Assembly: GCF_020171525.1 (NCBI RefSeq)
Contig: NZ_JAIVAI010000005.1
Location: 1-64,000, forward strand
Direction of reading: 5' to 3'
From: Halobacillus yeomjeoni
GTDB taxonomy: Bacteria; Bacillota; Bacilli; Bacillales; Halobacillaceae
Length of the DNA: 64,000 bases
Each line of letters opens with the position of its first letter. Position 1 is the stretch's first letter. Below the pieces are notes generated by a model. The model was given only the letters and a program-made list of their open reading frames with translations, was not told where the DNA came from and did no database searches. Shown here one piece after another: positions 1 through 64,000 of this stretch. The position numbers and the translations under genes are program-made.

Positions 1-4
1 TACG

Positions 5-119
5 ATGTGGTGGTGAAGGCGAAGAGGTCACACCTGTTCCCATGCCGAACACAGCAGTTAAGCTCTTCAGCGCCGATGGTAGTCGGGTCGATCCCCGTGA
101 GAGTAGGACGCTGCCACAT
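5..119 (+). rRNA. rrf: 5S ribosomal RNA
   Basis: This is a complete 5S rRNA at the left edge of the window. The conserved Bacillus-type internal segments are visible (GAAGAGGTCACACC, CCGAACAC, GTTAAGCTCTTCAGCGCC, GAGAGTAGGACG). The two ends, GTGGTGG and CTGCCAC, pair as helix I. It is the last rRNA of an operon whose 16S and 23S genes lie outside the window. The exact ends are estimated from helix I. Confidence 0.95.
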
Positions 120-151
120 CGATTGTTAATTTTTAATACTTAGTATATTGT

Positions 152-226
152 TCCAACGTAGCTCAGTGGTAGAGCAATCGGCTGTTAACCGATCGGTCGT
201 AGGTTCGAATCCTACCGTTGGAGCCA
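152..226 (+). tRNA. tRNA-Asn (GTT)
   Basis: A full cloverleaf with acceptor TCCAACG/CGTTGGA, anticodon loop CTGTTAA (GTT) and T-arm GGTTCGAATCC. The CCA end is encoded at 224-226. It follows the 5S rRNA by about 30 bp and is probably co-transcribed with the rRNA operon. Confidence 0.97.
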
Positions 227-292
227 TTTTTATGTTTTCAAAAGAAAAATGGCAGGAGATCAAAAGTATTAAACAAAAAGTTAAATGACCGG

Positions 293-323
293 AAGCCGCT
301 TTCTACAGAAAGCGGCTTTTTTT
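293..323 (+). terminator. Rho-independent terminator of the rRNA operon
   Basis: An 11-bp perfect stem (293-303 with 308-318) has a four-base loop and runs into seven T. It closes the 5S/tRNA-Asn transcript. Confidence 0.9.
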
Positions 324-598
324 GATTGCTTTCTTCACCTCCAATGAAGGTATTCATAAAAGTTTTAACGTCCTCTATAATCTCATCCAGTTATATTCTT
401 GATTTAGGGTCCGCGTCCAGGCTCCGCCAGCTCCATGTCCCTGCATTACCAGAGCCGGAAAAGATCATATAATTGAACATGTATATCGAAAGGCAAGCCA
501 AAGTAGGGAAAACACACGGTCACTGTAGGAAATAAAGAATACATTATTGTCAGGTCTATTTTCCCTGTAATGATTTTAATGAAAGAAGGTGGGATCGT
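324..598. other. Intergenic stretch with no recognised gene
   Basis: About 275 bp between the rRNA-operon terminator and the first glycan gene. I see no ORF with a ribosome binding site, no tRNA remnant and no clear sigma-A promoter. A weak TTGTCA (547-552) lies ahead of a TAATGA-like box with a spacer that is too short. A GAAGGTGGG ribosome binding site at 584-592 serves the next gene. Confidence 0.4.
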
Positions 599-1903
599 GT
601 GACTGCCCGAAAGCATTCTTATAAAAGAGTTGGGGTTTTAGGATTAGGGTTCGTAGGCTTACCTTTGTCCTTATTATTATATAAAAAAGGTTTTCAAGTT
701 ACAGGTATAGATATTGATGAGAACAAGCTCAAAGCTTTGAGGGCCGGGGACAGCTATATATCTGAAGTATGTCCAATTCAATTGAAAGAGGCTTTTTTAT
801 CAGGCAAATATGAAGTATCCGACAGTATGGATGTGTTAAAAAGACAGGACATCATCATCGTTTGCGTCCCGACACCTCTAAATGAAAACAACTTACCTGA
901 TTTAAGTTATTTAAAAAGTGCGGGGGAAGCAATTAGTCAACAGCTGAAGTCAGGTCATCTGATCATATTGGAAAGCTCGACATTCCCAGGAACCACGCGA
1001 GACATTTTTTTACGTATCCTTGAGCAAAGTGGAAAAAAAGTAGGGCGTGACTTTCATTTGGCGTATTCTCCGGAACGTATAGATCCAGGGAATGAAAAGT
1101 TTAAAGTCGAAGAAATTCCTAAAATAGTCAGCGGGGTGACACCGTCTTGTTTGACTCTCGTCTTTGAGGTCTATAACAATGTCTATGATTCAGTGGTTAA
1201 AGTGAATTCGCCTGAAGTGGCTGAAATAACTAAACTGCTGGAAAATTGTTATCGATACATCAATATATCTTTCATTAACGAATTTGCAATGTTATGTGAC
1301 AAGTTGAATATTGATATATGGGAAGTAATTAAAGCAGCAAGTACCAAGCCTTATGGTTTCCAACCATTCTTCCCTGGCCCTGGGATCGGAGGACATTGTA
1401 TACCTGTAGATCCACTATATTTGAAGTACAAAGCTCTCCAAGCAGGGGCACCTCATCAATTCATAGACTTATCTCAATCCATCAACGATTCGATACCAGT
1501 TTATATTGCAGGCCAACTTGAAAAAATTTTCTCTAAACCTTTTCAACAATTGTCAGTCTTGATTTACGGAGTTACTTATAAACCTGATGTTAAGGACATT
1601 CGTGGATCGTCTGCAATTCAAGTGATTGAGCAATTGGTGAAAAAGGGAGTAGATGTAAAGTTTCATGATCCTTTTGTAGATGAGATTGTTTTAGAATCCA
1701 ATGTTTCAATGAAGGGTGTAAAGATAACTGATGAATTACTGGGAAGTGTGGATTGTGTCCTTATCTTGACTGATCATACAGTCATTCCGGTAGATAAAAT
1801 CATAAAACACTCGAAAAATGTATATGATACTAGGAATGTCACAAGAGGTCTAAATGGAAAAGCTGAAGTGTATCGTTTAGGAGGTGGCTTTGATGTTGTT
1901 TGA
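599..1903 (+). CDS. Nucleotide-sugar dehydrogenase (UDP-HexNAc 6-dehydrogenase class)
   Basis: This is an NAD-dependent UDP-sugar dehydrogenase that oxidises C6 of a nucleotide sugar to a uronic acid. The N-terminal Rossmann motif GLGFVG is at residues 15-20. A SPERIDPGN motif is typical of the UDP-N-acetylglucosamine/mannosamine (WbpA/WecC) branch rather than the UDP-glucose branch. The catalytic-cysteine motif GGHCIPVDP places the cysteine at residue 267. Length (434 aa) is normal. The start is a GTG preceded by GAAGGTGGG. It is followed after 15 bp by a GT-D glycosyltransferase, so the cluster probably makes an acidic surface or spore-coat glycan. The exact substrate cannot be read from sequence. 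Confidence 0.9.
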   Translation: MTARKHSYKRVGVLGLGFVGLPLSLLLYKKGFQVTGIDIDENKLKALRAGDSYISEVCPIQLKEAFLSGKYEVSDSMDVLKRQDIIIVCVPTPLNENNLPDLSYLKSAGEAISQQLKSGHLIILESSTFPGTTRDIFLRILEQSGKKVGRDFHLAYSPERIDPGNEKFKVEEIPKIVSGVTPSCLTLVFEVYNNVYDSVVKVNSPEVAEITKLLENCYRYINISFINEFAMLCDKLNIDIWEVIKAASTKPYGFQPFFPGPGIGGHCIPVDPLYLKYKALQAGAPHQFIDLSQSINDSIPVYIAGQLEKIFSKPFQQLSVLIYGVTYKPDVKDIRGSSAIQVIEQLVKKGVDVKFHDPFVDEIVLESNVSMKGVKITDELLGSVDCVLILTDHTVIPVDKIIKHSKNVYDTRNVTRGLNGKAEVYRLGGGFDVV

Positions 1904-1918
1904 GGAGTTACGATTCAA

Positions 1919-2611
1919 ATGCTAAATGAAAGTCAGCTGATCCAGCGTATAGAAATAGCCCTGAAAAAGAATCAACCGCTATCAATCGTGAGGATAGGGG
2001 ATGGTGAAAATATCGTCCTGGCTCAAGACTCAGTATGGCCAATGAGGAAGGTTTTAAAAGAGCCTTGGGCGCAGCTTGCAATGAGGGGGAAGAAGGGAAT
2101 ACCTATGCTGGACTTAACCCTCCGAGATCACTTGGTAAAGGCTATTAGAGAGGCGGATATTGTAGGGGTTTTACCTATAGATGATAAAAAAATCTTTGCT
2201 CCCTCCTATCTCAAACGTCCTTTGACAGATCAAATCCTCAAACATTATCAAATAACCCCGCAACTTATGTGTGATGCAACAGTAATGAGAGATTGTGCCT
2301 CCAATTCGAAGTTTTGGAACTTGTTTAAAGGTAAACGGGTCGTAGTGATTTACAAATATGCACAAGATTTCAGTTATAAGCTGCAAAAGGATTATTCCAT
2401 CTCAGTCGTAGAAAAGGTTACATTTACTCATTATAACCAGCTAACGGAAACCCTTGCACTTATGGAACAGAAAAAAAATGATTTTGATGTGGCATTAATT
2501 TCATGTGGTGTAAATTCAGTTATTCTGGCAAGTGAAATTGCTAAAAAAACAGGGAAAGTCGCTATTGACTTTGGTAAACCAGCCCAGTTTATGACTGGGA
2601 AACCCTATTAA
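1919..2611 (+). CDS. GT-D fold glycosyltransferase (DUF1792-like)
   Basis: A 230-aa cytosolic protein whose N-terminal motif VRIGDGE (about residues 24-30) marks the GT-D fold transferases. That family was first recognised as the third domain of streptococcal serine-rich-repeat protein glycosylation enzymes. It transfers a sugar from a UDP donor. I see no membrane segment. It lies 15 bp after the nucleotide-sugar dehydrogenase and 58 bp before a second glycosyltransferase, so the three likely form one operon. No classic GT-A DxD motif is obvious, as expected for GT-D. Acceptor and donor are unknown. Confidence 0.8.
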   Translation: MLNESQLIQRIEIALKKNQPLSIVRIGDGENIVLAQDSVWPMRKVLKEPWAQLAMRGKKGIPMLDLTLRDHLVKAIREADIVGVLPIDDKKIFAPSYLKRPLTDQILKHYQITPQLMCDATVMRDCASNSKFWNLFKGKRVVVIYKYAQDFSYKLQKDYSISVVEKVTFTHYNQLTETLALMEQKKNDFDVALISCGVNSVILASEIAKKTGKVAIDFGKPAQFMTGKPY

Positions 2612-2669
2612 CGCTCTCAGTGGTGTGAGCGATTTTATCGTTTCCACCCTGAGCCATTGAGGTGATGAG

Positions 2670-3632
2670 ATGAAAATACTATTGTTAGTAAAGCCGTTCG
2701 GTGAAAAACTAGCTAAACATAAAGGGAAATTTGACTTTTTCAAGGCATTAGAAAAAATTGCAGAAGTACAATACTGGGGGGAAGATGGACACATTCAATA
2801 TATATTAAAGCAACTCAACTTTGAACCGGATTTCATCCTTCATTACGATATTGCATGGGGATACGCTTTTGCGCCTAAAATAGAAGGGCTGCAAACAGTG
2901 GATATTCCAAAGGGCTGTTTTATTTCTGATGTCCATTACAATAAAAACATCAGAAAGCAATATATTGATTCAAGTAAGATCGACCTTATATTATCAGGAC
3001 CTAAGTATCCATTTTTACGTGAATATCCGGAATATGAGGATAAATTTCGTTGTTTACCTTGGTCAATTAACCCCGATGTTTTTAAGGACTGGGGGATGGG
3101 AAAAGACATCAATTTTTTGTTGATGGGTCAAGTGTATCACCCTAGGAAGAGTATGAATAAGTCAAATACACAAAAAGGGAGATATCCATTCAGAGAGGCC
3201 GTTCTTTCTAAAATGTACAGGGTAAAAGGGTTTGTCTTTCACCCGCATCCTGGTCATCGAGTTGCACCTTCCAACGACTTGCTGGTGGACAAAAAATACG
3301 CACAGGAGCTCAATCGTGCAAAAATGTTTTTCACATGTGGATCTGTTTTGCAATACCCAGTATTAAAGTTTTATGAAGCTCCGGCTTGTCGGACTCTTCT
3401 TTTAGCTGAATCGAATAAAGAAATTGAAGAACTGGGTTTTAAAGATCGTGTTCACTATGTATCATGCAATCGCGGAAACTTTTATGAAAAGGCTATGTAT
3501 TATTTAAAAAATGAACAGGAGAGGAAACGAATTACGGATGAAGGATATAAATTCGTCCAAAGCCACCATACCAATGATGTGAGAGCTAAAGAGCTTTTGG
3601 GCTTCATCGAGGAAATCCTTCACACTAAATAA
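2670..3632 (+). CDS. Glycosyltransferase family protein (CgeB/GT4-like)
   Basis: A 320-aa protein with a two-lobed layout. The N-terminal lobe starts with the strand MKILLLVKPFG. The C-terminal lobe carries the GT4/CgeB-type ending LKFYEAPACRTLLLAES, where the Glu would contact the sugar nucleotide, followed by a terminal helix (ELLGFIEEIL). CgeB-type enzymes decorate Bacillus spore outer layers. There are no transmembrane segments. It is the last gene of the glycan cluster, has a GAGGTGATGAG ribosome binding site, and is followed by a strong terminator. Function as a transferase is well supported. Spore-coat versus exopolysaccharide use is inference. Confidence 0.75.
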   Translation: MKILLLVKPFGEKLAKHKGKFDFFKALEKIAEVQYWGEDGHIQYILKQLNFEPDFILHYDIAWGYAFAPKIEGLQTVDIPKGCFISDVHYNKNIRKQYIDSSKIDLILSGPKYPFLREYPEYEDKFRCLPWSINPDVFKDWGMGKDINFLLMGQVYHPRKSMNKSNTQKGRYPFREAVLSKMYRVKGFVFHPHPGHRVAPSNDLLVDKKYAQELNRAKMFFTCGSVLQYPVLKFYEAPACRTLLLAESNKEIEELGFKDRVHYVSCNRGNFYEKAMYYLKNEQERKRITDEGYKFVQSHHTNDVRAKELLGFIEEILHTK

Positions 3633-3647
3633 ATCATCTAGCTTCTT

Positions 3648-3680
3648 AAATCTGATGATAAATGTCATCAGATTTTTTTT
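3648..3680 (+). terminator. Terminator of the glycan cluster
   Basis: An 11-bp stem (3648-3658 with 3665-3675) is followed by a run of eight T. It isolates the glycan genes from the tRNA array. Confidence 0.88.
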
Positions 3681-3828
3681 GGGGAAAAGTGTTCACATGC
3701 TTTTTATGATAAGGTTATGTATAAACGCATGAACACAGGCATAAATGAGTGAGGGGCATGCTCAAGAAGGGGAATAACGGGAAAAAAAGATGGTTTATAA
3801 AAAAATATAAAAAATTCCTCAAAACCCC

Positions 3829-3857
3829 TTGCATTTTTCTTGATACCCTTATATAAT
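3829..3857 (+). promoter_or_regulatory. Sigma-A promoter of the tRNA array
   Basis: TTGCAT (3829-3834), a 17-bp spacer and a perfect TATAAT (3852-3857) lie about 58 bp before the first tRNA. The array is therefore transcribed independently of the upstream rRNA operon. Confidence 0.8.
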
Positions 3858-3915
3858 AATTCTTGTCCGCTTGAGACAGAGCGGTCAAAAAAAAGCTTCT
3901 GACCTTTAAATGCTT

Positions 3916-3987
<72 letters not shown>

Positions 3988-4003
3988 CTGAAAGAAACAA
4001 TTT

Positions 4004-4078
4004 GGCCCGTTGGTCAAGTGGTTAAGACACCGCCCTTTCACGGCGGTAACACGGGTTCGAATCCCGTACGGGTCACCA
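4004..4078 (+). tRNA. tRNA-Glu (TTC)
   Basis: Acceptor GGCCCGT/ACGGGTC; the anticodon arm CCGCC-CTTTCAC-GGCGG gives TTC. CCA is encoded at 4076-4078. Confidence 0.97.
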
Positions 4079-4084
4079 CTTTAT

Positions 4085-4160
4085 GGAGGATTAGCTCAGC
4101 TGGGAGAGCACTTGCCTTACAAGCAAGGGGTCGCAGGTTCGAACCCTGCATCCTCCACCA
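4085..4160 (+). tRNA. tRNA-Val (TAC)
   Basis: Acceptor GGAGGAT/ATCCTCC; the anticodon arm CTTGC-CTTACAA-GCAAG gives TAC. CCA is encoded. It follows tRNA-Glu by six bases. Confidence 0.97.
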
Positions 4161-4176
4161 TTCAATTCCATAATAA

Positions 4177-4252
4177 GCCGGCCTAGCTCAACTGGCAGAG
4201 CAACTGATTTGTAATCAGTAGGTTGGGGGTTCAAGTCCTCTGGCCGGCACCA
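4177..4252 (+). tRNA. tRNA-Thr (TGT)
   Basis: Acceptor GCCGGCC/GGCCGGC; the anticodon arm ACTGA-TTTGTAA-TCAGT gives TGT. CCA is encoded. Together with the GGT isoacceptor, the array covers most threonine codons. Confidence 0.97.
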
Positions 4253-4265
4253 CTTTACAAAGCGT

Positions 4266-4351
4266 GGAGGGATAGCGAAGTTGGCCAAACGCGGCGGACT
4301 GTAAATCCGCTCCCATCGGGTTCGTAGGTTCGAGTCCTACTCCCTCCACCA
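4266..4351 (+). tRNA. tRNA-Tyr (GTA)
   Basis: An 86-base class II tRNA with a long variable arm. The anticodon loop CTGTAAA gives GTA. Acceptor GGAGGGA/TCCCTCC; CCA is encoded. Confidence 0.97.
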
Positions 4352-4461
4352 TTTTTTTATTTTTACGCTGGTAGCACTTAGATCAGCTTATTTTTATGAA
4401 AATAAATGAACATTTACGGGTATACTTTTTGAAAGAAAGCCCATAATACTATTATAACTGT

Positions 4462-4536
4462 TGGGCCATAGCCAAGCGGTAAGGCAACGGTTTTTGGTAC
4501 CGTCATGCGCTGGTTCGAATCCAGCTGGCCCAGCCA
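4462..4536 (+). tRNA. tRNA-Gln (TTG)
   Basis: Acceptor TGGGCCA/TGGCCCA; anticodon TTG within the arm CGGTTTTTGGTACCG. CCA is encoded. It lies after a 110-bp gap within the array. Confidence 0.97.
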
Positions 4537-4649
4537 TTTTCAGTTAGTCATTCATCAATACAGTTATCAGTACAATGTTGATTCTTAGGATGTAGACATG
4601 CTAGGCATGGTTTGATCTGACTGCTTAATGGGTACGTAATATTTATTAC

Positions 4650-4722
4650 GAGCCATTAGCTCAGCTGGCAGAGCATCTGACTTTTAATCAGAGGGTCGAA
4701 GGTTCGAATCCTTCATGGCTCA
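4650..4722 (+). tRNA. tRNA-Lys (TTT)
   Basis: Acceptor GAGCCAT/ATGGCTC; the anticodon loop CTTTTAA gives TTT. The 3' CCA is not encoded (CTT follows the discriminator), so CCA must be added enzymatically. Confidence 0.96.
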
Positions 4723-4760
4723 CTTTTATCTTTAACAAACGATTGAATCTATCAATCTAA

Positions 4761-4835
4761 GCGGGAGTAGTTCAGTGGTAGAACACCACCTTGCCAAGGT
4801 GGGGGTCGCGGGTTCGAATCCCGTCTCCCGCTCCA
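4761..4835 (+). tRNA. tRNA-Gly (GCC)
   Basis: Acceptor GCGGGAG/CTCCCGC; the anticodon arm CCACC-TTGCCAA-GGTGG gives GCC. CCA is encoded. Confidence 0.97.
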
Positions 4836-4838
4836 TAT

Positions 4839-4914
4839 GGGGCCTTAGCTCAGCTGGGAGAGCGCCTGCTTTGCACGCAGGAGGTCAGCGGTTCGATCCC
4901 GCTAGGCTCCACCA
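4839..4914 (+). tRNA. tRNA-Ala (TGC)
   Basis: Acceptor GGGGCCT/AGGCTCC with one G-T pair; the anticodon arm CCTGC-TTTGCAC-GCAGG gives TGC. CCA is encoded. It lies only three bases after tRNA-Gly and is the last tRNA of the array. Confidence 0.97.
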
Positions 4915-4947
4915 TATACTATACATACAAACGATTGATCATAATAC

Positions 4948-4977
4948 AACTGACATCCTTCAAGGTGTCAGTTTTTT
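4948..4977 (+). terminator. Terminator of the tRNA array
   Basis: The stem AACTGACA..../....TGTCAGTT continues with a CCTT/AAGG inner helix across a bulged T and is followed by six T. Confidence 0.85.
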
Positions 4978-5069
4978 GTTTTAGATAAAATGGTCGAAAA
5001 TAAGTAATCATACAGAAACTGAGTAGATAACCTGGAAGAATCCGTATATATATGCAGAATCATGTCCGG

Positions 5070-5099
5070 TTGAGTCACTCTTGATAAAACGGTTACAAT
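5070..5099 (+). promoter_or_regulatory. Putative sigma-A promoter of rocF
   Basis: TTGAGT (5070-5075), an 18-bp spacer and TACAAT (5094-5099) lie 30 bp before the rocF start codon. Confidence 0.45.
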
Positions 5100-5128
5100 A
5101 ATTGTAGTGGACAAAAGGAGGAACAAAT

Positions 5129-6031
5129 ATGAATAATAAAATATCCGTCATTGGGGTACCAATGGACTTAGGCCAGATGCGCCGAGGGGTAGATATGGGA
5201 CCAAGTGCCATCCGCTACGCCGGTATGGTAGAACGCCTTACACAGCTGAAGTATGACATTGAGGATCTTGGGGATATTGAAATTCCTCGACCAGCACAAC
5301 CAGCTGGTGTGAAACATGATAATTTAAGGAATCTGAATGAAATAGCAGAAGGTACACAACGTTTAGCCAATGAAGTCGACCAAATCGTTGGAAAAGGCAG
5401 TTTCCCACTGGTATTGGGTGGGGATCATAGTATCGCAATGGGTACTCTTGCTGGATTGTCGAAGCATTATGAAAACCTCGGCGTCATTTGGTATGATGCC
5501 CACGGGGATTTAAACACGGCAGACAGTTCTCCATCAGGAAATATTCATGGAATGCCTCTTGCAGTAAGTTTAGGAATCGGTCATGAGAAGCTTACCAGCA
5601 TCCATGGCGAAGAGCCGAAGATCAAACCTGAAAATATTGTAATCATTGGCGCACGCTCCCTTGATGAAGGTGAACGCATATTAATCAAAGAAAAAGGAAT
5701 TAAAGTTTACACAATGCACGAAGTGGATCGTATGGGCATGACTCAAGTCATTGAGGAATCCGTCGATTATTTGAAAGACCGTACTGATGGGGTTCACCTG
5801 AGCCTGGATCTTGACGGTTTAGATCCGAATGAAGCTCCTGGAGTCGGTACTCCGGTCCTTGGTGGTTTGAGCTATCGTGAGAGCCACTTGGCTATGGAAA
5901 TGCTTCACCAGTCCGGGATGATTACATCGGCTGAGTTTGTTGAAGTAAACCCGATTTTGGATGAAAAAAATAAGACCGCTAGTTTAGCAGTCGGATTGAT
6001 GGGTTCATTATTCGGAGAAAGTTTAAAATAA
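5129..6031 (+). CDS. rocF: Arginase
   Basis: Hydrolyses L-arginine to L-ornithine and urea in the cytoplasm. All binuclear-manganese ligands of the ureohydrolase family are visible: His100 in GGDHS, Asp123/His125/Asp127 in DAHGD, and Asp227/Asp229 in LDLDGLDP. Length (300 aa) matches bacterial arginases. The ATG has an AAAGGAGG ribosome binding site. As in B. subtilis it sits directly upstream of the sigW region, but here it is a single-gene unit with its own terminator. No permease or other roc catabolic genes are adjacent. Ornithine from this step could also feed polyamine or cell-wall pathways, but nothing in the window shows that. Confidence 0.97.
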   Translation: MNNKISVIGVPMDLGQMRRGVDMGPSAIRYAGMVERLTQLKYDIEDLGDIEIPRPAQPAGVKHDNLRNLNEIAEGTQRLANEVDQIVGKGSFPLVLGGDHSIAMGTLAGLSKHYENLGVIWYDAHGDLNTADSSPSGNIHGMPLAVSLGIGHEKLTSIHGEEPKIKPENIVIIGARSLDEGERILIKEKGIKVYTMHEVDRMGMTQVIEESVDYLKDRTDGVHLSLDLDGLDPNEAPGVGTPVLGGLSYRESHLAMEMLHQSGMITSAEFVEVNPILDEKNKTASLAVGLMGSLFGESLK

Positions 6032-6042
6032 AGGTTTGACGA

Positions 6043-6234
6043 TTAACAGTAACTTGTCTTGTTGACGGCAGGTTGCTGTTTTTCTTTTATTTCTTCATAT
6101 TCATTCATCAGGTGATCCAGACGGATGCTCATACACAACACTTCACTGGAAGTTAGCGGATGGGTGCGGGCCAGGACCCCCATCTTCCTTCGGCAATCCT
6201 CGATTTCTTTGACTAGGAAACTTATCTGCCTCAT
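6043..6234 (-). CDS. Spo0E-like aspartyl-phosphate phosphatase
   Basis: A 63-aa helical-hairpin protein of the Spo0E family. Members dephosphorylate response regulators such as Spo0A~P and so restrain sporulation. The family pattern is present: IEDCRRKM in helix 1, then SIRLDHLMNEY in helix 2, which carries the signature S-x-x-LD-x-L. I chose the ATG at 6234 because AAAGGGTGA sits at proper distance. A GTG three codons upstream would lie inside that ribosome binding site. It is convergent with rocF and divergent from sigW. The target regulator cannot be deduced from sequence. Confidence 0.85.
   Translation of the reverse strand: MRQISFLVKEIEDCRRKMGVLARTHPLTSSEVLCMSIRLDHLMNEYEEIKEKQQPAVNKTSYC
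6045..6084 (+). terminator. Terminator after rocF, overlapping the 3' end of the opposite gene
   Basis: A nine-bp outer stem (6045-6053 with 6072-6080) is followed by five T. The hairpin lies inside the last codons of the convergent Spo0E-like gene. Confidence 0.75.
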
Positions 6235-6334
6235 CGGTATCACCCTTTAATTCATATTTTTTACAGTTATTCTCTTATAACCGAATATGAAATACGTTAA
6301 ACTTAATAAAGGATAAAAGAAATTTTTATTTTTA

Positions 6335-6361
6335 TGAAACCTAAGGGCGATCTCATCCGTA
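6335..6361 (+). promoter_or_regulatory. SigW-type ECF promoter of sigW-rsiW
   Basis: TGAAAC (6335-6340), a 17-bp spacer and CGTA (6358-6361) match the B. subtilis SigW consensus (TGAAAC, N16, CGTA) apart from one extra spacer base. It lies 38 bp before the sigW start, as expected for autoregulation. Confidence 0.85.
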
Positions 6362-6398
6362 TAGGGTATCGACCGCAAGTAAAGCGGAGGTATAGCAG

Positions 6399-6962
6399 AT
6401 GGAAACCATGATCAAACAAAAAATTAAAGAGGTGAAAAAAGGCGACCAATCCGCCTTTGAAGACATTGTGTCCTTTTATCAGAACAAAGTCTACCATATC
6501 TGCTTCCGTATGATAGGGAACGCCTATGAAGCAGAGGATTTGGCTCAAGAAGCTTTTATTAGAGCTTATACAAACATCCACACCTTTGATAATCGGAGAA
6601 AGTTTTCTACTTGGTTATACAGAATTGCCACCAACCTGACCATTGATAGAATACGAAAGAAAAAACCTGATTATCATTTGGATGCCCAGGTGAGAGGGAC
6701 TGAAGGACTAGATATGTATTCTCAACTAGCAGCTGATCAGGCGCTACCTGAGGAAGAAGTAGAAAGCCTTGAGCTGCAAACGTATATCCACAAAGAAATA
6801 TTGGCTTTACCTCCCAAGTATCGCAGCGTAATCGTATTGAGATATTTGGATGAACTGCCATTACAGGATATAGCTGAGATATTGGATATTCCGGTGGGAA
6901 CCGTCAAAACCCGGGTCCATCGTGGCAGGGAAGCTTTACGTAAAAAGCTTCGGCACGTGTAA
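6399..6962 (+). CDS. sigW: ECF RNA polymerase sigma factor SigW
   Basis: A 187-aa ECF sigma factor that directs RNA polymerase to envelope-stress promoters. Region 2 shows EAEDLAQEAFIRAY and FSTWLYRIATNLTIDRIRKK, which bind the -10 element. Region 4 shows LPPKYRSVIVLRYLDELPLQDIAEIL and GTVKTRVHRGREALRKKL, the -35-binding helix-turn-helix. The ATG follows GCGGAGG. It is preceded by its own SigW-type promoter and followed after 16 bp by rsiW, the same pair and location as in B. subtilis. The B. subtilis regulon deals with cell-wall antibiotics, alkaline shock and bacteriocins. Confidence 0.95.
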   Translation: METMIKQKIKEVKKGDQSAFEDIVSFYQNKVYHICFRMIGNAYEAEDLAQEAFIRAYTNIHTFDNRRKFSTWLYRIATNLTIDRIRKKKPDYHLDAQVRGTEGLDMYSQLAADQALPEEEVESLELQTYIHKEILALPPKYRSVIVLRYLDELPLQDIAEILDIPVGTVKTRVHRGREALRKKLRHV

Positions 6963-6978
6963 AGGAGTGAGAGAGGGA

Positions 6979-7632
6979 ATGGATTGTAATAAACAAGCTG
7001 TTGCACTCATGCATAAATATATGGATGGAGACCTGACCCAGGAAGAAGAGAGACGACTTCGCCACCATCTACAAGCATGTTCAACTTGTCAAAATCATTT
7101 TCATGAATTAAAAAAGACGACGACACTAATTAAAAATACAGGCCCTGTGTCTGCGCCGAAAAATTTCACATCAAATGTGATGGCGAATTTACCTAAAGAG
7201 AAAAAGAAAAAACGTTATACGCGTTTCTTGCAGAAGCACCCGATCTTGACGGCGGCAGCCGTGTTTTTCATTTTAATGTTCAGCAGTGTTTTCACCACTT
7301 GGAACCAAGATCAGCAAGTGACCGTATCTAAACAGGAAAATCTGGAAATTCGTGATAACACTGTTATTGTTCCTGAAGGTGTTACGGTCAACGGGGATCT
7401 AGTTGTGCGAAATGGCGATCTGAGGATTGAAGGTCAAATAAATGGAGACGTGACTATAATCAATGGCGATATTATTGAGGGTCAGGCGGACCATCAACTT
7501 GAAGGAATTGATTCTTCTACTCTTCAAGCCTATTCAGGAGAACTGACTGAAGTGAATAAGATCCACGAATGGGTCTGGTATCAGACGAAAAATGCAATCA
7601 CCAGCATATTTTCATTTGGCTCAGATGAATAA
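6979..7632 (+). CDS. rsiW: Anti-sigma-W factor RsiW
   Basis: A 217-aa single-pass membrane anti-sigma factor that holds SigW inactive until it is cut by site-1 protease and RasP. An N-terminal zinc-binding anti-sigma domain carries the H-x3-C-x2-C motif (HHLQACSTC, about residues 28-36). One transmembrane helix lies near residues 87-107 (PILTAAAVFFILMFSSVF). A C-terminal extracytoplasmic domain of GDV/NGD-type beta turns follows. The ATG at 6979 is chosen for its GGAGTGAGAGAGGG ribosome binding site. An in-frame upstream start at 6922 would overlap sigW by 41 bp and lacks a site. Confidence 0.93.
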   Translation: MDCNKQAVALMHKYMDGDLTQEEERRLRHHLQACSTCQNHFHELKKTTTLIKNTGPVSAPKNFTSNVMANLPKEKKKKRYTRFLQKHPILTAAAVFFILMFSSVFTTWNQDQQVTVSKQENLEIRDNTVIVPEGVTVNGDLVVRNGDLRIEGQINGDVTIINGDIIEGQADHQLEGIDSSTLQAYSGELTEVNKIHEWVWYQTKNAITSIFSFGSDE

Positions 7633-7641
7633 GGAATATGG

Positions 7642-7677
7642 AAACCAGGATGAAGGTAGTCTCATCCTGGTTTTTTT
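7642..7677 (+). terminator. Terminator of sigW-rsiW
   Basis: The stem AACCAGGATGA/TCATCCTGGTT with a short loop is followed by seven T. Confidence 0.88.
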
Positions 7678-7722
7678 GAATTCTCATTCTATGACGTAAG
7701 GTTATTCGTGCAGGGTGATGTG

Positions 7723-7731
7723 TGATATAAT
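7723..7731 (+). promoter_or_regulatory. Extended -10 promoter of cdaA
   Basis: TGATATAAT is a perfect TATAAT preceded by an extended -10 TG. The -35 (TTATTC at 7702, 18-bp spacer) is weak. It lies about 58 bp before the cdaA start. Confidence 0.55.
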
Positions 7732-7789
7732 GGTACAGGCGAAATTATTTGAATTATAGCTTTATTTCTTAATAGAAGGAAGTGTAGGC

Positions 7790-8602
7790 ATGCTTGATGG
7801 GGGATTGGGTGTACTGGAATACTTTTTAATAACCGTTGATATTGCCCTTGTCTGGTTTGTTGTTTATAAATTAATCATGCTGATACAAGGGACGAAAGCT
7901 GTCCAACTATTAAAAGGAATTTTTGTCATCCTGGGTATCTGGCTGTTGAGTAATTTATTTGGACTTACCACGCTCAGGTGGCTGATGTCTCAAGCGATTA
8001 CCTGGGGATTTCTAGCGATTATCATTTTGTTCCAGCCTGAGTTGAGAAGGGCTCTGGAACAGCTTGGACGCGGAAGCTTCTTCAGTCGTAATTCAGTTGA
8101 GGAAGAAGATACGGAGAAATCAATTCAAGCGATTATTAAATCTTGTCATTACATGGCAAAGCGCAGAATTGGTGCTTTGATAACGATTGAGCGTGACACA
8201 GGGATGGGCGACTATGTTGAAACCGGTATCCGTGTCGGAGGTCATCTATCCAGTGAGCTTTTGACGAACATATTTATTCCAAATACACCGCTGCATGACG
8301 GAGCGGTCATACTTAAAAACGATGAAATTTTAGCTGCAGCGTGCTACCTGCCTTTATCAGAAAGCCCGTTCATTTCAAAGGAGTTAGGCACAAGGCACAG
8401 GGCAGCTATGGGCATAAGCGAAGTAACAGATGCTTTGACCATCGTCGTGTCCGAAGAAACAGGTGCTATTTCCTGTACAAAAAATGGCGAGCTGCATCGG
8501 GATATCGATCAAGAAAAACTTGAAGAAATATTACGCAACGAATTAGTTTACTCGGCCCCTGCGGTAAAATCCTGGAACTGGAGGGGGAGAAAGAATGGAT
8601 AG
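7790..8602 (+). CDS. cdaA: Diadenylate cyclase CdaA (membrane c-di-AMP synthase)
   Basis: Makes cyclic di-AMP from two ATP. This messenger controls potassium and osmolyte transport and cell-wall homeostasis. Three N-terminal transmembrane helices (about residues 10-85) precede the DAC domain. The domain shows the DGA motif (LHDGAVI, D170-G171-A172) and the RHR motif (R202-H203-R204), both required for catalysis. Length (270 aa) matches CdaA/YbbP. The ATG has an AAGGAAGTG site. It overlaps cdaR by eight bases and is followed by glmM. This is the conserved cdaA-cdaR-glmM module, in which both CdaR and GlmM regulate the cyclase. Confidence 0.96.
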   Translation: MLDGGLGVLEYFLITVDIALVWFVVYKLIMLIQGTKAVQLLKGIFVILGIWLLSNLFGLTTLRWLMSQAITWGFLAIIILFQPELRRALEQLGRGSFFSRNSVEEEDTEKSIQAIIKSCHYMAKRRIGALITIERDTGMGDYVETGIRVGGHLSSELLTNIFIPNTPLHDGAVILKNDEILAAACYLPLSESPFISKELGTRHRAAMGISEVTDALTIVVSEETGAISCTKNGELHRDIDQEKLEEILRNELVYSAPAVKSWNWRGRKNG

Positions 8603-9584
8603 TTGGTTCAGAAGTGTATGGTTCATACGTATTCTTTCTTTGCTGCTGGCAGGATTGTTATGGGTAACAGTGAATGTGGACAATAATACGGAGTCAGATT
8701 CACTGTTCTTTAATGATACGCCATCAGAACTTGAGGTGATGGAAAACATCCCATTAGAAATTCGTTTCAACAGTGAAGAGTACGTAGTCAGCGGGCTGCC
8801 TCAAGAAGTATCGGTAACAGTAGAAGGGCCGGCCAGTACATTGACACCGGTCGTCAGACAACAGAACTTCACCGTTTTTGTGGACTTGAATGGCTTAGGG
8901 CCGGGAACTCATGAAGTTTCACTGCAGCATACCGGCATTTCTAATCAGCTGGCTGTCACGTTAGATCCTAAAACGATTGAAGTCACCATTGAAGAAAAGG
9001 TTAGTAAAAATTTTGAAGTTAATGTAGACTACATTAATGAAAGCAAGTTGAACGGCGAGCTTGTTCTGGGTAAGGCGAAAGTAGCGCCGGCCAGAGTCGC
9101 CATTACAGGGTCCTCCTCAGTCGTTGAACGAGTAGCATCTGTCAAAGCGATTATTGACATTGAGGACGTAGAAGATTCGATTGAAGATCGTGAGGCACCC
9201 GTGAAAGTTTATGACAATCAGGGGAATGAGCTTAATGTTCTCGTGGATCCGACCACGGTTCAAGTTTCGGTCCCTATCACTAAAAGAAAAAAACAATTAC
9301 AGATTAATGTTACAGCCCGAGGGGGAGCGCCTGAGGGAGTAATCGTTTCTTCCGTTTCATCCAGTACAAAAGAAATTACTGTGTATGGTCCTGAAGACGT
9401 GCTTGAGAATTTGGAAGAGCTTCCTGAAATACCAGTTGATATTACAGAAGTGACTGAAGATACCACGGTAGAAGTGGACGTTCCTGTGCCAGACGGAGTA
9501 AGGGCGGTCAGTCCAGAAAAGATAGAAGTCTTCATTGATGTACAGGAGTCTGAAGAACAAGAAGATGAAAATGGGACGACTTAG
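8595..9584 (+). CDS. cdaR: CdaA regulatory protein CdaR (YbbR-domain protein)
   Basis: A 329-aa protein anchored by one N-terminal transmembrane helix (about residues 10-27, IRILSLLLAGLLWVTVNV) and followed outside the membrane by repeated YbbR domains. The repeats show the PxEVxVTVEGP-type strand pattern three to four times. It binds CdaA and tunes c-di-AMP production. It starts inside the last codons of cdaA (ATG with GGAGGGGGAGA), so translation is coupled. The C-terminal tail is very acidic, in keeping with a salt-adapted exported protein. Confidence 0.94.
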   Translation: MDSWFRSVWFIRILSLLLAGLLWVTVNVDNNTESDSLFFNDTPSELEVMENIPLEIRFNSEEYVVSGLPQEVSVTVEGPASTLTPVVRQQNFTVFVDLNGLGPGTHEVSLQHTGISNQLAVTLDPKTIEVTIEEKVSKNFEVNVDYINESKLNGELVLGKAKVAPARVAITGSSSVVERVASVKAIIDIEDVEDSIEDREAPVKVYDNQGNELNVLVDPTTVQVSVPITKRKKQLQINVTARGGAPEGVIVSSVSSSTKEITVYGPEDVLENLEELPEIPVDITEVTEDTTVEVDVPVPDGVRAVSPEKIEVFIDVQESEEQEDENGTT

Positions 9585-9659
9585 GAATCCCGTTTGTGAT
9601 AGGTTGTAAAAAAATAGACATGGAATATGGGAAAGTTATGAAAGAGAGGTTGAACAATC

Positions 9660-11012
9660 ATGGGTAAATACTTCGGAACAGACGGCGTCAGAGGCGTCGC
9701 TAACAAAGAATTGACACCGGAATTGGCATTCAAATTAGGGCGTTATGGTGGTTACGTTCTGACGAAGGAAGTGAAACGGCCTAAAGTTTTGATCGGGCGT
9801 GATACTAGAATTTCAGGAGAAATGCTGGAGGGGGCACTAGCCGCCGGCCTTCTATCCATTGGTGCTGAAGTGATGCGTTTAGGCGTCATTTCCACCCCGG
9901 GCGTTGCCTATTTGACGAAAGCTCTGGAAGCAGAGGCTGGAATCATGATTTCCGCATCGCATAACCCTGTAGAAGATAACGGAATTAAATTCTTCGGACC
10001 AGATGGTTTCAAGTTGACCGATGCTCAAGAGCAGGAAATCGAAGCGTTGATCGATGCTGAACAAGATACATTGCCGCGTCCTTCAGGAGAGGATTTAGGG
10101 CAGATCAATGATTACTTCGAAGGTGGACAGAAATACTTGCAGCACCTTAAACAAACGGTTGATTACGACTTTGAAGGTCTCCACATTGCGTTGGATTGTG
10201 CTCATGGAGCGACATCTTCCCTTGCTTCCCATCTATTCGCGGACTTAGAAGCGGATATCACGTCTATGGGAGCATCTCCAGATGGTTTGAATATCAATGA
10301 GGGAGTCGGTTCTACCCACCCTGAGGCTTTACAGAAACTCGTGAAAGAAAAGGGTGCCGATATAGGATTGGCTTTTGATGGAGATGGTGATCGATTGATC
10401 GCCGTAGATGAAAAAGGGAACATTGTAGATGGAGATTATATCATGTACATATGTGCGAAGCATATGAATGAACAAGGCACGTTGAACCATTCTACAGTCG
10501 TATCTACAGTGATGAGTAATCTTGGATTTTATAAAGCTGTAGAGTCCGGTGGAATGAAGAGTGATAAAACTGCAGTAGGTGACCGCTATGTGATGGAAGA
10601 AATGCGGCGCGGCGGTTACAACCTGGGTGGAGAACAGTCCGGTCATATCATCTTCCTTGATCATAATACGACGGGAGATGGATTGCTTTCTGCACTTCAA
10701 CTAGTGAATGTCATGAAAGAAACTGGGAAAAAACTTTCTGAGTTGGCTGGAGAAATGGAGAAGTTTCCACAGGTGCTAAAAAATGTCCGAGTCATCGATA
10801 AGAATCGTGTACAAACTCACCCTCGAATTCAAGAGGCGATTCAAGCGGTTGAAGAGGAGATGGGAGACAGCGGGCGTGTGCTTGTCCGCCCATCAGGAAC
10901 AGAACCACTGGTTAGGATTATGGTGGAAGCACCAACAGAAGAACAATGCGAAACCTATGTCAATAAAGTAGTGGCCGTAGTCGAAGAAGAATTAGGTATG
11001 GAAAACGAATAA
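9660..11012 (+). CDS. glmM: Phosphoglucosamine mutase
   Basis: Interconverts glucosamine-6-phosphate and glucosamine-1-phosphate on the way to UDP-GlcNAc for peptidoglycan. The catalytic phosphoserine is Ser100 in ISASHNP. The magnesium loop is FDGDGDR. The sugar-binding GEQSGH loop and the C-terminal phosphate-binding RPSGTEP are present. Length (450 aa) is standard. It is the third gene of the cdaA-cdaR-glmM operon (75-bp gap, AGAGAGG site) and in related bacteria it also inhibits CdaA. Confidence 0.97.
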
Positions 11013-11017
11013 AGCTC

Positions 11018-11051
11018 ATGCGCAGGTAGCACATCAGTGCCGCCTGCGCAT
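11018..11051 (+). other. GC-rich hairpin downstream of glmM
   Basis: A nine-bp stem ATGCGCAGG/CCTGCGCAT (11018-11026 with 11043-11051) lies just after the glmM stop. No T-run follows directly, so it is a poor intrinsic terminator. It may protect the 3' end or attenuate read-through into the glmS leader. Confidence 0.45.
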
Positions 11052-11098
11052 ATTATATTACACGGTTTTTTCATTTTATTAACGAACCAATGTTTTAA

Positions 11099-11127
11099 TT
11101 GACCAATGGTTTCCAATTCAGTAGAAT
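11099..11127 (+). promoter_or_regulatory. Sigma-A promoter of glmS
   Basis: TTGACC (11099-11104), a 17-bp spacer and TAGAAT (11122-11127) lie about 120 bp ahead of the ribozyme cleavage site. Transcripts from here would contain the whole ribozyme. Confidence 0.65.
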
Positions 11128-11250
11128 GAGAGTTGTGCTTGTTAAAAAGATTGACCCGAAATGTTTAGTATTTCAGTATTTCGGAAAAATAAAACAAGTG
11201 AACTTATTTTATTATGGAAAGGCAGGTCAGGGACAATAGCAACATTTATA

Positions 11251-11430
11251 GCGCCAGGGCTATATCTTACGGTTAACAAGATATAGTTGACGAGGAGGAG
11301 GTTTATCGAGTGTTCGGCGGATGCCTCCCGGTTGCTTCACTTCAACCGCATGTTCAAACGCTAAACCAAAGAGGCGACTCTTTGACCAAAACGTTTGAAT
11401 CAAGTGAAAACGATAAACAGTTAACGGGAG
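11251..11430 (+). ncRNA. glmS ribozyme (GlcN6P-activated self-cleaving riboswitch)
   Basis: The class-defining 5' core AGCGCCAGGGC starts at 11250 and would be cleaved between A11250 and G11251. Conserved core segments follow: GTTGACGAGGAGGAGGTTTATCGA at 11285-11308 and TTCGGCGGATGCCTCCCGGTTGC at 11314-11336. GTTTATCG (11301-11308) pairs with CGATAAAC (11411-11418). Between them a long stem is built from TCACTT/AAGTGA, TTCAAACG/CGTTTGAA and CAAAGAG/CTCTTTG. Glucosamine-6-phosphate acts as cofactor for self-cleavage, and the 5'-OH product is then degraded, shutting down glmS. The 3' boundary is estimated. Confidence 0.93.
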
Positions 11431-11494
11431 AGGGGCAGCGAATCGCCCCTGACTTTAAAAATGAAGATTCGTTGCCCTTACTCTCTACTATGAG
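11425..11494 (+). other. Long hairpin between glmS ribozyme and ribosome binding site
   Basis: GGGAGAGGGGCAGCGAATC pairs with GATTCGTTGCCCTTACTCTC with a few G-U pairs and one slip, leaving about 27 loop bases. It ends right before the TGAGGAGG ribosome binding site of glmS and has no T-run, so it is not a standard terminator. Confidence 0.6.
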
Positions 11495-11507
11495 GAGGAC
11501 AACAATT

Positions 11508-13310
11508 ATGTGTGGAATTGTAGGATATATCGGACAAGAAGATACGAAAGATATTTTATTGGATGGACTGGAAAAACTAGAATACCGTGGGTATGATTCT
11601 GCTGGTATCGCTACGTTGAATCAGGATGGCGTCAATGTGACCAAGGTTAAAGGCCGAATTGCCGCATTGAGAGACGCTGTTGATGAGAATGTGAAAGCGA
11701 CCCTTGGAATCGGTCATACACGTTGGGCGACACACGGAGTTCCTAGTAAAGAGAATGCTCACCCTCACCAAAGTGCTTCAGGTCGTTTCACGCTTGTACA
11801 CAATGGCGTAATCGAAAACTACGTAGATGTACGAGATGAATATTTAAGTGATGTGGAATTCAAGAGTGAAACAGATACAGAAATCATTGTCCAATTAATC
11901 GAAGTGTTGAACAATGATATGAATGATGTAGCAGCTGCTTTCCGTAAAGCAGTCCAACTGTTGAAAGGCTCTTATGCCATCGCTTTGATCGACCGGGAAG
12001 ACGAAGACACGATCTTTGTTGCTAAAAACAAGAGTCCATTGCTTGTAGGACTTGGAGATGACTTCAATGTCGTAGCCAGTGACTCTATGGCGGCTCTTCA
12101 CGTAACGGATCAATTCCTGGAACTTATGGATAAAGAAACGGTCATCGTACGTCGCGACGGTGTAGAAATCCAGGATGTCGACGGTACTGAGGTTACCCGT
12201 GAACCATTTACAGCTGAACTTGATTCTTCAGATATTGAAAAGGGCACATACCCTCACTTCATGCTGAAAGAAATCGATGAGCAGCCATTTGTCATTCGCA
12301 GAATCATTCAAGAGTATCAAAATGAAAACGATGAAATCAAACTGGATCCTGAAATCCGTCAGGCGATGAAAGACTGTGACCGCATTTATATCATTGCAGC
12401 GGGAACAAGTTACCACGCAGGTCTTTTAGGAAAACAATTCATCGAGAACCTGGCTGAAATCCCAGTGGAAGTCCATGTTGCAAGTGAATTTTCTTATAAC
12501 ATGCCTTTACTTTCTGAAAAGCCATTATTCGTTTATATTTCACAAAGTGGCGAAACTGCGGACAGCCGCTCTGTACTTGTTCAAACGAAAGAACTTGGTC
12601 ATCCAGCGTTGACGATCACGAACGTTCCTGGATCCACCCTTTCCCGTGAAGCAGATTACACTATGCACTTGCATGCCGGACCTGAAATTGCTGTAGCTTC
12701 TACAAAAGCTTACACAGCACAAATGGCTGTTTTGGCAATTTTAGCCGTAGATACAGCTCGTGCAAAAGGTCTTGAACTTGATTTCGATCCAATGCAGGAG
12801 CTTGGTATTGTAGCGAACGCTATGGAAGCTCTGACAGATCAGAAAGAGCAATTGGAAGAATTGACACGTGAGTATCTGCCGACGACTCGCAACTGCTTCT
12901 TTATCGGTCGTGGCATTGATTATTATGTCGGCCTTGAAGGGTCTCTGAAGCTTAAGGAAATCTCTTATATCCAAGCAGAAGGATTTGCTGGAGGAGAGCT
13001 TAAGCACGGAACAATCGCCCTGATTGAAGATGGTACTCCTGTTATCGCACTTGCGACTCAAGAGAACGTCAACTATTCCATCCGTGGAAACGTTCAAGAG
13101 GTTGAAGCGCGTGGAGCAAATAGTATGATCATCAGTATGAAAGGTCTGGACAAAGATGGAGATGCCTTCGTCATCCCACAAGTCCACCACCTGTTGACAC
13201 CACTAGCATCCGTTGTGCCATTGCAGTTGATTTCTTACTATGCTGCACTGCATCGTGATTGTGATGTCGATAAGCCTCGTAACCTTGCTAAGAGTGTTAC
13301 GGTTGAATAA
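11508..13310 (+). CDS. glmS: Glutamine--fructose-6-phosphate aminotransferase (isomerizing)
   Basis: Makes glucosamine-6-phosphate from fructose-6-phosphate and glutamine, the entry step to amino-sugar and peptidoglycan synthesis. It begins MCGIVGYIG, so Cys2 becomes the N-terminal nucleophile of the glutaminase domain (residues 1-235). Two SIS isomerase domains follow. They show AAGTSYHAG and SQSGETADS (sugar-phosphate loops) and end in LAKSVTVE. Length is 600 aa. The start is fixed by the MCG motif and the TGAGGAGG site. In-frame codons further upstream fall within the ribozyme. Expression is controlled by the ribozyme in the leader. Confidence 0.98.
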
Positions 13311-13320
13311 TAAGTATTAG

Positions 13321-13353
13321 AAAGCTTGAACCCAATGGGTTCAAGCTTTTTTT
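13321..13353 (+). terminator. Terminator of glmS
   Basis: The stem AAAGCTTGAACCC/GGGTTCAAGCTTT with a three-base loop is followed by a T-run. Confidence 0.92.
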
Positions 13354-13513
13354 GTTGTGTATGGTTTTCATAAAAGATTAGTGGTTAAAATGTAAGGATA
13401 TTTAACAGAGTGTAAGGTTTGTTAAGTTTTGGAAATATAGGTTCTCATAATTGTACATCCTTTTTAAAATGGAGATGTCAAAAGAATGGAGTATAAATTG
13501 AAGGAGGACCAGC

Positions 13514-14440
13514 ATGAAGAAATTTGTTTCATTTTGGACTTTTGTATTCGCGCTTATTATGGTGTCCACTGTTTTTGCAGAAGATCTGATTAAAGAACAA
13601 AGTTTAAGTCATTCCTTTAAAGAGTTGACTCGCAGTACAGAATGGAAAAAGGAAAGTGAAGTGGATTTAAATTTTGATGCTTTTCATCCCCAAGGCATGA
13701 CAAAGATAGGGGACAAGTATTTCATGTCTTCGGTTGAAATTGAAGAAAGACCTAAAAAATATGCTCAAAAGAAAAACGGTTACGATCGCTCAGCGGGGAA
13801 AGGGACCGGTCATCTTTTCGTGTTTAATGGTAAAGGTGAATTGTTAAAGGACATAGAGCTGGGTGAAGGAGATATCTATCATCCGGGGGGAATTGATTTT
13901 GACGGAGAGAATATATGGGTCCCGGTAGCTGAATATCGTCCGGATAGTAAATCGATCGTATATAAAATTGATGCAGAAACATTTAATGTGTCTAAAGAAT
14001 TCCGTGTCGATGATCATATAGGGGGAATTGTACATAATGATCAAACGGGCAAGCTGCTTGGAGTAAGCTGGGGATCGAGACAATACTATGAATGGAATGT
14101 TAAGGGGAAGGAATTGAAGGCCTTAATGAATTCCAGCCATTTTATAGACTATCAGGATTGTGAGTACCTTGAACAATCAAAAATGATATGCAGCGGAATT
14201 GCGGGGTTGAATCGTCCAGGTACCGAAGAATCTTATGAGTTAGGCGGTTTAGCTTTGGTAGATACGAAAACTTTGGCTATCGAACATGAAGTTCCAGTGG
14301 CGGAATTTTCTTCGCAACAACACGTCATTACACGTAATCCGGTCTTTTTGAATATGAGAAATAAAGAAATCCGACTTTTTGCTGTACCCGATGATGATAA
14401 AGAAGCGTCTCTGCTGATTTATGAAGCGAAAACCCGCTAA
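13514..14440 (+). CDS. Secreted protein of the DUF6454 type
   Basis: A 308-aa exported protein with a clear signal peptide (MKKFVSFWTFVFALIMVSTVFA, cleavage near residue 22). The mature part reads like a beta-propeller or strictosidine-synthase-like fold. It has short strands with repeated GGIDFDGENIWVPVAEY and GGIVHNDQTGKLLGVSW blocks, each resembling one blade. I match it from memory to DUF6454, whose biochemical role is unknown. The ATG has an AAGGAGG site. It is monocistronic with its own terminator and is followed by a second secreted protein. An enzymatic function should not be assumed. Confidence 0.6.
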   Translation: MKKFVSFWTFVFALIMVSTVFAEDLIKEQSLSHSFKELTRSTEWKKESEVDLNFDAFHPQGMTKIGDKYFMSSVEIEERPKKYAQKKNGYDRSAGKGTGHLFVFNGKGELLKDIELGEGDIYHPGGIDFDGENIWVPVAEYRPDSKSIVYKIDAETFNVSKEFRVDDHIGGIVHNDQTGKLLGVSWGSRQYYEWNVKGKELKALMNSSHFIDYQDCEYLEQSKMICSGIAGLNRPGTEESYELGGLALVDTKTLAIEHEVPVAEFSSQQHVITRNPVFLNMRNKEIRLFAVPDDDKEASLLIYEAKTR

Positions 14441-14455
14441 TAGTATGTATGATGG

Positions 14456-14488
14456 AGCTGTTTCACACTTTAGTGAAGCAGTTTTTTT
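14456..14488 (+). terminator. Terminator after the DUF6454 gene
   Basis: The stem CTGTTTCAC/GTGAAGCAG (14458-14466 with 14473-14481, two G-U pairs) is followed by seven T. Confidence 0.8.
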
Positions 14489-14596
14489 ATTCAAGTGAAA
14501 ATATATTTCATGGCATTGTATTCTTAATTATTGATAAACAGAGAAAACTTTTCTTTTTTTAGGAAATATATACTTATTTTTGAAAAAAACATTGAA

Positions 14597-14624
14597 TTAA
14601 TGTTGAGTTAATATTCATTTGATT
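14597..14624 (+). promoter_or_regulatory. PhoP-box-like direct repeats ahead of the nuclease gene
   Basis: TTAATG (14597), TTAATA (14608) and TTGATT (14619) repeat with exact 11-bp period, about 40 bp before the nuclease start. B. subtilis PhoP binds TT(A/T/C)A(C/T)A repeats with this spacing. The match is partial and remains a hypothesis. Confidence 0.35.
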
Positions 14625-14663
14625 ACCTGGAAATGTAGTAAAAAATAGAGGAGGATAAAAATT

Positions 14664-16316
14664 ATGATGAAAAAATGGATGAAAACCGGCGCTCTTCTGG
14701 GCTTTCTAGGTTTCTCTTCGATTCTTGGTGCAAACGAAACATTAGCAGCCGGCAGCAATGACTGTTCTGGTGTCACGAGTCAGGTGGATTATGAAATCCA
14801 TGATATTCAGGGGAATGGCGATACATCCACATTGGAAGGACAAGAAGTGACGACATGTGGGACAGTATATGCTGTACATAGCAACGGTTACTGGATTCAG
14901 GATACGACTGGTGATGGAGATCCATCCACCTCAGAAGGTATTTATGTGTATCGTTCCAGCGGATCAGGGTCTATTCAAGTAGGGGATGTGATCAAACAAA
15001 CGGCAACGGTAAAGGAATACTATGGTTTGACGGAGTTATCTACATATAAGAGCGGGAATGTTATCGGCACTTCCCAAGTCCCGGCAGCAACAGAAATTAC
15101 ACCTTCCATGTCTTATGGTGACTTGGAGTCGTTGGAAGGTATGCGAGTGACTGTAAAGGATGCAACGGTTGTAGCGGGGAGTAATAAGTATAAGGATACG
15201 TATCTCGTTCCAGGGAATGTGTCTTCACGAGTGAATCGTCAAGATACGACCACTCCTTACTTCAAGGTTAGTGACAAACTGGGGAACTATATCAGTGGAG
15301 CATCTACTTTCGATACTGTACAGGGTGACCTGACAGGTCCATTTGATTATAGTTACGATGCTTACACTCTGCAGTGGAACGCAGGAACAGCTGACGTGAC
15401 GGATTCAGGTCACACTGAAAATGCAATGGCTCAAGATACTTCCAATGAATTGAGTGTCGACACCTTCAACGTAGAGAATTATTTTGAGGTAGGTTCAGAA
15501 GTATCTCCAGGAGACCCGGGTACAAAGGTCACACAAGAAGAATTTGATACGAAAACAGCTAAACTATCTCACGCTATCCGCTCGAACTTGGGATCGCCGG
15601 ATATACTTGCCTTACAGGAAGTAGAAAACAATCAAGTACTTGATGAGCTGGTTTCTAAAGTGTCAGCGGACGGCGGTCCTCTTTATACGCCTTATCTAGT
15701 CGAAGGAAACGATGGACGAGGCATAGACGTAGCTTACTTAGTAAAAGATGGAGTGAACGTTCAGAGTGTCACTCAAGTAGGAAAGAACGCAACAACAAAT
15801 GAAAGTGGATGTGGACCTTCAGGGACGAATTTATTATTCAGCCGTCCGCCTTTGGTGTTGAATATTCAAACGGATGATGGGACGACCATATCCATCATCA
15901 ATAATCACTTTAAATCCAAATCCGGCTCTGATGCTTGTCGAAATGCTCAGGCGGATTTTGTTGCAGATACAGCCAATGACGAAGCGGCAAACGGCCATGA
16001 GATTATTGTTACGGGAGACTTAAACTCCTACGAAGATGAACAGTCAGTCAATACGATTGAAACGAATGCAAACTTGTCGAATGTCATCTATGATATCCCA
16101 GCTGAGAATCGGTTCAGCTATATTTACACAGGAAAAGCACAATTCCTCGACCATATTCTTGTGAGCGGTAATTTATACAATCAAATGATAGATACGGATT
16201 CTGCAAAAATCAATCCTGACTTTGCCTATTCCAATGAATCTGATGCGACGAATGCTTTGAGTGTATCTGATCATGATCCTCTGCATGCCGTATTCAATTA
16301 TGGTACGTCTTATTAA
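14664..16316 (+). CDS. Extracellular nuclease (OB-fold plus endonuclease/exonuclease/phosphatase domain)
   Basis: A 550-aa secreted metal-dependent nuclease. The signal peptide covers about residues 1-28 (ends ANETLAA). An OB-fold region of the YhcR type (about 40-240) contains GQEVTTCGTVYAVHSNGYWIQD. An EEP domain (about 265-548) carries the catalytic set: VDTFNVENYF (Asn), LALQEVEN (metal-binding Glu), NNHFKSKSG (His), VTGDLNSYED (Asp/Asn) and SDHDPLHAVF (final Asp-His). Likely roles are feeding on extracellular DNA and phosphate release. The start has a GAGGAGG site, and the ATG three bases on is equally possible. No LPXTG sorting signal is present, so it is probably released. Confidence 0.88.
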   Translation: MMKKWMKTGALLGFLGFSSILGANETLAAGSNDCSGVTSQVDYEIHDIQGNGDTSTLEGQEVTTCGTVYAVHSNGYWIQDTTGDGDPSTSEGIYVYRSSGSGSIQVGDVIKQTATVKEYYGLTELSTYKSGNVIGTSQVPAATEITPSMSYGDLESLEGMRVTVKDATVVAGSNKYKDTYLVPGNVSSRVNRQDTTTPYFKVSDKLGNYISGASTFDTVQGDLTGPFDYSYDAYTLQWNAGTADVTDSGHTENAMAQDTSNELSVDTFNVENYFEVGSEVSPGDPGTKVTQEEFDTKTAKLSHAIRSNLGSPDILALQEVENNQVLDELVSKVSADGGPLYTPYLVEGNDGRGIDVAYLVKDGVNVQSVTQVGKNATTNESGCGPSGTNLLFSRPPLVLNIQTDDGTTISIINNHFKSKSGSDACRNAQADFVADTANDEAANGHEIIVTGDLNSYEDEQSVNTIETNANLSNVIYDIPAENRFSYIYTGKAQFLDHILVSGNLYNQMIDTDSAKINPDFAYSNESDATNALSVSDHDPLHAVFNYGTSY

Positions 16317-16326
16317 TAAAAAGAAA

Positions 16327-16356
16327 GAGTAGATGAAATTTCATCTACTCTTTTTT
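16327..16356 (+). terminator. Terminator after the nuclease gene
   Basis: A perfect stem GAGTAGATGAAA/TTTCATCTACTC with six T. It sits between convergent genes and could also serve the opposite lipoprotein gene. Confidence 0.85.
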
Positions 16357-16361
16357 CATGT

Positions 16362-16664
16362 TTAATAATTGCCGTTTTCACGGTCACGCTCTCTGCGCTG
16401 TTCAGATGGTTCTTCATCCAAATCCGGCTCTTCTTCATCCATGTTGTAAGGCGTGTCACGTTCACCTGGTTGACGTACACGACGTTCGCGATCCATATCA
16501 CGATCTCTGTTGTCGTAATTCATATCACCTTGGTCATACCGAGTTGGTTGATAGTTGACGTCTTCAGGTCTGTCATTCAATTCATTGTTATCAACTCCGC
16601 AAGCAGTCAATGCGCTTGTGGAAAGAATGAGGGAAAGAGACAAAATGATCAACTTCTTCTTCAT
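16362..16664 (-). CDS. Hypothetical lipoprotein, Asp/Arg/Asn-rich
   Basis: A 100-aa lipoprotein. The lipobox LTAC puts the lipidated cysteine at residue 22 after a Lys-rich, hydrophobic signal (MKKKLIILSLSLILS). The mature 79 residues are highly charged and low in complexity (YDNRDRDMDRERRVRQPGER, DEEEPDLDEEP) and are probably disordered. I do not recognise the family. Some Bacillus spore or membrane-associated lipoproteins have a similar layout. It is convergent with the nuclease gene. Confidence 0.75.
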   Translation of the reverse strand: MKKKLIILSLSLILSTSALTACGVDNNELNDRPEDVNYQPTRYDQGDMNYDNRDRDMDRERRVRQPGERDTPYNMDEEEPDLDEEPSEQRRERDRENGNY

Positions 16665-16760
16665 TGCTTTAACCTCCCATCGAAATAATTTTAAACATTT
16701 TTAATATGTACATTTTCATGATTTATACTCTTGGATTCTGAATTTACTTTGGTATGAATT

Positions 16761-16793
16761 AAGAAAAAAAGAGCCCCTGCACATATGCAGAGG
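16761..16793 (-). terminator. Terminator of the DUF6958-type gene
   Basis: On the minus strand, the stem CCTCTGCA/TGCAGGGG is followed by CTCTTTTTTT. Confidence 0.78.
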
Positions 16794-16808
16794 TTTTAGG
16801 TGAAGGGG

Positions 16809-17099
16809 TTATTGATGTTGGTTCAAAACCAAACGTTGCGGTCGTGAGCGAGGGATTCGCTCAACGATTCCACGGGCTTCTAAATCTAATTTAACGGAGG
16901 TGCAGTACCAGGCGATCGAACCTTCAAAGTCAGGTTTTAATCTGCAGGATAATTCGTCGGTCAGTTCTTTGAACGTAATGCTTTCCCTTTCTTCTAACGT
17001 ACTGATGATCGAATCTTTTACAACCTCATATTTTTTCTTATCGATGGTGGTTGTCTGCTTCGTCGGATCTGGATGCAGAATTTCAATACGCTCGCTCAT
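16809..17099 (-). CDS. DUF6958-type small winged-helix-like protein
   Basis: A 96-aa soluble protein. The patterns EILHPDPTKQ at the N-terminus, ITFKELTDEL in the middle and SIAWYCTSVKLDLEARGIVER near the end match my memory of DUF6958. The family looks like a winged-helix domain and has no assigned function. The ATG at 17099 is used because AAGGAAGG lies 11 bases upstream. A TTG nine bases further up would be too close to that site. It is divergent from the SRPBCC gene. Confidence 0.65.
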   Translation of the reverse strand: MSERIEILHPDPTKQTTTIDKKKYEVVKDSIISTLEERESITFKELTDELSCRLKPDFEGSIAWYCTSVKLDLEARGIVERIPRSRPQRLVLNQHQ

Positions 17100-17207
17100 T
17101 TTAATCAATTCCTTCCTTTTCTTTGAAATTTATTTTACCACTTTGCAGGATTGGAAGGTGGATTCCCATAATATTAACAAGAAGCGTTCGGTAAGGAGGA
17201 AGATGGA

Positions 17208-17684
17208 ATGATTCAATGGAAAGAAAAAAAGCTCATTGAAGCGGATATTGAAACGGTATGGAGGCTCTTCGCAGAAGAAAATATGTATAAAATAATGCCT
17301 AAAGTCGTAGAAAATACACCTCTAGAAGTTAAAGATGAAGTGATCGGATCGACTTTTCGCCAATCTTACAAAGAGGGAAAGAGGACAGAGACTTATATCG
17401 TTGAAATTATAGGATATGAAGATGGTGAGGATAAGAAATTCAAAAGAATTGCTTTTACACTGGCAAAATTGTTCAAGATCGATCTTTCATTTACGCTGCT
17501 GAAACAAAGTGCAGAAGAAACCCTTTTTATTTATGAAGGGCGCAATGAAGGTGTGGGCTTCATCGGCCGTATGATGACGAAGCTCGGAAGTAAAAAGGCG
17601 AAGGAAAAAGTCGTCAAAGAATTCATGCAGAGGGTTGAAAAAGAAGCGGTCCAAAGTAAAGAAACCAGTAACTCAGGTCATTAG
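17208..17684 (+). CDS. SRPBCC (START-like) family protein
   Basis: A 158-aa cytosolic protein with the start typical of SRPBCC proteins: a first strand IQWKEKKLIEADIETVWRLF, where a beta strand leads into the short helix, and a long C-terminal helix (KEKVVKEFMQRVEKE). Such proteins form a hydrophobic ligand pocket. The ligand here is unknown. The ATG has a GTAAGGAGG site. It forms a single-gene unit divergent from the DUF6958-type gene. Confidence 0.7.
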   Translation: MIQWKEKKLIEADIETVWRLFAEENMYKIMPKVVENTPLEVKDEVIGSTFRQSYKEGKRTETYIVEIIGYEDGEDKKFKRIAFTLAKLFKIDLSFTLLKQSAEETLFIYEGRNEGVGFIGRMMTKLGSKKAKEKVVKEFMQRVEKEAVQSKETSNSGH

Positions 17685-17771
17685 GTTAAATACCAGCATG
17701 TACTCTAGTGAATTTAAACTTCCAAACGTACAATGAAGACGGAGGAGACTCCGGTTCTCCTCTGACGTTCA

Positions 17772-18056
17772 TTAAAAAGAGCAAGTGAACAATTGTTGGA
17801 GCTTCATGTATTTGTACATCATCCGGGCGTGACGTCCTTCTTCAGTATAGGGGTTTTGAAGTCTTTTCAGCTGCCGGATGAAAGCCAAATCACACTCGCA
17901 GTAGTTTCCATAATAGCGATAACATTCATCATGCTGTTTACAAGCGGCATCTACTGCATTTAAAGGTGCTCCTGGTCCACTGCATCCAGGTCCGCAGTAA
18001 TTATAGCCGGGAAACAAACACAATCCTGGTTTTCTGTAAGGGCTATGTCTGTCCAT
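17772..18056 (-). CDS. Phospholipase A2-like protein (parvovirus VP1-like domain)
   Basis: A 94-aa cysteine-rich protein carrying the secreted phospholipase A2 signature. The calcium loop is YNYCGPGCSGPG (residues 18-29). The catalytic helix is DAACKQHDECY with His42-Asp43, and a second helix CECDLAF holds the supporting Asp56. Similar bacterial proteins resemble the PLA2 domain of parvovirus VP1. There is no signal peptide, which is unusual for an enzyme needing calcium. The ATG at 18056 is chosen because AAGGA is seven bases upstream. A GTG at 18074 is possible. Activity on phospholipids is inferred from the motif only. Confidence 0.75.
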   Translation of the reverse strand: MDRHSPYRKPGLCLFPGYNYCGPGCSGPGAPLNAVDAACKQHDECYRYYGNYCECDLAFIRQLKRLQNPYTEEGRHARMMYKYMKLQQLFTCSF

Positions 18057-18233
18057 TACCTCATCCTTCCTCACATAAAATCAATCCATATGATTAATGT
18101 ATGTGTGTAAAATACAAGTGCTTAGACAAATGTCCTGAAATCATGAAGCTGTATTCAGACAGGGAATCAAGCAGGTGAATATGGGAGATGACCGAGTTGT
18201 TATGATTACTCAGCTGAATGAACAGGATCAATG

Positions 18234-18264
18234 AACTGACCTGAATTAGAAGGTCAGTTTTTTT
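18234..18264 (+). terminator. Orphan terminator upstream of arsR
   Basis: The stem AACTGACCT/AGGTCAGTT with an eight-base loop is followed by a T-run. No annotated gene precedes it on this strand; a 17-codon ORF (18181-18234) ends at its base. Confidence 0.7.
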
Positions 18265-18291
18265 GATTTGAAAGAAATGATCAATTTATCG

Positions 18292-18320
18292 TTGTTTATA
18301 TAAGTGTTTGCTTATATAAT
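18292..18320 (+). promoter_or_regulatory. arsR promoter and ArsR operator
   Basis: TTGTTT (18292-18297), a 17-bp spacer and TATAAT (18315-18320). A perfect inverted repeat TTATATAAG-N6-CTTATATAA (18296-18319) fills the spacer and the -10, as expected for an ArsR-family operator that blocks RNA polymerase until arsenite or antimonite binds. Confidence 0.82.
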
Positions 18321-18339
18321 GTCAGGGTGAGGTGAAGAT

Positions 18340-18684
18340 ATGGATAAAACGTATATTGAAGTAGAAGAGGCAGCTCACACGATGAAGCTTTTAGGGGACC
18401 GGACGCGGCTGACGCTTCTTGGCTTGCTTTATTCCGGCGAGTGCTGTGTTTGTGAACTTGTCGAAGTATTACAGATGAGCCAGCCCTCTATCAGTCAACA
18501 CCTGAAAAAATTGAGGGATGCTAGACTGGTCAAGGAAAAGAAAAAAGGACAGTGGGTTTTCTACTCTTTGAACACAAGTCATGAAACCTATCCCATCGTA
18601 CATCAGGTATTGAAACAAATACCAGATCAAAAAGAGAAATTACGCGCACTAGAAGATAAAGGTTTACGTATACAGTGCGATTAG
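18340..18684 (+). CDS. arsR: Arsenic-responsive ArsR/SmtB repressor
   Basis: A 114-aa winged-helix repressor. The metalloid-sensing motif ECCVCEL (Cys35, Cys36, Cys38) lies at the start of the DNA-recognition region. The recognition helix [19 protein letters not shown] follows, then the wing [11 protein letters not shown]. Arsenite binding to the cysteines releases DNA. It is the first gene of the ars operon, 13 bp before arsB, with the operator just upstream. The C-terminus retains a third possible cysteine (IQCD). Confidence 0.93.
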
Positions 18685-18697
18685 TAGGAGGATTGTT

Positions 18698-19993
18698 TTG
18701 AATTTAGCTCTTGTCGCAACACTTATTTTTTTATTGACTTTAGTTTTTGTCATATGGCAGCCAAAAAACTTAGGCATTGGATGGACAGCTTGTGCTGGTG
18801 CGGGTCTTGCCTTGATATTTGGAGTTGTAGATTTTCAAGACGTTTGGGCTGTGACAGGGATCGTTTGGAACGCCACGTTAGCGTTTGTTGCTATCATACT
18901 TATCTCATTGATTTTAGATGAAATCGGGTTCTTTGAATGGGCAGCACTCCACATGGCTCGTGCCGCTAAAGGTGACGGAAAGCGGATGTTCATCTATGTC
19001 ACTTTACTTGGGGCGATTGTAGCCGCATTATTCGCCAATGATGGCGCCGCCTTAATTTTGACACCGATTGTCTTAGCCATGGTCAGAAACTTGAATTTCA
19101 AGCAAGCGATGATTTTGCCCTTCATCATGGCAAGTGGTTTCATTGCCGATACGACTTCCCTGCCTCTGGTTGTCAGTAACTTGGTCAACATCGTTTCTGC
19201 TGATTTCTTTAATATCGGATTCATTGAATATGCATCAAGAATGATTGTTCCGAACTTATTCTCATTAGGAGCTAGTATTCTTGTGCTTTATATATTCTTC
19301 CGTAAAAGCATTCCAGAAGATTATGATTTATCCCAGTTGAAAAACCCGAAAGAGGCGATTCAGGACGACCGTATGTTCCGGATGTCCTGGGGCGTGCTTG
19401 CTGTCCTTCTGATCGGATATTTTGCCAGTGAACCTCTTGGTGTACCGGTATCCATTATAGCCGGCATCGTCGCTGTCTTCTTCCTTCTTATGGCGAGAAA
19501 TAGCGCGGCGGTCAACACAGCGACTGTAGTCAAAGGTGCTCCTTGGGCAATCGTATTTTTCTCCCTGGGTATGTATGTCGTTGTTTATGGTTTGAGGAAT
19601 GTCGGCTTAACTGACGTGTTAGCAAATGTCATTCAAGCAGCAGCTGATCAAGGTATGTTTGTAGGAACGATTTCCATGGGATTCATCGCAGCCATATTAT
19701 CGTCCATCATGAACAACATGCCTACGGTCATGATTGATGCTCTCGCAATTGAAGGAACGATGGCAGCAGGGAAAATGAAAGAAGCGCTCATTTATGCCAA
19801 TGTCATCGGTTCTGATTTAGGACCGAAAATTACTCCGATCGGATCCCTGGCTACATTATTGTGGCTTCATGTGCTTTCCATGAAAGGGTTCCGTATTTCC
19901 TGGGGATATTATTTCAAAGTAGGTATCATTTTGACGGTCCCGACCTTGTTCATCACATTGGTTGGTCTATATCTTTGGTTATTAATTATTTAA
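18698..19993 (+). CDS. arsB: Arsenite efflux transporter ArsB
   Basis: A 431-aa integral membrane protein with about 11-12 transmembrane helices, of the ArsB/NhaD superfamily. It exports As(III) and Sb(III) using proton motive force. Family segments are visible: [39 protein letters not shown] and [13 protein letters not shown]. The start is TTG (18698) with an AGGAGG site. It lies between arsR and arsC, so arsenate reduced by ArsC is exported by this pump. Confidence 0.93.
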
Positions 19994-20011
19994 AAAAGGG
20001 GAAATGTAAAA

Positions 20012-20434
20012 ATGTCTAAAAAACCAGTACTATACTTTCTATGCACAGGGAATTCATGCCGCAGCCAAATGGCTGAAGGATTCGGAAAGAAATACCTCGG
20101 AGACAAATATGAAGTCTTGTCTGCGGGTATTGAAGCTCATGGTTTGAACCCTAACGCTGTTAAAGCCATGCAGGAAGTGGGTATAGATATAAGTGAGCAG
20201 CAATCCGATATCATCGACGGGGAAATCCTGAACGAGGCTGCCTATGCCATTACCTTATGCGGAGATGCGAATGATAAGTGTCCAGTCACCCCATCTAATG
20301 TGACACGCTACCATTGGGGGTTCGATGATCCTGCAAAAGCTGAGGGGACAGAAGAGGAAAAGTGGAGTGTTTTCCAGCGAGTGCGTGATGAAATCAGTGA
20401 ACGCATTCAAAAATTTGCTGAGGAAGAGAAGTAA
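20012..20434 (+). CDS. arsC: Thioredoxin-dependent arsenate reductase ArsC
   Basis: A 140-aa enzyme of the low-molecular-weight phosphatase fold that reduces arsenate to arsenite. The P-loop CTGNSCRS holds the nucleophile Cys11 with Arg17. The redox relay pair is Cys83 and Cys90 in LCGDANDKC. This spacing marks the thioredoxin-coupled (pI258/B. subtilis) class. It follows arsB by 18 bp and precedes a thioredoxin reductase gene, which could recycle its electron donor. Confidence 0.95.
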
Positions 20435-20530
20435 ACATCCCCTGTCCATTCCTGCCCTGCTTGATGAATGAAAGCTCGAGTAAGAAATTGTGTAAAAAGA
20501 AGCGATTTTTTTAATAGGAGGTTCATTCCA

Positions 20531-21484
20531 ATGTACAAATCCATTATTTTAGGGACAGGTCCTGCAGGATTGACTGCAGCGGTCTACTTAGCGAGAGCGA
20601 ATATGGAGCCGTTAGTGATTGAAGGTCCCGAGCCGGGAGGCCAATTGACGCTTACGACAGACGTTGAAAACTTCCCTGGTTTTCCAGAAGGTATTCTTGG
20701 CCCAGATTTAATGGACAATATGAAGAAACAAGCGGAAAGGTTCGGGGCGACCTTCAAACGGGGATGGGTGACTGATGTGAATGTTGATGAACGTCCTTTC
20801 CAAGTCAGTGTGGACGGCCTTGGAGAACTTGAAGCTGAAACGTTAATTATTTCTACCGGGGCTTCAGCTAAAATGCTGGATATCCCTGGTGAAAAAGAAA
20901 GCCTCGGAAAAGGTGTAAGTACGTGTGCGACATGTGATGGGTTCTTCTTCAGGGACAAGAAAGTCGTGATTGTAGGCGGCGGAGACTCGGCCATGGAAGA
21001 AGCCAACTTCCTGACCAAGTTTGCCAGTGAAGTTCAGATCGTACACCGCCGTCATGAATTGAGAGCATCAAAAATCATGCAGGATCGTGCCAAGAGCAAT
21101 GAAAAAATTACTTGGGCTCTGAACAAAACCCCTGTGGAAATGGTTTCGGATGGTATGAAGATTACAGGTTTAAAAGTGAAGGATAATGATTCCGGCGAAG
21201 AGGAATTGATTGAAACGGACGGCATTTTCGTCGCCATCGGCCACAATCCGAACACTGAATTTCTGAAAGGCAAAATCGATATGGATGACAAAGGATATAT
21301 TCTTGTTGAACCGGGAACGACGAATACGAACATTGAAGGTGTATTTGCCTGCGGAGATGTTCAGGATCAGAAGTATCGACAAGCCATTACCGCTGCCGGA
21401 ACAGGTTGTATGGCAGCTATGGATTCAGAAAGGTTTTTAGAAGGTGAAGCGGCCGTTGATTGGAGTCAAAACTTATCTGAGTAG
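20531..21484 (+). CDS. trxB: Thioredoxin-disulfide reductase, ars-operon copy
   Basis: A 317-aa FAD flavoprotein that transfers electrons from NADPH to thioredoxin. The N-terminal FAD motif is GTGPAGLTAAVYLARA. The redox-active CATC sits in STCATCDGFF. The NADPH motif is GGGDSAMEEA and the C-terminal FAD motif is GVFACGDVQD. The ATG at 20531 has an ATAGGAGG site. It lies about 95 bp after arsC in the same direction and is followed by a terminator, so it probably closes the ars operon. It may be a second copy, specialised to regenerate reduced thioredoxin for ArsC; the housekeeping trxB is normally elsewhere. Confidence 0.92.
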   Translation: MYKSIILGTGPAGLTAAVYLARANMEPLVIEGPEPGGQLTLTTDVENFPGFPEGILGPDLMDNMKKQAERFGATFKRGWVTDVNVDERPFQVSVDGLGELEAETLIISTGASAKMLDIPGEKESLGKGVSTCATCDGFFFRDKKVVIVGGGDSAMEEANFLTKFASEVQIVHRRHELRASKIMQDRAKSNEKITWALNKTPVEMVSDGMKITGLKVKDNDSGEEELIETDGIFVAIGHNPNTEFLKGKIDMDDKGYILVEPGTTNTNIEGVFACGDVQDQKYRQAITAAGTGCMAAMDSERFLEGEAAVDWSQNLSE

Positions 21485-21488
21485 ACCA

Positions 21489-21525
21489 GAAACCCCATGG
21501 ATGAATACATCCGTGGGGTTTCTTA
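21489..21525 (+). terminator. Terminator of the ars operon
   Basis: A 15-bp near-perfect stem GAAACCCCATGGATG/CATCCGTGGGGTTTC is followed by a short T-rich stretch, between convergent genes. Confidence 0.75.
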
Positions 21526-22698
21526 TTATTCAACAGAGTATATAGTCGTTTCCGGTTTGAAGGCCACCCAGGAGAACCAGAAGTGATCGCCGTGAACAAC
21601 AGCCTTCAATTGCTTACCTTTTAACGGGCCTGAAGTGGACTGCCCGAGAATATTCCACGTGCTGTGAGTCTGCTGATCGACGATCTCTCCATTTTTCAAT
21701 TCAAATCTCAACGCTTTGCCATCCACTGACGGATCGAAAGCACCACTTGAACCGACGTCTTCGGCATTTGCGATCACTTGGGAGTCTAAAGCGGAATTTG
21801 TCCCTTTTTTATAGAAAATGACAACCTCCTGGTTACCGATCTTATCGTTAACCACCTTTTTTTCTTTCAATAAAGAGTAAGGATAGGCTCGATCGATTCC
21901 GTTCATTGAAATGCTTACGACGCGTTCCATGGCAGGGAGGCGGCCGAGGTCCTGCCCTGTTTGAAAGTAAGACTCTTGACGACCGTCATATCCAGGGTAA
22001 GGGTTATGGCCGTATTTTCGATCATAGCCTGTTTCCCTGGATAAGATCTTTCCATCTGGGTGAGCGGATGTGAAATCATTGAAGCTGACTAGGTTTGAAT
22101 TCAACATTTTAAGCTTTTCTCCAACTAAATCACCGACGATCGCTTCACCAGTCAGTTGCTGCCACAAAGTTTCCGTGGTTCGGTCATACATGACTAAATC
22201 AGAGTTGACCAGCAGTCCGGAGGTTCCAAATTCGAAGGTTCGGTTCTTAATTTGACGGTCGAAGACGATCGCAGAGTTACACAAAGGGCAATAGCTGACT
22301 AATATGGGTCTTCCACCGACTGTGTCATTAACAATTTCATGCCATATAAGAATTTGAAGCGGGTAAGCTCGGGCGTCTTGATTGATGTCAACCACCATTA
22401 CGGGTTCGGTCGGGGCGAGCCATTCGCTCGCTTCTTTGACAGAGAGAAACTTGGGATCATCGATAGAGGGGATGCCGTCCCTTGGTGGCCCTCCGGAGAT
22501 GATTTCTTCATAAGGGATTGTATGTTTGCTCCAATCTGTCTTCCAATCTTTTGAGAGGTTTTCAAGCCTGCTTGGAAGTTCTGTTTCAGATTCTACCACG
22601 CTTGTATCCAATCTATTCATATCCTGAGACTGATTCACGTTACAGCCAGAAACCAAAAGAGTGATTCCTAAAACCAAAACCCAATACATCATCTTCAT
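21526..22698 (-). CDS. DUF3179 lipoprotein
   Basis: A 390-aa lipoprotein with lipobox VSGC (Cys19). The mature domain matches DUF3179. It has YPLQILIWHEIVNDTVGGRP and then SYCPLCNSAIVFDR, a C-x2-C suggestive of metal or redox function. A second half contains SYFQTGQDLGRLPAMERV and repeats the AYPYSLL pattern, hinting at an internal duplication. Function is unknown. A strong AGGAGGCTGCG ribosome binding site precedes the ATG. It is convergent with the ars operon and divergent from the subtilase. Confidence 0.85.
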   Translation of the reverse strand: MKMMYWVLVLGITLLVSGCNVNQSQDMNRLDTSVVESETELPSRLENLSKDWKTDWSKHTIPYEEIISGGPPRDGIPSIDDPKFLSVKEASEWLAPTEPVMVVDINQDARAYPLQILIWHEIVNDTVGGRPILVSYCPLCNSAIVFDRQIKNRTFEFGTSGLLVNSDLVMYDRTTETLWQQLTGEAIVGDLVGEKLKMLNSNLVSFNDFTSAHPDGKILSRETGYDRKYGHNPYPGYDGRQESYFQTGQDLGRLPAMERVVSISMNGIDRAYPYSLLKEKKVVNDKIGNQEVVIFYKKGTNSALDSQVIANAEDVGSSGAFDPSVDGKALRFELKNGEIVDQQTHSTWNILGQSTSGPLKGKQLKAVVHGDHFWFSWVAFKPETTIYSVE

Positions 22699-22938
22699 CT
22701 CGCAGCCTCCTCAGAATAAACGGTTAGTTGTCTTCATTGTAATGGAAGCGGTTATAAAAGGAAGTAGGGTATATTACAAATGGACTAAATATGTTGGGAA
22801 TGTTTGGTCTGTAATCTTCTGTTAAAAGGGGATAATGATCGTGACTTTCCCAATACACAACTTGTCCGTACCCCCTTATACTTTATGTATGCGCTCCAAT
22901 ATTTTACATAGCGTAAATTTGCACGGTCGGAGGTAGAC

Positions 22939-24288
22939 ATGAAGTTATTAAGCAAACTATCATTCGTATTCATTTTAGTCCTGGCATCATTTTTGCCTTT
23001 CCACTCGAATAAGGCAGAAGCAAGCGTACTAAAGGTTGATGTTCAGCTTGTTGATTTACTTGACCGAGTGAAAGATTCTACAGAAACAGAAGCCATCATT
23101 ACCTACGAGACGAATCCTACGGTGGATCAGCTGGATTTACTGGAGTCATTCGGGCTGACGTTAAAAACATTCAGTGAACTTCCTGTGGTAGGAGTTCAAG
23201 GCACAGCACTTCAAATTGAAAACTTGATAAATAGTCAAATCGATGCTGTTTCGATTCATCCGAATAAAGATTTAGAATACTTGTTGAGAGACAGCAGGGA
23301 ATTAGTCGGTGTAGAACGTGTATGGCAGGACTTAGGTTATACAGGGAAGGGTACGACAGTCGCCGTCATCGATAGCGGTGTAGATGGTACACACCCAGAC
23401 CTGCCATTCGGTTCGAAAGTTATACAAAACGTTCAACTCCTTGTTGGAGGCGGTCTTTTTGGAGACAGTGGACTTTATTTAGAGAATGTACCTAACACGG
23501 ACACAAGCTCTGGTCACGGAACTCACGTAGCAGGCACGATTGCAGGTCTTGGTGAAGCAAGTGACGGATTGTACAAAGGGGTTGCCCCGGATGCGAAAAT
23601 CGTTGGAATTGGTGCCGGTGAAGGAATCAGCGTTTTATGGGCACTGGAAGGTTTCAACTACGCGATTGAGCACCAAGAAGAATATGGCATTGACGTCATT
23701 AGTAACAGTTGGGGAACGACTGGGGAGTACGACCCAAATGACCCGATCAATGTAGCTAGTAAAACGGCACATGACAAAGGTATGACTGTAACCTTTGCAG
23801 CAGGGAATTCAGGTCCAGAAGACAACACATTGAATCCATATTCCGCAGCACCGTGGGTCATTTCTGTGGCGGCAGGAACGAAAGATAAGCAGTTAGCTGA
23901 CTTCTCTTCCCGTGGTGTAGCTGGAGATCCATTGTTACATCCGGACATTACTGCTCCAGGTGTAGACATTGTAGCAACTAAATCATCTACAGGGTTCTTT
24001 ATAAATACATTAGGAGCGACAAAAGATATAAATTATATCGCTCCAGAACACCTTCTTCGTTACACGACATCAAGTGGTACGAGTATGGCGACACCACATA
24101 TTTCTGGAATCATCGCTTTGATGGAAGAAGCGAATCCAAGCTTATCTCCTGATGAAGCGTTGAATCTTCTGCAGAACACGGCTGAGCCTATGGCTGGATA
24201 TGAATATCATGAAGTCGGAGCAGGTTATGTGGATGCATTCAAAGCTGTCCAGCAAGCAGAACAAGGAGCGGCAGCAGCAGTTAAATAA
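22939..24288 (+). CDS. Secreted subtilisin-like serine protease (S8 family)
   Basis: A 449-aa secreted preproprotease. The signal peptide covers about residues 1-29. An I9-like propeptide (about 35-110, EAIITYETNPTVDQLDLLES) acts as folding chaperone and inhibitor. The peptidase domain holds the triad Asp145 (VAVIDSGVDGTHPDL), His193 (SGHGTHVAGT) and Ser382 (SSGTSMATPH). The oxyanion Asn lies in FAAGNSGPEDN. The mature part is strongly acidic, consistent with salt tolerance. The ATG has a CGGAGG site. A strong terminator follows, directly abutted by a mobile-like repeat. Confidence 0.95.
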   Translation: MKLLSKLSFVFILVLASFLPFHSNKAEASVLKVDVQLVDLLDRVKDSTETEAIITYETNPTVDQLDLLESFGLTLKTFSELPVVGVQGTALQIENLINSQIDAVSIHPNKDLEYLLRDSRELVGVERVWQDLGYTGKGTTVAVIDSGVDGTHPDLPFGSKVIQNVQLLVGGGLFGDSGLYLENVPNTDTSSGHGTHVAGTIAGLGEASDGLYKGVAPDAKIVGIGAGEGISVLWALEGFNYAIEHQEEYGIDVISNSWGTTGEYDPNDPINVASKTAHDKGMTVTFAAGNSGPEDNTLNPYSAAPWVISVAAGTKDKQLADFSSRGVAGDPLLHPDITAPGVDIVATKSSTGFFINTLGATKDINYIAPEHLLRYTTSSGTSMATPHISGIIALMEEANPSLSPDEALNLLQNTAEPMAGYEYHEVGAGYVDAFKAVQQAEQGAAAAVK

Positions 24289-24302
24289 AAAGAGAAAAAC
24301 AA

Positions 24303-24332
24303 AAAGACCATCCAGATCGGGATGGTCTTTTT
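24303..24332 (+). terminator. Terminator of the subtilase gene
   Basis: The stem AAAGACCATCC/GGATGGTCTTT is followed by TTTTTGTTTTT. The TIR of repeat element 1 begins at the last T. Confidence 0.88.
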
Positions 24333-24338
24333 GTTTTT

Positions 24339-24721
24339 GGCTCTGTTAAAGTCTGTTGTTGATATTTTAAACGATTACTAAATAGTCCCCGTCAGAGATT
24401 AGGTGTTCGTTCCTTTATTTACTCAGAGCATGGGATGGCAGGGAAAACAGTACGCTTTCCGCGAGGGACGCTTGAGCCTCATCGAACTTCGTTCTCCGGG
24501 GTCTCACCTTGTTCCTTTTCCCGAAGGAGTCTACCTGTTTTCCCTACCATCCCGTTCGTTGTTGGTGTAACGGATTTCGGTTGTGATCTTTCTAACTCTT
24601 CTACTTTGAAGAGGCGGCCTTTTAGAATGTATAAGGCTGACCTCAGTTGATGGTGACAAGCGGCTATCTCACTAAAACCGGCATCTTTTTACATAAGTCT
24701 TGAAATGATGCTATAACAGCC
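24339..24721 (+). repeat. TIR-bounded palindromic repeat, element 1
   Basis: The left terminal repeat starts GGCTCTGTTAAAG at 24339 and continues GTTGTTGATATT. At 24432-24553 lies a 122-bp GC-rich imperfect palindrome (GGGATGGCAGGGAAAACAG ... TACCATCCC). Read on the minus strand it carries the AGACTCC..CGGGAAAAGGAA and CGCGGAAAGC blocks also found in element 2. The right end is decayed; CTATAACAGCC at 24711-24721 may be the degenerate right terminal repeat. There is no coding capacity. It fills the gap between the subtilase and the SDR gene. Confidence 0.7.
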
Positions 24722-24724
24722 AGA

Positions 24725-25447
24725 TTAAAAAGGATTTGTCGCCCATTGCAAGGATTGTTTGATGAAGATTCTCTGATTCAATTTCAGCAACGATACCATG
24801 TATTCGGCAAGGTCTTCGGGCTGCATGAACTTCTCTTTGTCATTGTTATCCATTTGACTTCCAAATGCCAGCTCCGTAGCGACTAAACTTGGGTTGAGGG
24901 TACTCACCCGTATATTGTTTCTTCGAACTTCCTGCATCAAAGCTTCCGTCATTCCTTGGACAGCAAACTTTGAAGCGCTGTAAGCAGAGGAGCCGGCTGT
25001 CGCTTTCAATCCGTTGCTGGAAGAAATATTGATGATGTCCCCTTGGTCTTTTTCAATCATATGGGGAAGCACAGCTCGTGTAACGTGATAAGTCCCATAC
25101 ACATTAACTTCAAATGTCTTCTTCCATTCTTCAGGGGCTGCATCCAGTAGCTGTCCTTTTGATCCGATTCCAGCATTATTGATTAAAATATCTGCAGGAC
25201 CTAGTTCTGCTTTCATATTTTCAATCGCTTGTTCCACCTCATTCAAAGAAGAAATATCCGCAGGTGCAATACTTGTTTTCACCCCGAGAGCTTCAGCTTC
25301 TTCAGCGACTTTTTTCAGATCATCTTCCGTCCTGGCCAGCAACCCGAGATGAACCCCTTCTTTGGCTAATTCAAGTGCTGTAGCTTTTCCTATCCCTTTT
25401 CCTGCGCCGGTGATATAAGCGATCTTTCCTCTGATGGACTGTCCCAT
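24725..25447 (-). CDS. SDR family oxidoreductase (3-ketoacyl-ACP reductase-like)
   Basis: A 240-aa classical short-chain dehydrogenase. The NADP-binding motif TGAGKGIG is at residues 14-21. The structural NNAG and the catalytic Ser/Tyr/Lys (ISSSNG, then YSASK) are present. Arg39 in LLARTEDD suggests NADPH preference. It resembles FabG-like reductases found outside fatty-acid clusters (FabG paralogues). The substrate is unknown. The ATG has an AAAGGATG-like site. It is monocistronic and divergent from a nucleotidyltransferase gene. Confidence 0.88.
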   Translation of the reverse strand: MGQSIRGKIAYITGAGKGIGKATALELAKEGVHLGLLARTEDDLKKVAEEAEALGVKTSIAPADISSLNEVEQAIENMKAELGPADILINNAGIGSKGQLLDAAPEEWKKTFEVNVYGTYHVTRAVLPHMIEKDQGDIINISSSNGLKATAGSSAYSASKFAVQGMTEALMQEVRRNNIRVSTLNPSLVATELAFGSQMDNNDKEKFMQPEDLAEYMVSLLKLNQRIFIKQSLQWATNPF

Positions 25448-25529
25448 GTTGAATCATCCTTTCAATGATTGATCTTTTAATCAGTGTAAATTTACCAACC
25501 ATACGAAGCAAACAATAGACTTGTGGGAA

Positions 25530-25545
25530 TGAAAAAGCGTTTTCA
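25530..25545. promoter_or_regulatory. Palindrome TGAAAA-N4-TTTTCA between divergent genes
   Basis: A perfect 6-bp inverted repeat around AGCG in the SDR/nucleotidyltransferase intergenic gap. It resembles a CcpA cre site but is two bases too long. It is an operator candidate of unknown regulator. Confidence 0.35.
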
Positions 25546-25617
25546 GTTTGTGGTAAGATTGAATCTCACAACGTTGAGTTTATTTATCTATCTCATACTG
25601 TAATGAGGAGTGATGAG

Positions 25618-26337
25618 GTGTCTAAGCGAAAAAAATTGCCACCTGTCGATGCTGCAACTGAATTTGTAAAGAAGCACCACCCGGATTGTCAGGCGGCGCT
25701 TTTAGCAGGTAGTGTAATACGAAGAGAAAGTACCGAGACATCGGACCTTGACATAGTCATCTTTGATGAGCGGTTTAAGACCTCGTATAGAGAGTCTCTA
25801 GTAGAATTCGGCTGGCCGATAGAAGTGTTCGTACATAACTCAACCTCGTATACTAAATTTTTCAATGAAGATAAGGAGCGTGCCCGCCCGTCAATGCCGC
25901 GAATGGTAATGGAAGGTAAAATCCTGAAAGGGGAGTCATTCTTAGCGCCAATAAAAAAAGAAGCGGAAGAACTGATAAAAGAAGGACCGAAGAGATGGTC
26001 TGAAGAAGAAATAAAAATGAAAAGATACTTCATAACGGATGCCCTGGATGATTTTATAGGCTGTAAAAACAGAGCTGAAGGGTTATTTATAGCCAGTTCT
26101 TTAATGTCACTTGCATGTGAATTCGTCTTACGTACGAACAACCAATGGGTCGGATCTTCTAAATGGATGATGCGTACTTTGAAAGAATATGATTCAAGAT
26201 TTGCTAATCATTTCATCCAGACATTTGAAAGTTATTACAAACTGAATGATAAAGAAAAAATCATCACATTAGTGGATCGAGTGTTAGAACCTTATGGTGG
26301 TCGGTTATTCGATGGTTTTTCTATAGGAAAAGAATGA
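25618..26337 (+). CDS. Nucleotidyltransferase-domain protein
   Basis: A 239-aa protein with the polymerase-beta nucleotidyltransferase motif LLAGSVIRRESTETSDLDIV. The GS pair and the D-x-D (LDIVIFD) would bind Mg-NTP. The C-terminal helical part resembles minor aminoglycoside nucleotidyltransferase-type proteins. Substrate is unknown, and antibiotic modification should not be assumed. I prefer the GTG at 25618, which has a GAGGAG site seven bases upstream. An ATG at 25603 lacks one. Its stop overlaps the start of the next gene by four bases, so the two are co-translated. Confidence 0.72.
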   Translation: MSKRKKLPPVDAATEFVKKHHPDCQAALLAGSVIRRESTETSDLDIVIFDERFKTSYRESLVEFGWPIEVFVHNSTSYTKFFNEDKERARPSMPRMVMEGKILKGESFLAPIKKEAEELIKEGPKRWSEEEIKMKRYFITDALDDFIGCKNRAEGLFIASSLMSLACEFVLRTNNQWVGSSKWMMRTLKEYDSRFANHFIQTFESYYKLNDKEKIITLVDRVLEPYGGRLFDGFSIGKE

Positions 26338-26924
26338 TTCCGGGGGTGGGGGTAAAAGTGAAAAGAATCATGGTCGTCGGTATTTCTGCAGGAGTAGGAA
26401 AGTCCACTTTTGCAAAAGAACTGGGGGAATTGTTGAACATTGATGTTTACCATTTGGACCGCTTCTTTTGGAAACCAGGGTGGAATCAAGCTTCTTTAGA
26501 AGAATTTTCTCAAAGACAAAAAGAAGTTGCCGTAGAAGAAAATTGGATCATAGAAGGGAATTATAGAACGACTATTGATATACGAATCCGACGTGCAGAT
26601 ACCCTTATCTACTTGGAACTTCCTTTGCTGACTTGTTTATATCGAGTCTTCAAACGCTGGTGGAATAATAGAGGAGGGACACGCTGGGATCTTGGGGAAG
26701 GGTGTGAAGAAAAGTTAGACTTTGACTTTTTAAAATTTATCATCACGACTTATTACCCGAGAAAGAAAAAGATGCGGAAACTCATGGACGAATTTCAAGA
26801 AGGAGAATCTGAAAGAAAAGTGATTGTTTTGAAAGATAAGAAAGAGATACATAGCTTTTTGGAAAGGGTTCGATTGCAGAGTGATGACGAAGAGTATGCA
26901 GGGAATGAGGTTCGGTCAAAATGA
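26334..26924 (+). CDS. P-loop NTPase, DNA topology modulation (FlaR/AAA_17)-like
   Basis: A 196-aa small kinase-like protein. The Walker A motif is GISAGVGKSTFAKEL. It continues DVYHLDRFFWKPGW, the HLD(x)2(F/Y)W pattern of the topology-modulation/FlaR family, then WIIEGNYRTT. It resembles shikimate and adenylate kinases; the substrate is unknown. The ATG overlaps the previous stop by four bases and has AGGAAAAGA ahead of it. A GTG at 26358 behind GGGGGTGGGGG is an alternative start. Confidence 0.75.
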   Translation: MIPGVGVKVKRIMVVGISAGVGKSTFAKELGELLNIDVYHLDRFFWKPGWNQASLEEFSQRQKEVAVEENWIIEGNYRTTIDIRIRRADTLIYLELPLLTCLYRVFKRWWNNRGGTRWDLGEGCEEKLDFDFLKFIITTYYPRKKKMRKLMDEFQEGESERKVIVLKDKKEIHSFLERVRLQSDDEEYAGNEVRSK

Positions 26925-26981
26925 AAAGCACAAGTTGTTTTTTTAGAGTTCTTACGCTTCATGAATTATAATGGATATATA

Positions 26982-26999
26982 ATGTGAAATAGTTCACAA
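26982..26999 (+). promoter_or_regulatory. Rex operator ahead of cydDC
   Basis: ATGTGAAATAGTTCACAA differs in only one base from the consensus TTGTGAA-N4-TTCACAA. It overlaps a TATAAT at 26978-26983 and sits 31 bp before cydD. The redox-sensing repressor Rex would release it when NADH/NAD rises under low oxygen. Confidence 0.85.
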
Positions 27000-27030
27000 T
27001 TGATCTTGGATACAAGGAGTTTTTATAGAG

Positions 27031-28761
27031 ATGAAGCACCTCAGCAAAATAGCTTTTGAAGAGAAGAAGAAAATTTGGATATTAGTGCTTACTTCTGTAT
27101 TCATCGCACTGACGATTGTCGGTCAAGCCTACTTTTTTGTAGCAGTCGTCGATCGAATCTTTCTGCAGGGGGGATCATTCGAAAGCGTCCTCCCACTATT
27201 GGCAGGATTACTGCTCGTTTTAATGGGAAGGTCACTGTTCACATGGCTGAATGGTCACACGGGAGTTAAGTTAGCTTCTCATGCGAAACAGCATTTCCGA
27301 AAAAGATTGATTCGTAAATATGCCGAAAATCCCGTTTTATCTTCCTTGAAGGGCCAATCCGGACGTAAAGTAAGTGTCCTTATGGATGCTGTGGATGAAG
27401 TCGATGGTTACTACAGCCGTTATATACCGCAAATGATTCAAACAGCTATTATTCCTATTATTATCCTGGTGGTCGTGTTTACACAGCACATCTATTCCGG
27501 GTTGATCATGATTGTTACGGCCCCATTCATCCCATTCTTCATGGCAATTGTAGGGGTAATGACAAAAAAGAAATCAGAAGAGCAAATGGAACAGTTGTCG
27601 GCTTTTTCCGGGAAGTTTTTAGATACGTTGCAAGGGCTTCTGACATTGAAGTTGTTCGGTCGTTCAAAACGACAGAAAGACGACATAGAATCGAGTAGTA
27701 TAGGTTTTCGTGATGCTACGATGGAAGTCCTTAAAGTCGCTTTTATTTCCTCCTTGATGCTCGAGTTCATTTCTATGTTAAGCATCGGAATCATCGCATT
27801 GGAAATCGCTATTCGACTGGTCGTTTATGAAAGTATTGGTTTTTTCCCGGCATTTTTCATCTTGATATTGGCCCCTGAATTTTATTTGACTCTAAAAGAG
27901 TTCGGCAGTGCTTTTCATACGGGGCGCGGAAGTAGTGGGGCCGCAAATCAACTGATGGAAGAGTTGGAAGGTGACGCCAATAAGGTGGAGTGGGGGGAAG
28001 CATTAATAGAAAATAAAGAAGCTCCTCCACAAATCAACCTGGACAAGGTCAGATTCAGCTATGGAAATAAGTTTGCTATCAAAAGCATCACCGCTTCTAT
28101 TCCACCGTATTCTCAAGCAGCTATCATTGGGCGAAGTGGTGCAGGAAAGTCTACGTTGCTTCATCTGATAGCTGGGATCATCAAGCCGGGGGAAGGGAAG
28201 ATTGAGGTGCAGGGAAGAAACTTATTCTCTTACCATGAAAAAGAATGGTTCGATCAAATCGGGTATATTTCTCAAGATCCGTATATCTTTTCAGGTACAA
28301 TCGCTGACAATATAGCTATTGGGGCAACGGTTACCTATACAGACGAAGAGATTGAACGAGCCGCAGAAAAAGCCGGCCTGGCTTCGTTGATCGATACATT
28401 TGAAGAGGGTATTCATACGTTTGTAGGTGAAGGAGGAAGAGGATTGTCAGGAGGGGAAAAACAAAGACTGGCAATTGCGAGAGTGTTCTTGAAAAATCCT
28501 TCTGTCATCTTATTCGACGAACCTACCACAGGGCTTGATTTAAAAACGGAACAAGTTTTACAAGATTCCTTGGAAAAGTTATCTGAAAGCGCAACAATCA
28601 TCACAGTAGCTCACCGATTGCACACGATCAAGAAAGCCGATCGTATCTTCTTAATTGATAAAGGAGAACTGATCGCTTCTGGAACTCATGAGGAATTGTT
28701 GAAGCAAGCCCAGGAATATAGGGATATGGTGAACGTGCAGCAAGGAGGCAATTCAGCATGA
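27031..28761 (+). CDS. cydD: Heterodimeric ABC exporter subunit CydD
   Basis: A 576-aa ABC half-transporter: six N-terminal transmembrane helices (to about residue 310), then an ATPase domain. That domain has Walker A GRSGAGKSTLLH, Q-loop ISQDPYIFSG, signature LSGGEKQR, Walker B VILFDEPT and switch histidine TVAHR. With CydC it exports glutathione/cysteine-type thiols or heme, which assembly of cytochrome bd requires. The start has an AAGGAG site. It overlaps cydC by four bases. A Rex box lies just upstream. cydA and cydB lie 32 kb away at the window end, unlike the single cydABCD operon of B. subtilis. Confidence 0.93.
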   Translation: MKHLSKIAFEEKKKIWILVLTSVFIALTIVGQAYFFVAVVDRIFLQGGSFESVLPLLAGLLLVLMGRSLFTWLNGHTGVKLASHAKQHFRKRLIRKYAENPVLSSLKGQSGRKVSVLMDAVDEVDGYYSRYIPQMIQTAIIPIIILVVVFTQHIYSGLIMIVTAPFIPFFMAIVGVMTKKKSEEQMEQLSAFSGKFLDTLQGLLTLKLFGRSKRQKDDIESSSIGFRDATMEVLKVAFISSLMLEFISMLSIGIIALEIAIRLVVYESIGFFPAFFILILAPEFYLTLKEFGSAFHTGRGSSGAANQLMEELEGDANKVEWGEALIENKEAPPQINLDKVRFSYGNKFAIKSITASIPPYSQAAIIGRSGAGKSTLLHLIAGIIKPGEGKIEVQGRNLFSYHEKEWFDQIGYISQDPYIFSGTIADNIAIGATVTYTDEEIERAAEKAGLASLIDTFEEGIHTFVGEGGRGLSGGEKQRLAIARVFLKNPSVILFDEPTTGLDLKTEQVLQDSLEKLSESATIITVAHRLHTIKKADRIFLIDKGELIASGTHEELLKQAQEYRDMVNVQQGGNSA

Positions 28762-30467
28762 AAGAATTGAAAGAAGTCATAAAGATCGTTCTACAGGAAA
28801 AAAAGGACGTATGGTTATCTGTTTTGTTCGGTTTCTTAGCTGGAATTTCTGCTGTAGGATTATTTGCTTCCAGTGGATATCTGATTTCGCGCGCAGCGCT
28901 TCTCCCGCCTTTGTACGCTTTGACGGTATTGATTGCATTCCTGAAACTGTTTGGCTTCATACGTGCGCTGGGAAGGTATGCAGAGCGTTACTATTCCCAC
29001 AGAGCTACATTTACGATGCTGAGCAAGATCCGTGTCACTTTTTATGAAAGGTTGGAACCTTACGCAACAAAGGTTCTTCATAAGTATCGGAGCGGGGATC
29101 TGCTTTCAAGAATCGTAGGAGATGTGGAAAGTCTGCAGAACTTCTTTCTGAGAGTCTTCTACCCACCCATCGTCATGATTGTCATTTTTCTATCAACCAT
29201 TGCTTTTACTACGATTTTCTCTGTTTCTGTCGCTCTGATTTTGGTCATAGGGTTGATTTTGACAGGTTTTCTTATCCCCTTATGGTTCTCTTATCGTCAA
29301 AGGAAGGTCAAGCGGATGATCAGGGAATCACGTGGGTCATTATCTACAGAAGCGGCAGAGTTTTTCTATGGATTTAGAGATTTGAAGATCTACCAACAGG
29401 TGGAACAGAAGCAATCCGTTTTGGAAGAGGCTTCCGATACCTATGTCAGAGAACAGGAGGGTGAGGGGAAACAACTGGTTTACAATCACTCTGTAAATAC
29501 AATGATCACTCTGATGGTTTCCTGGCTTGTACTTGCAGCAGGGGCATTTCTTGTGAGTACCGGTCAATTGAACGGACTGTTTTTAGCCATGCTGGTCATG
29601 ATCTCTCTTACCGTGTTTGAAAATGCAACACCGATGGCCGTGCTTCCAGGTCACTTGGAGGAAAACAAGCAGGCATCGAAGCGGTTGTTTTCTATAACAG
29701 AGGAAAAAGAAATAGAGAGCAGGGAGAGAGTCCAGATCCATCAGGCACCTGGCATCACGTTGGAGAATGTCTCCTATACCTATCCGGGGGAAGAACGCTC
29801 TGCTTTAAAGGGTATTGACCTTCAAATCCCTAAAGGATCGAAGACAGCCATCATAGGAAGCAGCGGCTCAGGGAAATCCACCCTGTTTCAATTGCTGCTG
29901 CAGGCTCTTAGAGCGGATGAAGGAGAAGTGTGGTTCGATGATATTGCCGGCAGTTTGACGGAACCTGAGAGTATTTGGGAGCAAAGCCGTGTCGTACTTC
30001 AGAAAAATCATTTCTTTTACGGATCCATTCGAGACAACCTGAAAATTGCCAAAGAAGAAGCATCTGACGAAATGTTGAACACGATCTTACAAAAAGTGGG
30101 GTTGGATGCGTTTGCCTTGGAAGGAGAAGTCTTAGAAAAAGGAGAGAATCTCTCAGGAGGTGAAAAGCAGAGGCTTGCAATCGCGAGAGCCATGCTGAAA
30201 AACGGGTCTTTATGGATGCTGGATGAGCCGACTTCTTCTCTCGATGCAGTGACGGAAAAGGGTATTTACGATGAGATATTCAATCTGGCACAAAAAGACA
30301 CTTTAGTACTCATCAGTCACCGGTTGACTGGGTTGGAAAAAATGGACCAGATCGTAGTCGTAGATGAAGGGAAAATAGTTGAATCGGGTACTTTTGAACA
30401 ATTAATGGAGAAGCAAGGGTATTTTTATGAAATGAAACAAATCGAACAAAGTGTATTCAGCACGTGA
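28758..30467 (+). CDS. cydC: Heterodimeric ABC exporter subunit CydC
   Basis: A 569-aa partner of CydD. Six transmembrane helices include the CydC-type segment GFLAGISAVGLFASSGYLIS and then YAERYYSHRATFTML. The ATPase domain has Walker A GSSGSGKSTLFQ, signature LSGGEKQR, Walker B LWMLDEPTSSLD and LISHRLTGL. The start codon overlaps the end of cydD (ATGA), with AGGAGG ahead. The pair is needed for a functional bd oxidase. Confidence 0.93.
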   Translation: MKELKEVIKIVLQEKKDVWLSVLFGFLAGISAVGLFASSGYLISRAALLPPLYALTVLIAFLKLFGFIRALGRYAERYYSHRATFTMLSKIRVTFYERLEPYATKVLHKYRSGDLLSRIVGDVESLQNFFLRVFYPPIVMIVIFLSTIAFTTIFSVSVALILVIGLILTGFLIPLWFSYRQRKVKRMIRESRGSLSTEAAEFFYGFRDLKIYQQVEQKQSVLEEASDTYVREQEGEGKQLVYNHSVNTMITLMVSWLVLAAGAFLVSTGQLNGLFLAMLVMISLTVFENATPMAVLPGHLEENKQASKRLFSITEEKEIESRERVQIHQAPGITLENVSYTYPGEERSALKGIDLQIPKGSKTAIIGSSGSGKSTLFQLLLQALRADEGEVWFDDIAGSLTEPESIWEQSRVVLQKNHFFYGSIRDNLKIAKEEASDEMLNTILQKVGLDAFALEGEVLEKGENLSGGEKQRLAIARAMLKNGSLWMLDEPTSSLDAVTEKGIYDEIFNLAQKDTLVLISHRLTGLEKMDQIVVVDEGKIVESGTFEQLMEKQGYFYEMKQIEQSVFST

Positions 30468-30505
30468 ATAAAAACACCCCTCGAAGCTTTGAGAGCCTGG
30501 AGGGG
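30468..30505 (-). terminator. Terminator of the Tyr/Pro-rich protein gene (minus strand)
   Basis: On the minus strand the stem CCCCTC/GAGGGG encloses a partly paired loop and is followed by TGTTTTTATT. It lies in the convergent gap with cydC. Confidence 0.55.
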
Positions 30506-30517
30506 ACGCAATATCCA

Positions 30518-30895
30518 TCAGTAATAGTAAGGATATGGATATGGGTATGGATAATAAGGGTATGGAGTCAAGTATGGATAAAGAGCCAGGGCTGTCAAAG
30601 CTGCTAACGGTAAGACCCTGCGTCGGAATCGACGTGCTCTTCTGCGGCGTCCATATCCACCATACCCGCCATAACCATATTGTCGGTGCTCTGAAGTTTC
30701 CCCATTTTCATCCACCATGACATCTTCACTGATTAAGATCGTCACTTTGTCCTCTTTAACATCAATAATGATTCCATCTACAGAACTTCCATCTTTCAGT
30801 TGAACCATGACATGATAGTCCTTGTACTTATTGCAATTACCATGGGAGGGATTCATATACCCATTTTGTTCATGCATCATACGTTCGTCAGTCAT
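30518..30895 (-). CDS. Hypothetical protein with Sm/SH3-like core and Arg-rich, Pro-Tyr tail
   Basis: A 125-aa protein in three parts. A short N-terminus (MTDERMMHEQNG) comes first. A compact beta-barrel-like core follows (about residues 22-58), whose YHVMVQLKDGSSVDGIIIDV and KVTILISEDV read like an Sm or small SH3-like fold. A basic stretch (YGGYGRRRRARRFRRR) then leads to a tail of Pro-Tyr repeats ending in YYY. Gly/Tyr/Arg-rich tails are common in spore-coat proteins, so a coat or nucleic-acid-binding role is possible but not shown. The ATG at 30895 follows AAGGAGGTGG. An upstream TTG lies before that site. Confidence 0.65.
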   Translation of the reverse strand: MTDERMMHEQNGYMNPSHGNCNKYKDYHVMVQLKDGSSVDGIIIDVKEDKVTILISEDVMVDENGETSEHRQYGYGGYGGYGRRRRARRFRRRVLPLAALTALALYPYLTPYPYYPYPYPYPYYY

Positions 30896-31026
30896 CGATC
30901 GCCACCTCCTTACCAACCATGATATTCACCCAAGCCTCATAAGTTGCTAAAAATTTTTCACACATTCAGATTCATAGGCTTATCCGGTAATCTTTAGTAA
31001 ACTGGAAATAACACTAAGGAGAGGTG

Positions 31027-31980
31027 ATGACTTTGAAGCATAGGGAACCGATTGAGCTTGGTGAGGATATTCATTTGATCGATGGTTATGACTTGGGCTG
31101 GGAGGGGCGGACAGGTACATATGTCTTGAAATCAACAAAAACCACATTGATAGAAACCGGACCAAGCCCTTCCGTCCCGCGGGTTTTAAAAGGTCTGGAA
31201 GAGTTAGCTATACAGCCTGAAGAAGTGGAGAATATCATTTTGACCCATATTCATCTCGATCACGCAGGAGGAGCAGGCCTGCTTGTGAAAGAATGTTCCA
31301 ATGCAAAAGTATTCGTCCATGAGAGAGGTATACGGCATTTAGCCGATCCTTCAAAATTGATTAAGGGAGCGAAGATGGTTTATGGAGAAGAATTTGATGA
31401 GTTGTTTGATCCCATCCTCCCGATTCCTGAAGAAAAATTGATTTCGGTCAGGGAAGGGGAGGCATTGGATGTTGGTGGGAACCGTTCGCTGACCTTTTTG
31501 GATACTCCCGGCCATGCAAAACATCATATCGGGATATATGATTCAAAAAGTAAGGGACTGTTCATAGGAGATACAGCTGGCATTCAATATCATCAAACAG
31601 AGGACTATGGCCTTACGTTCTATTTGCCGACCACATCCCCCAATCAATTTGACCCGGATGCTATGCTGCGGTCTATCGAACGTTTCCGGAACATGGAACC
31701 AAGAAAGCTTTTCTTCGGCCATTTTGGTGAAACTGGACGTCCTGAAAAAGCTATGGAACAGGTCGAAAGCTGGATTCCTATTTTTGTTGAAACCGCTGAG
31801 AAGGCTCATGAAGAAGGAGAAGGGGTCGAGGGGGTAGCAGAAAGACTCCATCAAACCATCTCCTCCTATTTAAGGGATGAAGGGATTCCCGATGATCACA
31901 GTGTATATGAAATATTGAAAATTGACCTTGAAGTGTGCGCCATGGGACTGTTGGATTATTTGAATAAGCGTAGCAAATAG
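31027..31980 (+). CDS. MBL-fold metallo-hydrolase
   Basis: A 317-aa metallo-beta-lactamase-fold hydrolase. The zinc motif THIHLDHAGG supplies His, His, Asp, His. The later ligands lie in DTPGHAKHH, IGDTAG and GHFGETG. The long alpha-helical C-terminal part (about residues 235-317) could be a substrate lid. Similar enzymes hydrolyse thioesters, lactones or phosphoesters; the substrate is not evident. The ATG at 31027 is used (AAGGAG site), with an adjacent GTG at 31024 possible. Confidence 0.85.
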   Translation: MTLKHREPIELGEDIHLIDGYDLGWEGRTGTYVLKSTKTTLIETGPSPSVPRVLKGLEELAIQPEEVENIILTHIHLDHAGGAGLLVKECSNAKVFVHERGIRHLADPSKLIKGAKMVYGEEFDELFDPILPIPEEKLISVREGEALDVGGNRSLTFLDTPGHAKHHIGIYDSKSKGLFIGDTAGIQYHQTEDYGLTFYLPTTSPNQFDPDAMLRSIERFRNMEPRKLFFGHFGETGRPEKAMEQVESWIPIFVETAEKAHEEGEGVEGVAERLHQTISSYLRDEGIPDDHSVYEILKIDLEVCAMGLLDYLNKRSK

Positions 31981-32036
31981 GCTTACTTTGAACCTATCCC
32001 TGCCCTTCAAGAGAATAACAAGTAGGAGAGAAAAGT

Positions 32037-33749
32037 ATGATAGGGATATTAACGACCGCAGTATTATCATTTCTGCTTTATTTTTTATTGGTATTGATTG
32101 CAGCATTTAAAAATCGGATGAGAAAAAAGATGATTTGGAAGAATGCGTTGGGTTTATTCGTATTCGGTACAGTCATTATGTCTATCGTCGTTTATGTGTT
32201 CATGCCTCCGATTACAGTACCGAATATGCTTTTATTGAATGTTGTAGTAGCAGTCATTCTCGTGCCTGCCGTTTATGGAGGAGCCAGAATACCAGTCCGT
32301 TACGAAACCGCGTATCAGTCATTATCCGGAATCGTTCTGTTGGTAGTCGCTCTATCCATCATCGGTGTATTTGTTTATAGTATTTTTGCATTGGAAGATA
32401 GTTACGAATCCATTCCTAAAAGCGAGGAAGAAGAAGCCCGCCCTTTGAATGAAGAAAATACTCCGATTTCTGTCGCTCCGGAATCGGCCAGAAATAAAGT
32501 TCAAAAGGCGATGAGCGTGGTTCCGAACACGCAGTTTTATGATTTAGGCAAGCTGCAGGCTCAAAGAGTCGATGGCGAAATCGTTTATGTCGCTCCTGTT
32601 GAGTTCACAAGCTTTTGGAGGTATTTGAGAGGGAAAGAGACGGAAGGGTATTTCTCAATCCCTGCAACGAATGTGAATGCGCAGCCGGAATTCATTCAGG
32701 AGAAAATGAGATATACTAATTCAAGTTTCTTCAACCACAATGTCCAACGTGTCGTGTACAGTAAGCACCCGGATCACATTCAAAGTGGAGAAGCACAAAT
32801 TGAAATTGATGATGAAGGGAAGCCATGGTACATCCAAACCATCTATAAACCACTATTCTTTTCCAATAGACCAGACATGAAAGAAATCAAAGTGGCTGTC
32901 GTAGACCCTGTTTCAGGTTCGGTGGAAACTTATGAATCTGATGAAGCTCCTGACTTCATTGAAGGTTCAGTCAGTGGAGAACTGGCTGCACTGGAAAATG
33001 AATACTTCGGTAAATATGTCAACGGCTGGCTGAATTCTATTTTTGGCAAAAAAGATGTCAAAATCCCTAATGAATCTGGGACAGAAAGTAGTGTAACCCC
33101 GATCTTCGGTGAAGATGGAGAGATGTATTACTTCACAGATATGGCCTCTCCGAAAGAAAACATTGATTCAGCTCTAGGGTATACACTGATACACGCTCGT
33201 ACCGGAGAGCTGACTTATTATAATGGAAAACAAAACAACGGTATTATGGATAGTAAAGGTGCAAAGCAGATCGTCAATAAAGAGTTTCCAGAAAAAAGAT
33301 GGACAGGTTCCATGCCGGTTCTGTACAATATCGATGGTCATCCGACTTGGATCGTAAACGTCCTCGATCCGAACGGACTATTTAAGCGTTATGCTTATAT
33401 CAAAGCGAATGATTCCGATTTCGCTGTCTTCGGAGACACCGCAAAGCAGACGCTGAATGCTTATCGTCTGCAGCTTGCTCAAGACCCAAGCAGTATCGAA
33501 GGTGGAAGCAGTGCTGAATTGGAAGATAAAAGTGGAGTAGTCAATCGTGTGCTGGTTACATCCACGGATGAACGACAGGCGGTCCAATTCCTCTTGAAAG
33601 GGGAAACGACGATTTATACGGTCACGACAAGCAAAGCCCCGCTGGCTATATTCCTCAAGGAAGGCGATGAAGTCGACTTGAAGGCCCGCATAAGACAAAA
33701 TGGAACTGCCACTGTTGAAGAAATGAGCATAAAAGGAATCAGCGAGTAA
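32037..33749 (+). CDS. Membrane-anchored protein with large extracytoplasmic domain, unknown function
   Basis: A 570-aa protein with four N-terminal hydrophobic helices within residues 1-120 (MIGILTTAVLSFLLYFLLVL; LGLFVFGTVIMSIVVYVF; MLLLNVVVAVILVPAVYG; IVLLVVALSIIGVFVYSI). A 440-residue acidic outer domain follows. Repeated PepSY-like units are visible (KVAVVDPVSGSVETYES; GYTLIHARTGELTYYNG). The end looks like an OB-type beta domain (GVVNRVLVTSTDERQAVQFL ... VDLKARIRQNGTATVEEMS). I do not recognise a named family. The start has a TAGGAGAG site. It lies 56 bp after the MBL gene. Confidence 0.7.
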   Translation: MIGILTTAVLSFLLYFLLVLIAAFKNRMRKKMIWKNALGLFVFGTVIMSIVVYVFMPPITVPNMLLLNVVVAVILVPAVYGGARIPVRYETAYQSLSGIVLLVVALSIIGVFVYSIFALEDSYESIPKSEEEEARPLNEENTPISVAPESARNKVQKAMSVVPNTQFYDLGKLQAQRVDGEIVYVAPVEFTSFWRYLRGKETEGYFSIPATNVNAQPEFIQEKMRYTNSSFFNHNVQRVVYSKHPDHIQSGEAQIEIDDEGKPWYIQTIYKPLFFSNRPDMKEIKVAVVDPVSGSVETYESDEAPDFIEGSVSGELAALENEYFGKYVNGWLNSIFGKKDVKIPNESGTESSVTPIFGEDGEMYYFTDMASPKENIDSALGYTLIHARTGELTYYNGKQNNGIMDSKGAKQIVNKEFPEKRWTGSMPVLYNIDGHPTWIVNVLDPNGLFKRYAYIKANDSDFAVFGDTAKQTLNAYRLQLAQDPSSIEGGSSAELEDKSGVVNRVLVTSTDERQAVQFLLKGETTIYTVTTSKAPLAIFLKEGDEVDLKARIRQNGTATVEEMSIKGISE

Positions 33750-33804
33750 CAAAAAACTTGTGCTATCATAAGAATGTAAATCAATTGATTGAGGAGGATA
33801 CAAA

Positions 33805-34188
33805 ATGGCAAACGGTACATTTGCAACAGCGATTAATTGTATGGATGGGAGAGTGCAACTGCCCGTCATTCATTGGATGAAAGAAGAATATGGTGTCGAT
33901 TACATCGATATGATTACGGAGGCTGGTCCTACCCGTGTCGTTTTGAGAGGAACAGACAAAGAGAAAGAATCGATCCAATCCAAGATCGAGGTTTCGACTG
34001 AAAAACACGGATCAGAAGTCATAGCCGTGGCCGGCCACTTTGACTGTGCAGGAAATCCAGCAGACAAAGATGACAAAATTGACCAGATCAAATCTTCAGT
34101 TGAAGTCATTCAAGCGTGGAGTCCATCCAGCAAAGTCATTGGACTGTATGTGAATGAAGAATGGCAAGTGGAAGTTGTAGAGCAATAA
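33805..34188 (+). CDS. Mini beta-carbonic-anhydrase-like protein
   Basis: A 127-aa protein that keeps the zinc-site pattern of beta-carbonic anhydrases in a protein about half to two thirds the usual size. C12-x-D14-x-R16 (NCMDGR) provides the cysteine ligand and the Asp-Arg dyad. H78-x2-C81 (GHFDCAG) provides the histidine and second cysteine. The helices normally used for dimer formation are largely missing. It could hydrate CO2, or be a zinc-binding relative with another role. The ATG has a TTGAGGAGG site. Its neighbours give no clue. Confidence 0.75.
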   Translation: MANGTFATAINCMDGRVQLPVIHWMKEEYGVDYIDMITEAGPTRVVLRGTDKEKESIQSKIEVSTEKHGSEVIAVAGHFDCAGNPADKDDKIDQIKSSVEVIQAWSPSSKVIGLYVNEEWQVEVVEQ

Positions 34189-34251
34189 AGGGTTTTTCCA
34201 GCTCGATATCGAATACTTACTCGGATAAGTAAGGATAAAGGAGCGGGAGAT

Positions 34252-34482
34252 ATGGAGCAGACAAGTTGGTTTGACCTGTTGGGAAATGATGTAGATCCTA
34301 TTTACCTGGAGTTGAAGAAGTTTTCTGATGGACAAACGACTGTCCACATCCGCCCTTTTACGATTACGAAAAACCGTTATGACCTCTATGAAATTGAAAC
34401 GGAAGGCATTCATGATTGTGTCAGTACAATCGAAGAGTGTTATCAATATTTGTGCAGCTACAGTAAGGCTGTGATGTCTTAA
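34252..34482 (+). CDS. Small hypothetical protein
   Basis: A 76-aa soluble protein starting MEQTSWFDLLGNDVDPIYLE, with two strands (TTVHIRPFTI, RYDLYEIETEG) and a C-terminal helix rich in Cys and Tyr (ECYQYLCSYSKAV). No family was recognised. The ribosome binding site GGAGCGGGAG supports the ATG, and a terminator follows. It could share a transcript with the carbonic-anhydrase-like gene 63 bp upstream. Confidence 0.65.
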   Translation: MEQTSWFDLLGNDVDPIYLELKKFSDGQTTVHIRPFTITKNRYDLYEIETEGIHDCVSTIEECYQYLCSYSKAVMS

Positions 34483-34500
34483 CATGTGCGCAGGGAATGC

Positions 34501-34538
34501 AGGACGAAATCATTTATGATTTCGTCCTGTTCTTTTTT
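34501..34538 (+). terminator. Terminator after the small hypothetical gene
   Basis: A 13-bp stem AGGACGAAATCAT/ATGATTTCGTCCT is followed by GTTCTTTTTT. Confidence 0.85.
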
Positions 34539-34616
34539 AATGGATGTCTTTTTTGAGACGGGAAGAGGAATCCTGTAAAATACGGATTAGATTAATTGAG
34601 AGAAAAGGTGTGACAT

Positions 34617-35738
34617 ATGCAGAAATATATCGTAGTAGGAGCAGGCATTTTAGGAGCTTCCACAGCCTATCACTTGGCAAAAGCCGGAGCGGATGTCACG
34701 ATTGTCGACAGAAAAGACTCAGGGCAGGCAACTGAAGCAGCCGCTGGTATCGTTTGTCCATGGCTTGCTCAACGCAGGAATAAAAAATGGTACCGCCTTG
34801 TCAAAGGTGGCGCGAGATATTACCCGGAACTGATTGAAAAGTTGAAAGAAGACGGGGAGACGGAAACAGGCTACCAAATAGTTGGGGCTCTCAGTCTCCA
34901 TAACGATGAGAAGAAGCTGGAGAAAACGATTGAGAGAGCCACTAAACGGAGAGAAGATGCTCCTGAAATCGGCGACATTACGTTATTATCCTCAGAGGAG
35001 GCCAAAAAATTATTCCCACCTCTAGCAGACGGGTATCAAGCTGTTCATGTAAGTGGCGCAGCACGTGTCGATGGACGTGCTATGCGCGATGCATTATTGA
35101 GTGCAGCGCAGAAAAATGGAGCCACCTTCGTGAAAGGAGATGCTGAACTGATTTATGAAGGAAAATCGGTTACGGGAGTGAAGGTGAATGGCAATGATGT
35201 GTTGTCAGGTCATGTACTCCTTACTGCAGGGGCATGGGCCAAGCCTTTACTTGCACCGTTAGGCGTAGATTTTCTCGTTTCTTCTCAAAAAGCACAACTT
35301 GTACATTTGGATCTGCCTGATACAGCAACAAGTGACTGGCCTGTCGTCATGCCGCCTAACAACCAATATCTTTTGTCATTCGGGGGAGGCCGGGTCGTCA
35401 TCGGAGCGACACATGAGAAAGGCCATGATTTTGACTATCGTACAACTGCCGGGGGTCTACATTACATTTTTGATAAAGCACTGGAAGTCGCTCCTGGTTT
35501 ATATGACAGTACGGTAGCTGAAACTCGAGTCGGATTTCGACCATTCACCCCTGGTTCCCTGCCTATCTTTGGGGAAGTACCAGGAATAAAAGGAATGTTG
35601 GTAGCCAATGGACTTGGTGCCTCAGGATTGACTTCCGGTCCTTACCTAGGGTCTGAACTCGCAAAACTTGCTATGGGGAAAGAAACAGAATTGGACCCAG
35701 CTGAGTTTGATGTGAGTGAAGCGATCGGTACCGACTAA
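34617..35738 (+). CDS. FAD-dependent amino-acid oxidoreductase (DadA/glycine-oxidase-like)
   Basis: A 373-aa flavoprotein of the DAO family. The N-terminal ADP-binding motif is VVGAGILGASTAYHLAKAG with acidic VDRKDS following. The central AGAWAKPLL and C-terminal GFRPFTPGSLPIFG and NGLGASGLTSGPYLG form the FAD site. It probably oxidises a D-amino acid or secondary amine. The substrate cannot be read. The ATG has a GAAAAGGTGTG site. It is monocistronic with a strong terminator. Confidence 0.82.
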   Translation: MQKYIVVGAGILGASTAYHLAKAGADVTIVDRKDSGQATEAAAGIVCPWLAQRRNKKWYRLVKGGARYYPELIEKLKEDGETETGYQIVGALSLHNDEKKLEKTIERATKRREDAPEIGDITLLSSEEAKKLFPPLADGYQAVHVSGAARVDGRAMRDALLSAAQKNGATFVKGDAELIYEGKSVTGVKVNGNDVLSGHVLLTAGAWAKPLLAPLGVDFLVSSQKAQLVHLDLPDTATSDWPVVMPPNNQYLLSFGGGRVVIGATHEKGHDFDYRTTAGGLHYIFDKALEVAPGLYDSTVAETRVGFRPFTPGSLPIFGEVPGIKGMLVANGLGASGLTSGPYLGSELAKLAMGKETELDPAEFDVSEAIGTD

Positions 35739-35766
35739 AACCAAGGTTTCAATTTTAAGGAATAAA

Positions 35767-35803
35767 GAGAGGGTGTCCATTTATCGTGGACACCCTCTTT
35801 TTT
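35767..35803 (+). terminator. Terminator after the FAD oxidoreductase gene
   Basis: A 12-bp stem AGAGGGTGTCCA/TGGACACCCTCT is followed by five to six T. Confidence 0.9.
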
Positions 35804-35896
35804 CACTCGGATCCGCTGATTCATTTGTTAGGCAGACCTATTGGGATAAGAAACAAGCCGCTCTCCAGGGCATGTATGGAAGGGTTGTGAGGTCTT

Positions 35897-36313
35897 TTAT
35901 TGATTTGGATAATCGCAGTATTCTATGATTGTTCCTTCCGTATCGGCAGGATTCAAATAAATCAATCGACGACCATGTTTATTCGTGCGAAGAGACCAAT
36001 CAAGTGTACGAATGCCTTGTTCTTCAAGATCTTTCAAAGCTGCATCCAAGTCCCCGACATCATAAGCGACATGATGGACGCCTTTCCCTTTTTGTTTGAT
36101 GAAACGAGCGATAGGAGACGTGGTATTATTCGTAGGCATCAACAGCTCTGTCCTGTCGCCATGTATATCAATAATCGCAATTTCACTTTCGACACCCTCA
36201 GCTTCACTCCTGTAGTGATCGACGAGTTTTCCTCCTAAAACATTCGTATAGAAAGAGATGCTGGAATCGATGTCTCTTACTGCTATGCCAATGTGATCGA
36301 ATTTCTTTTTCAT
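35897..36313 (-). CDS. VOC-family protein, methylmalonyl-CoA-epimerase-like
   Basis: A 138-aa vicinal-oxygen-chelate protein with two beta-alpha-beta-beta-beta modules. Module 1 begins KKFDHIGIAVRDI (His metal ligand). Module 2 has GVHHVAYDVGDLDAAL (second His) and ends EGTIIEYC (Glu ligand). The sequence order resembles methylmalonyl-CoA epimerase more than glyoxalase I. There is no mutase gene nearby, so the reaction is uncertain. The second ATG (36313) has better spacing from the CGAGGTGA site than the ATG six bases upstream. Confidence 0.8.
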   Translation of the reverse strand: MKKKFDHIGIAVRDIDSSISFYTNVLGGKLVDHYRSEAEGVESEIAIIDIHGDRTELLMPTNNTTSPIARFIKQKGKGVHHVAYDVGDLDAALKDLEEQGIRTLDWSLRTNKHGRRLIYLNPADTEGTIIEYCDYPNQ

Positions 36314-36364
36314 TATCATTCACCTCGTTATTTTTTAAATATATTAAGATTTTCAGCCTATTTT

Positions 36365-36402
36365 GTTCGTTAAAATCGAACAATTACCATTATTAGGTAA
36401 TT
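36365..36402. promoter_or_regulatory. Two tandem palindromes between divergent genes
   Basis: GTTCG-N7-CGAAC (36365-36381) is followed immediately by AATTACC-N7-GGTAATT (36382-36402). They lie between the VOC gene and a small membrane protein gene. They are possible operators; the regulator is unknown. The first is not a LexA box, because the half-sites face the wrong way. Confidence 0.4.
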
Positions 36403-36453
36403 ACACAATACAAGCATGTTTTTTATCATACGCTAGTATTGGGAGGTGAGGTT

Positions 36454-36663
36454 ATGCCTGAATTTATGAAAGGAGTTGGACTAGCGCTTTTTTCGCTTTT
36501 CCTTGCTCCACTTGCTCTAGCAGGAGTAGCTGGTGTTGCCATCGCAGTTAATTCTGCGTTAGCCACCACGACTCTACTCGTCACTTTGCTAGTTTTATCA
36601 GTCATCTGGTTGATTGTTTTCGCCTATCTAGCTGATAAAGCCATTGAATCAAGTCGAACATAA
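36454..36663 (+). CDS. Small two-helix membrane protein
   Basis: A 69-aa protein made almost wholly of two transmembrane helices: VGLALFSLFLAPLALAGVAG and ALATTTLLVTLLVLSVIWLIV. It has a short polar tail ADKAIESSRT. The ATG at 36454 follows a strong GGGAGGTGAGG site. No family was recognised. It could be a membrane stress peptide or a toxin-like protein. A terminator follows. Confidence 0.7.
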   Translation: MPEFMKGVGLALFSLFLAPLALAGVAGVAIAVNSALATTTLLVTLLVLSVIWLIVFAYLADKAIESSRT

Positions 36664-36685
36664 AAAGAGAACTCCTGACTATCTT

Positions 36686-36726
36686 ATCAAAAAACATCGT
36701 TTTATGATGTTTTTTGATTTTTTTTT
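36686..36726 (+). terminator. Terminator after the small membrane protein gene
   Basis: The stem ATCAAAAAACATC/GATGTTTTTTGAT is followed by TTTTTTTT. Confidence 0.8.
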
Positions 36727-36953
36727 GCTGTTCACCCATTTGTTTGATTAAATGAAGTAAAGAGTTGGCTGGACTTTTATATGAACATACACTTGAAAAC
36801 ACTGTACATCATTTGTAAAAGATAGAGGTTTGAAAGAAGGCTGAATATGGGAAAGCCTAAGTATCATGGTTATTAAAGGAAACTGGGTGGATAATACATA
36901 CTTTTCACCCATTCAGACGACGATAAACTTATACTAAGAGTGAGGAACCGATA

Positions 36954-38447
36954 ATGATGATATCTTTTAACAACTTAGGACAAATCAATATAAAGAGAAT
37001 CTACGGCCCTCAAAAACAAGAGGTCGGAAAGCTCTCCTTTCACTCTAAACGGGTGGAGGCGGACTCTGCCTACTTCAGTATCCGAGGGGTAAATTTTAAT
37101 GGAGATGATTATATTGAAGAAGCCATACTTTCCGGTGCCAATACAGTCTTTTCCTCTGATCGTGATCTGATTGAGAAATTATCGACCGTTTATCCTCATT
37201 GTACATTTCTCTTGGTCGGAAATGTCAGAGAATCGATGGCTGCATTTGCAAAGTTATACTTTGACAAACCTGATGAAAAGCTGAAAACGATCGGTGTTAC
37301 AGGAACGAACGGAAAAACAACGGTTACCGCATATGTCCGTTCTCTTTTGTCTTTACTGGGGATGCCGACAGGGTCGATAGGCACTACTGGAATATGGTCT
37401 TCTGAAAGGAAATTGGATTATAAAAAAAGCACACCGACAACACCTGAAGCGCTGGACCTTCATCAGATTTTTTCAGATTTGGTCAACTTGGATGATGAAG
37501 CGGTGGCCATGGAAGTATCTTCAATCGCTTTAGATCAGCATCGTGTAGACGGTATTTTGTTTGATGTAGGGATTCATACGAACTTTTCAGAAGAGCATTT
37601 GGAATATCATAAAACGATCGATCATTATAAAGAGTGCAAATTGAGGCTGTTTCAACAGTCGGACAAAAAAGTCGTCAATCTGGATGATGCAGGAATCGGG
37701 GCAGACTTAAAAGCCAAGTGTAAAGGATCTATGCTCACCTACAGCATCGAATCCCATCCAGAAGCCGATTTGAGAGCAGAAAACATTGAAGTGATGGAGG
37801 AAGGATCGATTTTTGATTTGTGGTATAAGGGCAGTGCGTACCCTATTTATGTTCCCGTATATGGAACTTACAATGTAGCTAATGTTCTGTCTGCGGTTGG
37901 AGCTGCTCTTCATCTTGGATTTTCAATGCAGGATATCTTGTGCGTACTGCCTAGTCTGCAAGGCCCGGTGGGACGTTTTCAAGTGATGAAGCTGCCTCAA
38001 AACCAAAAAGTCATTCTTGATTATGCTCATACACCAGTAGCTTTGAACCGATTGGTGGAAGAAGTGAAAAAGCTGAAATACAGAAGATTGATTGTCATGA
38101 TTGCTGGAATTGGTATAAGAGATTTTAATAAAATGCCGAAAATGGCAGCTGAGATTGAAGGGAAAGCCGATGAAGTGGTAGTGACGGTAGACCACCCAGG
38201 GTACCATGATCCGAAAGTCATTGTTGAGCAGGTCATGACAGGCTTTAAAAATCCCGATAAAGGCAATATCCATACAACGCTGACCAGAAAAGAAGGGGTC
38301 GAACGTGCATTGAACATTGGAGGGCCGGACGATATCATACTGTTGACCAGCGGATGTATCAACAATGCCCAAATCATCCGTGGTGAGGAAGTCCCTCATT
38401 CAGATGAAGCGATTATTGAACGTTTTTATCCTCCGGTAGCTCAATGA
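36954..38447 (+). CDS. Divergent stand-alone Mur ligase (MurE paralogue)
   Basis: A 497-aa ATP-dependent ligase with the three MurE domains. An N-terminal UDP-binding domain (about 1-105) comes first. A central ATPase follows, with P-loop GVTGTNGKTT at 114-123 and the carbamylated-lysine region HYKECKLRLF. The C-terminal domain contains DYAHTPVAL. The motif that recognises meso-diaminopimelate in MurE (DNPR) reads DHPG here (413-416), and the later GKGHE signature reads SGCINN. So it is unlikely to add DAP and may use another amino acid or acceptor. It is monocistronic, away from any division-wall cluster. Annotation as plain murE would be misleading. Confidence 0.82.
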   Translation: MMISFNNLGQINIKRIYGPQKQEVGKLSFHSKRVEADSAYFSIRGVNFNGDDYIEEAILSGANTVFSSDRDLIEKLSTVYPHCTFLLVGNVRESMAAFAKLYFDKPDEKLKTIGVTGTNGKTTVTAYVRSLLSLLGMPTGSIGTTGIWSSERKLDYKKSTPTTPEALDLHQIFSDLVNLDDEAVAMEVSSIALDQHRVDGILFDVGIHTNFSEEHLEYHKTIDHYKECKLRLFQQSDKKVVNLDDAGIGADLKAKCKGSMLTYSIESHPEADLRAENIEVMEEGSIFDLWYKGSAYPIYVPVYGTYNVANVLSAVGAALHLGFSMQDILCVLPSLQGPVGRFQVMKLPQNQKVILDYAHTPVALNRLVEEVKKLKYRRLIVMIAGIGIRDFNKMPKMAAEIEGKADEVVVTVDHPGYHDPKVIVEQVMTGFKNPDKGNIHTTLTRKEGVERALNIGGPDDIILLTSGCINNAQIIRGEEVPHSDEAIIERFYPPVAQ

Positions 38448-38454
38448 AAGATAT

Positions 38455-38485
38455 AAGTACAGGCCTGGGGCCTGTACTTTTTTTA
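38455..38485 (+). terminator. Terminator of the Mur ligase gene
   Basis: The stem AAGTACAGGCC/GGCCTGTACTT is followed by TTTTTATTT. Repeat element 3 abuts the T-tract. Confidence 0.9.
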
Positions 38486-38488
38486 TTT

Positions 38489-38580
38489 GGCTTTGTTTGA
38501 GCATTCTAATAAAAAATGAACCACGACAAGAGGGAACGTAAAAAAACGTATAAATATCAGCAATAGTCTTTAACAGAGAC
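38489..38580 (+). repeat. TIR repeat, element 3 (short, decayed)
   Basis: The left end GGCTTTGTTTGAG (degenerate) starts immediately after TTTTATTT. The right end, read on the minus strand, is GTCTCTGTTAAAG followed by TTGCTGATATT. Only 92 bp remain and the GC-rich core is lost. It probably derives from the same family as elements 1 and 2. Confidence 0.6.
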
Positions 38581-38702
38581 ATTTAATTAAACGTTTGTTC
38601 AGGGAGCATAACGGTTGAATATTGTTGCAAGGGTTGATTAAATAATACATGTCATTATATAATAAATAAGTTTAATAATGCTGATATAGGAGGTGTTTGG
38701 GG

Positions 38703-39599
38703 ATGCAAGTCATTGATGTAAGTAAAACGATCCCTGCTGTTGAAAAGGGAACAGTTCTTGTAATAGGGGTGATGGACAGTGTCCATATAGGAGAGCGGTA
38801 TGTGCTGGAAAAAGCTCAAGAACTTTCTTCTGACGATGAGGAAATAGCGGTATATGGAATTTCTTCAGCCTCTGCTCCAATGGTGACGATTGAGAATGAT
38901 CGGAACTTTCTTCTGAAGAGCTATGGAGTAAAACGTTACTATCAAGTTCCTGCACAGGAGCATGCCCAAGCAACTCCTGATCATTTCATCAGGAACCATT
39001 ATGAAGCTTTAAATATTACACACATCGTGGTCTCAGAAACGGTTCAAAACGCCGCCTATTCAGTGGAAACCTTGAGAAAATGGTCACAGAAGATGGATGT
39101 TCCAATGACTGTGATTTCAGATCTCAAGGTTCACGGGGATAATGTTACCGAAACCAGAATTCTTCCCCTTATTGAACAGGGTCGTATGGAAGCGGCAAAG
39201 TCTTTGCTGGGGAGGCCTTTTACACTGAATGGTGAGGTGGTAAAAGGGCAGCAGCTCGGGAGAGAACTAGGTTTTCCTACTTTGAATTTAGGCGGTATCG
39301 ACAGCTATGTAAAGGTGAAGCCGGCTGTATATATAGGTTTAATAAAAGTTGAAGGAGAGCCCGATACTTTTTATTATGCGTTGATCAACGCAGGGTACCG
39401 ACCGACCGTGAACGGAGATTCTTATAAAGTAGAGGCCTATTTACTCGACTTTAATGGGGATCTCTATGGGAAACAGGTTTCTGTACAGTTTTTACGACGG
39501 TTAAGAGATGAAGAAAATTTTGATGGCTTGGATGCTTTGGTCGATCAAATGAAAAAAGATGAAGAGATGACGCGGGATATTTTAGGACTAGAAAAGTGA
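38703..39599 (+). CDS. RibF-like riboflavin kinase/FAD synthetase paralogue
   Basis: A 298-aa protein with the RibF two-domain plan. The C-terminal riboflavin kinase domain (about 165-298) looks intact. It has GRPFTLNGEVVKGQQLGRELGFPTLNL, then AGYRPTVNGD and VEAYLLDFNGDLYGK. In the N-terminal FMN adenylyltransferase domain, the usual GxFDGVHxGH motif reads GVMDSVHIGER, so the last catalytic His and the FDG are lost. It may act only as a flavokinase or a regulator. The ATG at 38703 is set by AGGAGG at 38688. YuzB and DUF1189-like genes follow closely. Confidence 0.8.
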   Translation: MQVIDVSKTIPAVEKGTVLVIGVMDSVHIGERYVLEKAQELSSDDEEIAVYGISSASAPMVTIENDRNFLLKSYGVKRYYQVPAQEHAQATPDHFIRNHYEALNITHIVVSETVQNAAYSVETLRKWSQKMDVPMTVISDLKVHGDNVTETRILPLIEQGRMEAAKSLLGRPFTLNGEVVKGQQLGRELGFPTLNLGGIDSYVKVKPAVYIGLIKVEGEPDTFYYALINAGYRPTVNGDSYKVEAYLLDFNGDLYGKQVSVQFLRRLRDEENFDGLDALVDQMKKDEEMTRDILGLEK

Positions 39600-39622
39600 C
39601 ACCTTAGAAAGGAGTATTCACC

Positions 39623-39871
39623 ATGGGAATCGTTGTAGTAGAGGTTTGTGATGGCAACTTGATTACGGAGATGGATATTGAGAGCATCATCGAGTCCGAA
39701 TACCCTGAAGTAGCCGTGCTCATGAACGAATGCCTTTCATTTTGCGGAATGTGTGCCGTCCGTCCATATGCCATTGTGAACGGTTCGCGAGTATTCGGCA
39801 AAACACCAGAAGAAGCTCTGGAGAAAATCCGTAAGAAGATAGAAGAAGAACTTGCTGTATATGCAGATTAA
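39623..39871 (+). CDS. yuzB: YuzB family protein (DUF1450)
   Basis: An 82-aa protein of the DUF1450/YuzB family. The conserved core MNECLSFCGMCAVRPYAIVNG carries three cysteines in a C-x3-C-x2-C arrangement, suggesting metal or redox chemistry in a thioredoxin-like fold. Function is unknown in B. subtilis. It lies 23 bp after the RibF-like gene with an AAAGGAG site and 14 bp before the next gene, so it is probably in one operon. Confidence 0.88.
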   Translation: MGIVVVEVCDGNLITEMDIESIIESEYPEVAVLMNECLSFCGMCAVRPYAIVNGSRVFGKTPEEALEKIRKKIEEELAVYAD

Positions 39872-39885
39872 GGTAGGAGATTATT

Positions 39886-40380
39886 GTGGGGATGATTCAA
39901 TCATTTTGGAATAGTGTACGACTCCCGAAAAAAGAAGCAATGTTTCAGTTGAATCGTAATGGCATGACGCATACGATTTCGTATTTATTCATATTGTTAG
40001 CTCTATTATTCATGCCTGATATGATTTACTCTGTGTTGTATCTGGATTCTAGTTTAACTGAAGTTTCCCGTGGACAGTATTTGGTCCAAATGTTTGTATT
40101 TTATCCATTATTCATCATTTTTCTGATATTGATCGGAGTATCGGTTTTAGCTGGAGTGTGTCTATTGATGCGGAAAGCTATGGGGAGAAAACTGACTTAC
40201 CAGCAGTTGTGGAAAATGACCGCATACGCTTCGACTTTGCCGTTGATTTTGAGTGTGTTGCTAAAAACGCTGGCTGTCCCGGACGGTGTTAGTGCTCTAT
40301 TGTTTTTTACTGTATTTTTTTACATGATGTATCAGATGATTGCAATTTACCCTAAAACACCCACCAAACGGTCGTCTTAA
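39886..40380 (+). CDS. DUF1189-like membrane protein
   Basis: A 164-aa integral membrane protein. It begins QSFWNSVRLPKKEAMFQLNR, the amphipathic entry helix typical of DUF1189 proteins. Four transmembrane helices follow, near residues 30-48, 65-90, 110-128 and 130-148. It is shorter than the DUF1189 proteins I recall, because the outer domain between helices 1 and 2 is small. The GTG at 39886 has a TAGGAG site; an ATG at 39892 is possible. It is the last gene of a likely ribF-like/yuzB operon. Confidence 0.6.
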   Translation: MGMIQSFWNSVRLPKKEAMFQLNRNGMTHTISYLFILLALLFMPDMIYSVLYLDSSLTEVSRGQYLVQMFVFYPLFIIFLILIGVSVLAGVCLLMRKAMGRKLTYQQLWKMTAYASTLPLILSVLLKTLAVPDGVSALLFFTVFFYMMYQMIAIYPKTPTKRSS

Positions 40381-40410
40381 TGTGACAACCCCTTGGTGGG
40401 TGTTTTCTAC
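40354..40410 (+). terminator. Bidirectional terminator overlapping gene ends
   Basis: The stem AAAACACCCACCAA/TTGGTGGGTGTTTT has a long loop. The left arm is inside the last codons of the DUF1189-like gene. The T- and A-rich arms allow termination in both directions. Confidence 0.65.
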
Positions 40411-40724
40411 TTTTCCTGCTTTGACCTTCGGTATCCAGCATTTATAGCTTCGATTTCTGTTGAAAACAACTCATATTCTTGAACGTCTTCGTAGTAACGG
40501 CTTCCTGGTACATGATAGATTCGTTCTCCCTCATTTGTTATATGTGCTTTGACAGGAAGCTCATTCAACACGTTTCCATTAAGCTTTTTCTTCGGAGTAA
40601 CTTTGTCCAATGACACGCGGACATTTAATTTAACGCCCTTTTTTTTGATAAGTATAGAGCGGAAGTAATAGAATGCGCCCAAAGTGATACTTGCGTAAGT
40701 AACCTTTTTCTTCAAGTTACTCAT
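40407..40724 (-). CDS. Sunset-domain membrane-anchored protein
   Basis: A 105-aa protein with a short N-terminal hydrophobic segment (VTYASITLGAFYYFRSILI, about residues 8-26). A C-terminal sunset domain (ITNEGERIYHVPGSRYYEDV then ELFSTEIEAINAGYRRSK) follows. This is a small fold related to the Ada metal-binding domain, often found at the end of secreted nucleases and wall proteins. Here it stands alone behind a membrane anchor. Function is unknown. The ATG has a GGGGGGAACG site, and a single-gene unit is likely. Confidence 0.72.
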   Translation of the reverse strand: MSNLKKKVTYASITLGAFYYFRSILIKKKGVKLNVRVSLDKVTPKKKLNGNVLNELPVKAHITNEGERIYHVPGSRYYEDVQEYELFSTEIEAINAGYRRSKQEK

Positions 40725-40846
40725 ACCGTTCCCCCCTTGTGATATCGTATGCTTGGCCGTTAAAAAAGTTCTTGTCTCAAGGGGGGATGGACACCAGTGA
40801 AACCTCCTGATTTTTGGAACGTCTAATTGAGTAGAGGTGATGAAAA

Positions 40847-41263
40847 ATGAAACGTTGGATGGGCGTTTTACTCATTGTCATAATGGTCGGTTGTACAGAA
40901 AGTCCGGATATAGGGGAAGGCTCGAAAAATCGTACTGGAACGGGGGTTTCAAATATGGAGGCACCATCTGACAATATCGAGAAGTTGGATGATTTTATTC
41001 AAAAGTATCACAACGGAGTTCAGGCAGAGGTGCGAATCATTCAATCAAGCGTTGAAGGAGACCCTGTGTATACAGATTTGACCTACACAGGAGAAAACAT
41101 CCTATATAAACATGATACGAGGAAAGTGAAAGTGGGAGAGGGGCAAATCATTGAACGAACTTGTGAAAAAATTGAAAAGGTAAAAAAAGATGAATCACTC
41201 GTGTATGTGTTAAAGTGTGGATTTTACGGATCCATTGAAATATATGAAACCACAATAGAGTAA
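40847..41263 (+). CDS. DUF4362 lipoprotein
   Basis: A 138-aa lipoprotein. The signal MKRWMGVLLIVIMVGC gives a lipidated cysteine at residue 16. The mature domain matches DUF4362: EKLDDFIQKYHNGVQAEVRI, SSVEGDPVYTDLTYTGENI and a cysteine pair in ERTCEKIEKV and VLKCGFYG that may form a disulfide. Many Bacillus genomes carry members; function is unknown. The ATG has a GAGGTGATG site. It is divergent from the sunset-domain gene. Confidence 0.8.
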   Translation: MKRWMGVLLIVIMVGCTESPDIGEGSKNRTGTGVSNMEAPSDNIEKLDDFIQKYHNGVQAEVRIIQSSVEGDPVYTDLTYTGENILYKHDTRKVKVGEGQIIERTCEKIEKVKKDESLVYVLKCGFYGSIEIYETTIE

Positions 41264-41353
41264 ACAGGTTTGTTCAATGAGCAGATAGTAAGCGGTGCGA
41301 AACCCCATATGCTACACTACGATTGTGAATATGCAATGAAAGGGGAAGATGCA

Positions 41354-42178
41354 ATGCAAACGATGATGCTGCATAATAAAGTGGAGATGCCGCAGTTAGG
41401 GTTCGGCGTTTGGCAAGTTGAAGAAGGGGAAGCGGTACCGGCTGTAACCAAAGCGATCGAAACGGGTTACCGTTCCATTGATACAGCGATGATTTATGGA
41501 AATGAAGAACAAGTAGGCGAAGCGATTCGTGAAAGTGAAATAAAACGCGAAGAGCTGTTCATAACTACAAAGGTTTGGAACTCAGACCAAGGATTTGAAA
41601 ATACAATACAGGCGTTGGAAACAAGCTTGGATAAGCTTGGGTTAGACTATGTCGACCTTTATTTGATCCACTGGCCGACACCGGAATTCGATGAATATGT
41701 TGAAACCTACAAAGCATTGGAACAACTCCAAAAAGATGGAAAGGTGAAAGCGATCGGTGTGTGCAACTTCGATGTCGATCACTTGCAGCGCCTGCTTGAT
41801 GAATGTGAGGTCAAACCTGCAGTGAACCAAGTAGAATGCCACCCCTATCTTGCTCAAAACGAACTGAAAGATTTCTGTCGTCAGCACGGCATTTATGTAG
41901 AAGCATGGAGCCCGCTCATGCAGGGGGGAGAAGTCCTTCAGAATGATACCATTCAATCTATTGCAAAGAAGCATGGCAAAACTCCGGCTCAAGTAGTCAT
42001 TAGATGGCATCTTCAAAATGACACTATTGTCATCCCTAAATCTGTAACACCTTCAAGAATTGAAGAGAACTTCAACGTCTTCGATTTTGAATTGACACAT
42101 GAAGACATGGATGCGATCAATCAATTGGATCGTGAAGAGCGTAAAGGACCCAAGCCTTCTGAAATGAATGTTAGATAA
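41354..42178 (+). CDS. Aldo/keto reductase
   Basis: A 274-aa NADPH-dependent reductase with a TIM-barrel fold. The catalytic tetrad is in place: Asp and Tyr in DTAMIYGNE, Lys in TTKVW and His in LIHWP. The NADPH-binding C-terminal part shows VIPKSVTPSRIEENF. It resembles B. subtilis YvgN/YtbE, which reduce methylglyoxal and other aldehydes. The start at 41354 is set by GAAAGGGGAAG and by alignment (MQTMMLHNKVEMPQLGFGVW); an upstream extension is not conserved. A terminator follows. Confidence 0.9.
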   Translation: MQTMMLHNKVEMPQLGFGVWQVEEGEAVPAVTKAIETGYRSIDTAMIYGNEEQVGEAIRESEIKREELFITTKVWNSDQGFENTIQALETSLDKLGLDYVDLYLIHWPTPEFDEYVETYKALEQLQKDGKVKAIGVCNFDVDHLQRLLDECEVKPAVNQVECHPYLAQNELKDFCRQHGIYVEAWSPLMQGGEVLQNDTIQSIAKKHGKTPAQVVIRWHLQNDTIVIPKSVTPSRIEENFNVFDFELTHEDMDAINQLDREERKGPKPSEMNVR

Positions 42179-42187
42179 AGATATCCA

Positions 42188-42222
42188 AAAAGCTGTCGTG
42201 ATGATCACGGCAGCTTTTTTTA
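42188..42222 (+). terminator. Terminator of the aldo/keto reductase gene
   Basis: The stem AAAGCTGTCGTGAT/ATCACGGCAGCTTT is followed by a T-run. Confidence 0.88.
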
Positions 42223-42311
42223 TTGTAGTCTTTACTGAGCTCTCTCTGTCACTTTTAAAATATGTGGAATGGGGAAGATAGGTATATATCAATTTTTAAA
42301 GGAGATTCTTT

Positions 42312-43268
42312 ATGCAGATACGTTTCGGTTATGTTTCCCACGCCCTGTCTTTATGGGAAGCTACACCTGCCAAAACCCTTACTTATTCGAGATATAAAAA
42401 AATGTCACCCGAAGAGCGCATAGAAAAGTTAGAGTACATTACCCGCACAAATCTGCTTCATACCTTAAGGGCTCTACACTATAACATCGCTCATGAAATC
42501 AACTTGTACCGTTTTTCTTCTTCGCTCGTTCCTTTAGCCACACATGATGAAGTTGAATGGGATTATATCACCCCTTTTGAGGATTTATATAAAGAAATCG
42601 GCTCATTAGTCCAAAGGCATGAGATGAGGACAAGTTTTCACCCGAATCAGTTCACCCTATTTACAAGCGATAAGGACCATGTCACCCAAAACGCCATTCA
42701 GGATATGGAGTATCACTATGCTCTGCTGGAAGCGATGGGGTTACATGAAGAATCCCATATCAATTTACATGTGGGTGGGGCTTATGGGAACAAAGAAGAC
42801 GCCTTGAAGAGGTTTCATGAGAATTTGAAAACTCTGCCTGGACCAATCAAAGATCAAATGACGCTCGAAAATGATGATAAAACGTACACGACGAGTGAAA
42901 CGCTGGAGGTGTGTGAAAAGGAAAGCATTCCTATGATGTTTGATTATCATCATTTCATGGCCAATCACACAGAGGAAGAATCGTTAACGGATTTATTACC
43001 TCGGTTTTATAATACGTGGGAGAGGTTAGGGATGCCGCCCAAGATCCATATATCCTCTCCAAAATCTGAAAGTGAATTTAGAAGTCATGCTTCCTATGTA
43101 GATCCTGAATTCATAAAGCCTCTTCTAAAAGAGCTTAAGCGCTTTGATGTAGCGGTGGACTTCATGATTGAAGCGAAAGAGAAAGATCGAGCCCTTCTCC
43201 AATTGATTGATGATTTATCGAACATCAGAGGGTATAAGCGGGTTGGAGGAGCAACATTAAAAATTTAA
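42312..43268 (+). CDS. uvsE: UV DNA damage endonuclease UvsE
   Basis: A 318-aa TIM-barrel endonuclease that nicks 5' of UV photoproducts and starts an alternative excision repair. Family motifs: [20 protein letters not shown] at the N-terminus, FHPNQFTLF and HINLHVGG (metal-binding His), LENDDKTYT (Glu) and MFDYHHF. The length is typical for Bacillus UvsE. The ATG has a TAAAGGAG site. I see no LexA-type box just upstream. It is a single-gene unit. Confidence 0.93.
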
Positions 43269-43379
43269 CGTAAAGTGCTCGTAAATAATCTGAATATATT
43301 GAAAAATTTGTAATCAAGCTTACAGTTATTATGCCGTTGATTAGCTACAATAGAGACATAAAACAAAAAGGAGTGTGGC

Positions 43380-43814
43380 ATGATGACTGGTTCAGCAGCA
43401 AAAGCGTATCGGATTGGTATAATCGGAGGGATCATTGGTGGAGTCGTATTCGGTCTTTTTATGCAGATGCAGGGCATGTTGGGGATGGTCGCAAGCTTGG
43501 CAGGTAGTGAAAGCTTGTTTGTAGGATGGGTCGTGCATATGGTGATCAGCGTCATTTTCGGTTTATCATTCGCAGTTCTTACCTTTGTCATTCCTAATTT
43601 GTGGACACTTTCCCTCTTGTTCGGTATCGGAATATGGATCATCGGTCCATTGCTGATCATGCCTGCGATGATGGGGATGGGAACGAATCTGGCCAATGCT
43701 TTTACTCCTGATTTGTTGATGAGTTTAGTGACTCATATAGGTTTCTCTTTCATTGTTGGAGCTACATTCAAGGTTATGACCAGAAAGAAAGTTGCTGGAG
43801 CAAAAGCAGCATAA
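43380..43814 (+). CDS. Hypothetical four-helix membrane protein
   Basis: A 144-aa membrane protein with four predicted helices: IGIIGGIIGGVVFGLFMQM, VGWVVHMVISVIFGLSFAV, LWTLSLLFGIGIWIIGPLL and LVTHIGFSFIVGATFKVM. The composition is very rich in Gly and Met. No named family is certain. The ATG has an AAAGGAGTG site; the next codon is also ATG. A terminator follows. Confidence 0.75.
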   Translation: MMTGSAAKAYRIGIIGGIIGGVVFGLFMQMQGMLGMVASLAGSESLFVGWVVHMVISVIFGLSFAVLTFVIPNLWTLSLLFGIGIWIIGPLLIMPAMMGMGTNLANAFTPDLLMSLVTHIGFSFIVGATFKVMTRKKVAGAKAA

Positions 43815-43837
43815 GGGAATTATAAATATAAATTTAA

Positions 43838-43866
43838 AAAGTTGCTGATACATCAGCAACTTTTTT
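43838..43866 (+). terminator. Terminator after the four-helix membrane protein gene
   Basis: The stem AAGTTGCTGAT/ATCAGCAACTT is followed by six T. Confidence 0.85.
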
Positions 43867-43934
43867 GATGAAATCATAATCGTTCAATTTCATTTATTAA
43901 ATTTACTCTGTTGTTTATAATGTAGAAGAACACT

Positions 43935-44150
43935 TTATCCTTGATAAGTTAAAATATCCTTGCCTTTTACAACGGATTCGTTCGTTACAAGAACAGGGGT
44001 GTAGACTTCTCCGATATGTTCTTTAAGATTCCGTTGGGCCATGGGTGTATTTAATATGTTGACTTCTTCAAAAGGGATCTCCTCTTGAATCAAATGCTTT
44101 CTTGAACGTGCACAAACAGAACAGCCATGTATGGTGTAGAGAGTGTTCAT
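43935..44150 (-). CDS. Glutaredoxin-like protein
   Basis: A 71-aa thioredoxin-fold protein. The active-site motif is CSVC (residues 10-13) after the strand NTLYTIHG. The cis-Pro loop TPVLV and the terminal GKDILTY are as in NrdH/YruB-type glutaredoxins. It could reduce protein disulfides or deliver electrons; no partner is evident. The ATG has an AAAGGAGATCATC site. It is divergent from the Crp/Fnr regulator, with only 44 bp between starts. Confidence 0.85.
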   Translation of the reverse strand: MNTLYTIHGCSVCARSRKHLIQEEIPFEEVNILNTPMAQRNLKEHIGEVYTPVLVTNESVVKGKDILTYQG

Positions 44151-44194
44151 GAGATGATCTCCTTTTTATAATAATCTCTGAAGGGCGTGTAGGA

Positions 44195-44875
44195 ATGATG
44201 GACAAGTTATCCTTATTGTCTGAAATCAGTTTATTCGATGAATTGTCTAGAGACGAATTGATGATCATTGATGAAATGAGTGAAATGAGTCCCGTGAAAA
44301 AAGGTTCAATCATTTTATCTCCTGACCATCCGATCGAAGCGTTGTTCCTTTTGAAAAAAGGTCAGGTTCGGTTGTACCGGATGAATGAGCAAGGAAAGCA
44401 ATTTACTATGGATATTCTCGTTGATGGAAACATCTTCGGAGAAACGTCAACCGTTACGCTTACAGATGATCAAATGTACGCAGAAGCGATGACCGATACA
44501 TACATTTGTACACTGAGCCATAAAGATTTTGAGCAGTTCATTGAGAAAAATCCAAAAATCGCTTTGAAGTTGATTGATATTTTATCCTCAAGACTGAAAG
44601 ACTTTTACAGCTTGAGTGAAAAAATCGCTTTGAGTGATGTGAGACAGCGGTTGTTGTTTTTGCTGTTGATGTTAAGCGAGAAGACAGGACGGCGTAAAAA
44701 GAATTGGCAGACGATTGAAATGAAGCTTACGCATCAAGACTTAGCCAATATGATTGGTGCGACAAGGGAAACGACGAGTGCAGTCATGAGTCAGTTGAAA
44801 AAAGAAGGGTATTTAAGAAAAATACGTTATCTTGCTATTGATGCGGATAAGACGAAGGATCATCTTGGTGTATAA
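44195..44875 (+). CDS. Crp/Fnr-family transcriptional regulator
   Basis: A 226-aa regulator. The cyclic-nucleotide-binding-type beta roll spans residues 20-125 (PIEALFLLKKGQVRLYRMNE, DGNIFGETS). A long dimer helix follows, then a winged HTH (LTHQDLANMIGATRETTSAVMSQLKKEGYL). There are no N-terminal iron-sulfur cysteines, so it is not an oxygen-sensing Fnr. Effector and targets are unknown. The tandem ATGs at 44195 and 44198 are equally possible, behind a weak TAGGA site. The stop lies inside the terminator hairpin. Confidence 0.88.
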   Translation: MMDKLSLLSEISLFDELSRDELMIIDEMSEMSPVKKGSIILSPDHPIEALFLLKKGQVRLYRMNEQGKQFTMDILVDGNIFGETSTVTLTDDQMYAEAMTDTYICTLSHKDFEQFIEKNPKIALKLIDILSSRLKDFYSLSEKIALSDVRQRLLFLLLMLSEKTGRRKKNWQTIEMKLTHQDLANMIGATRETTSAVMSQLKKEGYLRKIRYLAIDADKTKDHLGV

Positions 44876-44899
44876 CAAAACCAAGGTGATTCTTTTTAT
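44859..44899 (+). terminator. Terminator of the Crp/Fnr gene, overlapping its stop
   Basis: The stem ATCATCTTGG/CCAAGGTGAT (one G-U) brackets the stop codon and is followed by TTCTTTTTATTT. Element 2 abuts the T-tract. Confidence 0.78.
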
Positions 44900-44901
44900 T
44901 T

Positions 44902-45270
44902 GGCTCTGTTAAAGTTTAGTGTTGATTTATTCGTTTTGAGACTTTTGTGAGTGAATAGTTGCTTTAACCATGCTTTACTTACATTTAAAAATTTTAATTT
45001 ACAAATTAGAACCGTTTAAATAGGATGTGGTACCTTTTTGGTTTTTAATCTTTTTACGAAAAAGATGATATCAAGAGATAATCATCGAAAGGGTCGTCGG
45101 GGAAGGGGGAGACTCCCGCGGGAGAAGGAAGCAGGCTAGATCCCACAGGGCTTTAGCCCGAGGAAGCTTGCCGGTTCCCCCGCAGGAAAGCAGACCCTTC
45201 CCCGACGACCCTGCACTGAATTCATTTTTTTATAAAACAGCGAATATCAACACCAGCCTTTAACAGAGCC
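44902..45270 (+). repeat. TIR-bounded palindromic repeat, element 2 (intact, 369 bp)
   Basis: The left end GGCTCTGTTAAAG and the right end CTTTAACAGAGCC are perfect 13-bp terminal repeats. Similarity extends to 22 of 25 bases. The exact 8-bp duplication TTTTATTT flanks both sides (44894-44901 and 45271-45278). A 121-bp GC-rich palindrome (GGGTCGTCGGGGAAGGGGG ... CCCCGACGACCC) lies at 45091-45211. There is no transposase ORF. It looks like a non-autonomous MITE-type element. Ends and duplication length resemble IS6-family elements. Confidence 0.8.
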
Positions 45271-45330
45271 TTTTATTTAGTCTCAGTTATTCGAGATTTG
45301 ATTTGAAAGGTTTTAAGCCTGCAAAAAACT

Positions 45331-45912
45331 TCATTTCAATATTTTTTTAGCTTCCATAAACCGCTGGATTCCAGTGAAGGATTCGATCACAAAGAACAGT
45401 AAAGTCGACCAAAAAAGAAAGTCCGGGAAAAGCAGCATGATACTGAATAATAAAAACCCTTCTGTCCGCTCAGCCATACCAGCTTGATAGTAAAATGACT
45501 TGATGCCTGCTTTTTCAGACACCGCACCAACGACAAGAAAGATAGTCATGGATACAATGATGGATACACTCAGTAATAGGAGGGGGAAAGTGACTTCAGG
45601 ATGAACGAAGGCGATGGCTACGATCATCGCAATTTCTACCACTCGATCAAAAGTAATATCCATCACAGTGCCGAACGGTGATGTTTTTGTATGGCGGGCC
45701 ATTGTACCATCGACCGCATCTAAGAAACCTGAAAACCATAACATAATGACTCCTAAGAATGGATAACCTAAAACGTAAAACACACTTGTAGATAAACCGA
45801 CAAATAGAGCGATGACTGTGATCTGGTCGGCTGTCCGTCCTCGTTTCAAGAAGAAGGATGCGGTCTTATCTATAGAAGGTTGAACATACTTTCTTGCATG
45901 TGTGTCCAGCAC
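45331..45912 (-). CDS. CDP-alcohol phosphatidyltransferase family protein
   Basis: A 193-aa membrane enzyme with about five to six transmembrane helices. The catalytic CDP-OH-P motif D-x2-DG-x2-AR-x8-G-x3-D-x3-D is complete in FLDAVDGTMARHTKTSPFGT and VMDITFD. It moves a phosphatidyl or phospho-alcohol group from a CDP-linked donor. The shape resembles the small PgsA-like or inositol-phosphate-type enzymes. The product lipid is unknown. The ATG has a GTAAGTAGGTGG site. It is monocistronic. Confidence 0.85.
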   Translation of the reverse strand: MLDTHARKYVQPSIDKTASFFLKRGRTADQITVIALFVGLSTSVFYVLGYPFLGVIMLWFSGFLDAVDGTMARHTKTSPFGTVMDITFDRVVEIAMIVAIAFVHPEVTFPLLLLSVSIIVSMTIFLVVGAVSEKAGIKSFYYQAGMAERTEGFLLFSIMLLFPDFLFWSTLLFFVIESFTGIQRFMEAKKILK

Positions 45913-46188
45913 AAAACCACCTACTTACATTTGTAATCGTTTAGAATGTCCTGCTTGTCATTGTACCCTCCATGAAGACAGGGTAGTCATTCGATCAGGC
46001 AGCAATGTGTTCAGAACTATGATGAAATGATTCTCTTCTAATTATACATGACGGAGAAGGAAGGACATGTAACACATCTTACATTGGACACAGCGTGGAT
46101 GTATGCGAGCTTACAAAAACACATTGTCATGTTTTTTGAGGAGAAAAAATGTGAAAAGTAAGAATGAAGCGTATGTCGATTCTCTTCT

Positions 46189-46206
46189 ATGTAACTTAAG
46201 TTACAT
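46189..46206. promoter_or_regulatory. Perfect 18-bp palindrome upstream of the OsmC gene
   Basis: ATGTAACTTAAGTTACAT reads the same on both strands and lies 52 bp before the OsmC start. It is a strong operator candidate, probably for a MarR-, HxlR- or PadR-type redox repressor. I see nothing else of note in the 45913-46258 gap. Confidence 0.65.
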
Positions 46207-46258
46207 CATGAAATTTAAGAATGATGTACACTTTGCAATAAATCGAAGGAGGATTAAT

Positions 46259-46696
46259 ATGGCACAACATACAATTGAAATTACGAGTCATTCTGAGGGA
46301 ATGAAATCCGAAATTCAAGCAGGAAATCATCAAATCACTATTGATGAACCCGAACAAATGGGAGGAACAGATCTCGGAGCTGACCCGCTGGCAACGATGC
46401 TGGGTTCACTCGCTGGTTGTGAAACGGTTATCGCTAATATGGTTGCTAAAGAGATCGATTTCGACCTTCAAGGTATTTCCTTTGATATCAATGGCACACT
46501 GGATCCAAGAGGGTTGATGGGCACGGCCGATGTGAAACCATATTTTGACACGGTCAACATTGAAGCAAAAGTAGAAACTTCAGAGTCTCAGGACCGTGTG
46601 GAAGAACTGCAGGAAATCACCGATAAACGATGCCCGGTATTCACGACGCTGCAAGCTGCAGATGTACAATTGAATGTTAATTGGACGAAAGCTTAA
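46259..46696 (+). CDS. OsmC-family protein
   Basis: A 145-aa protein of the OsmC/Ohr superfamily. Cys54 (SLAGCETVIANM) is the peroxidatic cysteine position and Cys125 (KRCPVFTTL) the resolving one. Members reduce organic hydroperoxides using thiols or lipoyl partners. The ATG at 46259 follows GAAGGAGG. A perfect palindrome upstream suggests stress-inducible control. It is a single gene with its own terminator. Confidence 0.88.
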   Translation: MAQHTIEITSHSEGMKSEIQAGNHQITIDEPEQMGGTDLGADPLATMLGSLAGCETVIANMVAKEIDFDLQGISFDINGTLDPRGLMGTADVKPYFDTVNIEAKVETSESQDRVEELQEITDKRCPVFTTLQAADVQLNVNWTKA

Positions 46697-46707
46697 TAAA
46701 AATTATA

Positions 46708-46748
46708 CAAAACCTCTGGTTTCGGTTTACGAAATCCAGGGGTTTTTT
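46708..46748 (+). terminator. Terminator of the OsmC gene
   Basis: The outer stem AACCTCTGG/CCAGGGGTT with inner TTTCG/CGAAA is followed by a T-run. Confidence 0.8.
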
Positions 46749-46866
46749 TATTCATTATCCACTTAAAGCTTGTCACAATGGTAATACTGGAAAGAATTAA
46801 TAGTGAAAAAATTTAGATGGTTATGTTAACTTGTAAGGGATGAAATTTTCAGGGAGGTTTACGAGA

Positions 46867-47448
46867 GTGTTAAAAAGAATGATTGTTGTAGGCTTGATGT
46901 TTTTGTGTGCGCTGGCTTTTACCGGCCCTGTCCAAGCAGAAGAGGGGTTAAACACCCATGAAGTAAAGCAGGGCGACACTCTATATAAAATAGGAATGAA
47001 GTACGGGGTTTCTGTACAACAGATTCAAGCGATGAATGATATATACGGGACGATGATTTACCCTGGACAAGAGCTTACCCTGCCCGTCACCCTGGAGGAA
47101 TGGGAGAAAGATCTACTAGCTCGACTGGTGGAAGCGGAAGCTAAAGGAGAAAGCTATGCAGGACAGGTGGCTGTAGCTACAGTCGTCTTAAACAGGGTGG
47201 AAAGTCCTTTGTTCCCGGATTCCTTATATGGAGTGATTTATCAAAGCCATCAATTTGAGCCTGTAGATAACGGACACATTAATTACCCGGCAAGTCATAC
47301 TTCCAGACAGGCCGTTGAAGAAGCACTATCTTTCCAAGGGTTTGATGGAGGATCCTTATTTTTCTATAACCCAGGAAAAGTATCAAGTGCATACCACAAT
47401 GACCGAGAAGTCACTGTGGTCATTGGAAATCATGTGTTCTCTAAGTAA
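46867..47448 (+). CDS. LysM-SleB/CwlJ-type cell wall hydrolase
   Basis: A 193-aa exported wall hydrolase. The signal peptide is MLKRMIVVGLMFLCALAFTG up to about VQA. One LysM domain binds peptidoglycan (HEVKQGDTLYKIGMKYGVSV ... YPGQELTLP). A Hydrolase_2 (SleB/CwlJ) domain begins LLARLVEAEAKGESYAGQVA, with the catalytic Glu in EAEA, and ends GGSLFFYNPGKVSS. Such enzymes act in sporulation or germination as lytic enzymes. I prefer the GTG at 46867, which has GGGAGGT eight bases upstream. An ATG at 46840 has no such site. Confidence 0.88.
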   Translation: MLKRMIVVGLMFLCALAFTGPVQAEEGLNTHEVKQGDTLYKIGMKYGVSVQQIQAMNDIYGTMIYPGQELTLPVTLEEWEKDLLARLVEAEAKGESYAGQVAVATVVLNRVESPLFPDSLYGVIYQSHQFEPVDNGHINYPASHTSRQAVEEALSFQGFDGGSLFFYNPGKVSSAYHNDREVTVVIGNHVFSK

Positions 47449-47484
47449 AAGAAGCAAGCATATAGATTATGCTTGCTTCTTTTA
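47447..47484 (+). terminator. Bidirectional terminator between convergent genes
   Basis: A 16-bp stem AAAAGAAGCAAGCATA/TATGCTTGCTTCTTTT carries A and T runs on both flanks. Confidence 0.88.
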
Positions 47485-48570
47485 TTTTTCTCTGTGGAAC
47501 GGATGTATGAGGCGGGACAGCCATTTCAGAGGCTCAAGGTTGGAAGAAGTCAATGCTTTCCCTAATAATTCAATGTGCAGAGATTTCACGATCCGGTCAA
47601 GCTGTTCATTGTCTAGCCTTTCAATTGCACGCCTCAATGTGAGTGAGTCATGGTATTTTTGATAAATGGCCTTTGTCTGTTTCTCATAACTTTTCAATCC
47701 ACAAATATCTTCTGCTGCATAAATTCCTGTTAAGAGAGCGGTGAATTCCCCAAAGCCGATAAATGGAGAAATGCACCCCAAGCAATTCCCTGTAAAGAAT
47801 GTATTTCCAATCCTTGGATATGCGGATTTTCCTACTTTGAAATCCTGCAGGGAATATTCGCTTTGCATGACCAATTTCTGATTGAGTGTTTTCTGTACAA
47901 ATGCAAAGCAGTCGTTCCATAATTGCTCTTTATCATACACCATTTGTTCAGGGTATTGAGGATAGACCAGAATCAATGTGGCTTCCGATTCGGAATGAGG
48001 AAGCAAGTAAGCCATCCCTTTGGGGGAAAAATCTTCGTTGAACCATGTGTGGATTTCGTTTCGTTTGAAATCCCCCTCGACAATCGCCCCTTTGAAAGAA
48101 GCTTCATAAGCTACCTCATAAGGTTGGATTTTCTGGGTATCCGAGGGGTCCCCTGTTGCCAAAACGACGTGTGAGTATTCTTTGGTGATTTCTTCATACT
48201 CCGCTTCATGATTATAATGGATCGGTGAAGAGACAAGTTGAGCTAATTGTTGATCATAGGACTGCGGGTGTTTGCCGCGCAAATTGATAAATCCCAGATT
48301 TCCCTCAAGGCTTGCGGTTTCGTTCTTTGAATGAATATAAGTTCGGATGATGTTGCTTGTAGGTTTTAAGTCGATTTGATAAGTCTCTGATAAATAACGG
48401 ATGTAGTCCTTGATAGGGGTATGGAAAAGGGGGGATATTCCTTCAGCAAAGACCATCCGGTCACCAGCCATGCCCCTCTTTTCAAATATATCTGCTGTGT
48501 ATCCATACTTTTCCAACGTCACTGCACAAGCAAGTCCTGACAAACCAGCTCCTATAATAGCGATCTTCAT
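47482..48570 (-). CDS. FAD-dependent oxidoreductase (geranylgeranyl-reductase/monooxygenase-like)
   Basis: A 362-aa flavoprotein. The N-terminal motif IIGAGLSGLACAVTLEKYGY binds FAD, and FEKRGMAGD follows. The centre has HVVLATGDPSDT. The second FAD signature TGNCLGCISPFIGFGEFTAL is of the type found in geranylgeranyl reductase-like and FixC-like enzymes. A C-terminal helical region follows. Substrate is unknown. The ATG has a CAGGAGGAG site. It is convergent with the wall hydrolase. Confidence 0.78.
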   Translation of the reverse strand: MKIAIIGAGLSGLACAVTLEKYGYTADIFEKRGMAGDRMVFAEGISPLFHTPIKDYIRYLSETYQIDLKPTSNIIRTYIHSKNETASLEGNLGFINLRGKHPQSYDQQLAQLVSSPIHYNHEAEYEEITKEYSHVVLATGDPSDTQKIQPYEVAYEASFKGAIVEGDFKRNEIHTWFNEDFSPKGMAYLLPHSESEATLILVYPQYPEQMVYDKEQLWNDCFAFVQKTLNQKLVMQSEYSLQDFKVGKSAYPRIGNTFFTGNCLGCISPFIGFGEFTALLTGIYAAEDICGLKSYEKQTKAIYQKYHDSLTLRRAIERLDNEQLDRIVKSLHIELLGKALTSSNLEPLKWLSRLIHPFHREK

Positions 48571-48642
48571 TGTACTCCTCCTGACCTTTTATGAGCGTTA
48601 GTTTCCACTCTCAGAGGTCATTTTATACAAAGGAACGAACTG

Positions 48643-48671
48643 AAAAGAAGACACCGTTGACGGTGTCTTCT
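48643..48671 (-). terminator. Terminator of the AGCS symporter gene (minus strand)
   Basis: The stem AGAAGACACCG/CGGTGTCTTCT followed on the minus strand by CTTTTC overlaps the stop codon. Confidence 0.65.
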
Positions 48672-50152
48672 CAGCTTGCATCTTCCTCTTCATAAAAGAG
48701 GTCGATTTTTTTCTTTTTCGTACGCTTTTTATAAACACGATTGATGTAATCATCTGTGAGCGCTGCAATCTCTTTGTGTAAAAATAAAAGCGGGACGACG
48801 TTCGCTAACAAAACAAAGGCGAGCAGAAGATCCAAGAACTGCCACACGAACTTCAATCCTCCTATGGCTCCGACGAATACAGATAAAATATACACGATCC
48901 GCATAAACTTGGCAGCCTTCAAGTTAAAGAGATACTCCGCTTGTTTTTCTCCATAGAAAGTAAGGATCCCAATCGTTGTGATTACGAAAAACAGTAAGAA
49001 GACACTGATGAAGCTGCTGCCGAATGCATCTCCAAACTCACTTCCGATTGCCACATTAATCATATTCGACGCATTCTCACCACTGACTTCTTTCCAGGCC
49101 CCGGTGACCAAGACCGTTAAACCGGAGATGGTACAAATGACGATGGTATCGATGAATACGCTGAAAATCCCCCACAACGCTTGTCTGGAAGGGTGGTCTG
49201 TTTTAGCAGCGGCATGAGCGATAGGGGCTGTACCTAGACCAGCCTCGTTGGAGTAAAGCCCGCGGGCCACACCCCATCTCAAAGCTTGTGCAATTCCAGC
49301 GCCTGCAAACCCTCCAGTAGCTGCTATCGGACTGAAAGCGTGGGTGAAAATCAAACCGAAAACATTCGGGAGCTGATCGATATTGGCGAAGATGACGTAT
49401 AAACATATACCTAAATAAATCAATACCATTCCCGGGACCATTTTGTCAGTTACTTTAGCAATGCGCTTGATGCCGCCAAACACTACTAAAGCTATGGCTG
49501 CACACATGATGGCGCCTGTAATGTAGACCGGCCAGCCAAATGCTCCTTCGGTCTGAGTGGCGATTGAATTGGATTGGACCATCGTGCTTGGAATCAATTC
49601 AATCATTAAGAAGAAGGCGAATGCTGTCGATACCCACTTCCACCCCAAAGCTTTCTTTATGTAGTATTGGGGTCCGCCTACCCATATGTTTTTCTCGTTC
49701 TTCTCCCGGTATTTCATTCCAAGAAGTATTTCAGAATACTTGGTCGCCATACCGATCAAGGCGACAAGCCACATCCAAAACAGCGCACCAGGCCCTCCTA
49801 AAGATATGGCAATCGGTACACCGACGATATTCGTGGCTCCTGCTGTAGAAGCTAAAGCCGAGGTGAAAGCCTGGAAAGGGGTGATGGTTCCTTTTTGTTC
49901 CGTCTTTTTAAAAATTTGTCCGATGGTTTGATGAAGGACGTGCCCAAAAAAGCGGAATTGAAAAAACTTGATTCTGATCGTAAGGAAGATCCCGGCGAGA
50001 ATTAAAATGATCGATAAGGGATACGTCCATAAAAAATTGGATACATCTGCGATTCCTTTTTCAATAGTACTCCAAAGTTGTCCCAATGGGGAGCCTCCTT
50101 CATAGCTGTATTGTTGCCCCATATATTCCCTTATATGGGATTGATAAACCAT
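48671..50152 (-). CDS. Alanine/glycine:cation symporter (AGCS family)
   Basis: A 493-aa membrane carrier with about 10-11 helices that imports alanine or glycine with sodium (or protons). The family signatures ALASTAGATNIVGVPIAISLGGPGALFWMW and GVARGLYSNEAGLGTAPIAHA are present (quoted in part). The C-terminus is basic then acidic (KKRTKKKKIDLFYEEEDAS). The ATG has a GGAAGG site. No glycine riboswitch was found in the leader. A GntR-type regulator lies upstream on the other strand, but its operator sits next to its own start. Confidence 0.92.
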   Translation of the reverse strand: MVYQSHIREYMGQQYSYEGGSPLGQLWSTIEKGIADVSNFLWTYPLSIILILAGIFLTIRIKFFQFRFFGHVLHQTIGQIFKKTEQKGTITPFQAFTSALASTAGATNIVGVPIAISLGGPGALFWMWLVALIGMATKYSEILLGMKYREKNEKNIWVGGPQYYIKKALGWKWVSTAFAFFLMIELIPSTMVQSNSIATQTEGAFGWPVYITGAIMCAAIALVVFGGIKRIAKVTDKMVPGMVLIYLGICLYVIFANIDQLPNVFGLIFTHAFSPIAATGGFAGAGIAQALRWGVARGLYSNEAGLGTAPIAHAAAKTDHPSRQALWGIFSVFIDTIVICTISGLTVLVTGAWKEVSGENASNMINVAIGSEFGDAFGSSFISVFLLFFVITTIGILTFYGEKQAEYLFNLKAAKFMRIVYILSVFVGAIGGLKFVWQFLDLLLAFVLLANVVPLLFLHKEIAALTDDYINRVYKKRTKKKKIDLFYEEEDAS

Positions 50153-50360
50153 AGGTTGAAACCTTCCAAGAAAATTATTAATTGGAGGGATTGACTAACT
50201 TTAGGCCTCTTTACACTGTCTAGATAACGTGAAACATAAGAAAACGCGGAAAATGATTTCAATACGTGGAGATGTTCATGTGAATATGGTTCTTAAGTCC
50301 TTTTTTGGAAAAAAATAAAAAAAGCACTTCTCAAAATGAAAGGAATTCTATATAGTTAAT

Positions 50361-50385
50361 ACTGTACTACAAATACTAATACAGT
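50361..50385 (+). promoter_or_regulatory. YtrA-type operator ahead of the GntR/ABC operon
   Basis: ACTGTA-N13-TACAGT is a perfect inverted repeat. The spacing equals the AGTGTA-N13-TACACT operator reported for B. subtilis YtrA, and the regulator encoded 34 bp downstream is of that subfamily. The surrounding GTTAATAC direct repeats (50355 and 50384) may hold a second half-site set. Confidence 0.75.
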
Positions 50386-50418
50386 TAATACGGTTAAAAA
50401 TGAGCGGGAGGTGTGTTG

Positions 50419-50814
50419 ATGTTCGAATTGGACTTAAGAAGTCGGAAACCGATCTATGAACAATTGGTTGAAAAGCTCAAACAGCTGATCATACATGACG
50501 TGCTGAAAGCCGATGAAAAGCTGCCTTCTGTCCGTGAGCTTGCCCAGCAATTGACGATCAACCCGAATACCATACAAAAAGCCTATCGAGAGCTGGAGTC
50601 ACAAGGATACATCTATTCAGTGAAAGGTCGAGGGAGTTTCGTTCACCCGGTGGAAAAAGATGCGAATGAAGAGGAGATGAAAAAGGTGCGGGAAGAGTTG
50701 AAAAAACTGTTTTCAGAGGCGATTTATTTAGGGATGACCGCTGAAGAGATCCATGCACTTCTCTATGAAGTGGAAAGGGGGAAGGAAGATGATTCAAGTA
50801 CAGCAACTTCATAA
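50419..50814 (+). CDS. GntR-family repressor, YtrA subfamily
   Basis: A 131-aa short GntR regulator. The N-terminal winged HTH reads PIYEQLVEKLKQLIIHDVL, then KLPSVRELAQQLTINPNTIQ and the wing GRGSFV. Only a short helical C-terminus for dimerisation follows (about 50 residues), which defines the YtrA subfamily. Such repressors control ABC transporter operons induced by cell-wall antibiotics or surfactants. The ATG at 50419 has a GGGAGGTG site. It overlaps the ATPase gene by 26 bp. Confidence 0.88.
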   Translation: MFELDLRSRKPIYEQLVEKLKQLIIHDVLKADEKLPSVRELAQQLTINPNTIQKAYRELESQGYIYSVKGRGSFVHPVEKDANEEEMKKVREELKKLFSEAIYLGMTAEEIHALLYEVERGKEDDSSTATS

Positions 50815-51688
50815 AGAATTTGAAAAGACGAAAGTTTTGAATGATGTCCACTTCCACGTCAGGAAGGGTTCCATTTATGGACTTCTCGGGTCGAACGGAG
50901 CAGGGAAAACGACATTGTTAAGAACGGTGGCAGGAATTTTAAAGCAGTCCCGAGGCGAAGTTTCCGTTTTAGAAGAAAATGTGTTCGAAAATGAATCAAT
51001 CAAACAACGGATGGTTTTTCTGCCTGATACCCTTTATTTCCTCCCTCACTATACTGTGAGACAAATGGCGGATTTCTATAAGGAAATCTATGAAAATTGG
51101 AACGAGGAGCGTTTCCAAAAACTGAATGAATTATTTGGGTTGGATGTAAATAAGAAAATCCAGCAATTTTCCAAAGGAATGCAGAGGCAGGTCGCTTTTT
51201 GGTTATCAATGTCCGTCATGCCGGATGTTCTGGTGTTGGATGAACCGTTCGATGGATTGGATGCGGTCATGCGGAAAAAAATCCGCAATCTGATCGTTCA
51301 GGATGTGGCGGATCGTGAAATGACCGTCCTTATTTCGTCCCATAACCTTCGTGAAGTGGAGGACCTCTGCGATTTCATAGGGATTTTACATAAAGGCGAA
51401 ATCCTATTAGAACGGGATCTGGATGATTTGAAAGCAGATATCCATAAAATCCAAGTCGCTTTTAAGGGTGATATGAATGCTGCTTTGGAAAGCGAATTGA
51501 ATATTTTACACAAAGAGCACAGGGGCAGTATCCAGCTGTTGATTGTAAGAGGTGAAGAAGAACAAGTGACATCGCTGATCCAAAGCCATCAACCACTTGT
51601 CTTCGATCGGCTGCCTTTGACATTAGAAGAGATTTTCATTTATGAAATGGGAGGTGTCGGTTATGCCATTGAAAATATCCTTGTTTAA
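50789..51688 (+). CDS. ABC transporter ATP-binding protein (YtrB-like)
   Basis: A 299-aa ATPase subunit. Walker A is GLLGSNGAGKTTLL, the signature is FSKGMQRQ, and Walker B is VLVLDEPFDGLD followed by SSHNLREVE. The C-terminal extension (about 215-299) is as in YtrB/YxlF-type exporters. The ATG at 50789 follows GGGGGAAGGAAG. It overlaps both the repressor gene before it and the permease gene after it (26 bp each), so it is translationally coupled. Confidence 0.9.
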   Translation: MIQVQQLHKEFEKTKVLNDVHFHVRKGSIYGLLGSNGAGKTTLLRTVAGILKQSRGEVSVLEENVFENESIKQRMVFLPDTLYFLPHYTVRQMADFYKEIYENWNEERFQKLNELFGLDVNKKIQQFSKGMQRQVAFWLSMSVMPDVLVLDEPFDGLDAVMRKKIRNLIVQDVADREMTVLISSHNLREVEDLCDFIGILHKGEILLERDLDDLKADIHKIQVAFKGDMNAALESELNILHKEHRGSIQLLIVRGEEEQVTSLIQSHQPLVFDRLPLTLEEIFIYEMGGVGYAIENILV

Positions 51689-53648
51689 AAAAGAGATTCT
51701 TAAACAAGATTTCCGTAATGTGGGGTGGATCAGTATTGTATATTTTCTCGGCTTATTCTTCGCTCTGCCTTTGCAGCTGTTCATGGCATTGAGTGATGAA
51801 CGTAGAGAATATTATGGAATCACCTTTGATCGAGGGTTGTTTGATCAGACATTCTTATTTGATATCCAGGTTCTCTTTTTGTTCATTCTGCCCGTCTTGA
51901 TGGCCATTTTCCTTTTTCGTTATCTACATGTAAAGACGACTTCGGATTTCATACACAGTCTTCCGATAAAGAGGGAAAAGCTGTTCAACCATCATGCGAG
52001 CTCAGGTCTGCTTATGTTGCTTTTACCTGTATTGGTAAACAGTATCATCATGGCAGTCCTGCTGGGAATCGATGGAGCTTCTGAGTTTTACGTGTTCAGC
52101 GATGTAGCCTATTGGACGGCGGTTATGCTGGTTTTGACTGTTTTCGTCTTTCTTGCAGCCGTGCTGGTCGGGACATTGACAGGCCTCTCCACTCTTCAAG
52201 GTGTTTTGACTTATATTCTGCTGTTTTTCCCAACAGGGATTATGTTTCTAGGTTCCTATCATATCGGTATGTTTGTGAACGGATTTACGGAAGGAGTGGT
52301 TTATGAAGACGGGATTCAAAACTTTTCTCCTATACTGGATTTGACGAGTTATTATCAACCTGAAGAAAAGTTCATGCCAATCTCTTATGTGGAGCTGGGA
52401 GTTTATATTATCTTAGCTGTTTCATTCTACGTCCTTGCAAAAATCATTTACAAGAAAAGATCTCTGGAGGCGGCATCTTCGGCTATTGCTGTAGCTTCGT
52501 TGAGACCTGTATTCATAGCTGGAATGACCTTATGTTTCTCCGTATTCGGCGGGATCTATTTCGGAGAATCACAATCTTCTCTAAACTGGTCCTTCGTAGG
52601 ATACGGCATGGGACTGCTTTTCGGTTATTGCGTTGCGGTCATGGTGACTAAAAAAACGTGGCGTGTGTTCAATTTATCCCTTCTCAAAGGCTTGGGAGTT
52701 TATGGCGGTGTGACTTTATTGTTTATTACTGTTCTACCACTACTATGGAAAGGGTATGAATCCAATATTCCTCAAATGGATGAAGTTGAAAGTGTGTTCT
52801 TAGGAAACAGTTATCATCACTATCAAGATCGAATTGATCAAAGTAGCGGTGACATGGTAATTGAATCAAAGGAAGGCATCCAGTCCGTAATCAACCTTCA
52901 TGAAGCAATAATAGAACAGGATTCTTCTTTTGATGAAGGAGACCGCCGTTATTTTGTGGCTTATGAAATGAAAAATGGAGATACGATCTTTCGGAGCTAT
53001 GAAATCGATAAAGAAGTATTTGCCCCAGAGTTGAAAACTATATCAGAAACGAAGGAGTATAAAGAGATTCATTACCCGATTGTGCAAGTCGATCCTTCTA
53101 CTGTCATGAAGCTGGAGTTTAATTCTGGTCATAATAAAGGGAAGATTTTAAACAGCCCTGAAAAGATCGAAGAGTTCCTTAACCGTTTGAAGTCTGATAT
53201 TTTTACTTTGACCTATGAGGATATGATCGGGCCGACTGGAATTCCAGGGGCTGAGGTATTTGTCCATTCAGGTAATAACAATCCACCACACGTAACAATT
53301 CTTCCTTCTTTTGATAAGACAACACAGTGGCTGAAGGAAGAGGGGCTGTACGATGAAGTGATGGTTCAGGCGGACGATATTGAACGGATGGAGGTTATTC
53401 CGTGGAACACATTCGAGAATAATGATTCAGAAAGTGCATTTCATCATGCTAGAGCGAATGGGAAAAGTGGTCTGACTATAAAAGATAAAGAAAAGATCGA
53501 AGAGGCAATGAAGGCAAAGAATTACCAAGAAGACGGTGATTATCTGGTCGCGTTCTACTTTGGAGAATCCGGCCGGGGTGATTTTGAAGTATTAAGTTTT
53601 AAAAAAGAAGAAGCTCCGGAATTCATTAAAAATCACTTCAATAATTAA
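51663..53648 (+). CDS. ABC permease with large DUF6449-like outer domain
   Basis: A 661-aa protein: about eight transmembrane helices in residues 20-375 (first helix VGWISIVYFLGLFFALPLQL), then an outer domain of some 285 residues. It has acidic repeated blocks (AYEMKNGDTIFRSYEIDKEV; YLVAFYFGESGRGDFEVLSF) as in DUF6449. The HSLPIKREKLFNHH cytosolic loop is the coupling motif of YtrC/YtrD-type permeases. The ATG at 51663 has a GGGAGGTG site. The outer domain may sense or bind a peptide antibiotic; this is inference. Confidence 0.82.
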   Translation: MPLKISLFKKEILKQDFRNVGWISIVYFLGLFFALPLQLFMALSDERREYYGITFDRGLFDQTFLFDIQVLFLFILPVLMAIFLFRYLHVKTTSDFIHSLPIKREKLFNHHASSGLLMLLLPVLVNSIIMAVLLGIDGASEFYVFSDVAYWTAVMLVLTVFVFLAAVLVGTLTGLSTLQGVLTYILLFFPTGIMFLGSYHIGMFVNGFTEGVVYEDGIQNFSPILDLTSYYQPEEKFMPISYVELGVYIILAVSFYVLAKIIYKKRSLEAASSAIAVASLRPVFIAGMTLCFSVFGGIYFGESQSSLNWSFVGYGMGLLFGYCVAVMVTKKTWRVFNLSLLKGLGVYGGVTLLFITVLPLLWKGYESNIPQMDEVESVFLGNSYHHYQDRIDQSSGDMVIESKEGIQSVINLHEAIIEQDSSFDEGDRRYFVAYEMKNGDTIFRSYEIDKEVFAPELKTISETKEYKEIHYPIVQVDPSTVMKLEFNSGHNKGKILNSPEKIEEFLNRLKSDIFTLTYEDMIGPTGIPGAEVFVHSGNNNPPHVTILPSFDKTTQWLKEEGLYDEVMVQADDIERMEVIPWNTFENNDSESAFHHARANGKSGLTIKDKEKIEEAMKAKNYQEDGDYLVAFYFGESGRGDFEVLSFKKEEAPEFIKNHFNN

Positions 53649-53656
53649 GGGAGAAT

Positions 53657-54184
53657 ATGATGGGTATTCAGTTTAATGATCTGTACCAGAATTATTACCA
53701 GCGTGTGTATCATGTGGCTCTAAAAATCACTAAAGATTCCAGTGCAGCTGAAGACGTTCTTCAAGAAACGTTTTTGAAGGCATATAACAAATTGAATGAG
53801 GTCAGAGATGTTCAAAAAGCCGGTGCCTGGTTGTCGAGAATCGCGTCTAATAAAGCTATCGATTATTTGAGGAGGGAAAAAAAGGTGGTGCTTGTACCTG
53901 AAAATGAAATCCAACTCAAAGATATTGGTTGTGATTATTCATCAAGTGTCGAAAGGGAAATGGAGCAAATTCTTTTAGTAGATGATGTGACGGAAAAGGT
54001 GTGCACACTTCCTCCAAAGTTAAGAGTCGTACTTCTCCTGAATTATCAAGAACAATTGGGAGAGAAAGAAATTGCCCGGCAATTGAACATTACACCTTCT
54101 GCTGTAAAGTCACGCCTTCATCGTGCTCGAAAAGCTATGAAAGAAAAAATGAACAATAAGGAAATGAAAGTTTTCATAGCTTGA
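53657..54184 (+). CDS. ECF-type RNA polymerase sigma factor without adjacent anti-sigma gene
   Basis: A 175-aa ECF sigma factor. Region 2: SSAAEDVLQETFLKAYNKL and AGAWLSRIASNKAIDYLRRE. Region 4: LPPKLRVVLLLNYQEQLGEKEIA and TPSAVKSRLHRARKAMKEKM. It starts eight bases after the permease stop (GGGAGAAT site), so it is the last gene of the YtrA-type operon. A terminator follows directly and no anti-sigma gene is next to it. Activity may therefore be set by the GntR repressor or by the transporter. Confidence 0.88.
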   Translation: MMGIQFNDLYQNYYQRVYHVALKITKDSSAAEDVLQETFLKAYNKLNEVRDVQKAGAWLSRIASNKAIDYLRREKKVVLVPENEIQLKDIGCDYSSSVEREMEQILLVDDVTEKVCTLPPKLRVVLLLNYQEQLGEKEIARQLNITPSAVKSRLHRARKAMKEKMNNKEMKVFIA

Positions 54185-54220
54185 AGAAAGGTTCCACAGA
54201 AATGTGGAACCTTTCTTATT
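54185..54220 (+). terminator. Terminator of the GntR-ABC-sigma operon
   Basis: A 14-bp perfect stem AGAAAGGTTCCACA/TGTGGAACCTTTCT with a four-base loop, followed by TATTTT. Confidence 0.85.
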
Positions 54221-54299
54221 TTACATGGTATAAATACCGTCTTCTGTTTATTGAGTAGGATTTCAACTGATGGGGGTTTACTGTAAGAAGAATTTAAAC

Positions 54300-54477
54300 T
54301 TTTCCACAAACCAAACGTGTCGTATCCAACAATGTATCATTATCGATTGGGGATAAATATGGAGTTATCCTCCATTTTTGTAAATTTATACACATATACA
54401 CAGGAAAGAAAGGCAAAATCTCATAAATTAAACATTTGATTAGGGGCAGCTTATTCACATCCAACAGGTTATCCACA
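54300..54477. other. DnaA-box cluster in a convergent intergenic gap
   Basis: Several 9-mers match the DnaA box TTATNCACA: TTATACACA (54386), TTATTCACA (54451) and TTATCCACA (54469, perfect), all on the plus strand. One-mismatch boxes are TTTTCCACA (54300), ATATACACA (54394) and, on the minus strand, TGGGGATAA (54348). The gap lies between two converging genes, so it is not a promoter region. It may be a DnaA-titrating cluster like the DnaA-box clusters near the B. subtilis origin. Confidence 0.55.
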
Positions 54478-54512
54478 AAAAAGCGTTCTCTTTCATCATG
54501 AAAGAGAACGCT
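54475..54512 (-). terminator. Terminator of the PCYCGC lipoprotein gene (minus strand)
   Basis: The stem AGCGTTCTCTTTCAT/ATGAAAGAGAACGCT is followed on the minus strand by TTTTTTGTGG. The T-tract overlaps the perfect DnaA box. Confidence 0.85.
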
Positions 54513-54518
54513 GAGTGT

Positions 54519-55004
54519 TTATATTTCGGGTGTCGGGGTCGGTTCAGGAAACCCTTCTTCATACTTTTTGTCAATTTCTTTTCGAATTTGTTCAATGGAT
54601 TTACCTTCTTGGTAGTCCATAATCGATTGGGCTGCAATCTCTAAACAAACGCCGCATTTCGTTGCATGGTCATCCCACACGACAGCTCCGTTTTCTTTAT
54701 TGTCATGGACAAAACAATCGTAGTTGCTTCGGTGTCCCACACTGTCTCCACATCCGCAATAGCAGGGAATATGATCAAGGATGGGTTTGCTTTCGGCTGC
54801 TGCCGTATATAGGAGCTGCATATCTTCATTTTTATCATCTAAAAAAGAAGGAAGCTCTTCTTTATGTTTTGTTTCTTCACGAATATCTCCATTCACATGC
54901 TCTTGTCCTTCGTGTTTTTCCGCAGAGTGAGAGCTGCATCCTGACAATAGACTGCCTAAAAGGATTCCAATGGAAAGAAACCATTTTAATTTCAAAAAAA
55001 ACAC
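54519..55004 (-). CDS. PCYCGC-motif lipoprotein
   Basis: A 161-aa lipoprotein with lipobox LSGC (Cys23). The mature part contains the family motif HIPCYCGCGDSVGHRSNYDC and a later C-x2-C (TKCGVCLEIA). Five or six conserved cysteines suggest metal (copper or heme-related) binding. The C-terminus ends FPEPTPTPEI. Function is unknown. Family members occur widely in Bacillaceae, often near copper or respiratory genes. The ATG has an AAGAAGGTG site. Confidence 0.85.
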   Translation of the reverse strand: MFFLKLKWFLSIGILLGSLLSGCSSHSAEKHEGQEHVNGDIREETKHKEELPSFLDDKNEDMQLLYTAAAESKPILDHIPCYCGCGDSVGHRSNYDCFVHDNKENGAVVWDDHATKCGVCLEIAAQSIMDYQEGKSIEQIRKEIDKKYEEGFPEPTPTPEI

Positions 55005-55089
55005 CTTCTTTATGAATGTTTAAATTCATCATAAAGAAGGTGCTGATTATAATCAATAAGGATTTATATCGTTACGAATTTTGCCATAT

Positions 55090-56724
55090 TTACTTTCCGA
55101 AAGAAGATAAGAATTTTACCCGGTCACCCATTGGTGGGATGTTGTCATCGACGAGAGCTATTTCCAATACTGCAGGACCTTGATGTTCCGTCAATGATTC
55201 TATCTTATCAGCAGTCAAGTCTTCTAATTGTTCCACTCTTGCACTAGGTATACCCATAGAGTCAGCCATTTTGCAGATATCGGTCGGTTCTTGATTGAAA
55301 CGATCATGCGCTCGTTTGTATTGAAGTGAGTGTCCGTGGTGAACCATGCCTAGTCTGGCATTATTCATTACCACAATCAGAACAGGGATTTCATATTCTT
55401 TTGCCGTCAAAATTTCCATTCCATGCATGAAGAAACAGCCGTCCCCTGTAATACTGACCGTCAATCGATCAGGATCCGCCAGTTTAGCACCGAGGGCACT
55501 GCCGATTCCACTTCCCATTGCACCAAAGTGTACATTGATATCAAAAGAATCTTCATGTAGAACATCCATATGATGAATGACATAAGCCATGAACTCTCCG
55601 ATATCGATCGTATACCTGGTCGATTGTGGGAGCTTCTCCTGGAGAGAAGCTAAGACATTCCTTGTGTTGTATTCGACCATATCTGCTGTCTGAGGTGTTT
55701 GAATAGAAGCTTTTGGTTTCTTTTCAAACCCTTTATTTCTCAACTCTGTTACCAGGGAAGATACGGAGAGCTGGATATCTCCATGGATCGAAACATCAAC
55801 AGGATATTTACGGTTGAACACGGAGTCGTCAAAGTCGACTTGAATGGTAAATCGATCTTTAGTGATATTCATGTTGTAGTTGTTCGTCGCCGTTTCTCCC
55901 AAGCTTGAACCTAGTATCAGTACTGCTTCGGTAGGTGTATCATTAATCAGCTGGGAAGCCTCTTCATGGCCTGCGAAACCGAAAATTCCTTTAAGAAGGG
56001 AATGATCACCAGGGATGAGTCCTTTGGCCTGAGGAGAAGTTACAATCGGCCAGTTCAATAGTTCAGCGAGTTCAATGACATCCTCCACGCTGTCCCTGAT
56101 TCCCTGTCCTGCGAAGATATAACCGCTATTAGCTTTTGCTAAATGATTTACTGCGTTTGAAATCGAATCATCACCAGGAAGCAAAGGTTTTCTCACAGGG
56201 AACTCAGGAAGAGTGGTATCAGCTATCTGCTGAAGCTGCACATCGATAGGCATGGCGATATGTACCGGGCCGGGGACACCAGTCATAGCTATTTCTATCG
56301 CTTTGTGTATTTCAGGCAGTAAGTCTTCGGCACGATCCACTCTCTTACTATATTTCGTCACAGATTGATAGATTGGACCTGCATCAAGCTCCTGGGATGC
56401 GTTGAGTCCCATAGTGCTTACGGGTACAGCACCTGTCAGGAAGAGGACAGGAAGATGCTCTCTCATCGCATTAGCCGCTCCCGTCACTAAGTTAGTTCCG
56501 CCTGGACCGCTGCTGCCGATACAGACACTGAGAGATTTAGAATATTTGGCATAAGCGGCGGCCATGTAAGAAGCAGCCCCTTCATGTTTTGTAACGATTG
56601 GCGTAATGGATGGTGTATCGTATAGCTCATCAAAAAAAGCATTTACAGATCCAGCTGGAATGCCGAATATATATTGTATATTTCCAGAAACAAAATAATC
56701 TAATACAGCTCGAACGGATTTCAT
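55090..56724 (-). CDS. Thiamine-diphosphate-dependent enzyme (acetolactate-synthase-like)
   Basis: A 544-aa three-domain ThDP enzyme. In the N-terminal PYR domain, the catalytic Glu48 is in TKHEGAASYMAAAYA. GPGGTNLVTGAANA and the central domain LILGSSLGETATNNY follow. The PP domain has the cofactor motif TGDGCFFMHGMEIL ending VVMNNA. The closest types are acetolactate synthase, pyruvate oxidase and benzoylformate decarboxylase. The substrate is not decided by motifs. The ATG lies four bases after the stop of the GGDEF/EAL gene, with an AAAGGGG site inside that gene, so the two are coupled. Confidence 0.82.
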   Translation of the reverse strand: MKSVRAVLDYFVSGNIQYIFGIPAGSVNAFFDELYDTPSITPIVTKHEGAASYMAAAYAKYSKSLSVCIGSSGPGGTNLVTGAANAMREHLPVLFLTGAVPVSTMGLNASQELDAGPIYQSVTKYSKRVDRAEDLLPEIHKAIEIAMTGVPGPVHIAMPIDVQLQQIADTTLPEFPVRKPLLPGDDSISNAVNHLAKANSGYIFAGQGIRDSVEDVIELAELLNWPIVTSPQAKGLIPGDHSLLKGIFGFAGHEEASQLINDTPTEAVLILGSSLGETATNNYNMNITKDRFTIQVDFDDSVFNRKYPVDVSIHGDIQLSVSSLVTELRNKGFEKKPKASIQTPQTADMVEYNTRNVLASLQEKLPQSTRYTIDIGEFMAYVIHHMDVLHEDSFDINVHFGAMGSGIGSALGAKLADPDRLTVSITGDGCFFMHGMEILTAKEYEIPVLIVVMNNARLGMVHHGHSLQYKRAHDRFNQEPTDICKMADSMGIPSARVEQLEDLTADKIESLTEHQGPAVLEIALVDDNIPPMGDRVKFLSSFGK

Positions 56725-56728
56725 TGTT

Positions 56729-59548
56729 TTACCCCTTTTGTGATAAGTTTTTCAAAAATACTTCTTCTAACTTGGCAGCCTCCAATGGGCGGCTGAAATA
56801 ATATCCCTGCATCAAATAACAGCCATGTTCGATCAGAAACTCAGCTTGTTCCTGGTCTTCTACACCTTCAGCGATGACACTGAGATTCAAGCTATCAGCC
56901 AGTGTGATGATGGTGTTCGTAATGGCTGCATTATTCGTATTGGTCGTAATATCATCAATGAAAGATTTGTCTATCTTCAACGTATCGATAGGGAAATCTT
57001 TTAAATATCCAAGGGAAGAGTAGCCGGTCCCGAAGTCATCAATCGACATTTTTATCCCTAGATTCTTTAATTTATGCATGGTCGCAAGCATTGTTTCTGA
57101 GTTATGAATGATAATGTTTTCTGTCAATTCCAATTCTAAATTTTCAGGTGGGAGTTGTGTTTCCTCAAGGATTTCTTTGACGACGTTCGTTATATCATGC
57201 TGACGGAATTGCTGAGGAGACAGATTGGCTGAAATGACGAGTTCCGTAAGTCCTGCATCATACCACCTCTTCATTTGCAGGCAGGACTGTCTGATGACCC
57301 ACTCGCCTAATTTAACAATCAACCCTGTTTCTTCAGCTAATGGTATGAACATATTTGGCGGCATGAAACCCAGCTTAGGATGATTCCATCTGACGAGAGC
57401 TTCCATTCCTGTGATTTCGTTTGTATTTGCATTGAACTTCGGTTGATAGTGAAGGAAAAACTCATTGCCGCCTTGGTCCAAGGCTTTGTACAAGTCATTT
57501 TCCAATTGAACACTTTCAACAGATCGATCTACGATATCTGAAGAATAGAATTGATATTGGTTACCTGACAGTTCTTTGGCTTTATACATCGCCACATCTG
57601 CATGTTTGACGAGCGTCTCGCTTGTCGTCCCACCTTCAGGATAAAGGCTGATACCGATGCTGGTTTTTATAGCGACTTCTTGATCACCAATGTTAAAGGG
57701 TTCATCGAATGTATGAAGAATCGTTTCTGCACATTCCACAGCTTCATCCTTACTCTTGATCGTTGGTAAGAGAATGATGAATTCATCGCCGCCTTGTCTT
57801 GAGACGGTGGCTTCTTTAGGAATCGCGGAATCCAGCCGGGCAGCTACGCTTTTAAGGACTGAGTCACCAAATCCGTGCCCGAACGTGTCGTTGATTTTTT
57901 TGAAACGATCCAAATCCAAGAATAAGATCGCTAATGAGCGCTTTTGCATTTCTGCATAGGTCAATGCTTGATTGAGACGGTCCTGGAAGAGAACCCGGTT
58001 CGGAATGTTCGTTACGCTATCGTAATAGGCATGGTACTTTATTTTTTCTTCCATTTGTTTACGAGTCGTGACATCTTTGAATGTGACAACATACCCGACG
58101 ACTTTACCGCTCTGTTTCTGAGGAGTGATTACATACTCGACAGGAAATATCTCTTCATCCTGTCTTACAAAATACTCATCCATATTTTCCTGGTTCCGTT
58201 TACTTTCATTCCCTATGGAAAAAGTGGATAGTAGTTCTTTCATCGAAAGCTCTGAATGGAAGATTTGATCTTGTGAGCAACCGATAATATCTTCCTCCGA
58301 ATCATACCCAAGCAGGTCCGTTGCTGAAGGGTTTGCGAACGTAAGCCGTCCGTTCAAGTCCAATCCGAAGATACCTTCACCGGCAGAGTTCAGAATCAAT
58401 TCTTTCTCATGACTCATCTGCTTCAACTCGGTAATGACTTTTTCCAGTTCATTGTTTTTTTCCCGAATCTCCGATGTCCGCTGGTTGATGATCAAATCCT
58501 GTTTTTCCATGTAGATCAAGTTGAACAATACGGGAGCGGTTGCATCCACGATTGATTCGGCGAGCTGGATCGCAGTTTTAGAATAGTTTAATCCTTTTTC
58601 TTCCAAATTAACAATTGCAATGGCCCCAAGTACTTCACCAACAGCTACAAGGGGGATCATATATAAAGCTTGTATTCCAAAATGCTCACACAACTCATGG
58701 TTGGTCCGGCTATCCTCATAAACATCAGGAATCATGATTGATTGCTTGGATTTGAGAATTTCCTGGAATACTTCATCTTTCGTATGGTCGACCTTCAAAT
58801 CTTCATGAGTCTTCTTCCACTCTTCCTCTGTCCAGTCGCTGTTTTTACTGAGGGTACCTTGAGTGATTTTACTCTCGGCGATAGGATCGACGAAATGCGC
58901 ACCGATGTTATAGTTGTCCAAAACTTTTCCTAAGTAAAAATAACAACGATCCAGAGCTTCAGGGAGAGAGGAGCAGAGAGACAAATCTCTGGTCACATTC
59001 AAAAGGAGCTGCTTCTGCTCGATCAGATCTTCTTTGCGCACAAGGTTGTTAGCGTTACGAATCGCCACTGCAGCCATGTTGACATAAGCCTTGACCGATT
59101 CTATCTCAGAAAGAGTCAGATTCATCGGAGTCCCGTAGTCAAATAGGTAGGCGAGCCCATATATTTCGTCATCTTGAGCGATCGGGGCGACGAGTAATGA
59201 TTGGATTTTGAATGCCTGAACAGCTCGTTGATCAGGGCGGTCATCTTTTGAAGTATCAGGGATATAGATAGCTTCTTTCGTTTCAATGACTTCTTTTGTC
59301 AATTGATCCATTTCCGGGTCTACCACGTGCATGTCTAGTGACATTCCATTAATGGTGGATGGTTTCCCTACGTAACCGCGATACGTACCGTCCTCCTGAG
59401 GTAAATAAATTCCTACAGAGTCACATCGCATAATTTCTTCAGAGATGGCGGTTACTACATGCTCTAGTACTTCTTGCAAATCCAGCTTCGTATTGATAAG
59501 CTTTGTAATTTGTGCAAGACGCGAATACCTGGTTTGTTGATCTGCCAT
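56729..59548 (-). CDS. GAF-GAF-PAS-GGDEF-EAL cyclic-di-GMP signalling protein
   Basis: A 939-aa soluble sensor. Two GAF domains (about 5-175 and 190-350) come first, then a short coiled coil (about 360-400) and a PAS domain (about 400-500, GIFGLDLNGRLTFANPSATD). The GGDEF domain has an intact GGDEF at 586-590. The EAL domain has EAL at 716-718, with ELTENIII, IDDFGTGYSS and LKIDKSFI present. Both making and breaking c-di-GMP are thus possible. There is no membrane segment, so it senses an internal signal. The ATG at 59548 is set by TGGAGGT. It is cotranscribed with the ThDP enzyme. Confidence 0.9.
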   Translation of the reverse strand: MADQQTRYSRLAQITKLINTKLDLQEVLEHVVTAISEEIMRCDSVGIYLPQEDGTYRGYVGKPSTINGMSLDMHVVDPEMDQLTKEVIETKEAIYIPDTSKDDRPDQRAVQAFKIQSLLVAPIAQDDEIYGLAYLFDYGTPMNLTLSEIESVKAYVNMAAVAIRNANNLVRKEDLIEQKQLLLNVTRDLSLCSSLPEALDRCYFYLGKVLDNYNIGAHFVDPIAESKITQGTLSKNSDWTEEEWKKTHEDLKVDHTKDEVFQEILKSKQSIMIPDVYEDSRTNHELCEHFGIQALYMIPLVAVGEVLGAIAIVNLEEKGLNYSKTAIQLAESIVDATAPVLFNLIYMEKQDLIINQRTSEIREKNNELEKVITELKQMSHEKELILNSAGEGIFGLDLNGRLTFANPSATDLLGYDSEEDIIGCSQDQIFHSELSMKELLSTFSIGNESKRNQENMDEYFVRQDEEIFPVEYVITPQKQSGKVVGYVVTFKDVTTRKQMEEKIKYHAYYDSVTNIPNRVLFQDRLNQALTYAEMQKRSLAILFLDLDRFKKINDTFGHGFGDSVLKSVAARLDSAIPKEATVSRQGGDEFIILLPTIKSKDEAVECAETILHTFDEPFNIGDQEVAIKTSIGISLYPEGGTTSETLVKHADVAMYKAKELSGNQYQFYSSDIVDRSVESVQLENDLYKALDQGGNEFFLHYQPKFNANTNEITGMEALVRWNHPKLGFMPPNMFIPLAEETGLIVKLGEWVIRQSCLQMKRWYDAGLTELVISANLSPQQFRQHDITNVVKEILEETQLPPENLELELTENIIIHNSETMLATMHKLKNLGIKMSIDDFGTGYSSLGYLKDFPIDTLKIDKSFIDDITTNTNNAAITNTIITLADSLNLSVIAEGVEDQEQAEFLIEHGCYLMQGYYFSRPLEAAKLEEVFLKNLSQKG

Positions 59549-59639
59549 TACAAAACCTCCATAAGTAGTCATATTGTATTAAAATTCGACCTTTATAATG
59601 AACTTCCTGCTAAAAAAATTATTAAATTAAAAAAAAGCA

Positions 59640-59672
59640 AATAAAAAGGCGCAAAAGTAAGCCTTTTGCGCC
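59640..59672 (-). terminator. Terminator of chrA (minus strand)
   Basis: A ten-bp stem GGCGCAAAAG/CTTTTGCGCC is followed on the minus strand by TTTTTATTTG. Confidence 0.85.
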
Positions 59673-59678
59673 ATTATT

Positions 59679-60851
59679 TTAAATTATATTCAGTAGTAGT
59701 CCACCGGCGATTCCTATTAATACGATCGCCCATGCTGGGGTACGGAAGAAGTGGAGCAGGGAAAACAACAAAGCAGCTAGAGCGAAATCTTCAGCGCCTT
59801 GAATGGAACTCTTTAGGACCGGGTCATAAAAAGCAGCGAGTAAAATCCCGACGACACTCGCGTTCACCCCAGTCAACACACCCTGAAAGGCCGGCCGCTT
59901 TCGCAGTTCATTCAAGAAAGGTAAAGCCGCTAAAAGAAACAAAAACGAAGGAAGAAAAATTCCGATTGTAGCTACAACAGCCCCTATGACTCCCTCCATC
60001 ATTGTACCTAAGTAGCTGGCAAATGTGAAAAGCGGTCCAGGCACAGCCTGTGCCATCCCGTAACCCGCCAGGAATTCATTTGCAGTAAGCCATCCTGTTG
60101 GGACAACTTCACGTTCCAGCATAGGAAGAACAACATGACCGCCTCCGAAAACGAGCGCCCCTACACGGAAAAAGGTATCAAACATTTGTACCAGGATATT
60201 TTCCGTGTTCTTCGCAAGAACAGGGAGAAGAGTCAGCATCCCTATCAAAACAGATAAGGCAGTGATTCCTGTTTTCTTGGAAAACGTAGCGGGAAACGGC
60301 TCAATTTTTGATTCAGTGGCAAAGGCCTTCCAACCGATCAAGCCGGCTCCAGCAATGATGATTAACTGCATCCAGGCAGATGGATAAAGAATGAGAATAA
60401 GGGAAGCAATCAATCCTATAGCAATCCTGGGCCGGTCAGGCGTCAATTTCTTTCCGAGTCCGATCAGAGCATGAAGAACAACAGCAGCGGCCACGACCTT
60501 AAGGCTGTGTATGAAAGGGGCATCCCCAATATCAAAATTTTGATAAAGCAATCCGAACAAGGTCAAAATGATGATGGATGGAACAGTAAAACCAATCCAT
60601 GAAATGAGTCCACCTAAAAAACCACCCCTCAGCATACCAATGGCGATGCCGACCTGGCTGCTTGCTGGACCGGGAAGGAATTGACATAAAGCGATGATAT
60701 CCGCGTACGTCTTATCATCGATCCATTTTTTTCGGTCGATATACTCATCTTTGAAATAAGCAAGGTGCGCAACTGGACCGCCGAAAGAAGTCAATCCCAG
60801 CTTGGTGCTTGCTTTAAATATTTCCAATAATGAATTGCGATTTTTCTTCAA
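59679..60851 (-). CDS. chrA: Chromate transporter ChrA (CHR family)
   Basis: A full-length two-domain CHR protein of about 390 aa. The N-half signature STKLGLTSFGGPVAHLAYF and CQFLPGPASSQVGIAIG repeats in the C-half as FRVGALVFGGGHVVLPML and GYGMAQAVPGPLF. There are about 10-12 membrane helices. The family exports chromate using proton motive force. The start is uncertain. A TTG at 60851 has GGAGGAAG at ideal distance, while an ATG at 60866 overlaps that site and has none of its own. It is monocistronic. Confidence 0.88.
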   Translation of the reverse strand: MKKNRNSLLEIFKASTKLGLTSFGGPVAHLAYFKDEYIDRKKWIDDKTYADIIALCQFLPGPASSQVGIAIGMLRGGFLGGLISWIGFTVPSIIILTLFGLLYQNFDIGDAPFIHSLKVVAAAVVLHALIGLGKKLTPDRPRIAIGLIASLILILYPSAWMQLIIIAGAGLIGWKAFATESKIEPFPATFSKKTGITALSVLIGMLTLLPVLAKNTENILVQMFDTFFRVGALVFGGGHVVLPMLEREVVPTGWLTANEFLAGYGMAQAVPGPLFTFASYLGTMMEGVIGAVVATIGIFLPSFLFLLAALPFLNELRKRPAFQGVLTGVNASVVGILLAAFYDPVLKSSIQGAEDFALAALLFSLLHFFRTPAWAIVLIGIAGGLLLNII

Positions 60852-60992
60852 TGAATCTTCCTCCATACGTACAAAAATGGTGCTCAGCGACCATTTGAAG
60901 AAGCTGAGCAGGTTTCAATATACGGCATTATAAGGAAGATATCAATAGAATATGGAAGATAGATAAGGGCGCAAAACGATTAGGAGAAATGA

Positions 60993-61439
60993 TTATCCGT
61001 ATTCCTTCTGATGCTCTTTCTTTTTTTCCAAATAGTCTTCGTCTTCGCGGACTTTTATCCACTTCTCTTCAAAGATCGCTGCCGATTCTGCTTTCTCCTC
61101 ATCAATTTGCCGTTCTTGTACGTCTCCATTCTCATCGTATTTCTTACCGCCTTTATAGTTGGCATAACGCCGGGACCTTGTGTACCCCATTTGCAGGAAT
61201 TTTCTAGCCATGTCCATTCCTACAAAATCCTCTGCTTCCTTATAGTCAAGGTACATCTGATAAATTTTTTCAGAAGATTCTTTGGCGATATCAGGGGTCT
61301 TGAACCTCCAATGAGGGAGGATCTCACTTTTATAAGGCTCTACAAGAAGCACTCCCTGTTCGCCTCGCCCTACCCGGTAATGTTCAGGGTTCTTACGAAA
61401 GTCCGTATTTTCAAAATCGATCGAGTAGTCAAAAGCCAC
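60993..61439 (-). CDS. DUF4385 protein
   Basis: A 148-aa soluble protein beginning FDYSIDFENTDFRKNPEHYR, with HWRFKTPDIAKESSEKIY, FVGMDMARKFLQMGYTRSRR and YANYKGGKK. It matches my memory of DUF4385, a family with no known function found in bacteria and some phages. The many charged residues suggest nucleic-acid or protein contacts. Its ATG lies one base after the glutaminase stop, so it is translated from the same message. Confidence 0.8.
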   Translation of the reverse strand: MAFDYSIDFENTDFRKNPEHYRVGRGEQGVLLVEPYKSEILPHWRFKTPDIAKESSEKIYQMYLDYKEAEDFVGMDMARKFLQMGYTRSRRYANYKGGKKYDENGDVQERQIDEEKAESAAIFEEKWIKVREDEDYLEKKKEHQKEYG

Positions 61440-61440
61440 G

Positions 61441-62400
61441 TTACCGCTCCTTTTCGATGTTTTCTATACCAAACATATTCAATCCAAGGTCTTGAGACAG
61501 CTTCTTGATCAACGCGCCGCCTGCAGTGCTGTTTCCTTTTTCATCAATCGCAGGTCCGATCACTCCTATTCCCATCCGTCCGGGAATAGCTCCTATGATG
61601 CTTCCAGAGACACCGCTTTTGCAGGGGATACCTGCTTCAACCGCATAGTGCCCGGAGGAGTTATACATACCAGAAGTCATCATGATGGCTTTCACTGTGC
61701 GAAGGTGGTGGGGAGGAATCAACCGTTCTTCTGTATGTGGAGCTCTTCCACCCCTAGCAAGGAATAGTCCGACGCGTGCGAAATCTTCACAATTCATCAT
61801 GACTGCGTTCATGCGGAAGTAAAGGTCTAAAGCTTCTTCCACATCTGTTACGAGTGTACCTGTACTCTGCATGAAATAGGCGAGGGAGCGGTTGCGGGCA
61901 CCGTTCGCTTTTTCCGCTTCATACACTTCTTCGCTCATCCAGAGTTCTTCATGAGAAGTGATCTTTTTAAGGAAATTCAAATAGCGTTCAAATCTTTTTT
62001 CTACACTCTGTCCCTTGATTAGTGCAGCGACAGCAATCGCCCCGGCATTGATCATAGGATTGAATGGCTTGCTGGTGTCGTAGGATTCAAGCTGACTGAT
62101 GGAATTGAAAAAATCACCCATCGGCTCCATGCCCACGGCTTGAAACACTCTGTCTTTGCCGAAATCCTGCAGGGCAAGCATCAAACCGATGATTTTTGAG
62201 GTGCTTTGCATAGGCACGCATTCCTTATAGTCTCCCGCATAGTAGCATTCTTGGTCCATAGTAATGATGGTCACCCCTAAAAGGTCTTTCAACGTTTCGT
62301 CAAAATTAGGGATGTTCATGTTCACATTACCTGATGAAGCAAAAGGTTTACTGTCTTCAATCGCTTCCATCAGATACTGTTCTGTCAACTCTTTCATCAT
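61441..62400 (-). CDS. glsA: Glutaminase
   Basis: A 319-aa glutaminase of the beta-lactamase-like serine fold that converts glutamine to glutamate and ammonia. Catalytic Ser66-x2-Lys69 lies in MQSTSKI. Substrate-binding PFNPMINAGAIA, GARNRSLAYFM and MMTSGMYNSSG follow, with the final PCKSGVSGSI. The length is typical. The ATG has an AGGAGAGAG site; the next codon is also ATG. Salt-tolerant glutaminases are common in halophiles. Operonic with DUF4385. Confidence 0.95.
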   Translation of the reverse strand: MMKELTEQYLMEAIEDSKPFASSGNVNMNIPNFDETLKDLLGVTIITMDQECYYAGDYKECVPMQSTSKIIGLMLALQDFGKDRVFQAVGMEPMGDFFNSISQLESYDTSKPFNPMINAGAIAVAALIKGQSVEKRFERYLNFLKKITSHEELWMSEEVYEAEKANGARNRSLAYFMQSTGTLVTDVEEALDLYFRMNAVMMNCEDFARVGLFLARGGRAPHTEERLIPPHHLRTVKAIMMTSGMYNSSGHYAVEAGIPCKSGVSGSIIGAIPGRMGIGVIGPAIDEKGNSTAGGALIKKLSQDLGLNMFGIENIEKER

Positions 62401-62462
62401 CTCTCTCCTTTTTCTATAATCAGATAGTTTCCATTACCCTATATCCAAATCAGACAACCCTA

Positions 62463-62508
62463 TGTAAAAAAATTAAGGCCCGGCCACATCAGTGAGGGGC
62501 CAGACCTT
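62463..62508 (-). terminator. Terminator of cydAB (minus strand)
   Basis: An 11-bp stem AAGGTCTGGCC/GGCCGGGCCTT (with G-U pairs) is followed on the minus strand by AATTTTTTTAC. Confidence 0.82.
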
Positions 62509-62517
62509 ACAAAAGAA

Positions 62518-63543
62518 CTATTCCTGTTTCAAGTAACGGCGGTCTTTAAGGAATAGCCGCCAAAACAAGATGAAAGCTGGAATCAATATACCGAAGCCGA
62601 TTCCGTAAACCACCAACATCTGATAAAACATGCCGGGGTCTGTAAAACCGTCCTCAATCTTCAAATGAGGGTAGACCAGGTAAGGGAGGTGTGCGGACCC
62701 ATAAGCATAAATTGCGATGCCATACTGGAGGACGATCGCAAGAACCGCCAGCCTGGCCATTCCCCGCTCTCCATCCGACCGCTTCAAAAATAGAAACCCA
62801 TATCCGATAAGGAAGAAAAACAAGGATAAACCGAACCAGAACCAATTCCTTTGGATATTGTCCACGATCCAGGTCGCTTCAGCAGGAAACGTACCAATCG
62901 TCAAAACGGCAATAGCAATCGATACAGGTCCGAGCCAGATCGCGTGTTTTCGGAATGTATGATAAGCAGAGTGATCTTCGGCTTCTTTTGCGTAGTCCAT
63001 CAAAAACACAGCAGAAATGAATAACTCTGTAGATAAACCGAATGCGATATGCATGTACAAGGTAGGGTGAACGAGCAGTTCCCGGTAATACAGGCGGGGA
63101 AGACCATCCTCAAATTCAATGAATCCACCGAGAGTAATGGGTAAGATACTGACTAAAAGGGCGGGGATGATCAACCCGGTTATACCGGATGTCATTCTCA
63201 ATAACTCCCTGAACCTTTTAGCATGGTGCTCAAATACCATGAAGGTGGTTCGTATGGCTAAAAGGATCAATCCCAGCCCGATAGGAAGCAGCAGCAGGCT
63301 TCCCAGCATGGTTGTAGCAAAAGGGAAAAACGTGACGACAGAAACGACCAGTATGACAAAGAACACGTTCGTGACTTCCCAAGTAGGGGATAAGAATCGG
63401 TTGGCAATCTGAGATGCACTCGTATGATCATTTTTTCCATAAATCATTCCCCAGAATCCGGCACCGAAATCCAATGACCCCAGCATTGCATAGACAAACA
63501 GCAGACTCCATAAAATGGTGACTGCCAGAGTAGAGGCTTCCAT
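62518..63543 (-). CDS. cydB: Cytochrome bd ubiquinol oxidase subunit II
   Basis: A 341-aa membrane subunit with eight to nine helices. The family start is LWSLLFVYAMLGSLDFGAGFWGMIYG, then NRFLSPTWEVTNVFFVILVVS. The C-terminal half shows YPHLKIEDGFTDPGMFYQML. It stabilises the three hemes carried by CydA in the high-affinity oxidase. The ATG has a GAAAGGAGAG site. It lies 15 bp after cydA. The assembly exporter cydDC lies 32 kb away with a Rex box; the cydA promoter lies outside this window. Confidence 0.92.
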   Translation of the reverse strand: MEASTLAVTILWSLLFVYAMLGSLDFGAGFWGMIYGKNDHTSASQIANRFLSPTWEVTNVFFVILVVSVVTFFPFATTMLGSLLLLPIGLGLILLAIRTTFMVFEHHAKRFRELLRMTSGITGLIIPALLVSILPITLGGFIEFEDGLPRLYYRELLVHPTLYMHIAFGLSTELFISAVFLMDYAKEAEDHSAYHTFRKHAIWLGPVSIAIAVLTIGTFPAEATWIVDNIQRNWFWFGLSLFFFLIGYGFLFLKRSDGERGMARLAVLAIVLQYGIAIYAYGSAHLPYLVYPHLKIEDGFTDPGMFYQMLVVYGIGFGILIPAFILFWRLFLKDRRYLKQE

Positions 63544-63558
63544 CCCGATCTCTCCTTT

Positions 63559-64000
63559 CTATCCTAAGGTATCTGCAGATAAGTCCTTGCTGACGGGGTT
63601 CCGCTTGAAATAATTTTTCAATACGAAGCCAGTGACAAACAAAAGAATGATATAGAGAGAAAGAAACAATACAAACAGAATCCCTACACTCGGAGATTGT
63701 GTTGCGGCATTCTCCGTCCGAAGCACATCGGTGATCGTCCACGGTTGTCTGCCGATACAGCTGAAACACCATCCTGTTTCAATGGCGATCATCGCTAAAG
63801 GCCCGCTCGTTACAAGTAAAGCAAGCATCCATCCGGGGAACTCTCTTTTCAAAATATGTTTCCAAAATAAAGCGAGAAAAGCGACAACGATCAGCAGGGA
63901 TCCGATCCCCACCATGATATTGAATAAGACGTGCACATAGAGAGGAGGCCATAGCTCCTCGGGGTACTCATTCAACCCTTTCACTTCCGTATCAAATCGG
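63559..64000 (-). CDS. cydA: Cytochrome bd ubiquinol oxidase subunit I, C-terminal part
   Basis: A partial gene: the reading frame runs off the window edge, and 146 C-terminal codons are visible. The diagnostic ETGW....GRQPWTITDVLRT block precedes the last helices, and an upstream DTEVKGLNEYPEE is as in CydA. Two to three transmembrane helices are included. It is the catalytic subunit binding hemes b558, b595 and d. The start, quinol-binding Q-loop and heme ligands lie outside. Confidence 0.92.
   Translation of the reverse strand, partial: RFDTEVKGLNEYPEELWPPLYVHVLFNIMVGIGSLLIVVAFLALFWKHILKREFPGWMLALLVTSGPLAMIAIETGWCFSCIGRQPWTITDVLRTENAATQSPSVGILFVLFLSLYIILLFVTGFVLKNYFKRNPVSKDLSADTLG

Follow-up and report, generated by a model that had tools for sequence, protein, structure and literature searches.

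Group IIC (class C) introns use intrinsic transcriptional terminators as insertion sites (PMC4424553), and TnGBS and related insertion sequences insert 15–17 bases upstream of the sigma-A promoter −35 in a conserved orientation (PMC3942029). QMITE2 of Coxiella burnetii and other intergenic MITEs are described as lying mainly in 3′ untranslated or A/T-rich intergenic DNA (PMC10969869). For the IS1595 family, ISEc69 gave insertions at AT-rich sites within genes when tested in E. coli (PMC7835479), and a large survey reported IS1595 to be over-represented between tandem genes (PMC9208149), all as stated in the accessible passages of these reports. At the level of titles, abstracts and passages of the open-licence literature we found no report of a terminator preference of the IS1595 family, and titles and abstracts yielded no matching report on insertion sequences at terminators or on Halobacillus MITEs, subjects on which the accessible part of PMC3281130 contained nothing either. 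The terminal inverted repeat (TIR) string of the elements described here retrieved only papers unrelated by title and abstract.

We analyzed a stretch of 64,000 nucleotides from Halobacillus yeomjeoni, termed the window (contig NZ_JAIVAI010000005.1, positions 1–64,000). The host is a salt-loving Halobacillus. An earlier note on this DNA had claimed that three TIR elements all start where the T-tract of a rho-independent terminator ends, and re-examination confirmed this for 3/3. Element 2 (44902–45270, + strand) is an intact IS1595-type MITE of 369 bp whose two 13-base TIR ends are both exact. It abuts the intrinsic terminator of gene 44195–44875 (44855–44901, +), consisting of a hairpin (44855–44894; −21.3 kcal/mol, z −6.3) that overlaps the stop codon of this gene and a subsequent T-tract. 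The octamer TTTTATTT, which the note had placed directly 5′ of elements 2 and 3, is present at both as stated. At element 2 it represents the duplicated target, because the identical TTTTATTT recurs at 45271–45278 (+), yielding a perfect 8-bp target-site duplication (TSD) whose left copy (44894–44901, +) belongs to the terminator T-tract.

Element 1 (24339–24629, +), identified by its exact left TIR, is a truncated copy of a 469-bp IS1595-type MITE. It begins with GGCTCTGTTAAAG at 24339 and aligns with the 469-bp family over the first 291 bases, where full-length copies are up to 93% identical to it; a search for its right TIR found none. The intrinsic terminator of gene 22939–24288 (24296–24338, +) abuts the element with a hairpin at 24296–24337 and a T-rich run reaching 24338, the fold of 24289–24338 amounting to −26.3 kcal/mol (z −7.5). 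Element 3 (38489–38580, +) is a 92-bp decayed remnant with a degenerate left TIR (3 mismatches in 13) and a right TIR with one mismatch, the 27 bases of its right end being 93% identical to family ends. Its right flank ATTTAATT and its left octamer are only 5/8 alike. Judged from these ends, it is an old, internally deleted remnant. The intrinsic terminator of gene 36954–38447 (38455–38488, +) comprises a hairpin at 38455–38479 (−17.5 kcal/mol, z −4.9) followed by the T-tract TTTTTATTT, which abuts the element start at 38489.

That the hairpin and T-run are part of the mobile element or made by its insertion, which would build the association in, is extremely improbable. Element 2 does carry one strong GC-rich hairpin in its interior, but the terminator hairpins lie outside the TIR and vary among sites, and about half of the copies have no terminator. 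Moreover, orthologous loci without a visible TIR have a terminator at the position of element 3, a hairpin plus T-run being found behind the orthologous gene in 18/21 other-genome loci. For element 2, a scored terminator within 110 nt was observed in only 4/11 orthologous loci, none at the same spacing.

Sequence comparison places the window elements in the IS1595 transposon family, as non-autonomous members (MITEs). This assignment is based on a TIR starting with GGCTCTGTTAAAG and on autonomous elements that share these ends and the 8-bp duplications and encode IS1595 transposases: the IS1595 transposase model NF033547 scored 208 bits in L170, a 2038-bp autonomous element of Metabacillus lacus flanked on both sides by the TSD AAAGAAAA, and 169 bits in L161 (cut-off 75), and PF12762 was above its cut-off in autonomous relatives sharing these TIRs. 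The window elements themselves encode no transposase, and the searchable sequence of this genome, which excludes contigs C11–C15 (read as N), yielded no intact IS1595-type transposase and no PF12762 match, only one fragment with stops. The 3.27-Mb genome contains 120 TIR ends with at most one mismatch, compared to 0 for the reversed pattern. Own copies were drawn from 100 of these 120 places, plus others falling in the examined stretches, giving at least 60 pairs. The 60 own pairs used here are 104–1079 bp long (44/60 within 280–473 bp), and perfect 8-bp TSDs flank 35/60 own and 21/36 other-genome pairs. Translation of ten stretches revealed no frame above 118 codons in nine, the tenth (2000 bases) extending into host genes. 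The elements are thus short, TIR-flanked, inserted at duplicated targets, devoid of a transposase and present in many copies, as expected for MITEs. Other parentages were rejected. The IS240-type transposase domain PF13610 (IS6) had 0 matches in this genome and occurred in 9/44 family genomes, 2 of them above cut-off, with none of the 15 loci carrying a TIR-core pair; the ISL3 transposase domain PF01610 likewise had 0 matches in this genome. A group IIC intron was rejected as well, as none of the 12 Rfam matches in the window was an intron and 8-bp duplicated targets, which such introns lack, are present.

Positions 1, 2, 7 and 8 of the 8-bp duplicated targets are almost invariably A/T. The A/T percentages per position for the own MITEs were 99, 97, 86, 86, 86, 86, 97 and 99, with similar profiles for other-genome MITEs and autonomous elements. 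In terminator-sited copies the duplication begins at a median of 4 nt past the last stem G/C, near the place where the transcript is released.

We next assessed the terminator association over 96 paired copies (60 own and 36 from other genomes). The other-genome set includes the autonomous L161, L164 and L170, which are also counted among the autonomous elements below, as well as L110 and L118, apparently one insertion in two genomes, both without a hairpin. A strong hairpin adjoined 30/60 copies here and 15/36 in other genomes, 45/96 in all, with 51/96 lacking a detected terminator; these terminator counts are lower bounds, because the script overlooks some imperfect hairpins visible by eye. 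The proposed target preference for T-tracts corresponds to a real excess but a partial one, and placement of all elements at terminators is not general. The 3/3 of the window exceeds the rate in the whole genome, where about every second copy is at a terminator; at that rate 3/3 would arise one time in eight. Coincidence as the whole explanation of the window is nevertheless very unlikely, as the genome-wide enrichment over matched control sites (30/56 observed, 14.6 expected; z=5.0) is repeated in other genomes. A cruder control match gave 26/50 observed versus 9.0 expected.

In a within-region choice model of the paired copies, with unpaired ends (43 own, 40 other) left out, the hairpin had an odds ratio (OR) of 4.0 (p=3.6e-5; this genome alone p=0.0014, others p=0.006). 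Adding flank GC, GC asymmetry and T/A run gave an OR of 3.2 (p=8e-4), and eight detector settings gave ORs of 3.3–4.4. In a test confined to the zone downstream of the stem, which left out 3 tandem sites on its upstream side, 32/51 insertions fell within 22 nt, compared to 23.9 expected from sequence (p=0.001). Autonomous IS1595-type elements of other genera showed a hairpin at 9/24 sites versus 4.1 expected (p=0.0016); for this set, 8/30 loci without a resolved pair and L316, near-identical to L315, were dropped. A full explanation by AT content, which the earlier note had named as an outcome that would refute it, does not hold, as matched controls, choice models, zone test and autonomous elements all leave an excess. 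There is one exception: when only 8-mers of the same region that equaled or exceeded the used one in A/T content were allowed, 23.3 were expected versus 26/50 seen, although many of these alternative 8-mers presumably overlap the same T-tract.

This exception favors an account in which A/T-rich octamer choice and purifying selection act alone, terminator T-tracts being no more than the most suitable octamers among those that survive, an account we regard as quite possible, if somewhat short of probable. The decrease of the hairpin OR to 2.3 (p=0.023) once distances to gene 3′ and 5′ ends were included points in the same direction, as does the experimental finding of A/T-rich IS1595 insertions within genes (PMC7835479, accessible passages). 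From the 8-mer class alone, 40.7/60 insertions would be expected inside genes, but only about 4/96 emptied sites lay well inside an open frame (≥110 codons long, with ≥50 codons on either side of the site), indicating strong selection or avoidance. Selection surely contributes. The earlier description of terminators as a safe landing site fits these observations, since the terminator is kept and 43/45 terminator copies lie on its downstream side (binomial p=2e-4 without sequence matching). After sequence matching this side preference was not clear (OR 3.6 versus 1.1, the latter with an SE of 0.9 on the log scale). Sites between divergent genes accounted for 10/96, and the element orientation relative to the terminator was not significantly biased (14 to 6, p=0.12).

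Against selection acting alone, the hairpin effect remains in the choice models for this genome, other genomes and autonomous elements. In addition, intergenic IS256 copies of the same order adjoined a hairpin in only 6/36 cases (Fisher p=0.0014 versus the MITEs), close to the 18.7% of control positions with a hairpin in Halobacillus stretches, a different genome set; the difference between IS256 and the autonomous IS1595 elements was not significant (p=0.13). As IS256 has a different target, this control speaks to selection and not to A/T content. Its boundaries were determined by within-genome copy comparison (52 of 70 loci used, 47 resolved), replacing an earlier method that resolved 6 of 70 loci and left 64. 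The pairs of G027, which comes from another family, were at a hairpin in 0/7 cases, a result that counts against an extra pull to terminators.

Age did not separate targeting from selection, because identity and TSD state are similar in both classes of copies. The median nearest-neighbor identities of terminator and other copies were 90.9 and 91.4 (p=0.38), and terminators adjoined 19/35 copies with perfect and 11/25 with imperfect duplications. Only 1 of the six copies with a nearest-neighbor identity of at least 95%, presumably the youngest, was at a terminator. These similarities are again compatible with selection alone.

On balance, we slightly favor a combination of A/T-rich targeting, an extra pull to terminators and purifying selection as shaping the distribution. 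The terminator excess beyond the AT-richness of T runs suggests a gene-sparing landing habit. For this combined reading, a transposase acting in trans would cut 8 bp apart in AT-rich duplex, a requirement satisfied by the T-tracts of intrinsic terminators, which are used beyond what base composition predicts. The extra pull may stem from the terminator site itself: its T-tract, lying next to a stable stem, may be bent or melt readily, or RNA polymerase may open or supercoil the DNA as it terminates. Purifying selection would then clear insertions from genes and promoters, leaving the element behind an intact terminator. A bolder and rather unlikely reading is that a DDE transposase homes to transcription termination sites, the IS1595 transpososome being guided by terminating RNA polymerase or by the opened stem-plus-T-tract DNA. 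It would account for reproducible placement in the T-tract with an intact terminator upstream, and would provide a DNA-transposon counterpart of group IIC introns.

If terminators are favored at the insertion step and not just by survival, these elements would show how a DNA transposon can reach safe sites marked by the ends of transcripts, alongside TnGBS, which is directed to promoters, and group IIC introns, which are directed to terminators. The presence of 120 ends of one MITE family in a 3.3-Mb genome, with little sign of lost genes, would then be easier to understand. Dozens of its sites are mapped and related genomes provide loci lacking the element, so that the family offers a natural system for the role of T-tract, hairpin and RNA polymerase in targeting.

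The autonomous relatives share their transposase family with the IS1595 elements, including ISEc69, and their MITEs. In the accessible passages on ISEc69, its experimental profile is 100% A/T at positions 1, 2, 7 and 8 and 83–91% at positions 3–6 (PMC7835479), thus resembling the MITEs here in the A/T-rich 8-bp duplication with nearly invariant A/T at these four positions, but its insertions in E. coli lie in genes, whereas the MITEs here are often at terminators. For QMITE2 and other intergenic MITEs the placement in 3′ or A/T-rich DNA is similar, and the accessible passages describe no base-level link to terminator T-tracts. TnGBS, ISLre2 and ISKra4, prokaryotic Mutator-like elements, are, as far as described in the passages available, also DDE transposons following a transcription signal; their signal is a promoter with fixed orientation, in contrast to the terminator and the non-significant orientation bias observed here. 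Group IIC introns, in the accessible account, are like the present elements located at intrinsic terminators, but they are retroelements, whereas the elements described here derive from DDE transposons and have TIRs and target duplications.

Each of the three elements of the window, starting at 24339, 38489 and 44902, abuts a stable hairpin's T-rich tail, the hairpin being located 3' of a gene on the same strand. The RNA folds of these terminators reach −26.3 kcal/mol (z −7.5) for element 1, −17.5 kcal/mol (z −4.9) for element 3 and −21.3 kcal/mol (z −6.3) for element 2, and coordinates and folds together confirm the earlier note's placement of all three directly behind a terminator T-tract. 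The common octamer it had read before elements 2 and 3 was recovered as TTTTATTT, directly 5' of both; since a copy also lies 3' of element 2, at 45271–45278, it represents the target duplication of this element. Element 1 is cut short, its homology to the family stopping after 291 bases, and of element 3 a remnant of 92 bases is left. Inside element 2, the segment 45080–45220 folds into an imperfect, GC-rich hairpin of very high stability (−79.5 kcal/mol, z −7.2), and none of the 12 Rfam matches across the window falls inside the elements.

At the loci orthologous to that of element 3 in other genomes, a hairpin and T-run directly past the gene end was present in 18 of 21 cases, one of the three misses being L269, whose match spans only part of the gene; visual inspection of 150 bases per locus showed no full TIR. 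The same arrangement was found at two of three loci for element 1, whereas for element 2 the script detected a terminator in 4 of 11, at a greater distance from the stop codon; here the closest relative, at 88% identity, has a similar T-rich tail with no scored hairpin. Judged from these orthologous sequences, the terminators appear to be older than the insertions.

In the 3.27-Mb draft genome of the window, the TIR GGCTCTGTTAAAG occurs at 120 places when one mismatch is allowed, and the reversed pattern, searched identically as a control, at none. Using the stretches surrounding 100 of these places, a TIR profile identified at least 146 ends, compared to none on a shuffled control. Matching of target duplications resolved both ends of 60 elements in this genome and of 36 in other genomes, with one sequence family taking in 48 of the 60 and many lengths near 290, 370 and 469 bases. 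In 7 of the 96 pairs, one or both target copies read TTTTATTT or its complement (L042, L047, L057, L059, element 2 of the window, L111 and L113). Contigs C3, C4, C6, C7 and C8 terminate in an element or a few hundred bases away from one at most, and these elements are the probable cause of the assembly breaks. A unit of 1079 bases, flanked by a perfect 8-bp duplication (L069 3438–4516; C2:10037–11115), contains a 118-residue lipoprotein-like frame, recognized by eye, and an extra internal TIR end, and is possibly a MITE pair with a captured host gene.

An extended-TIR scan of named genomes yielded 20 loci among Halobacillus, Thalassobacillus, Virgibacillus, Sediminibacillus, Alteribacter, Metabacillus and others, of which three (L161, L164, L170) are long elements that contain transposase frames or pieces thereof and are bounded by perfect 8-bp duplications. 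The IS1595 transposase model scored 208 bits for the L170 protein and 169 bits for the larger piece of L161 (cut-off 75), both of which also match PF12762. As autonomous relatives with the same TIRs encode an IS1595 transposase, the window elements are IS1595-family MITEs. A further 22 autonomous-type elements, with duplications alike in at least six of eight bases, came from 30 loci of the same order. In the window's genome, where five small contigs read N and may harbour an intact copy, the sole transposase find was a fragment with stops (C1:1024966–1025157). The Metabacillus lacus element (L170 5758–7795) carries a GNAT acetyltransferase gene next to its transposase; the Aquisalibacillus element (L164 4493–5829) is non-autonomous, with a piece resembling a transposase N-terminus and, behind it, two more short frames that are possible passengers, the second without an NCBIfam match.

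The symmetrised A/T content of the eight duplicated bases was 99, 97, 86, 86, 86, 86, 97 and 99% for the 60 sites of the window's genome, 99, 94, 89, 79, 79, 89, 94 and 99% for the 36 other sites, and 98, 98, 85, 81, 81, 85, 98 and 98% for 24 autonomous elements. This profile resembles the experimental one of the IS1595 element ISEc69, reported for 23 sites as 100% A/T at positions 1, 2, 7 and 8 and 83–91% between (PMC7835479). It is the A/T-rich target of the IS1595 family.

We searched both flanks for hairpins of −8 kcal/mol or better in stacking energy with the stem ending within 22 nt of the element. Such hairpins flank 30 of the 60 pairs in the window's genome and 15 of the 36 elsewhere, counts that are lower bounds, as some imperfect terminators visible by eye go undetected. 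At these 45 sites the duplication starts a median of 4 nt past the last stem G/C (quartiles 2 and 7), and T occupies 77–93% at each of the first six post-stem bases. Hairpins were found in 11 of 15 convergent, 34 of 70 tandem and 0 of 10 divergent gene arrangements, and not at one additional site at a stretch edge. For about half of the copies, placement at the T-tract is shown to the base, with the terminator preserved; the preference proposed earlier holds for these, whereas no terminator was detected at the other half. In a genome from another family (G027; L122, L207–L216), seven paired copies, mostly near 180 bases, had no detected terminator, although at three of six unpaired ends there a hairpin reached the −8 kcal/mol limit.

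The earlier note would have considered its reading refuted if A/T content explained the preference in full. Intergenic control octamers with the same number of A/T and of T or A predicted 9.0 (sd 2.6) hairpin-flanked sites against 26 of 50 observed, and controls equal in target score, in flank A/T and in T/A run, drawn from element-free tandem and convergent regions, 14.6 (sd 3.1) against 30 of 56. In a conditional choice model, where all positions compete inside each emptied intergenic region, the hairpin odds ratio was 4.0 (p = 3.6e-5; p-values are approximate likelihood-ratio tests on gene calls and a hairpin search made for this analysis), with 3.7 (p = 0.0014) in the window's genome and 4.6 (p = 0.006) in the others, and it stayed at 3.3–4.4 when energy and gap limits were varied in eight ways. 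With flank GC, GC asymmetry and run length as further covariates it was 3.2 (p = 8e-4), dropping to 2.3 (p = 0.023) with gene-end distance. In 51 tandem regions with the site downstream of the upstream gene's stem (three sites upstream of the stem excluded), 32 sites lay within 22 nt of it, versus 13.8 under a uniform and 23.9 under a fitted sequence model (p = 0.001). Among the 24 autonomous elements, nine were hairpin-flanked versus 4.1 expected from sequence (p = 0.0016). An opposite tendency came from octamers at least as A/T-rich in the same region, with 23.3 (sd 1.9) expected against 26 of 50; many of these presumably share the used T-tract, so this comparison discriminates poorly between T-tract and hairpin. 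The excess over sequence thus persists in five comparisons and nearly vanishes in this one, which speaks against A/T content explaining everything.

Selection surely contributes as well. The octamer class alone would place 40.7 of 60 insertions inside genes, and only 17 of 96 emptied sites lie in an open frame of at least 110 codons, four of them at least 50 codons from either frame end; selection or avoidance is strong, as genic insertions fall far below this expectation. As a control we used IS256-family copies of the same order, bounded by within-genome copy comparison, of which 47 of 52 loci were resolved (11 in genes, 36 intergenic). Hairpins adjoined 6 of the 36 intergenic and 3 of the 11 genic copies, with an intergenic base rate of 18.7% in Halobacillus stretches, whose genomes differ from the IS256 set. 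The intergenic rate differed from that of the MITEs (p = 0.0014) and not significantly from that of autonomous IS1595 elements (p = 0.13). This control shows that the pattern is not produced by intergenic survival alone; because IS256 targets differ, it speaks to survival and not to hairpin recognition. Nearest-copy identity, as a proxy of age, was similar for hairpin-flanked and other sites, and one of the six closest copies was hairpin-flanked. Taken together, we consider a genuine targeting component slightly favoured, while A/T-rich target choice and selection alone remain a serious, somewhat less probable account.

In the proposed mechanism, the transposase would be supplied in trans and the terminator would exert an extra attraction. 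The insertion lay downstream of the stem at 43 of 45 hairpin-flanked sites, versus 2623 to 904 among alternatives, which before sequence matching would favour a role of transcription over a symmetric DNA structure. After matching, however, the two sides were not clearly different, and the same bias is expected if selection keeps a gene joined to its own terminator.

In the excerpts of the literature searched, we found no account of IS1595 elements or their MITEs preferring terminators. Group IIC introns are described as inserting at intrinsic terminators (PMC4424553), where about half of these MITE copies also lie, whereas TnGBS-type DDE elements insert 15–17 bases upstream of sigma-A promoters (PMC3942029), in contrast to the terminator T-tract used here.
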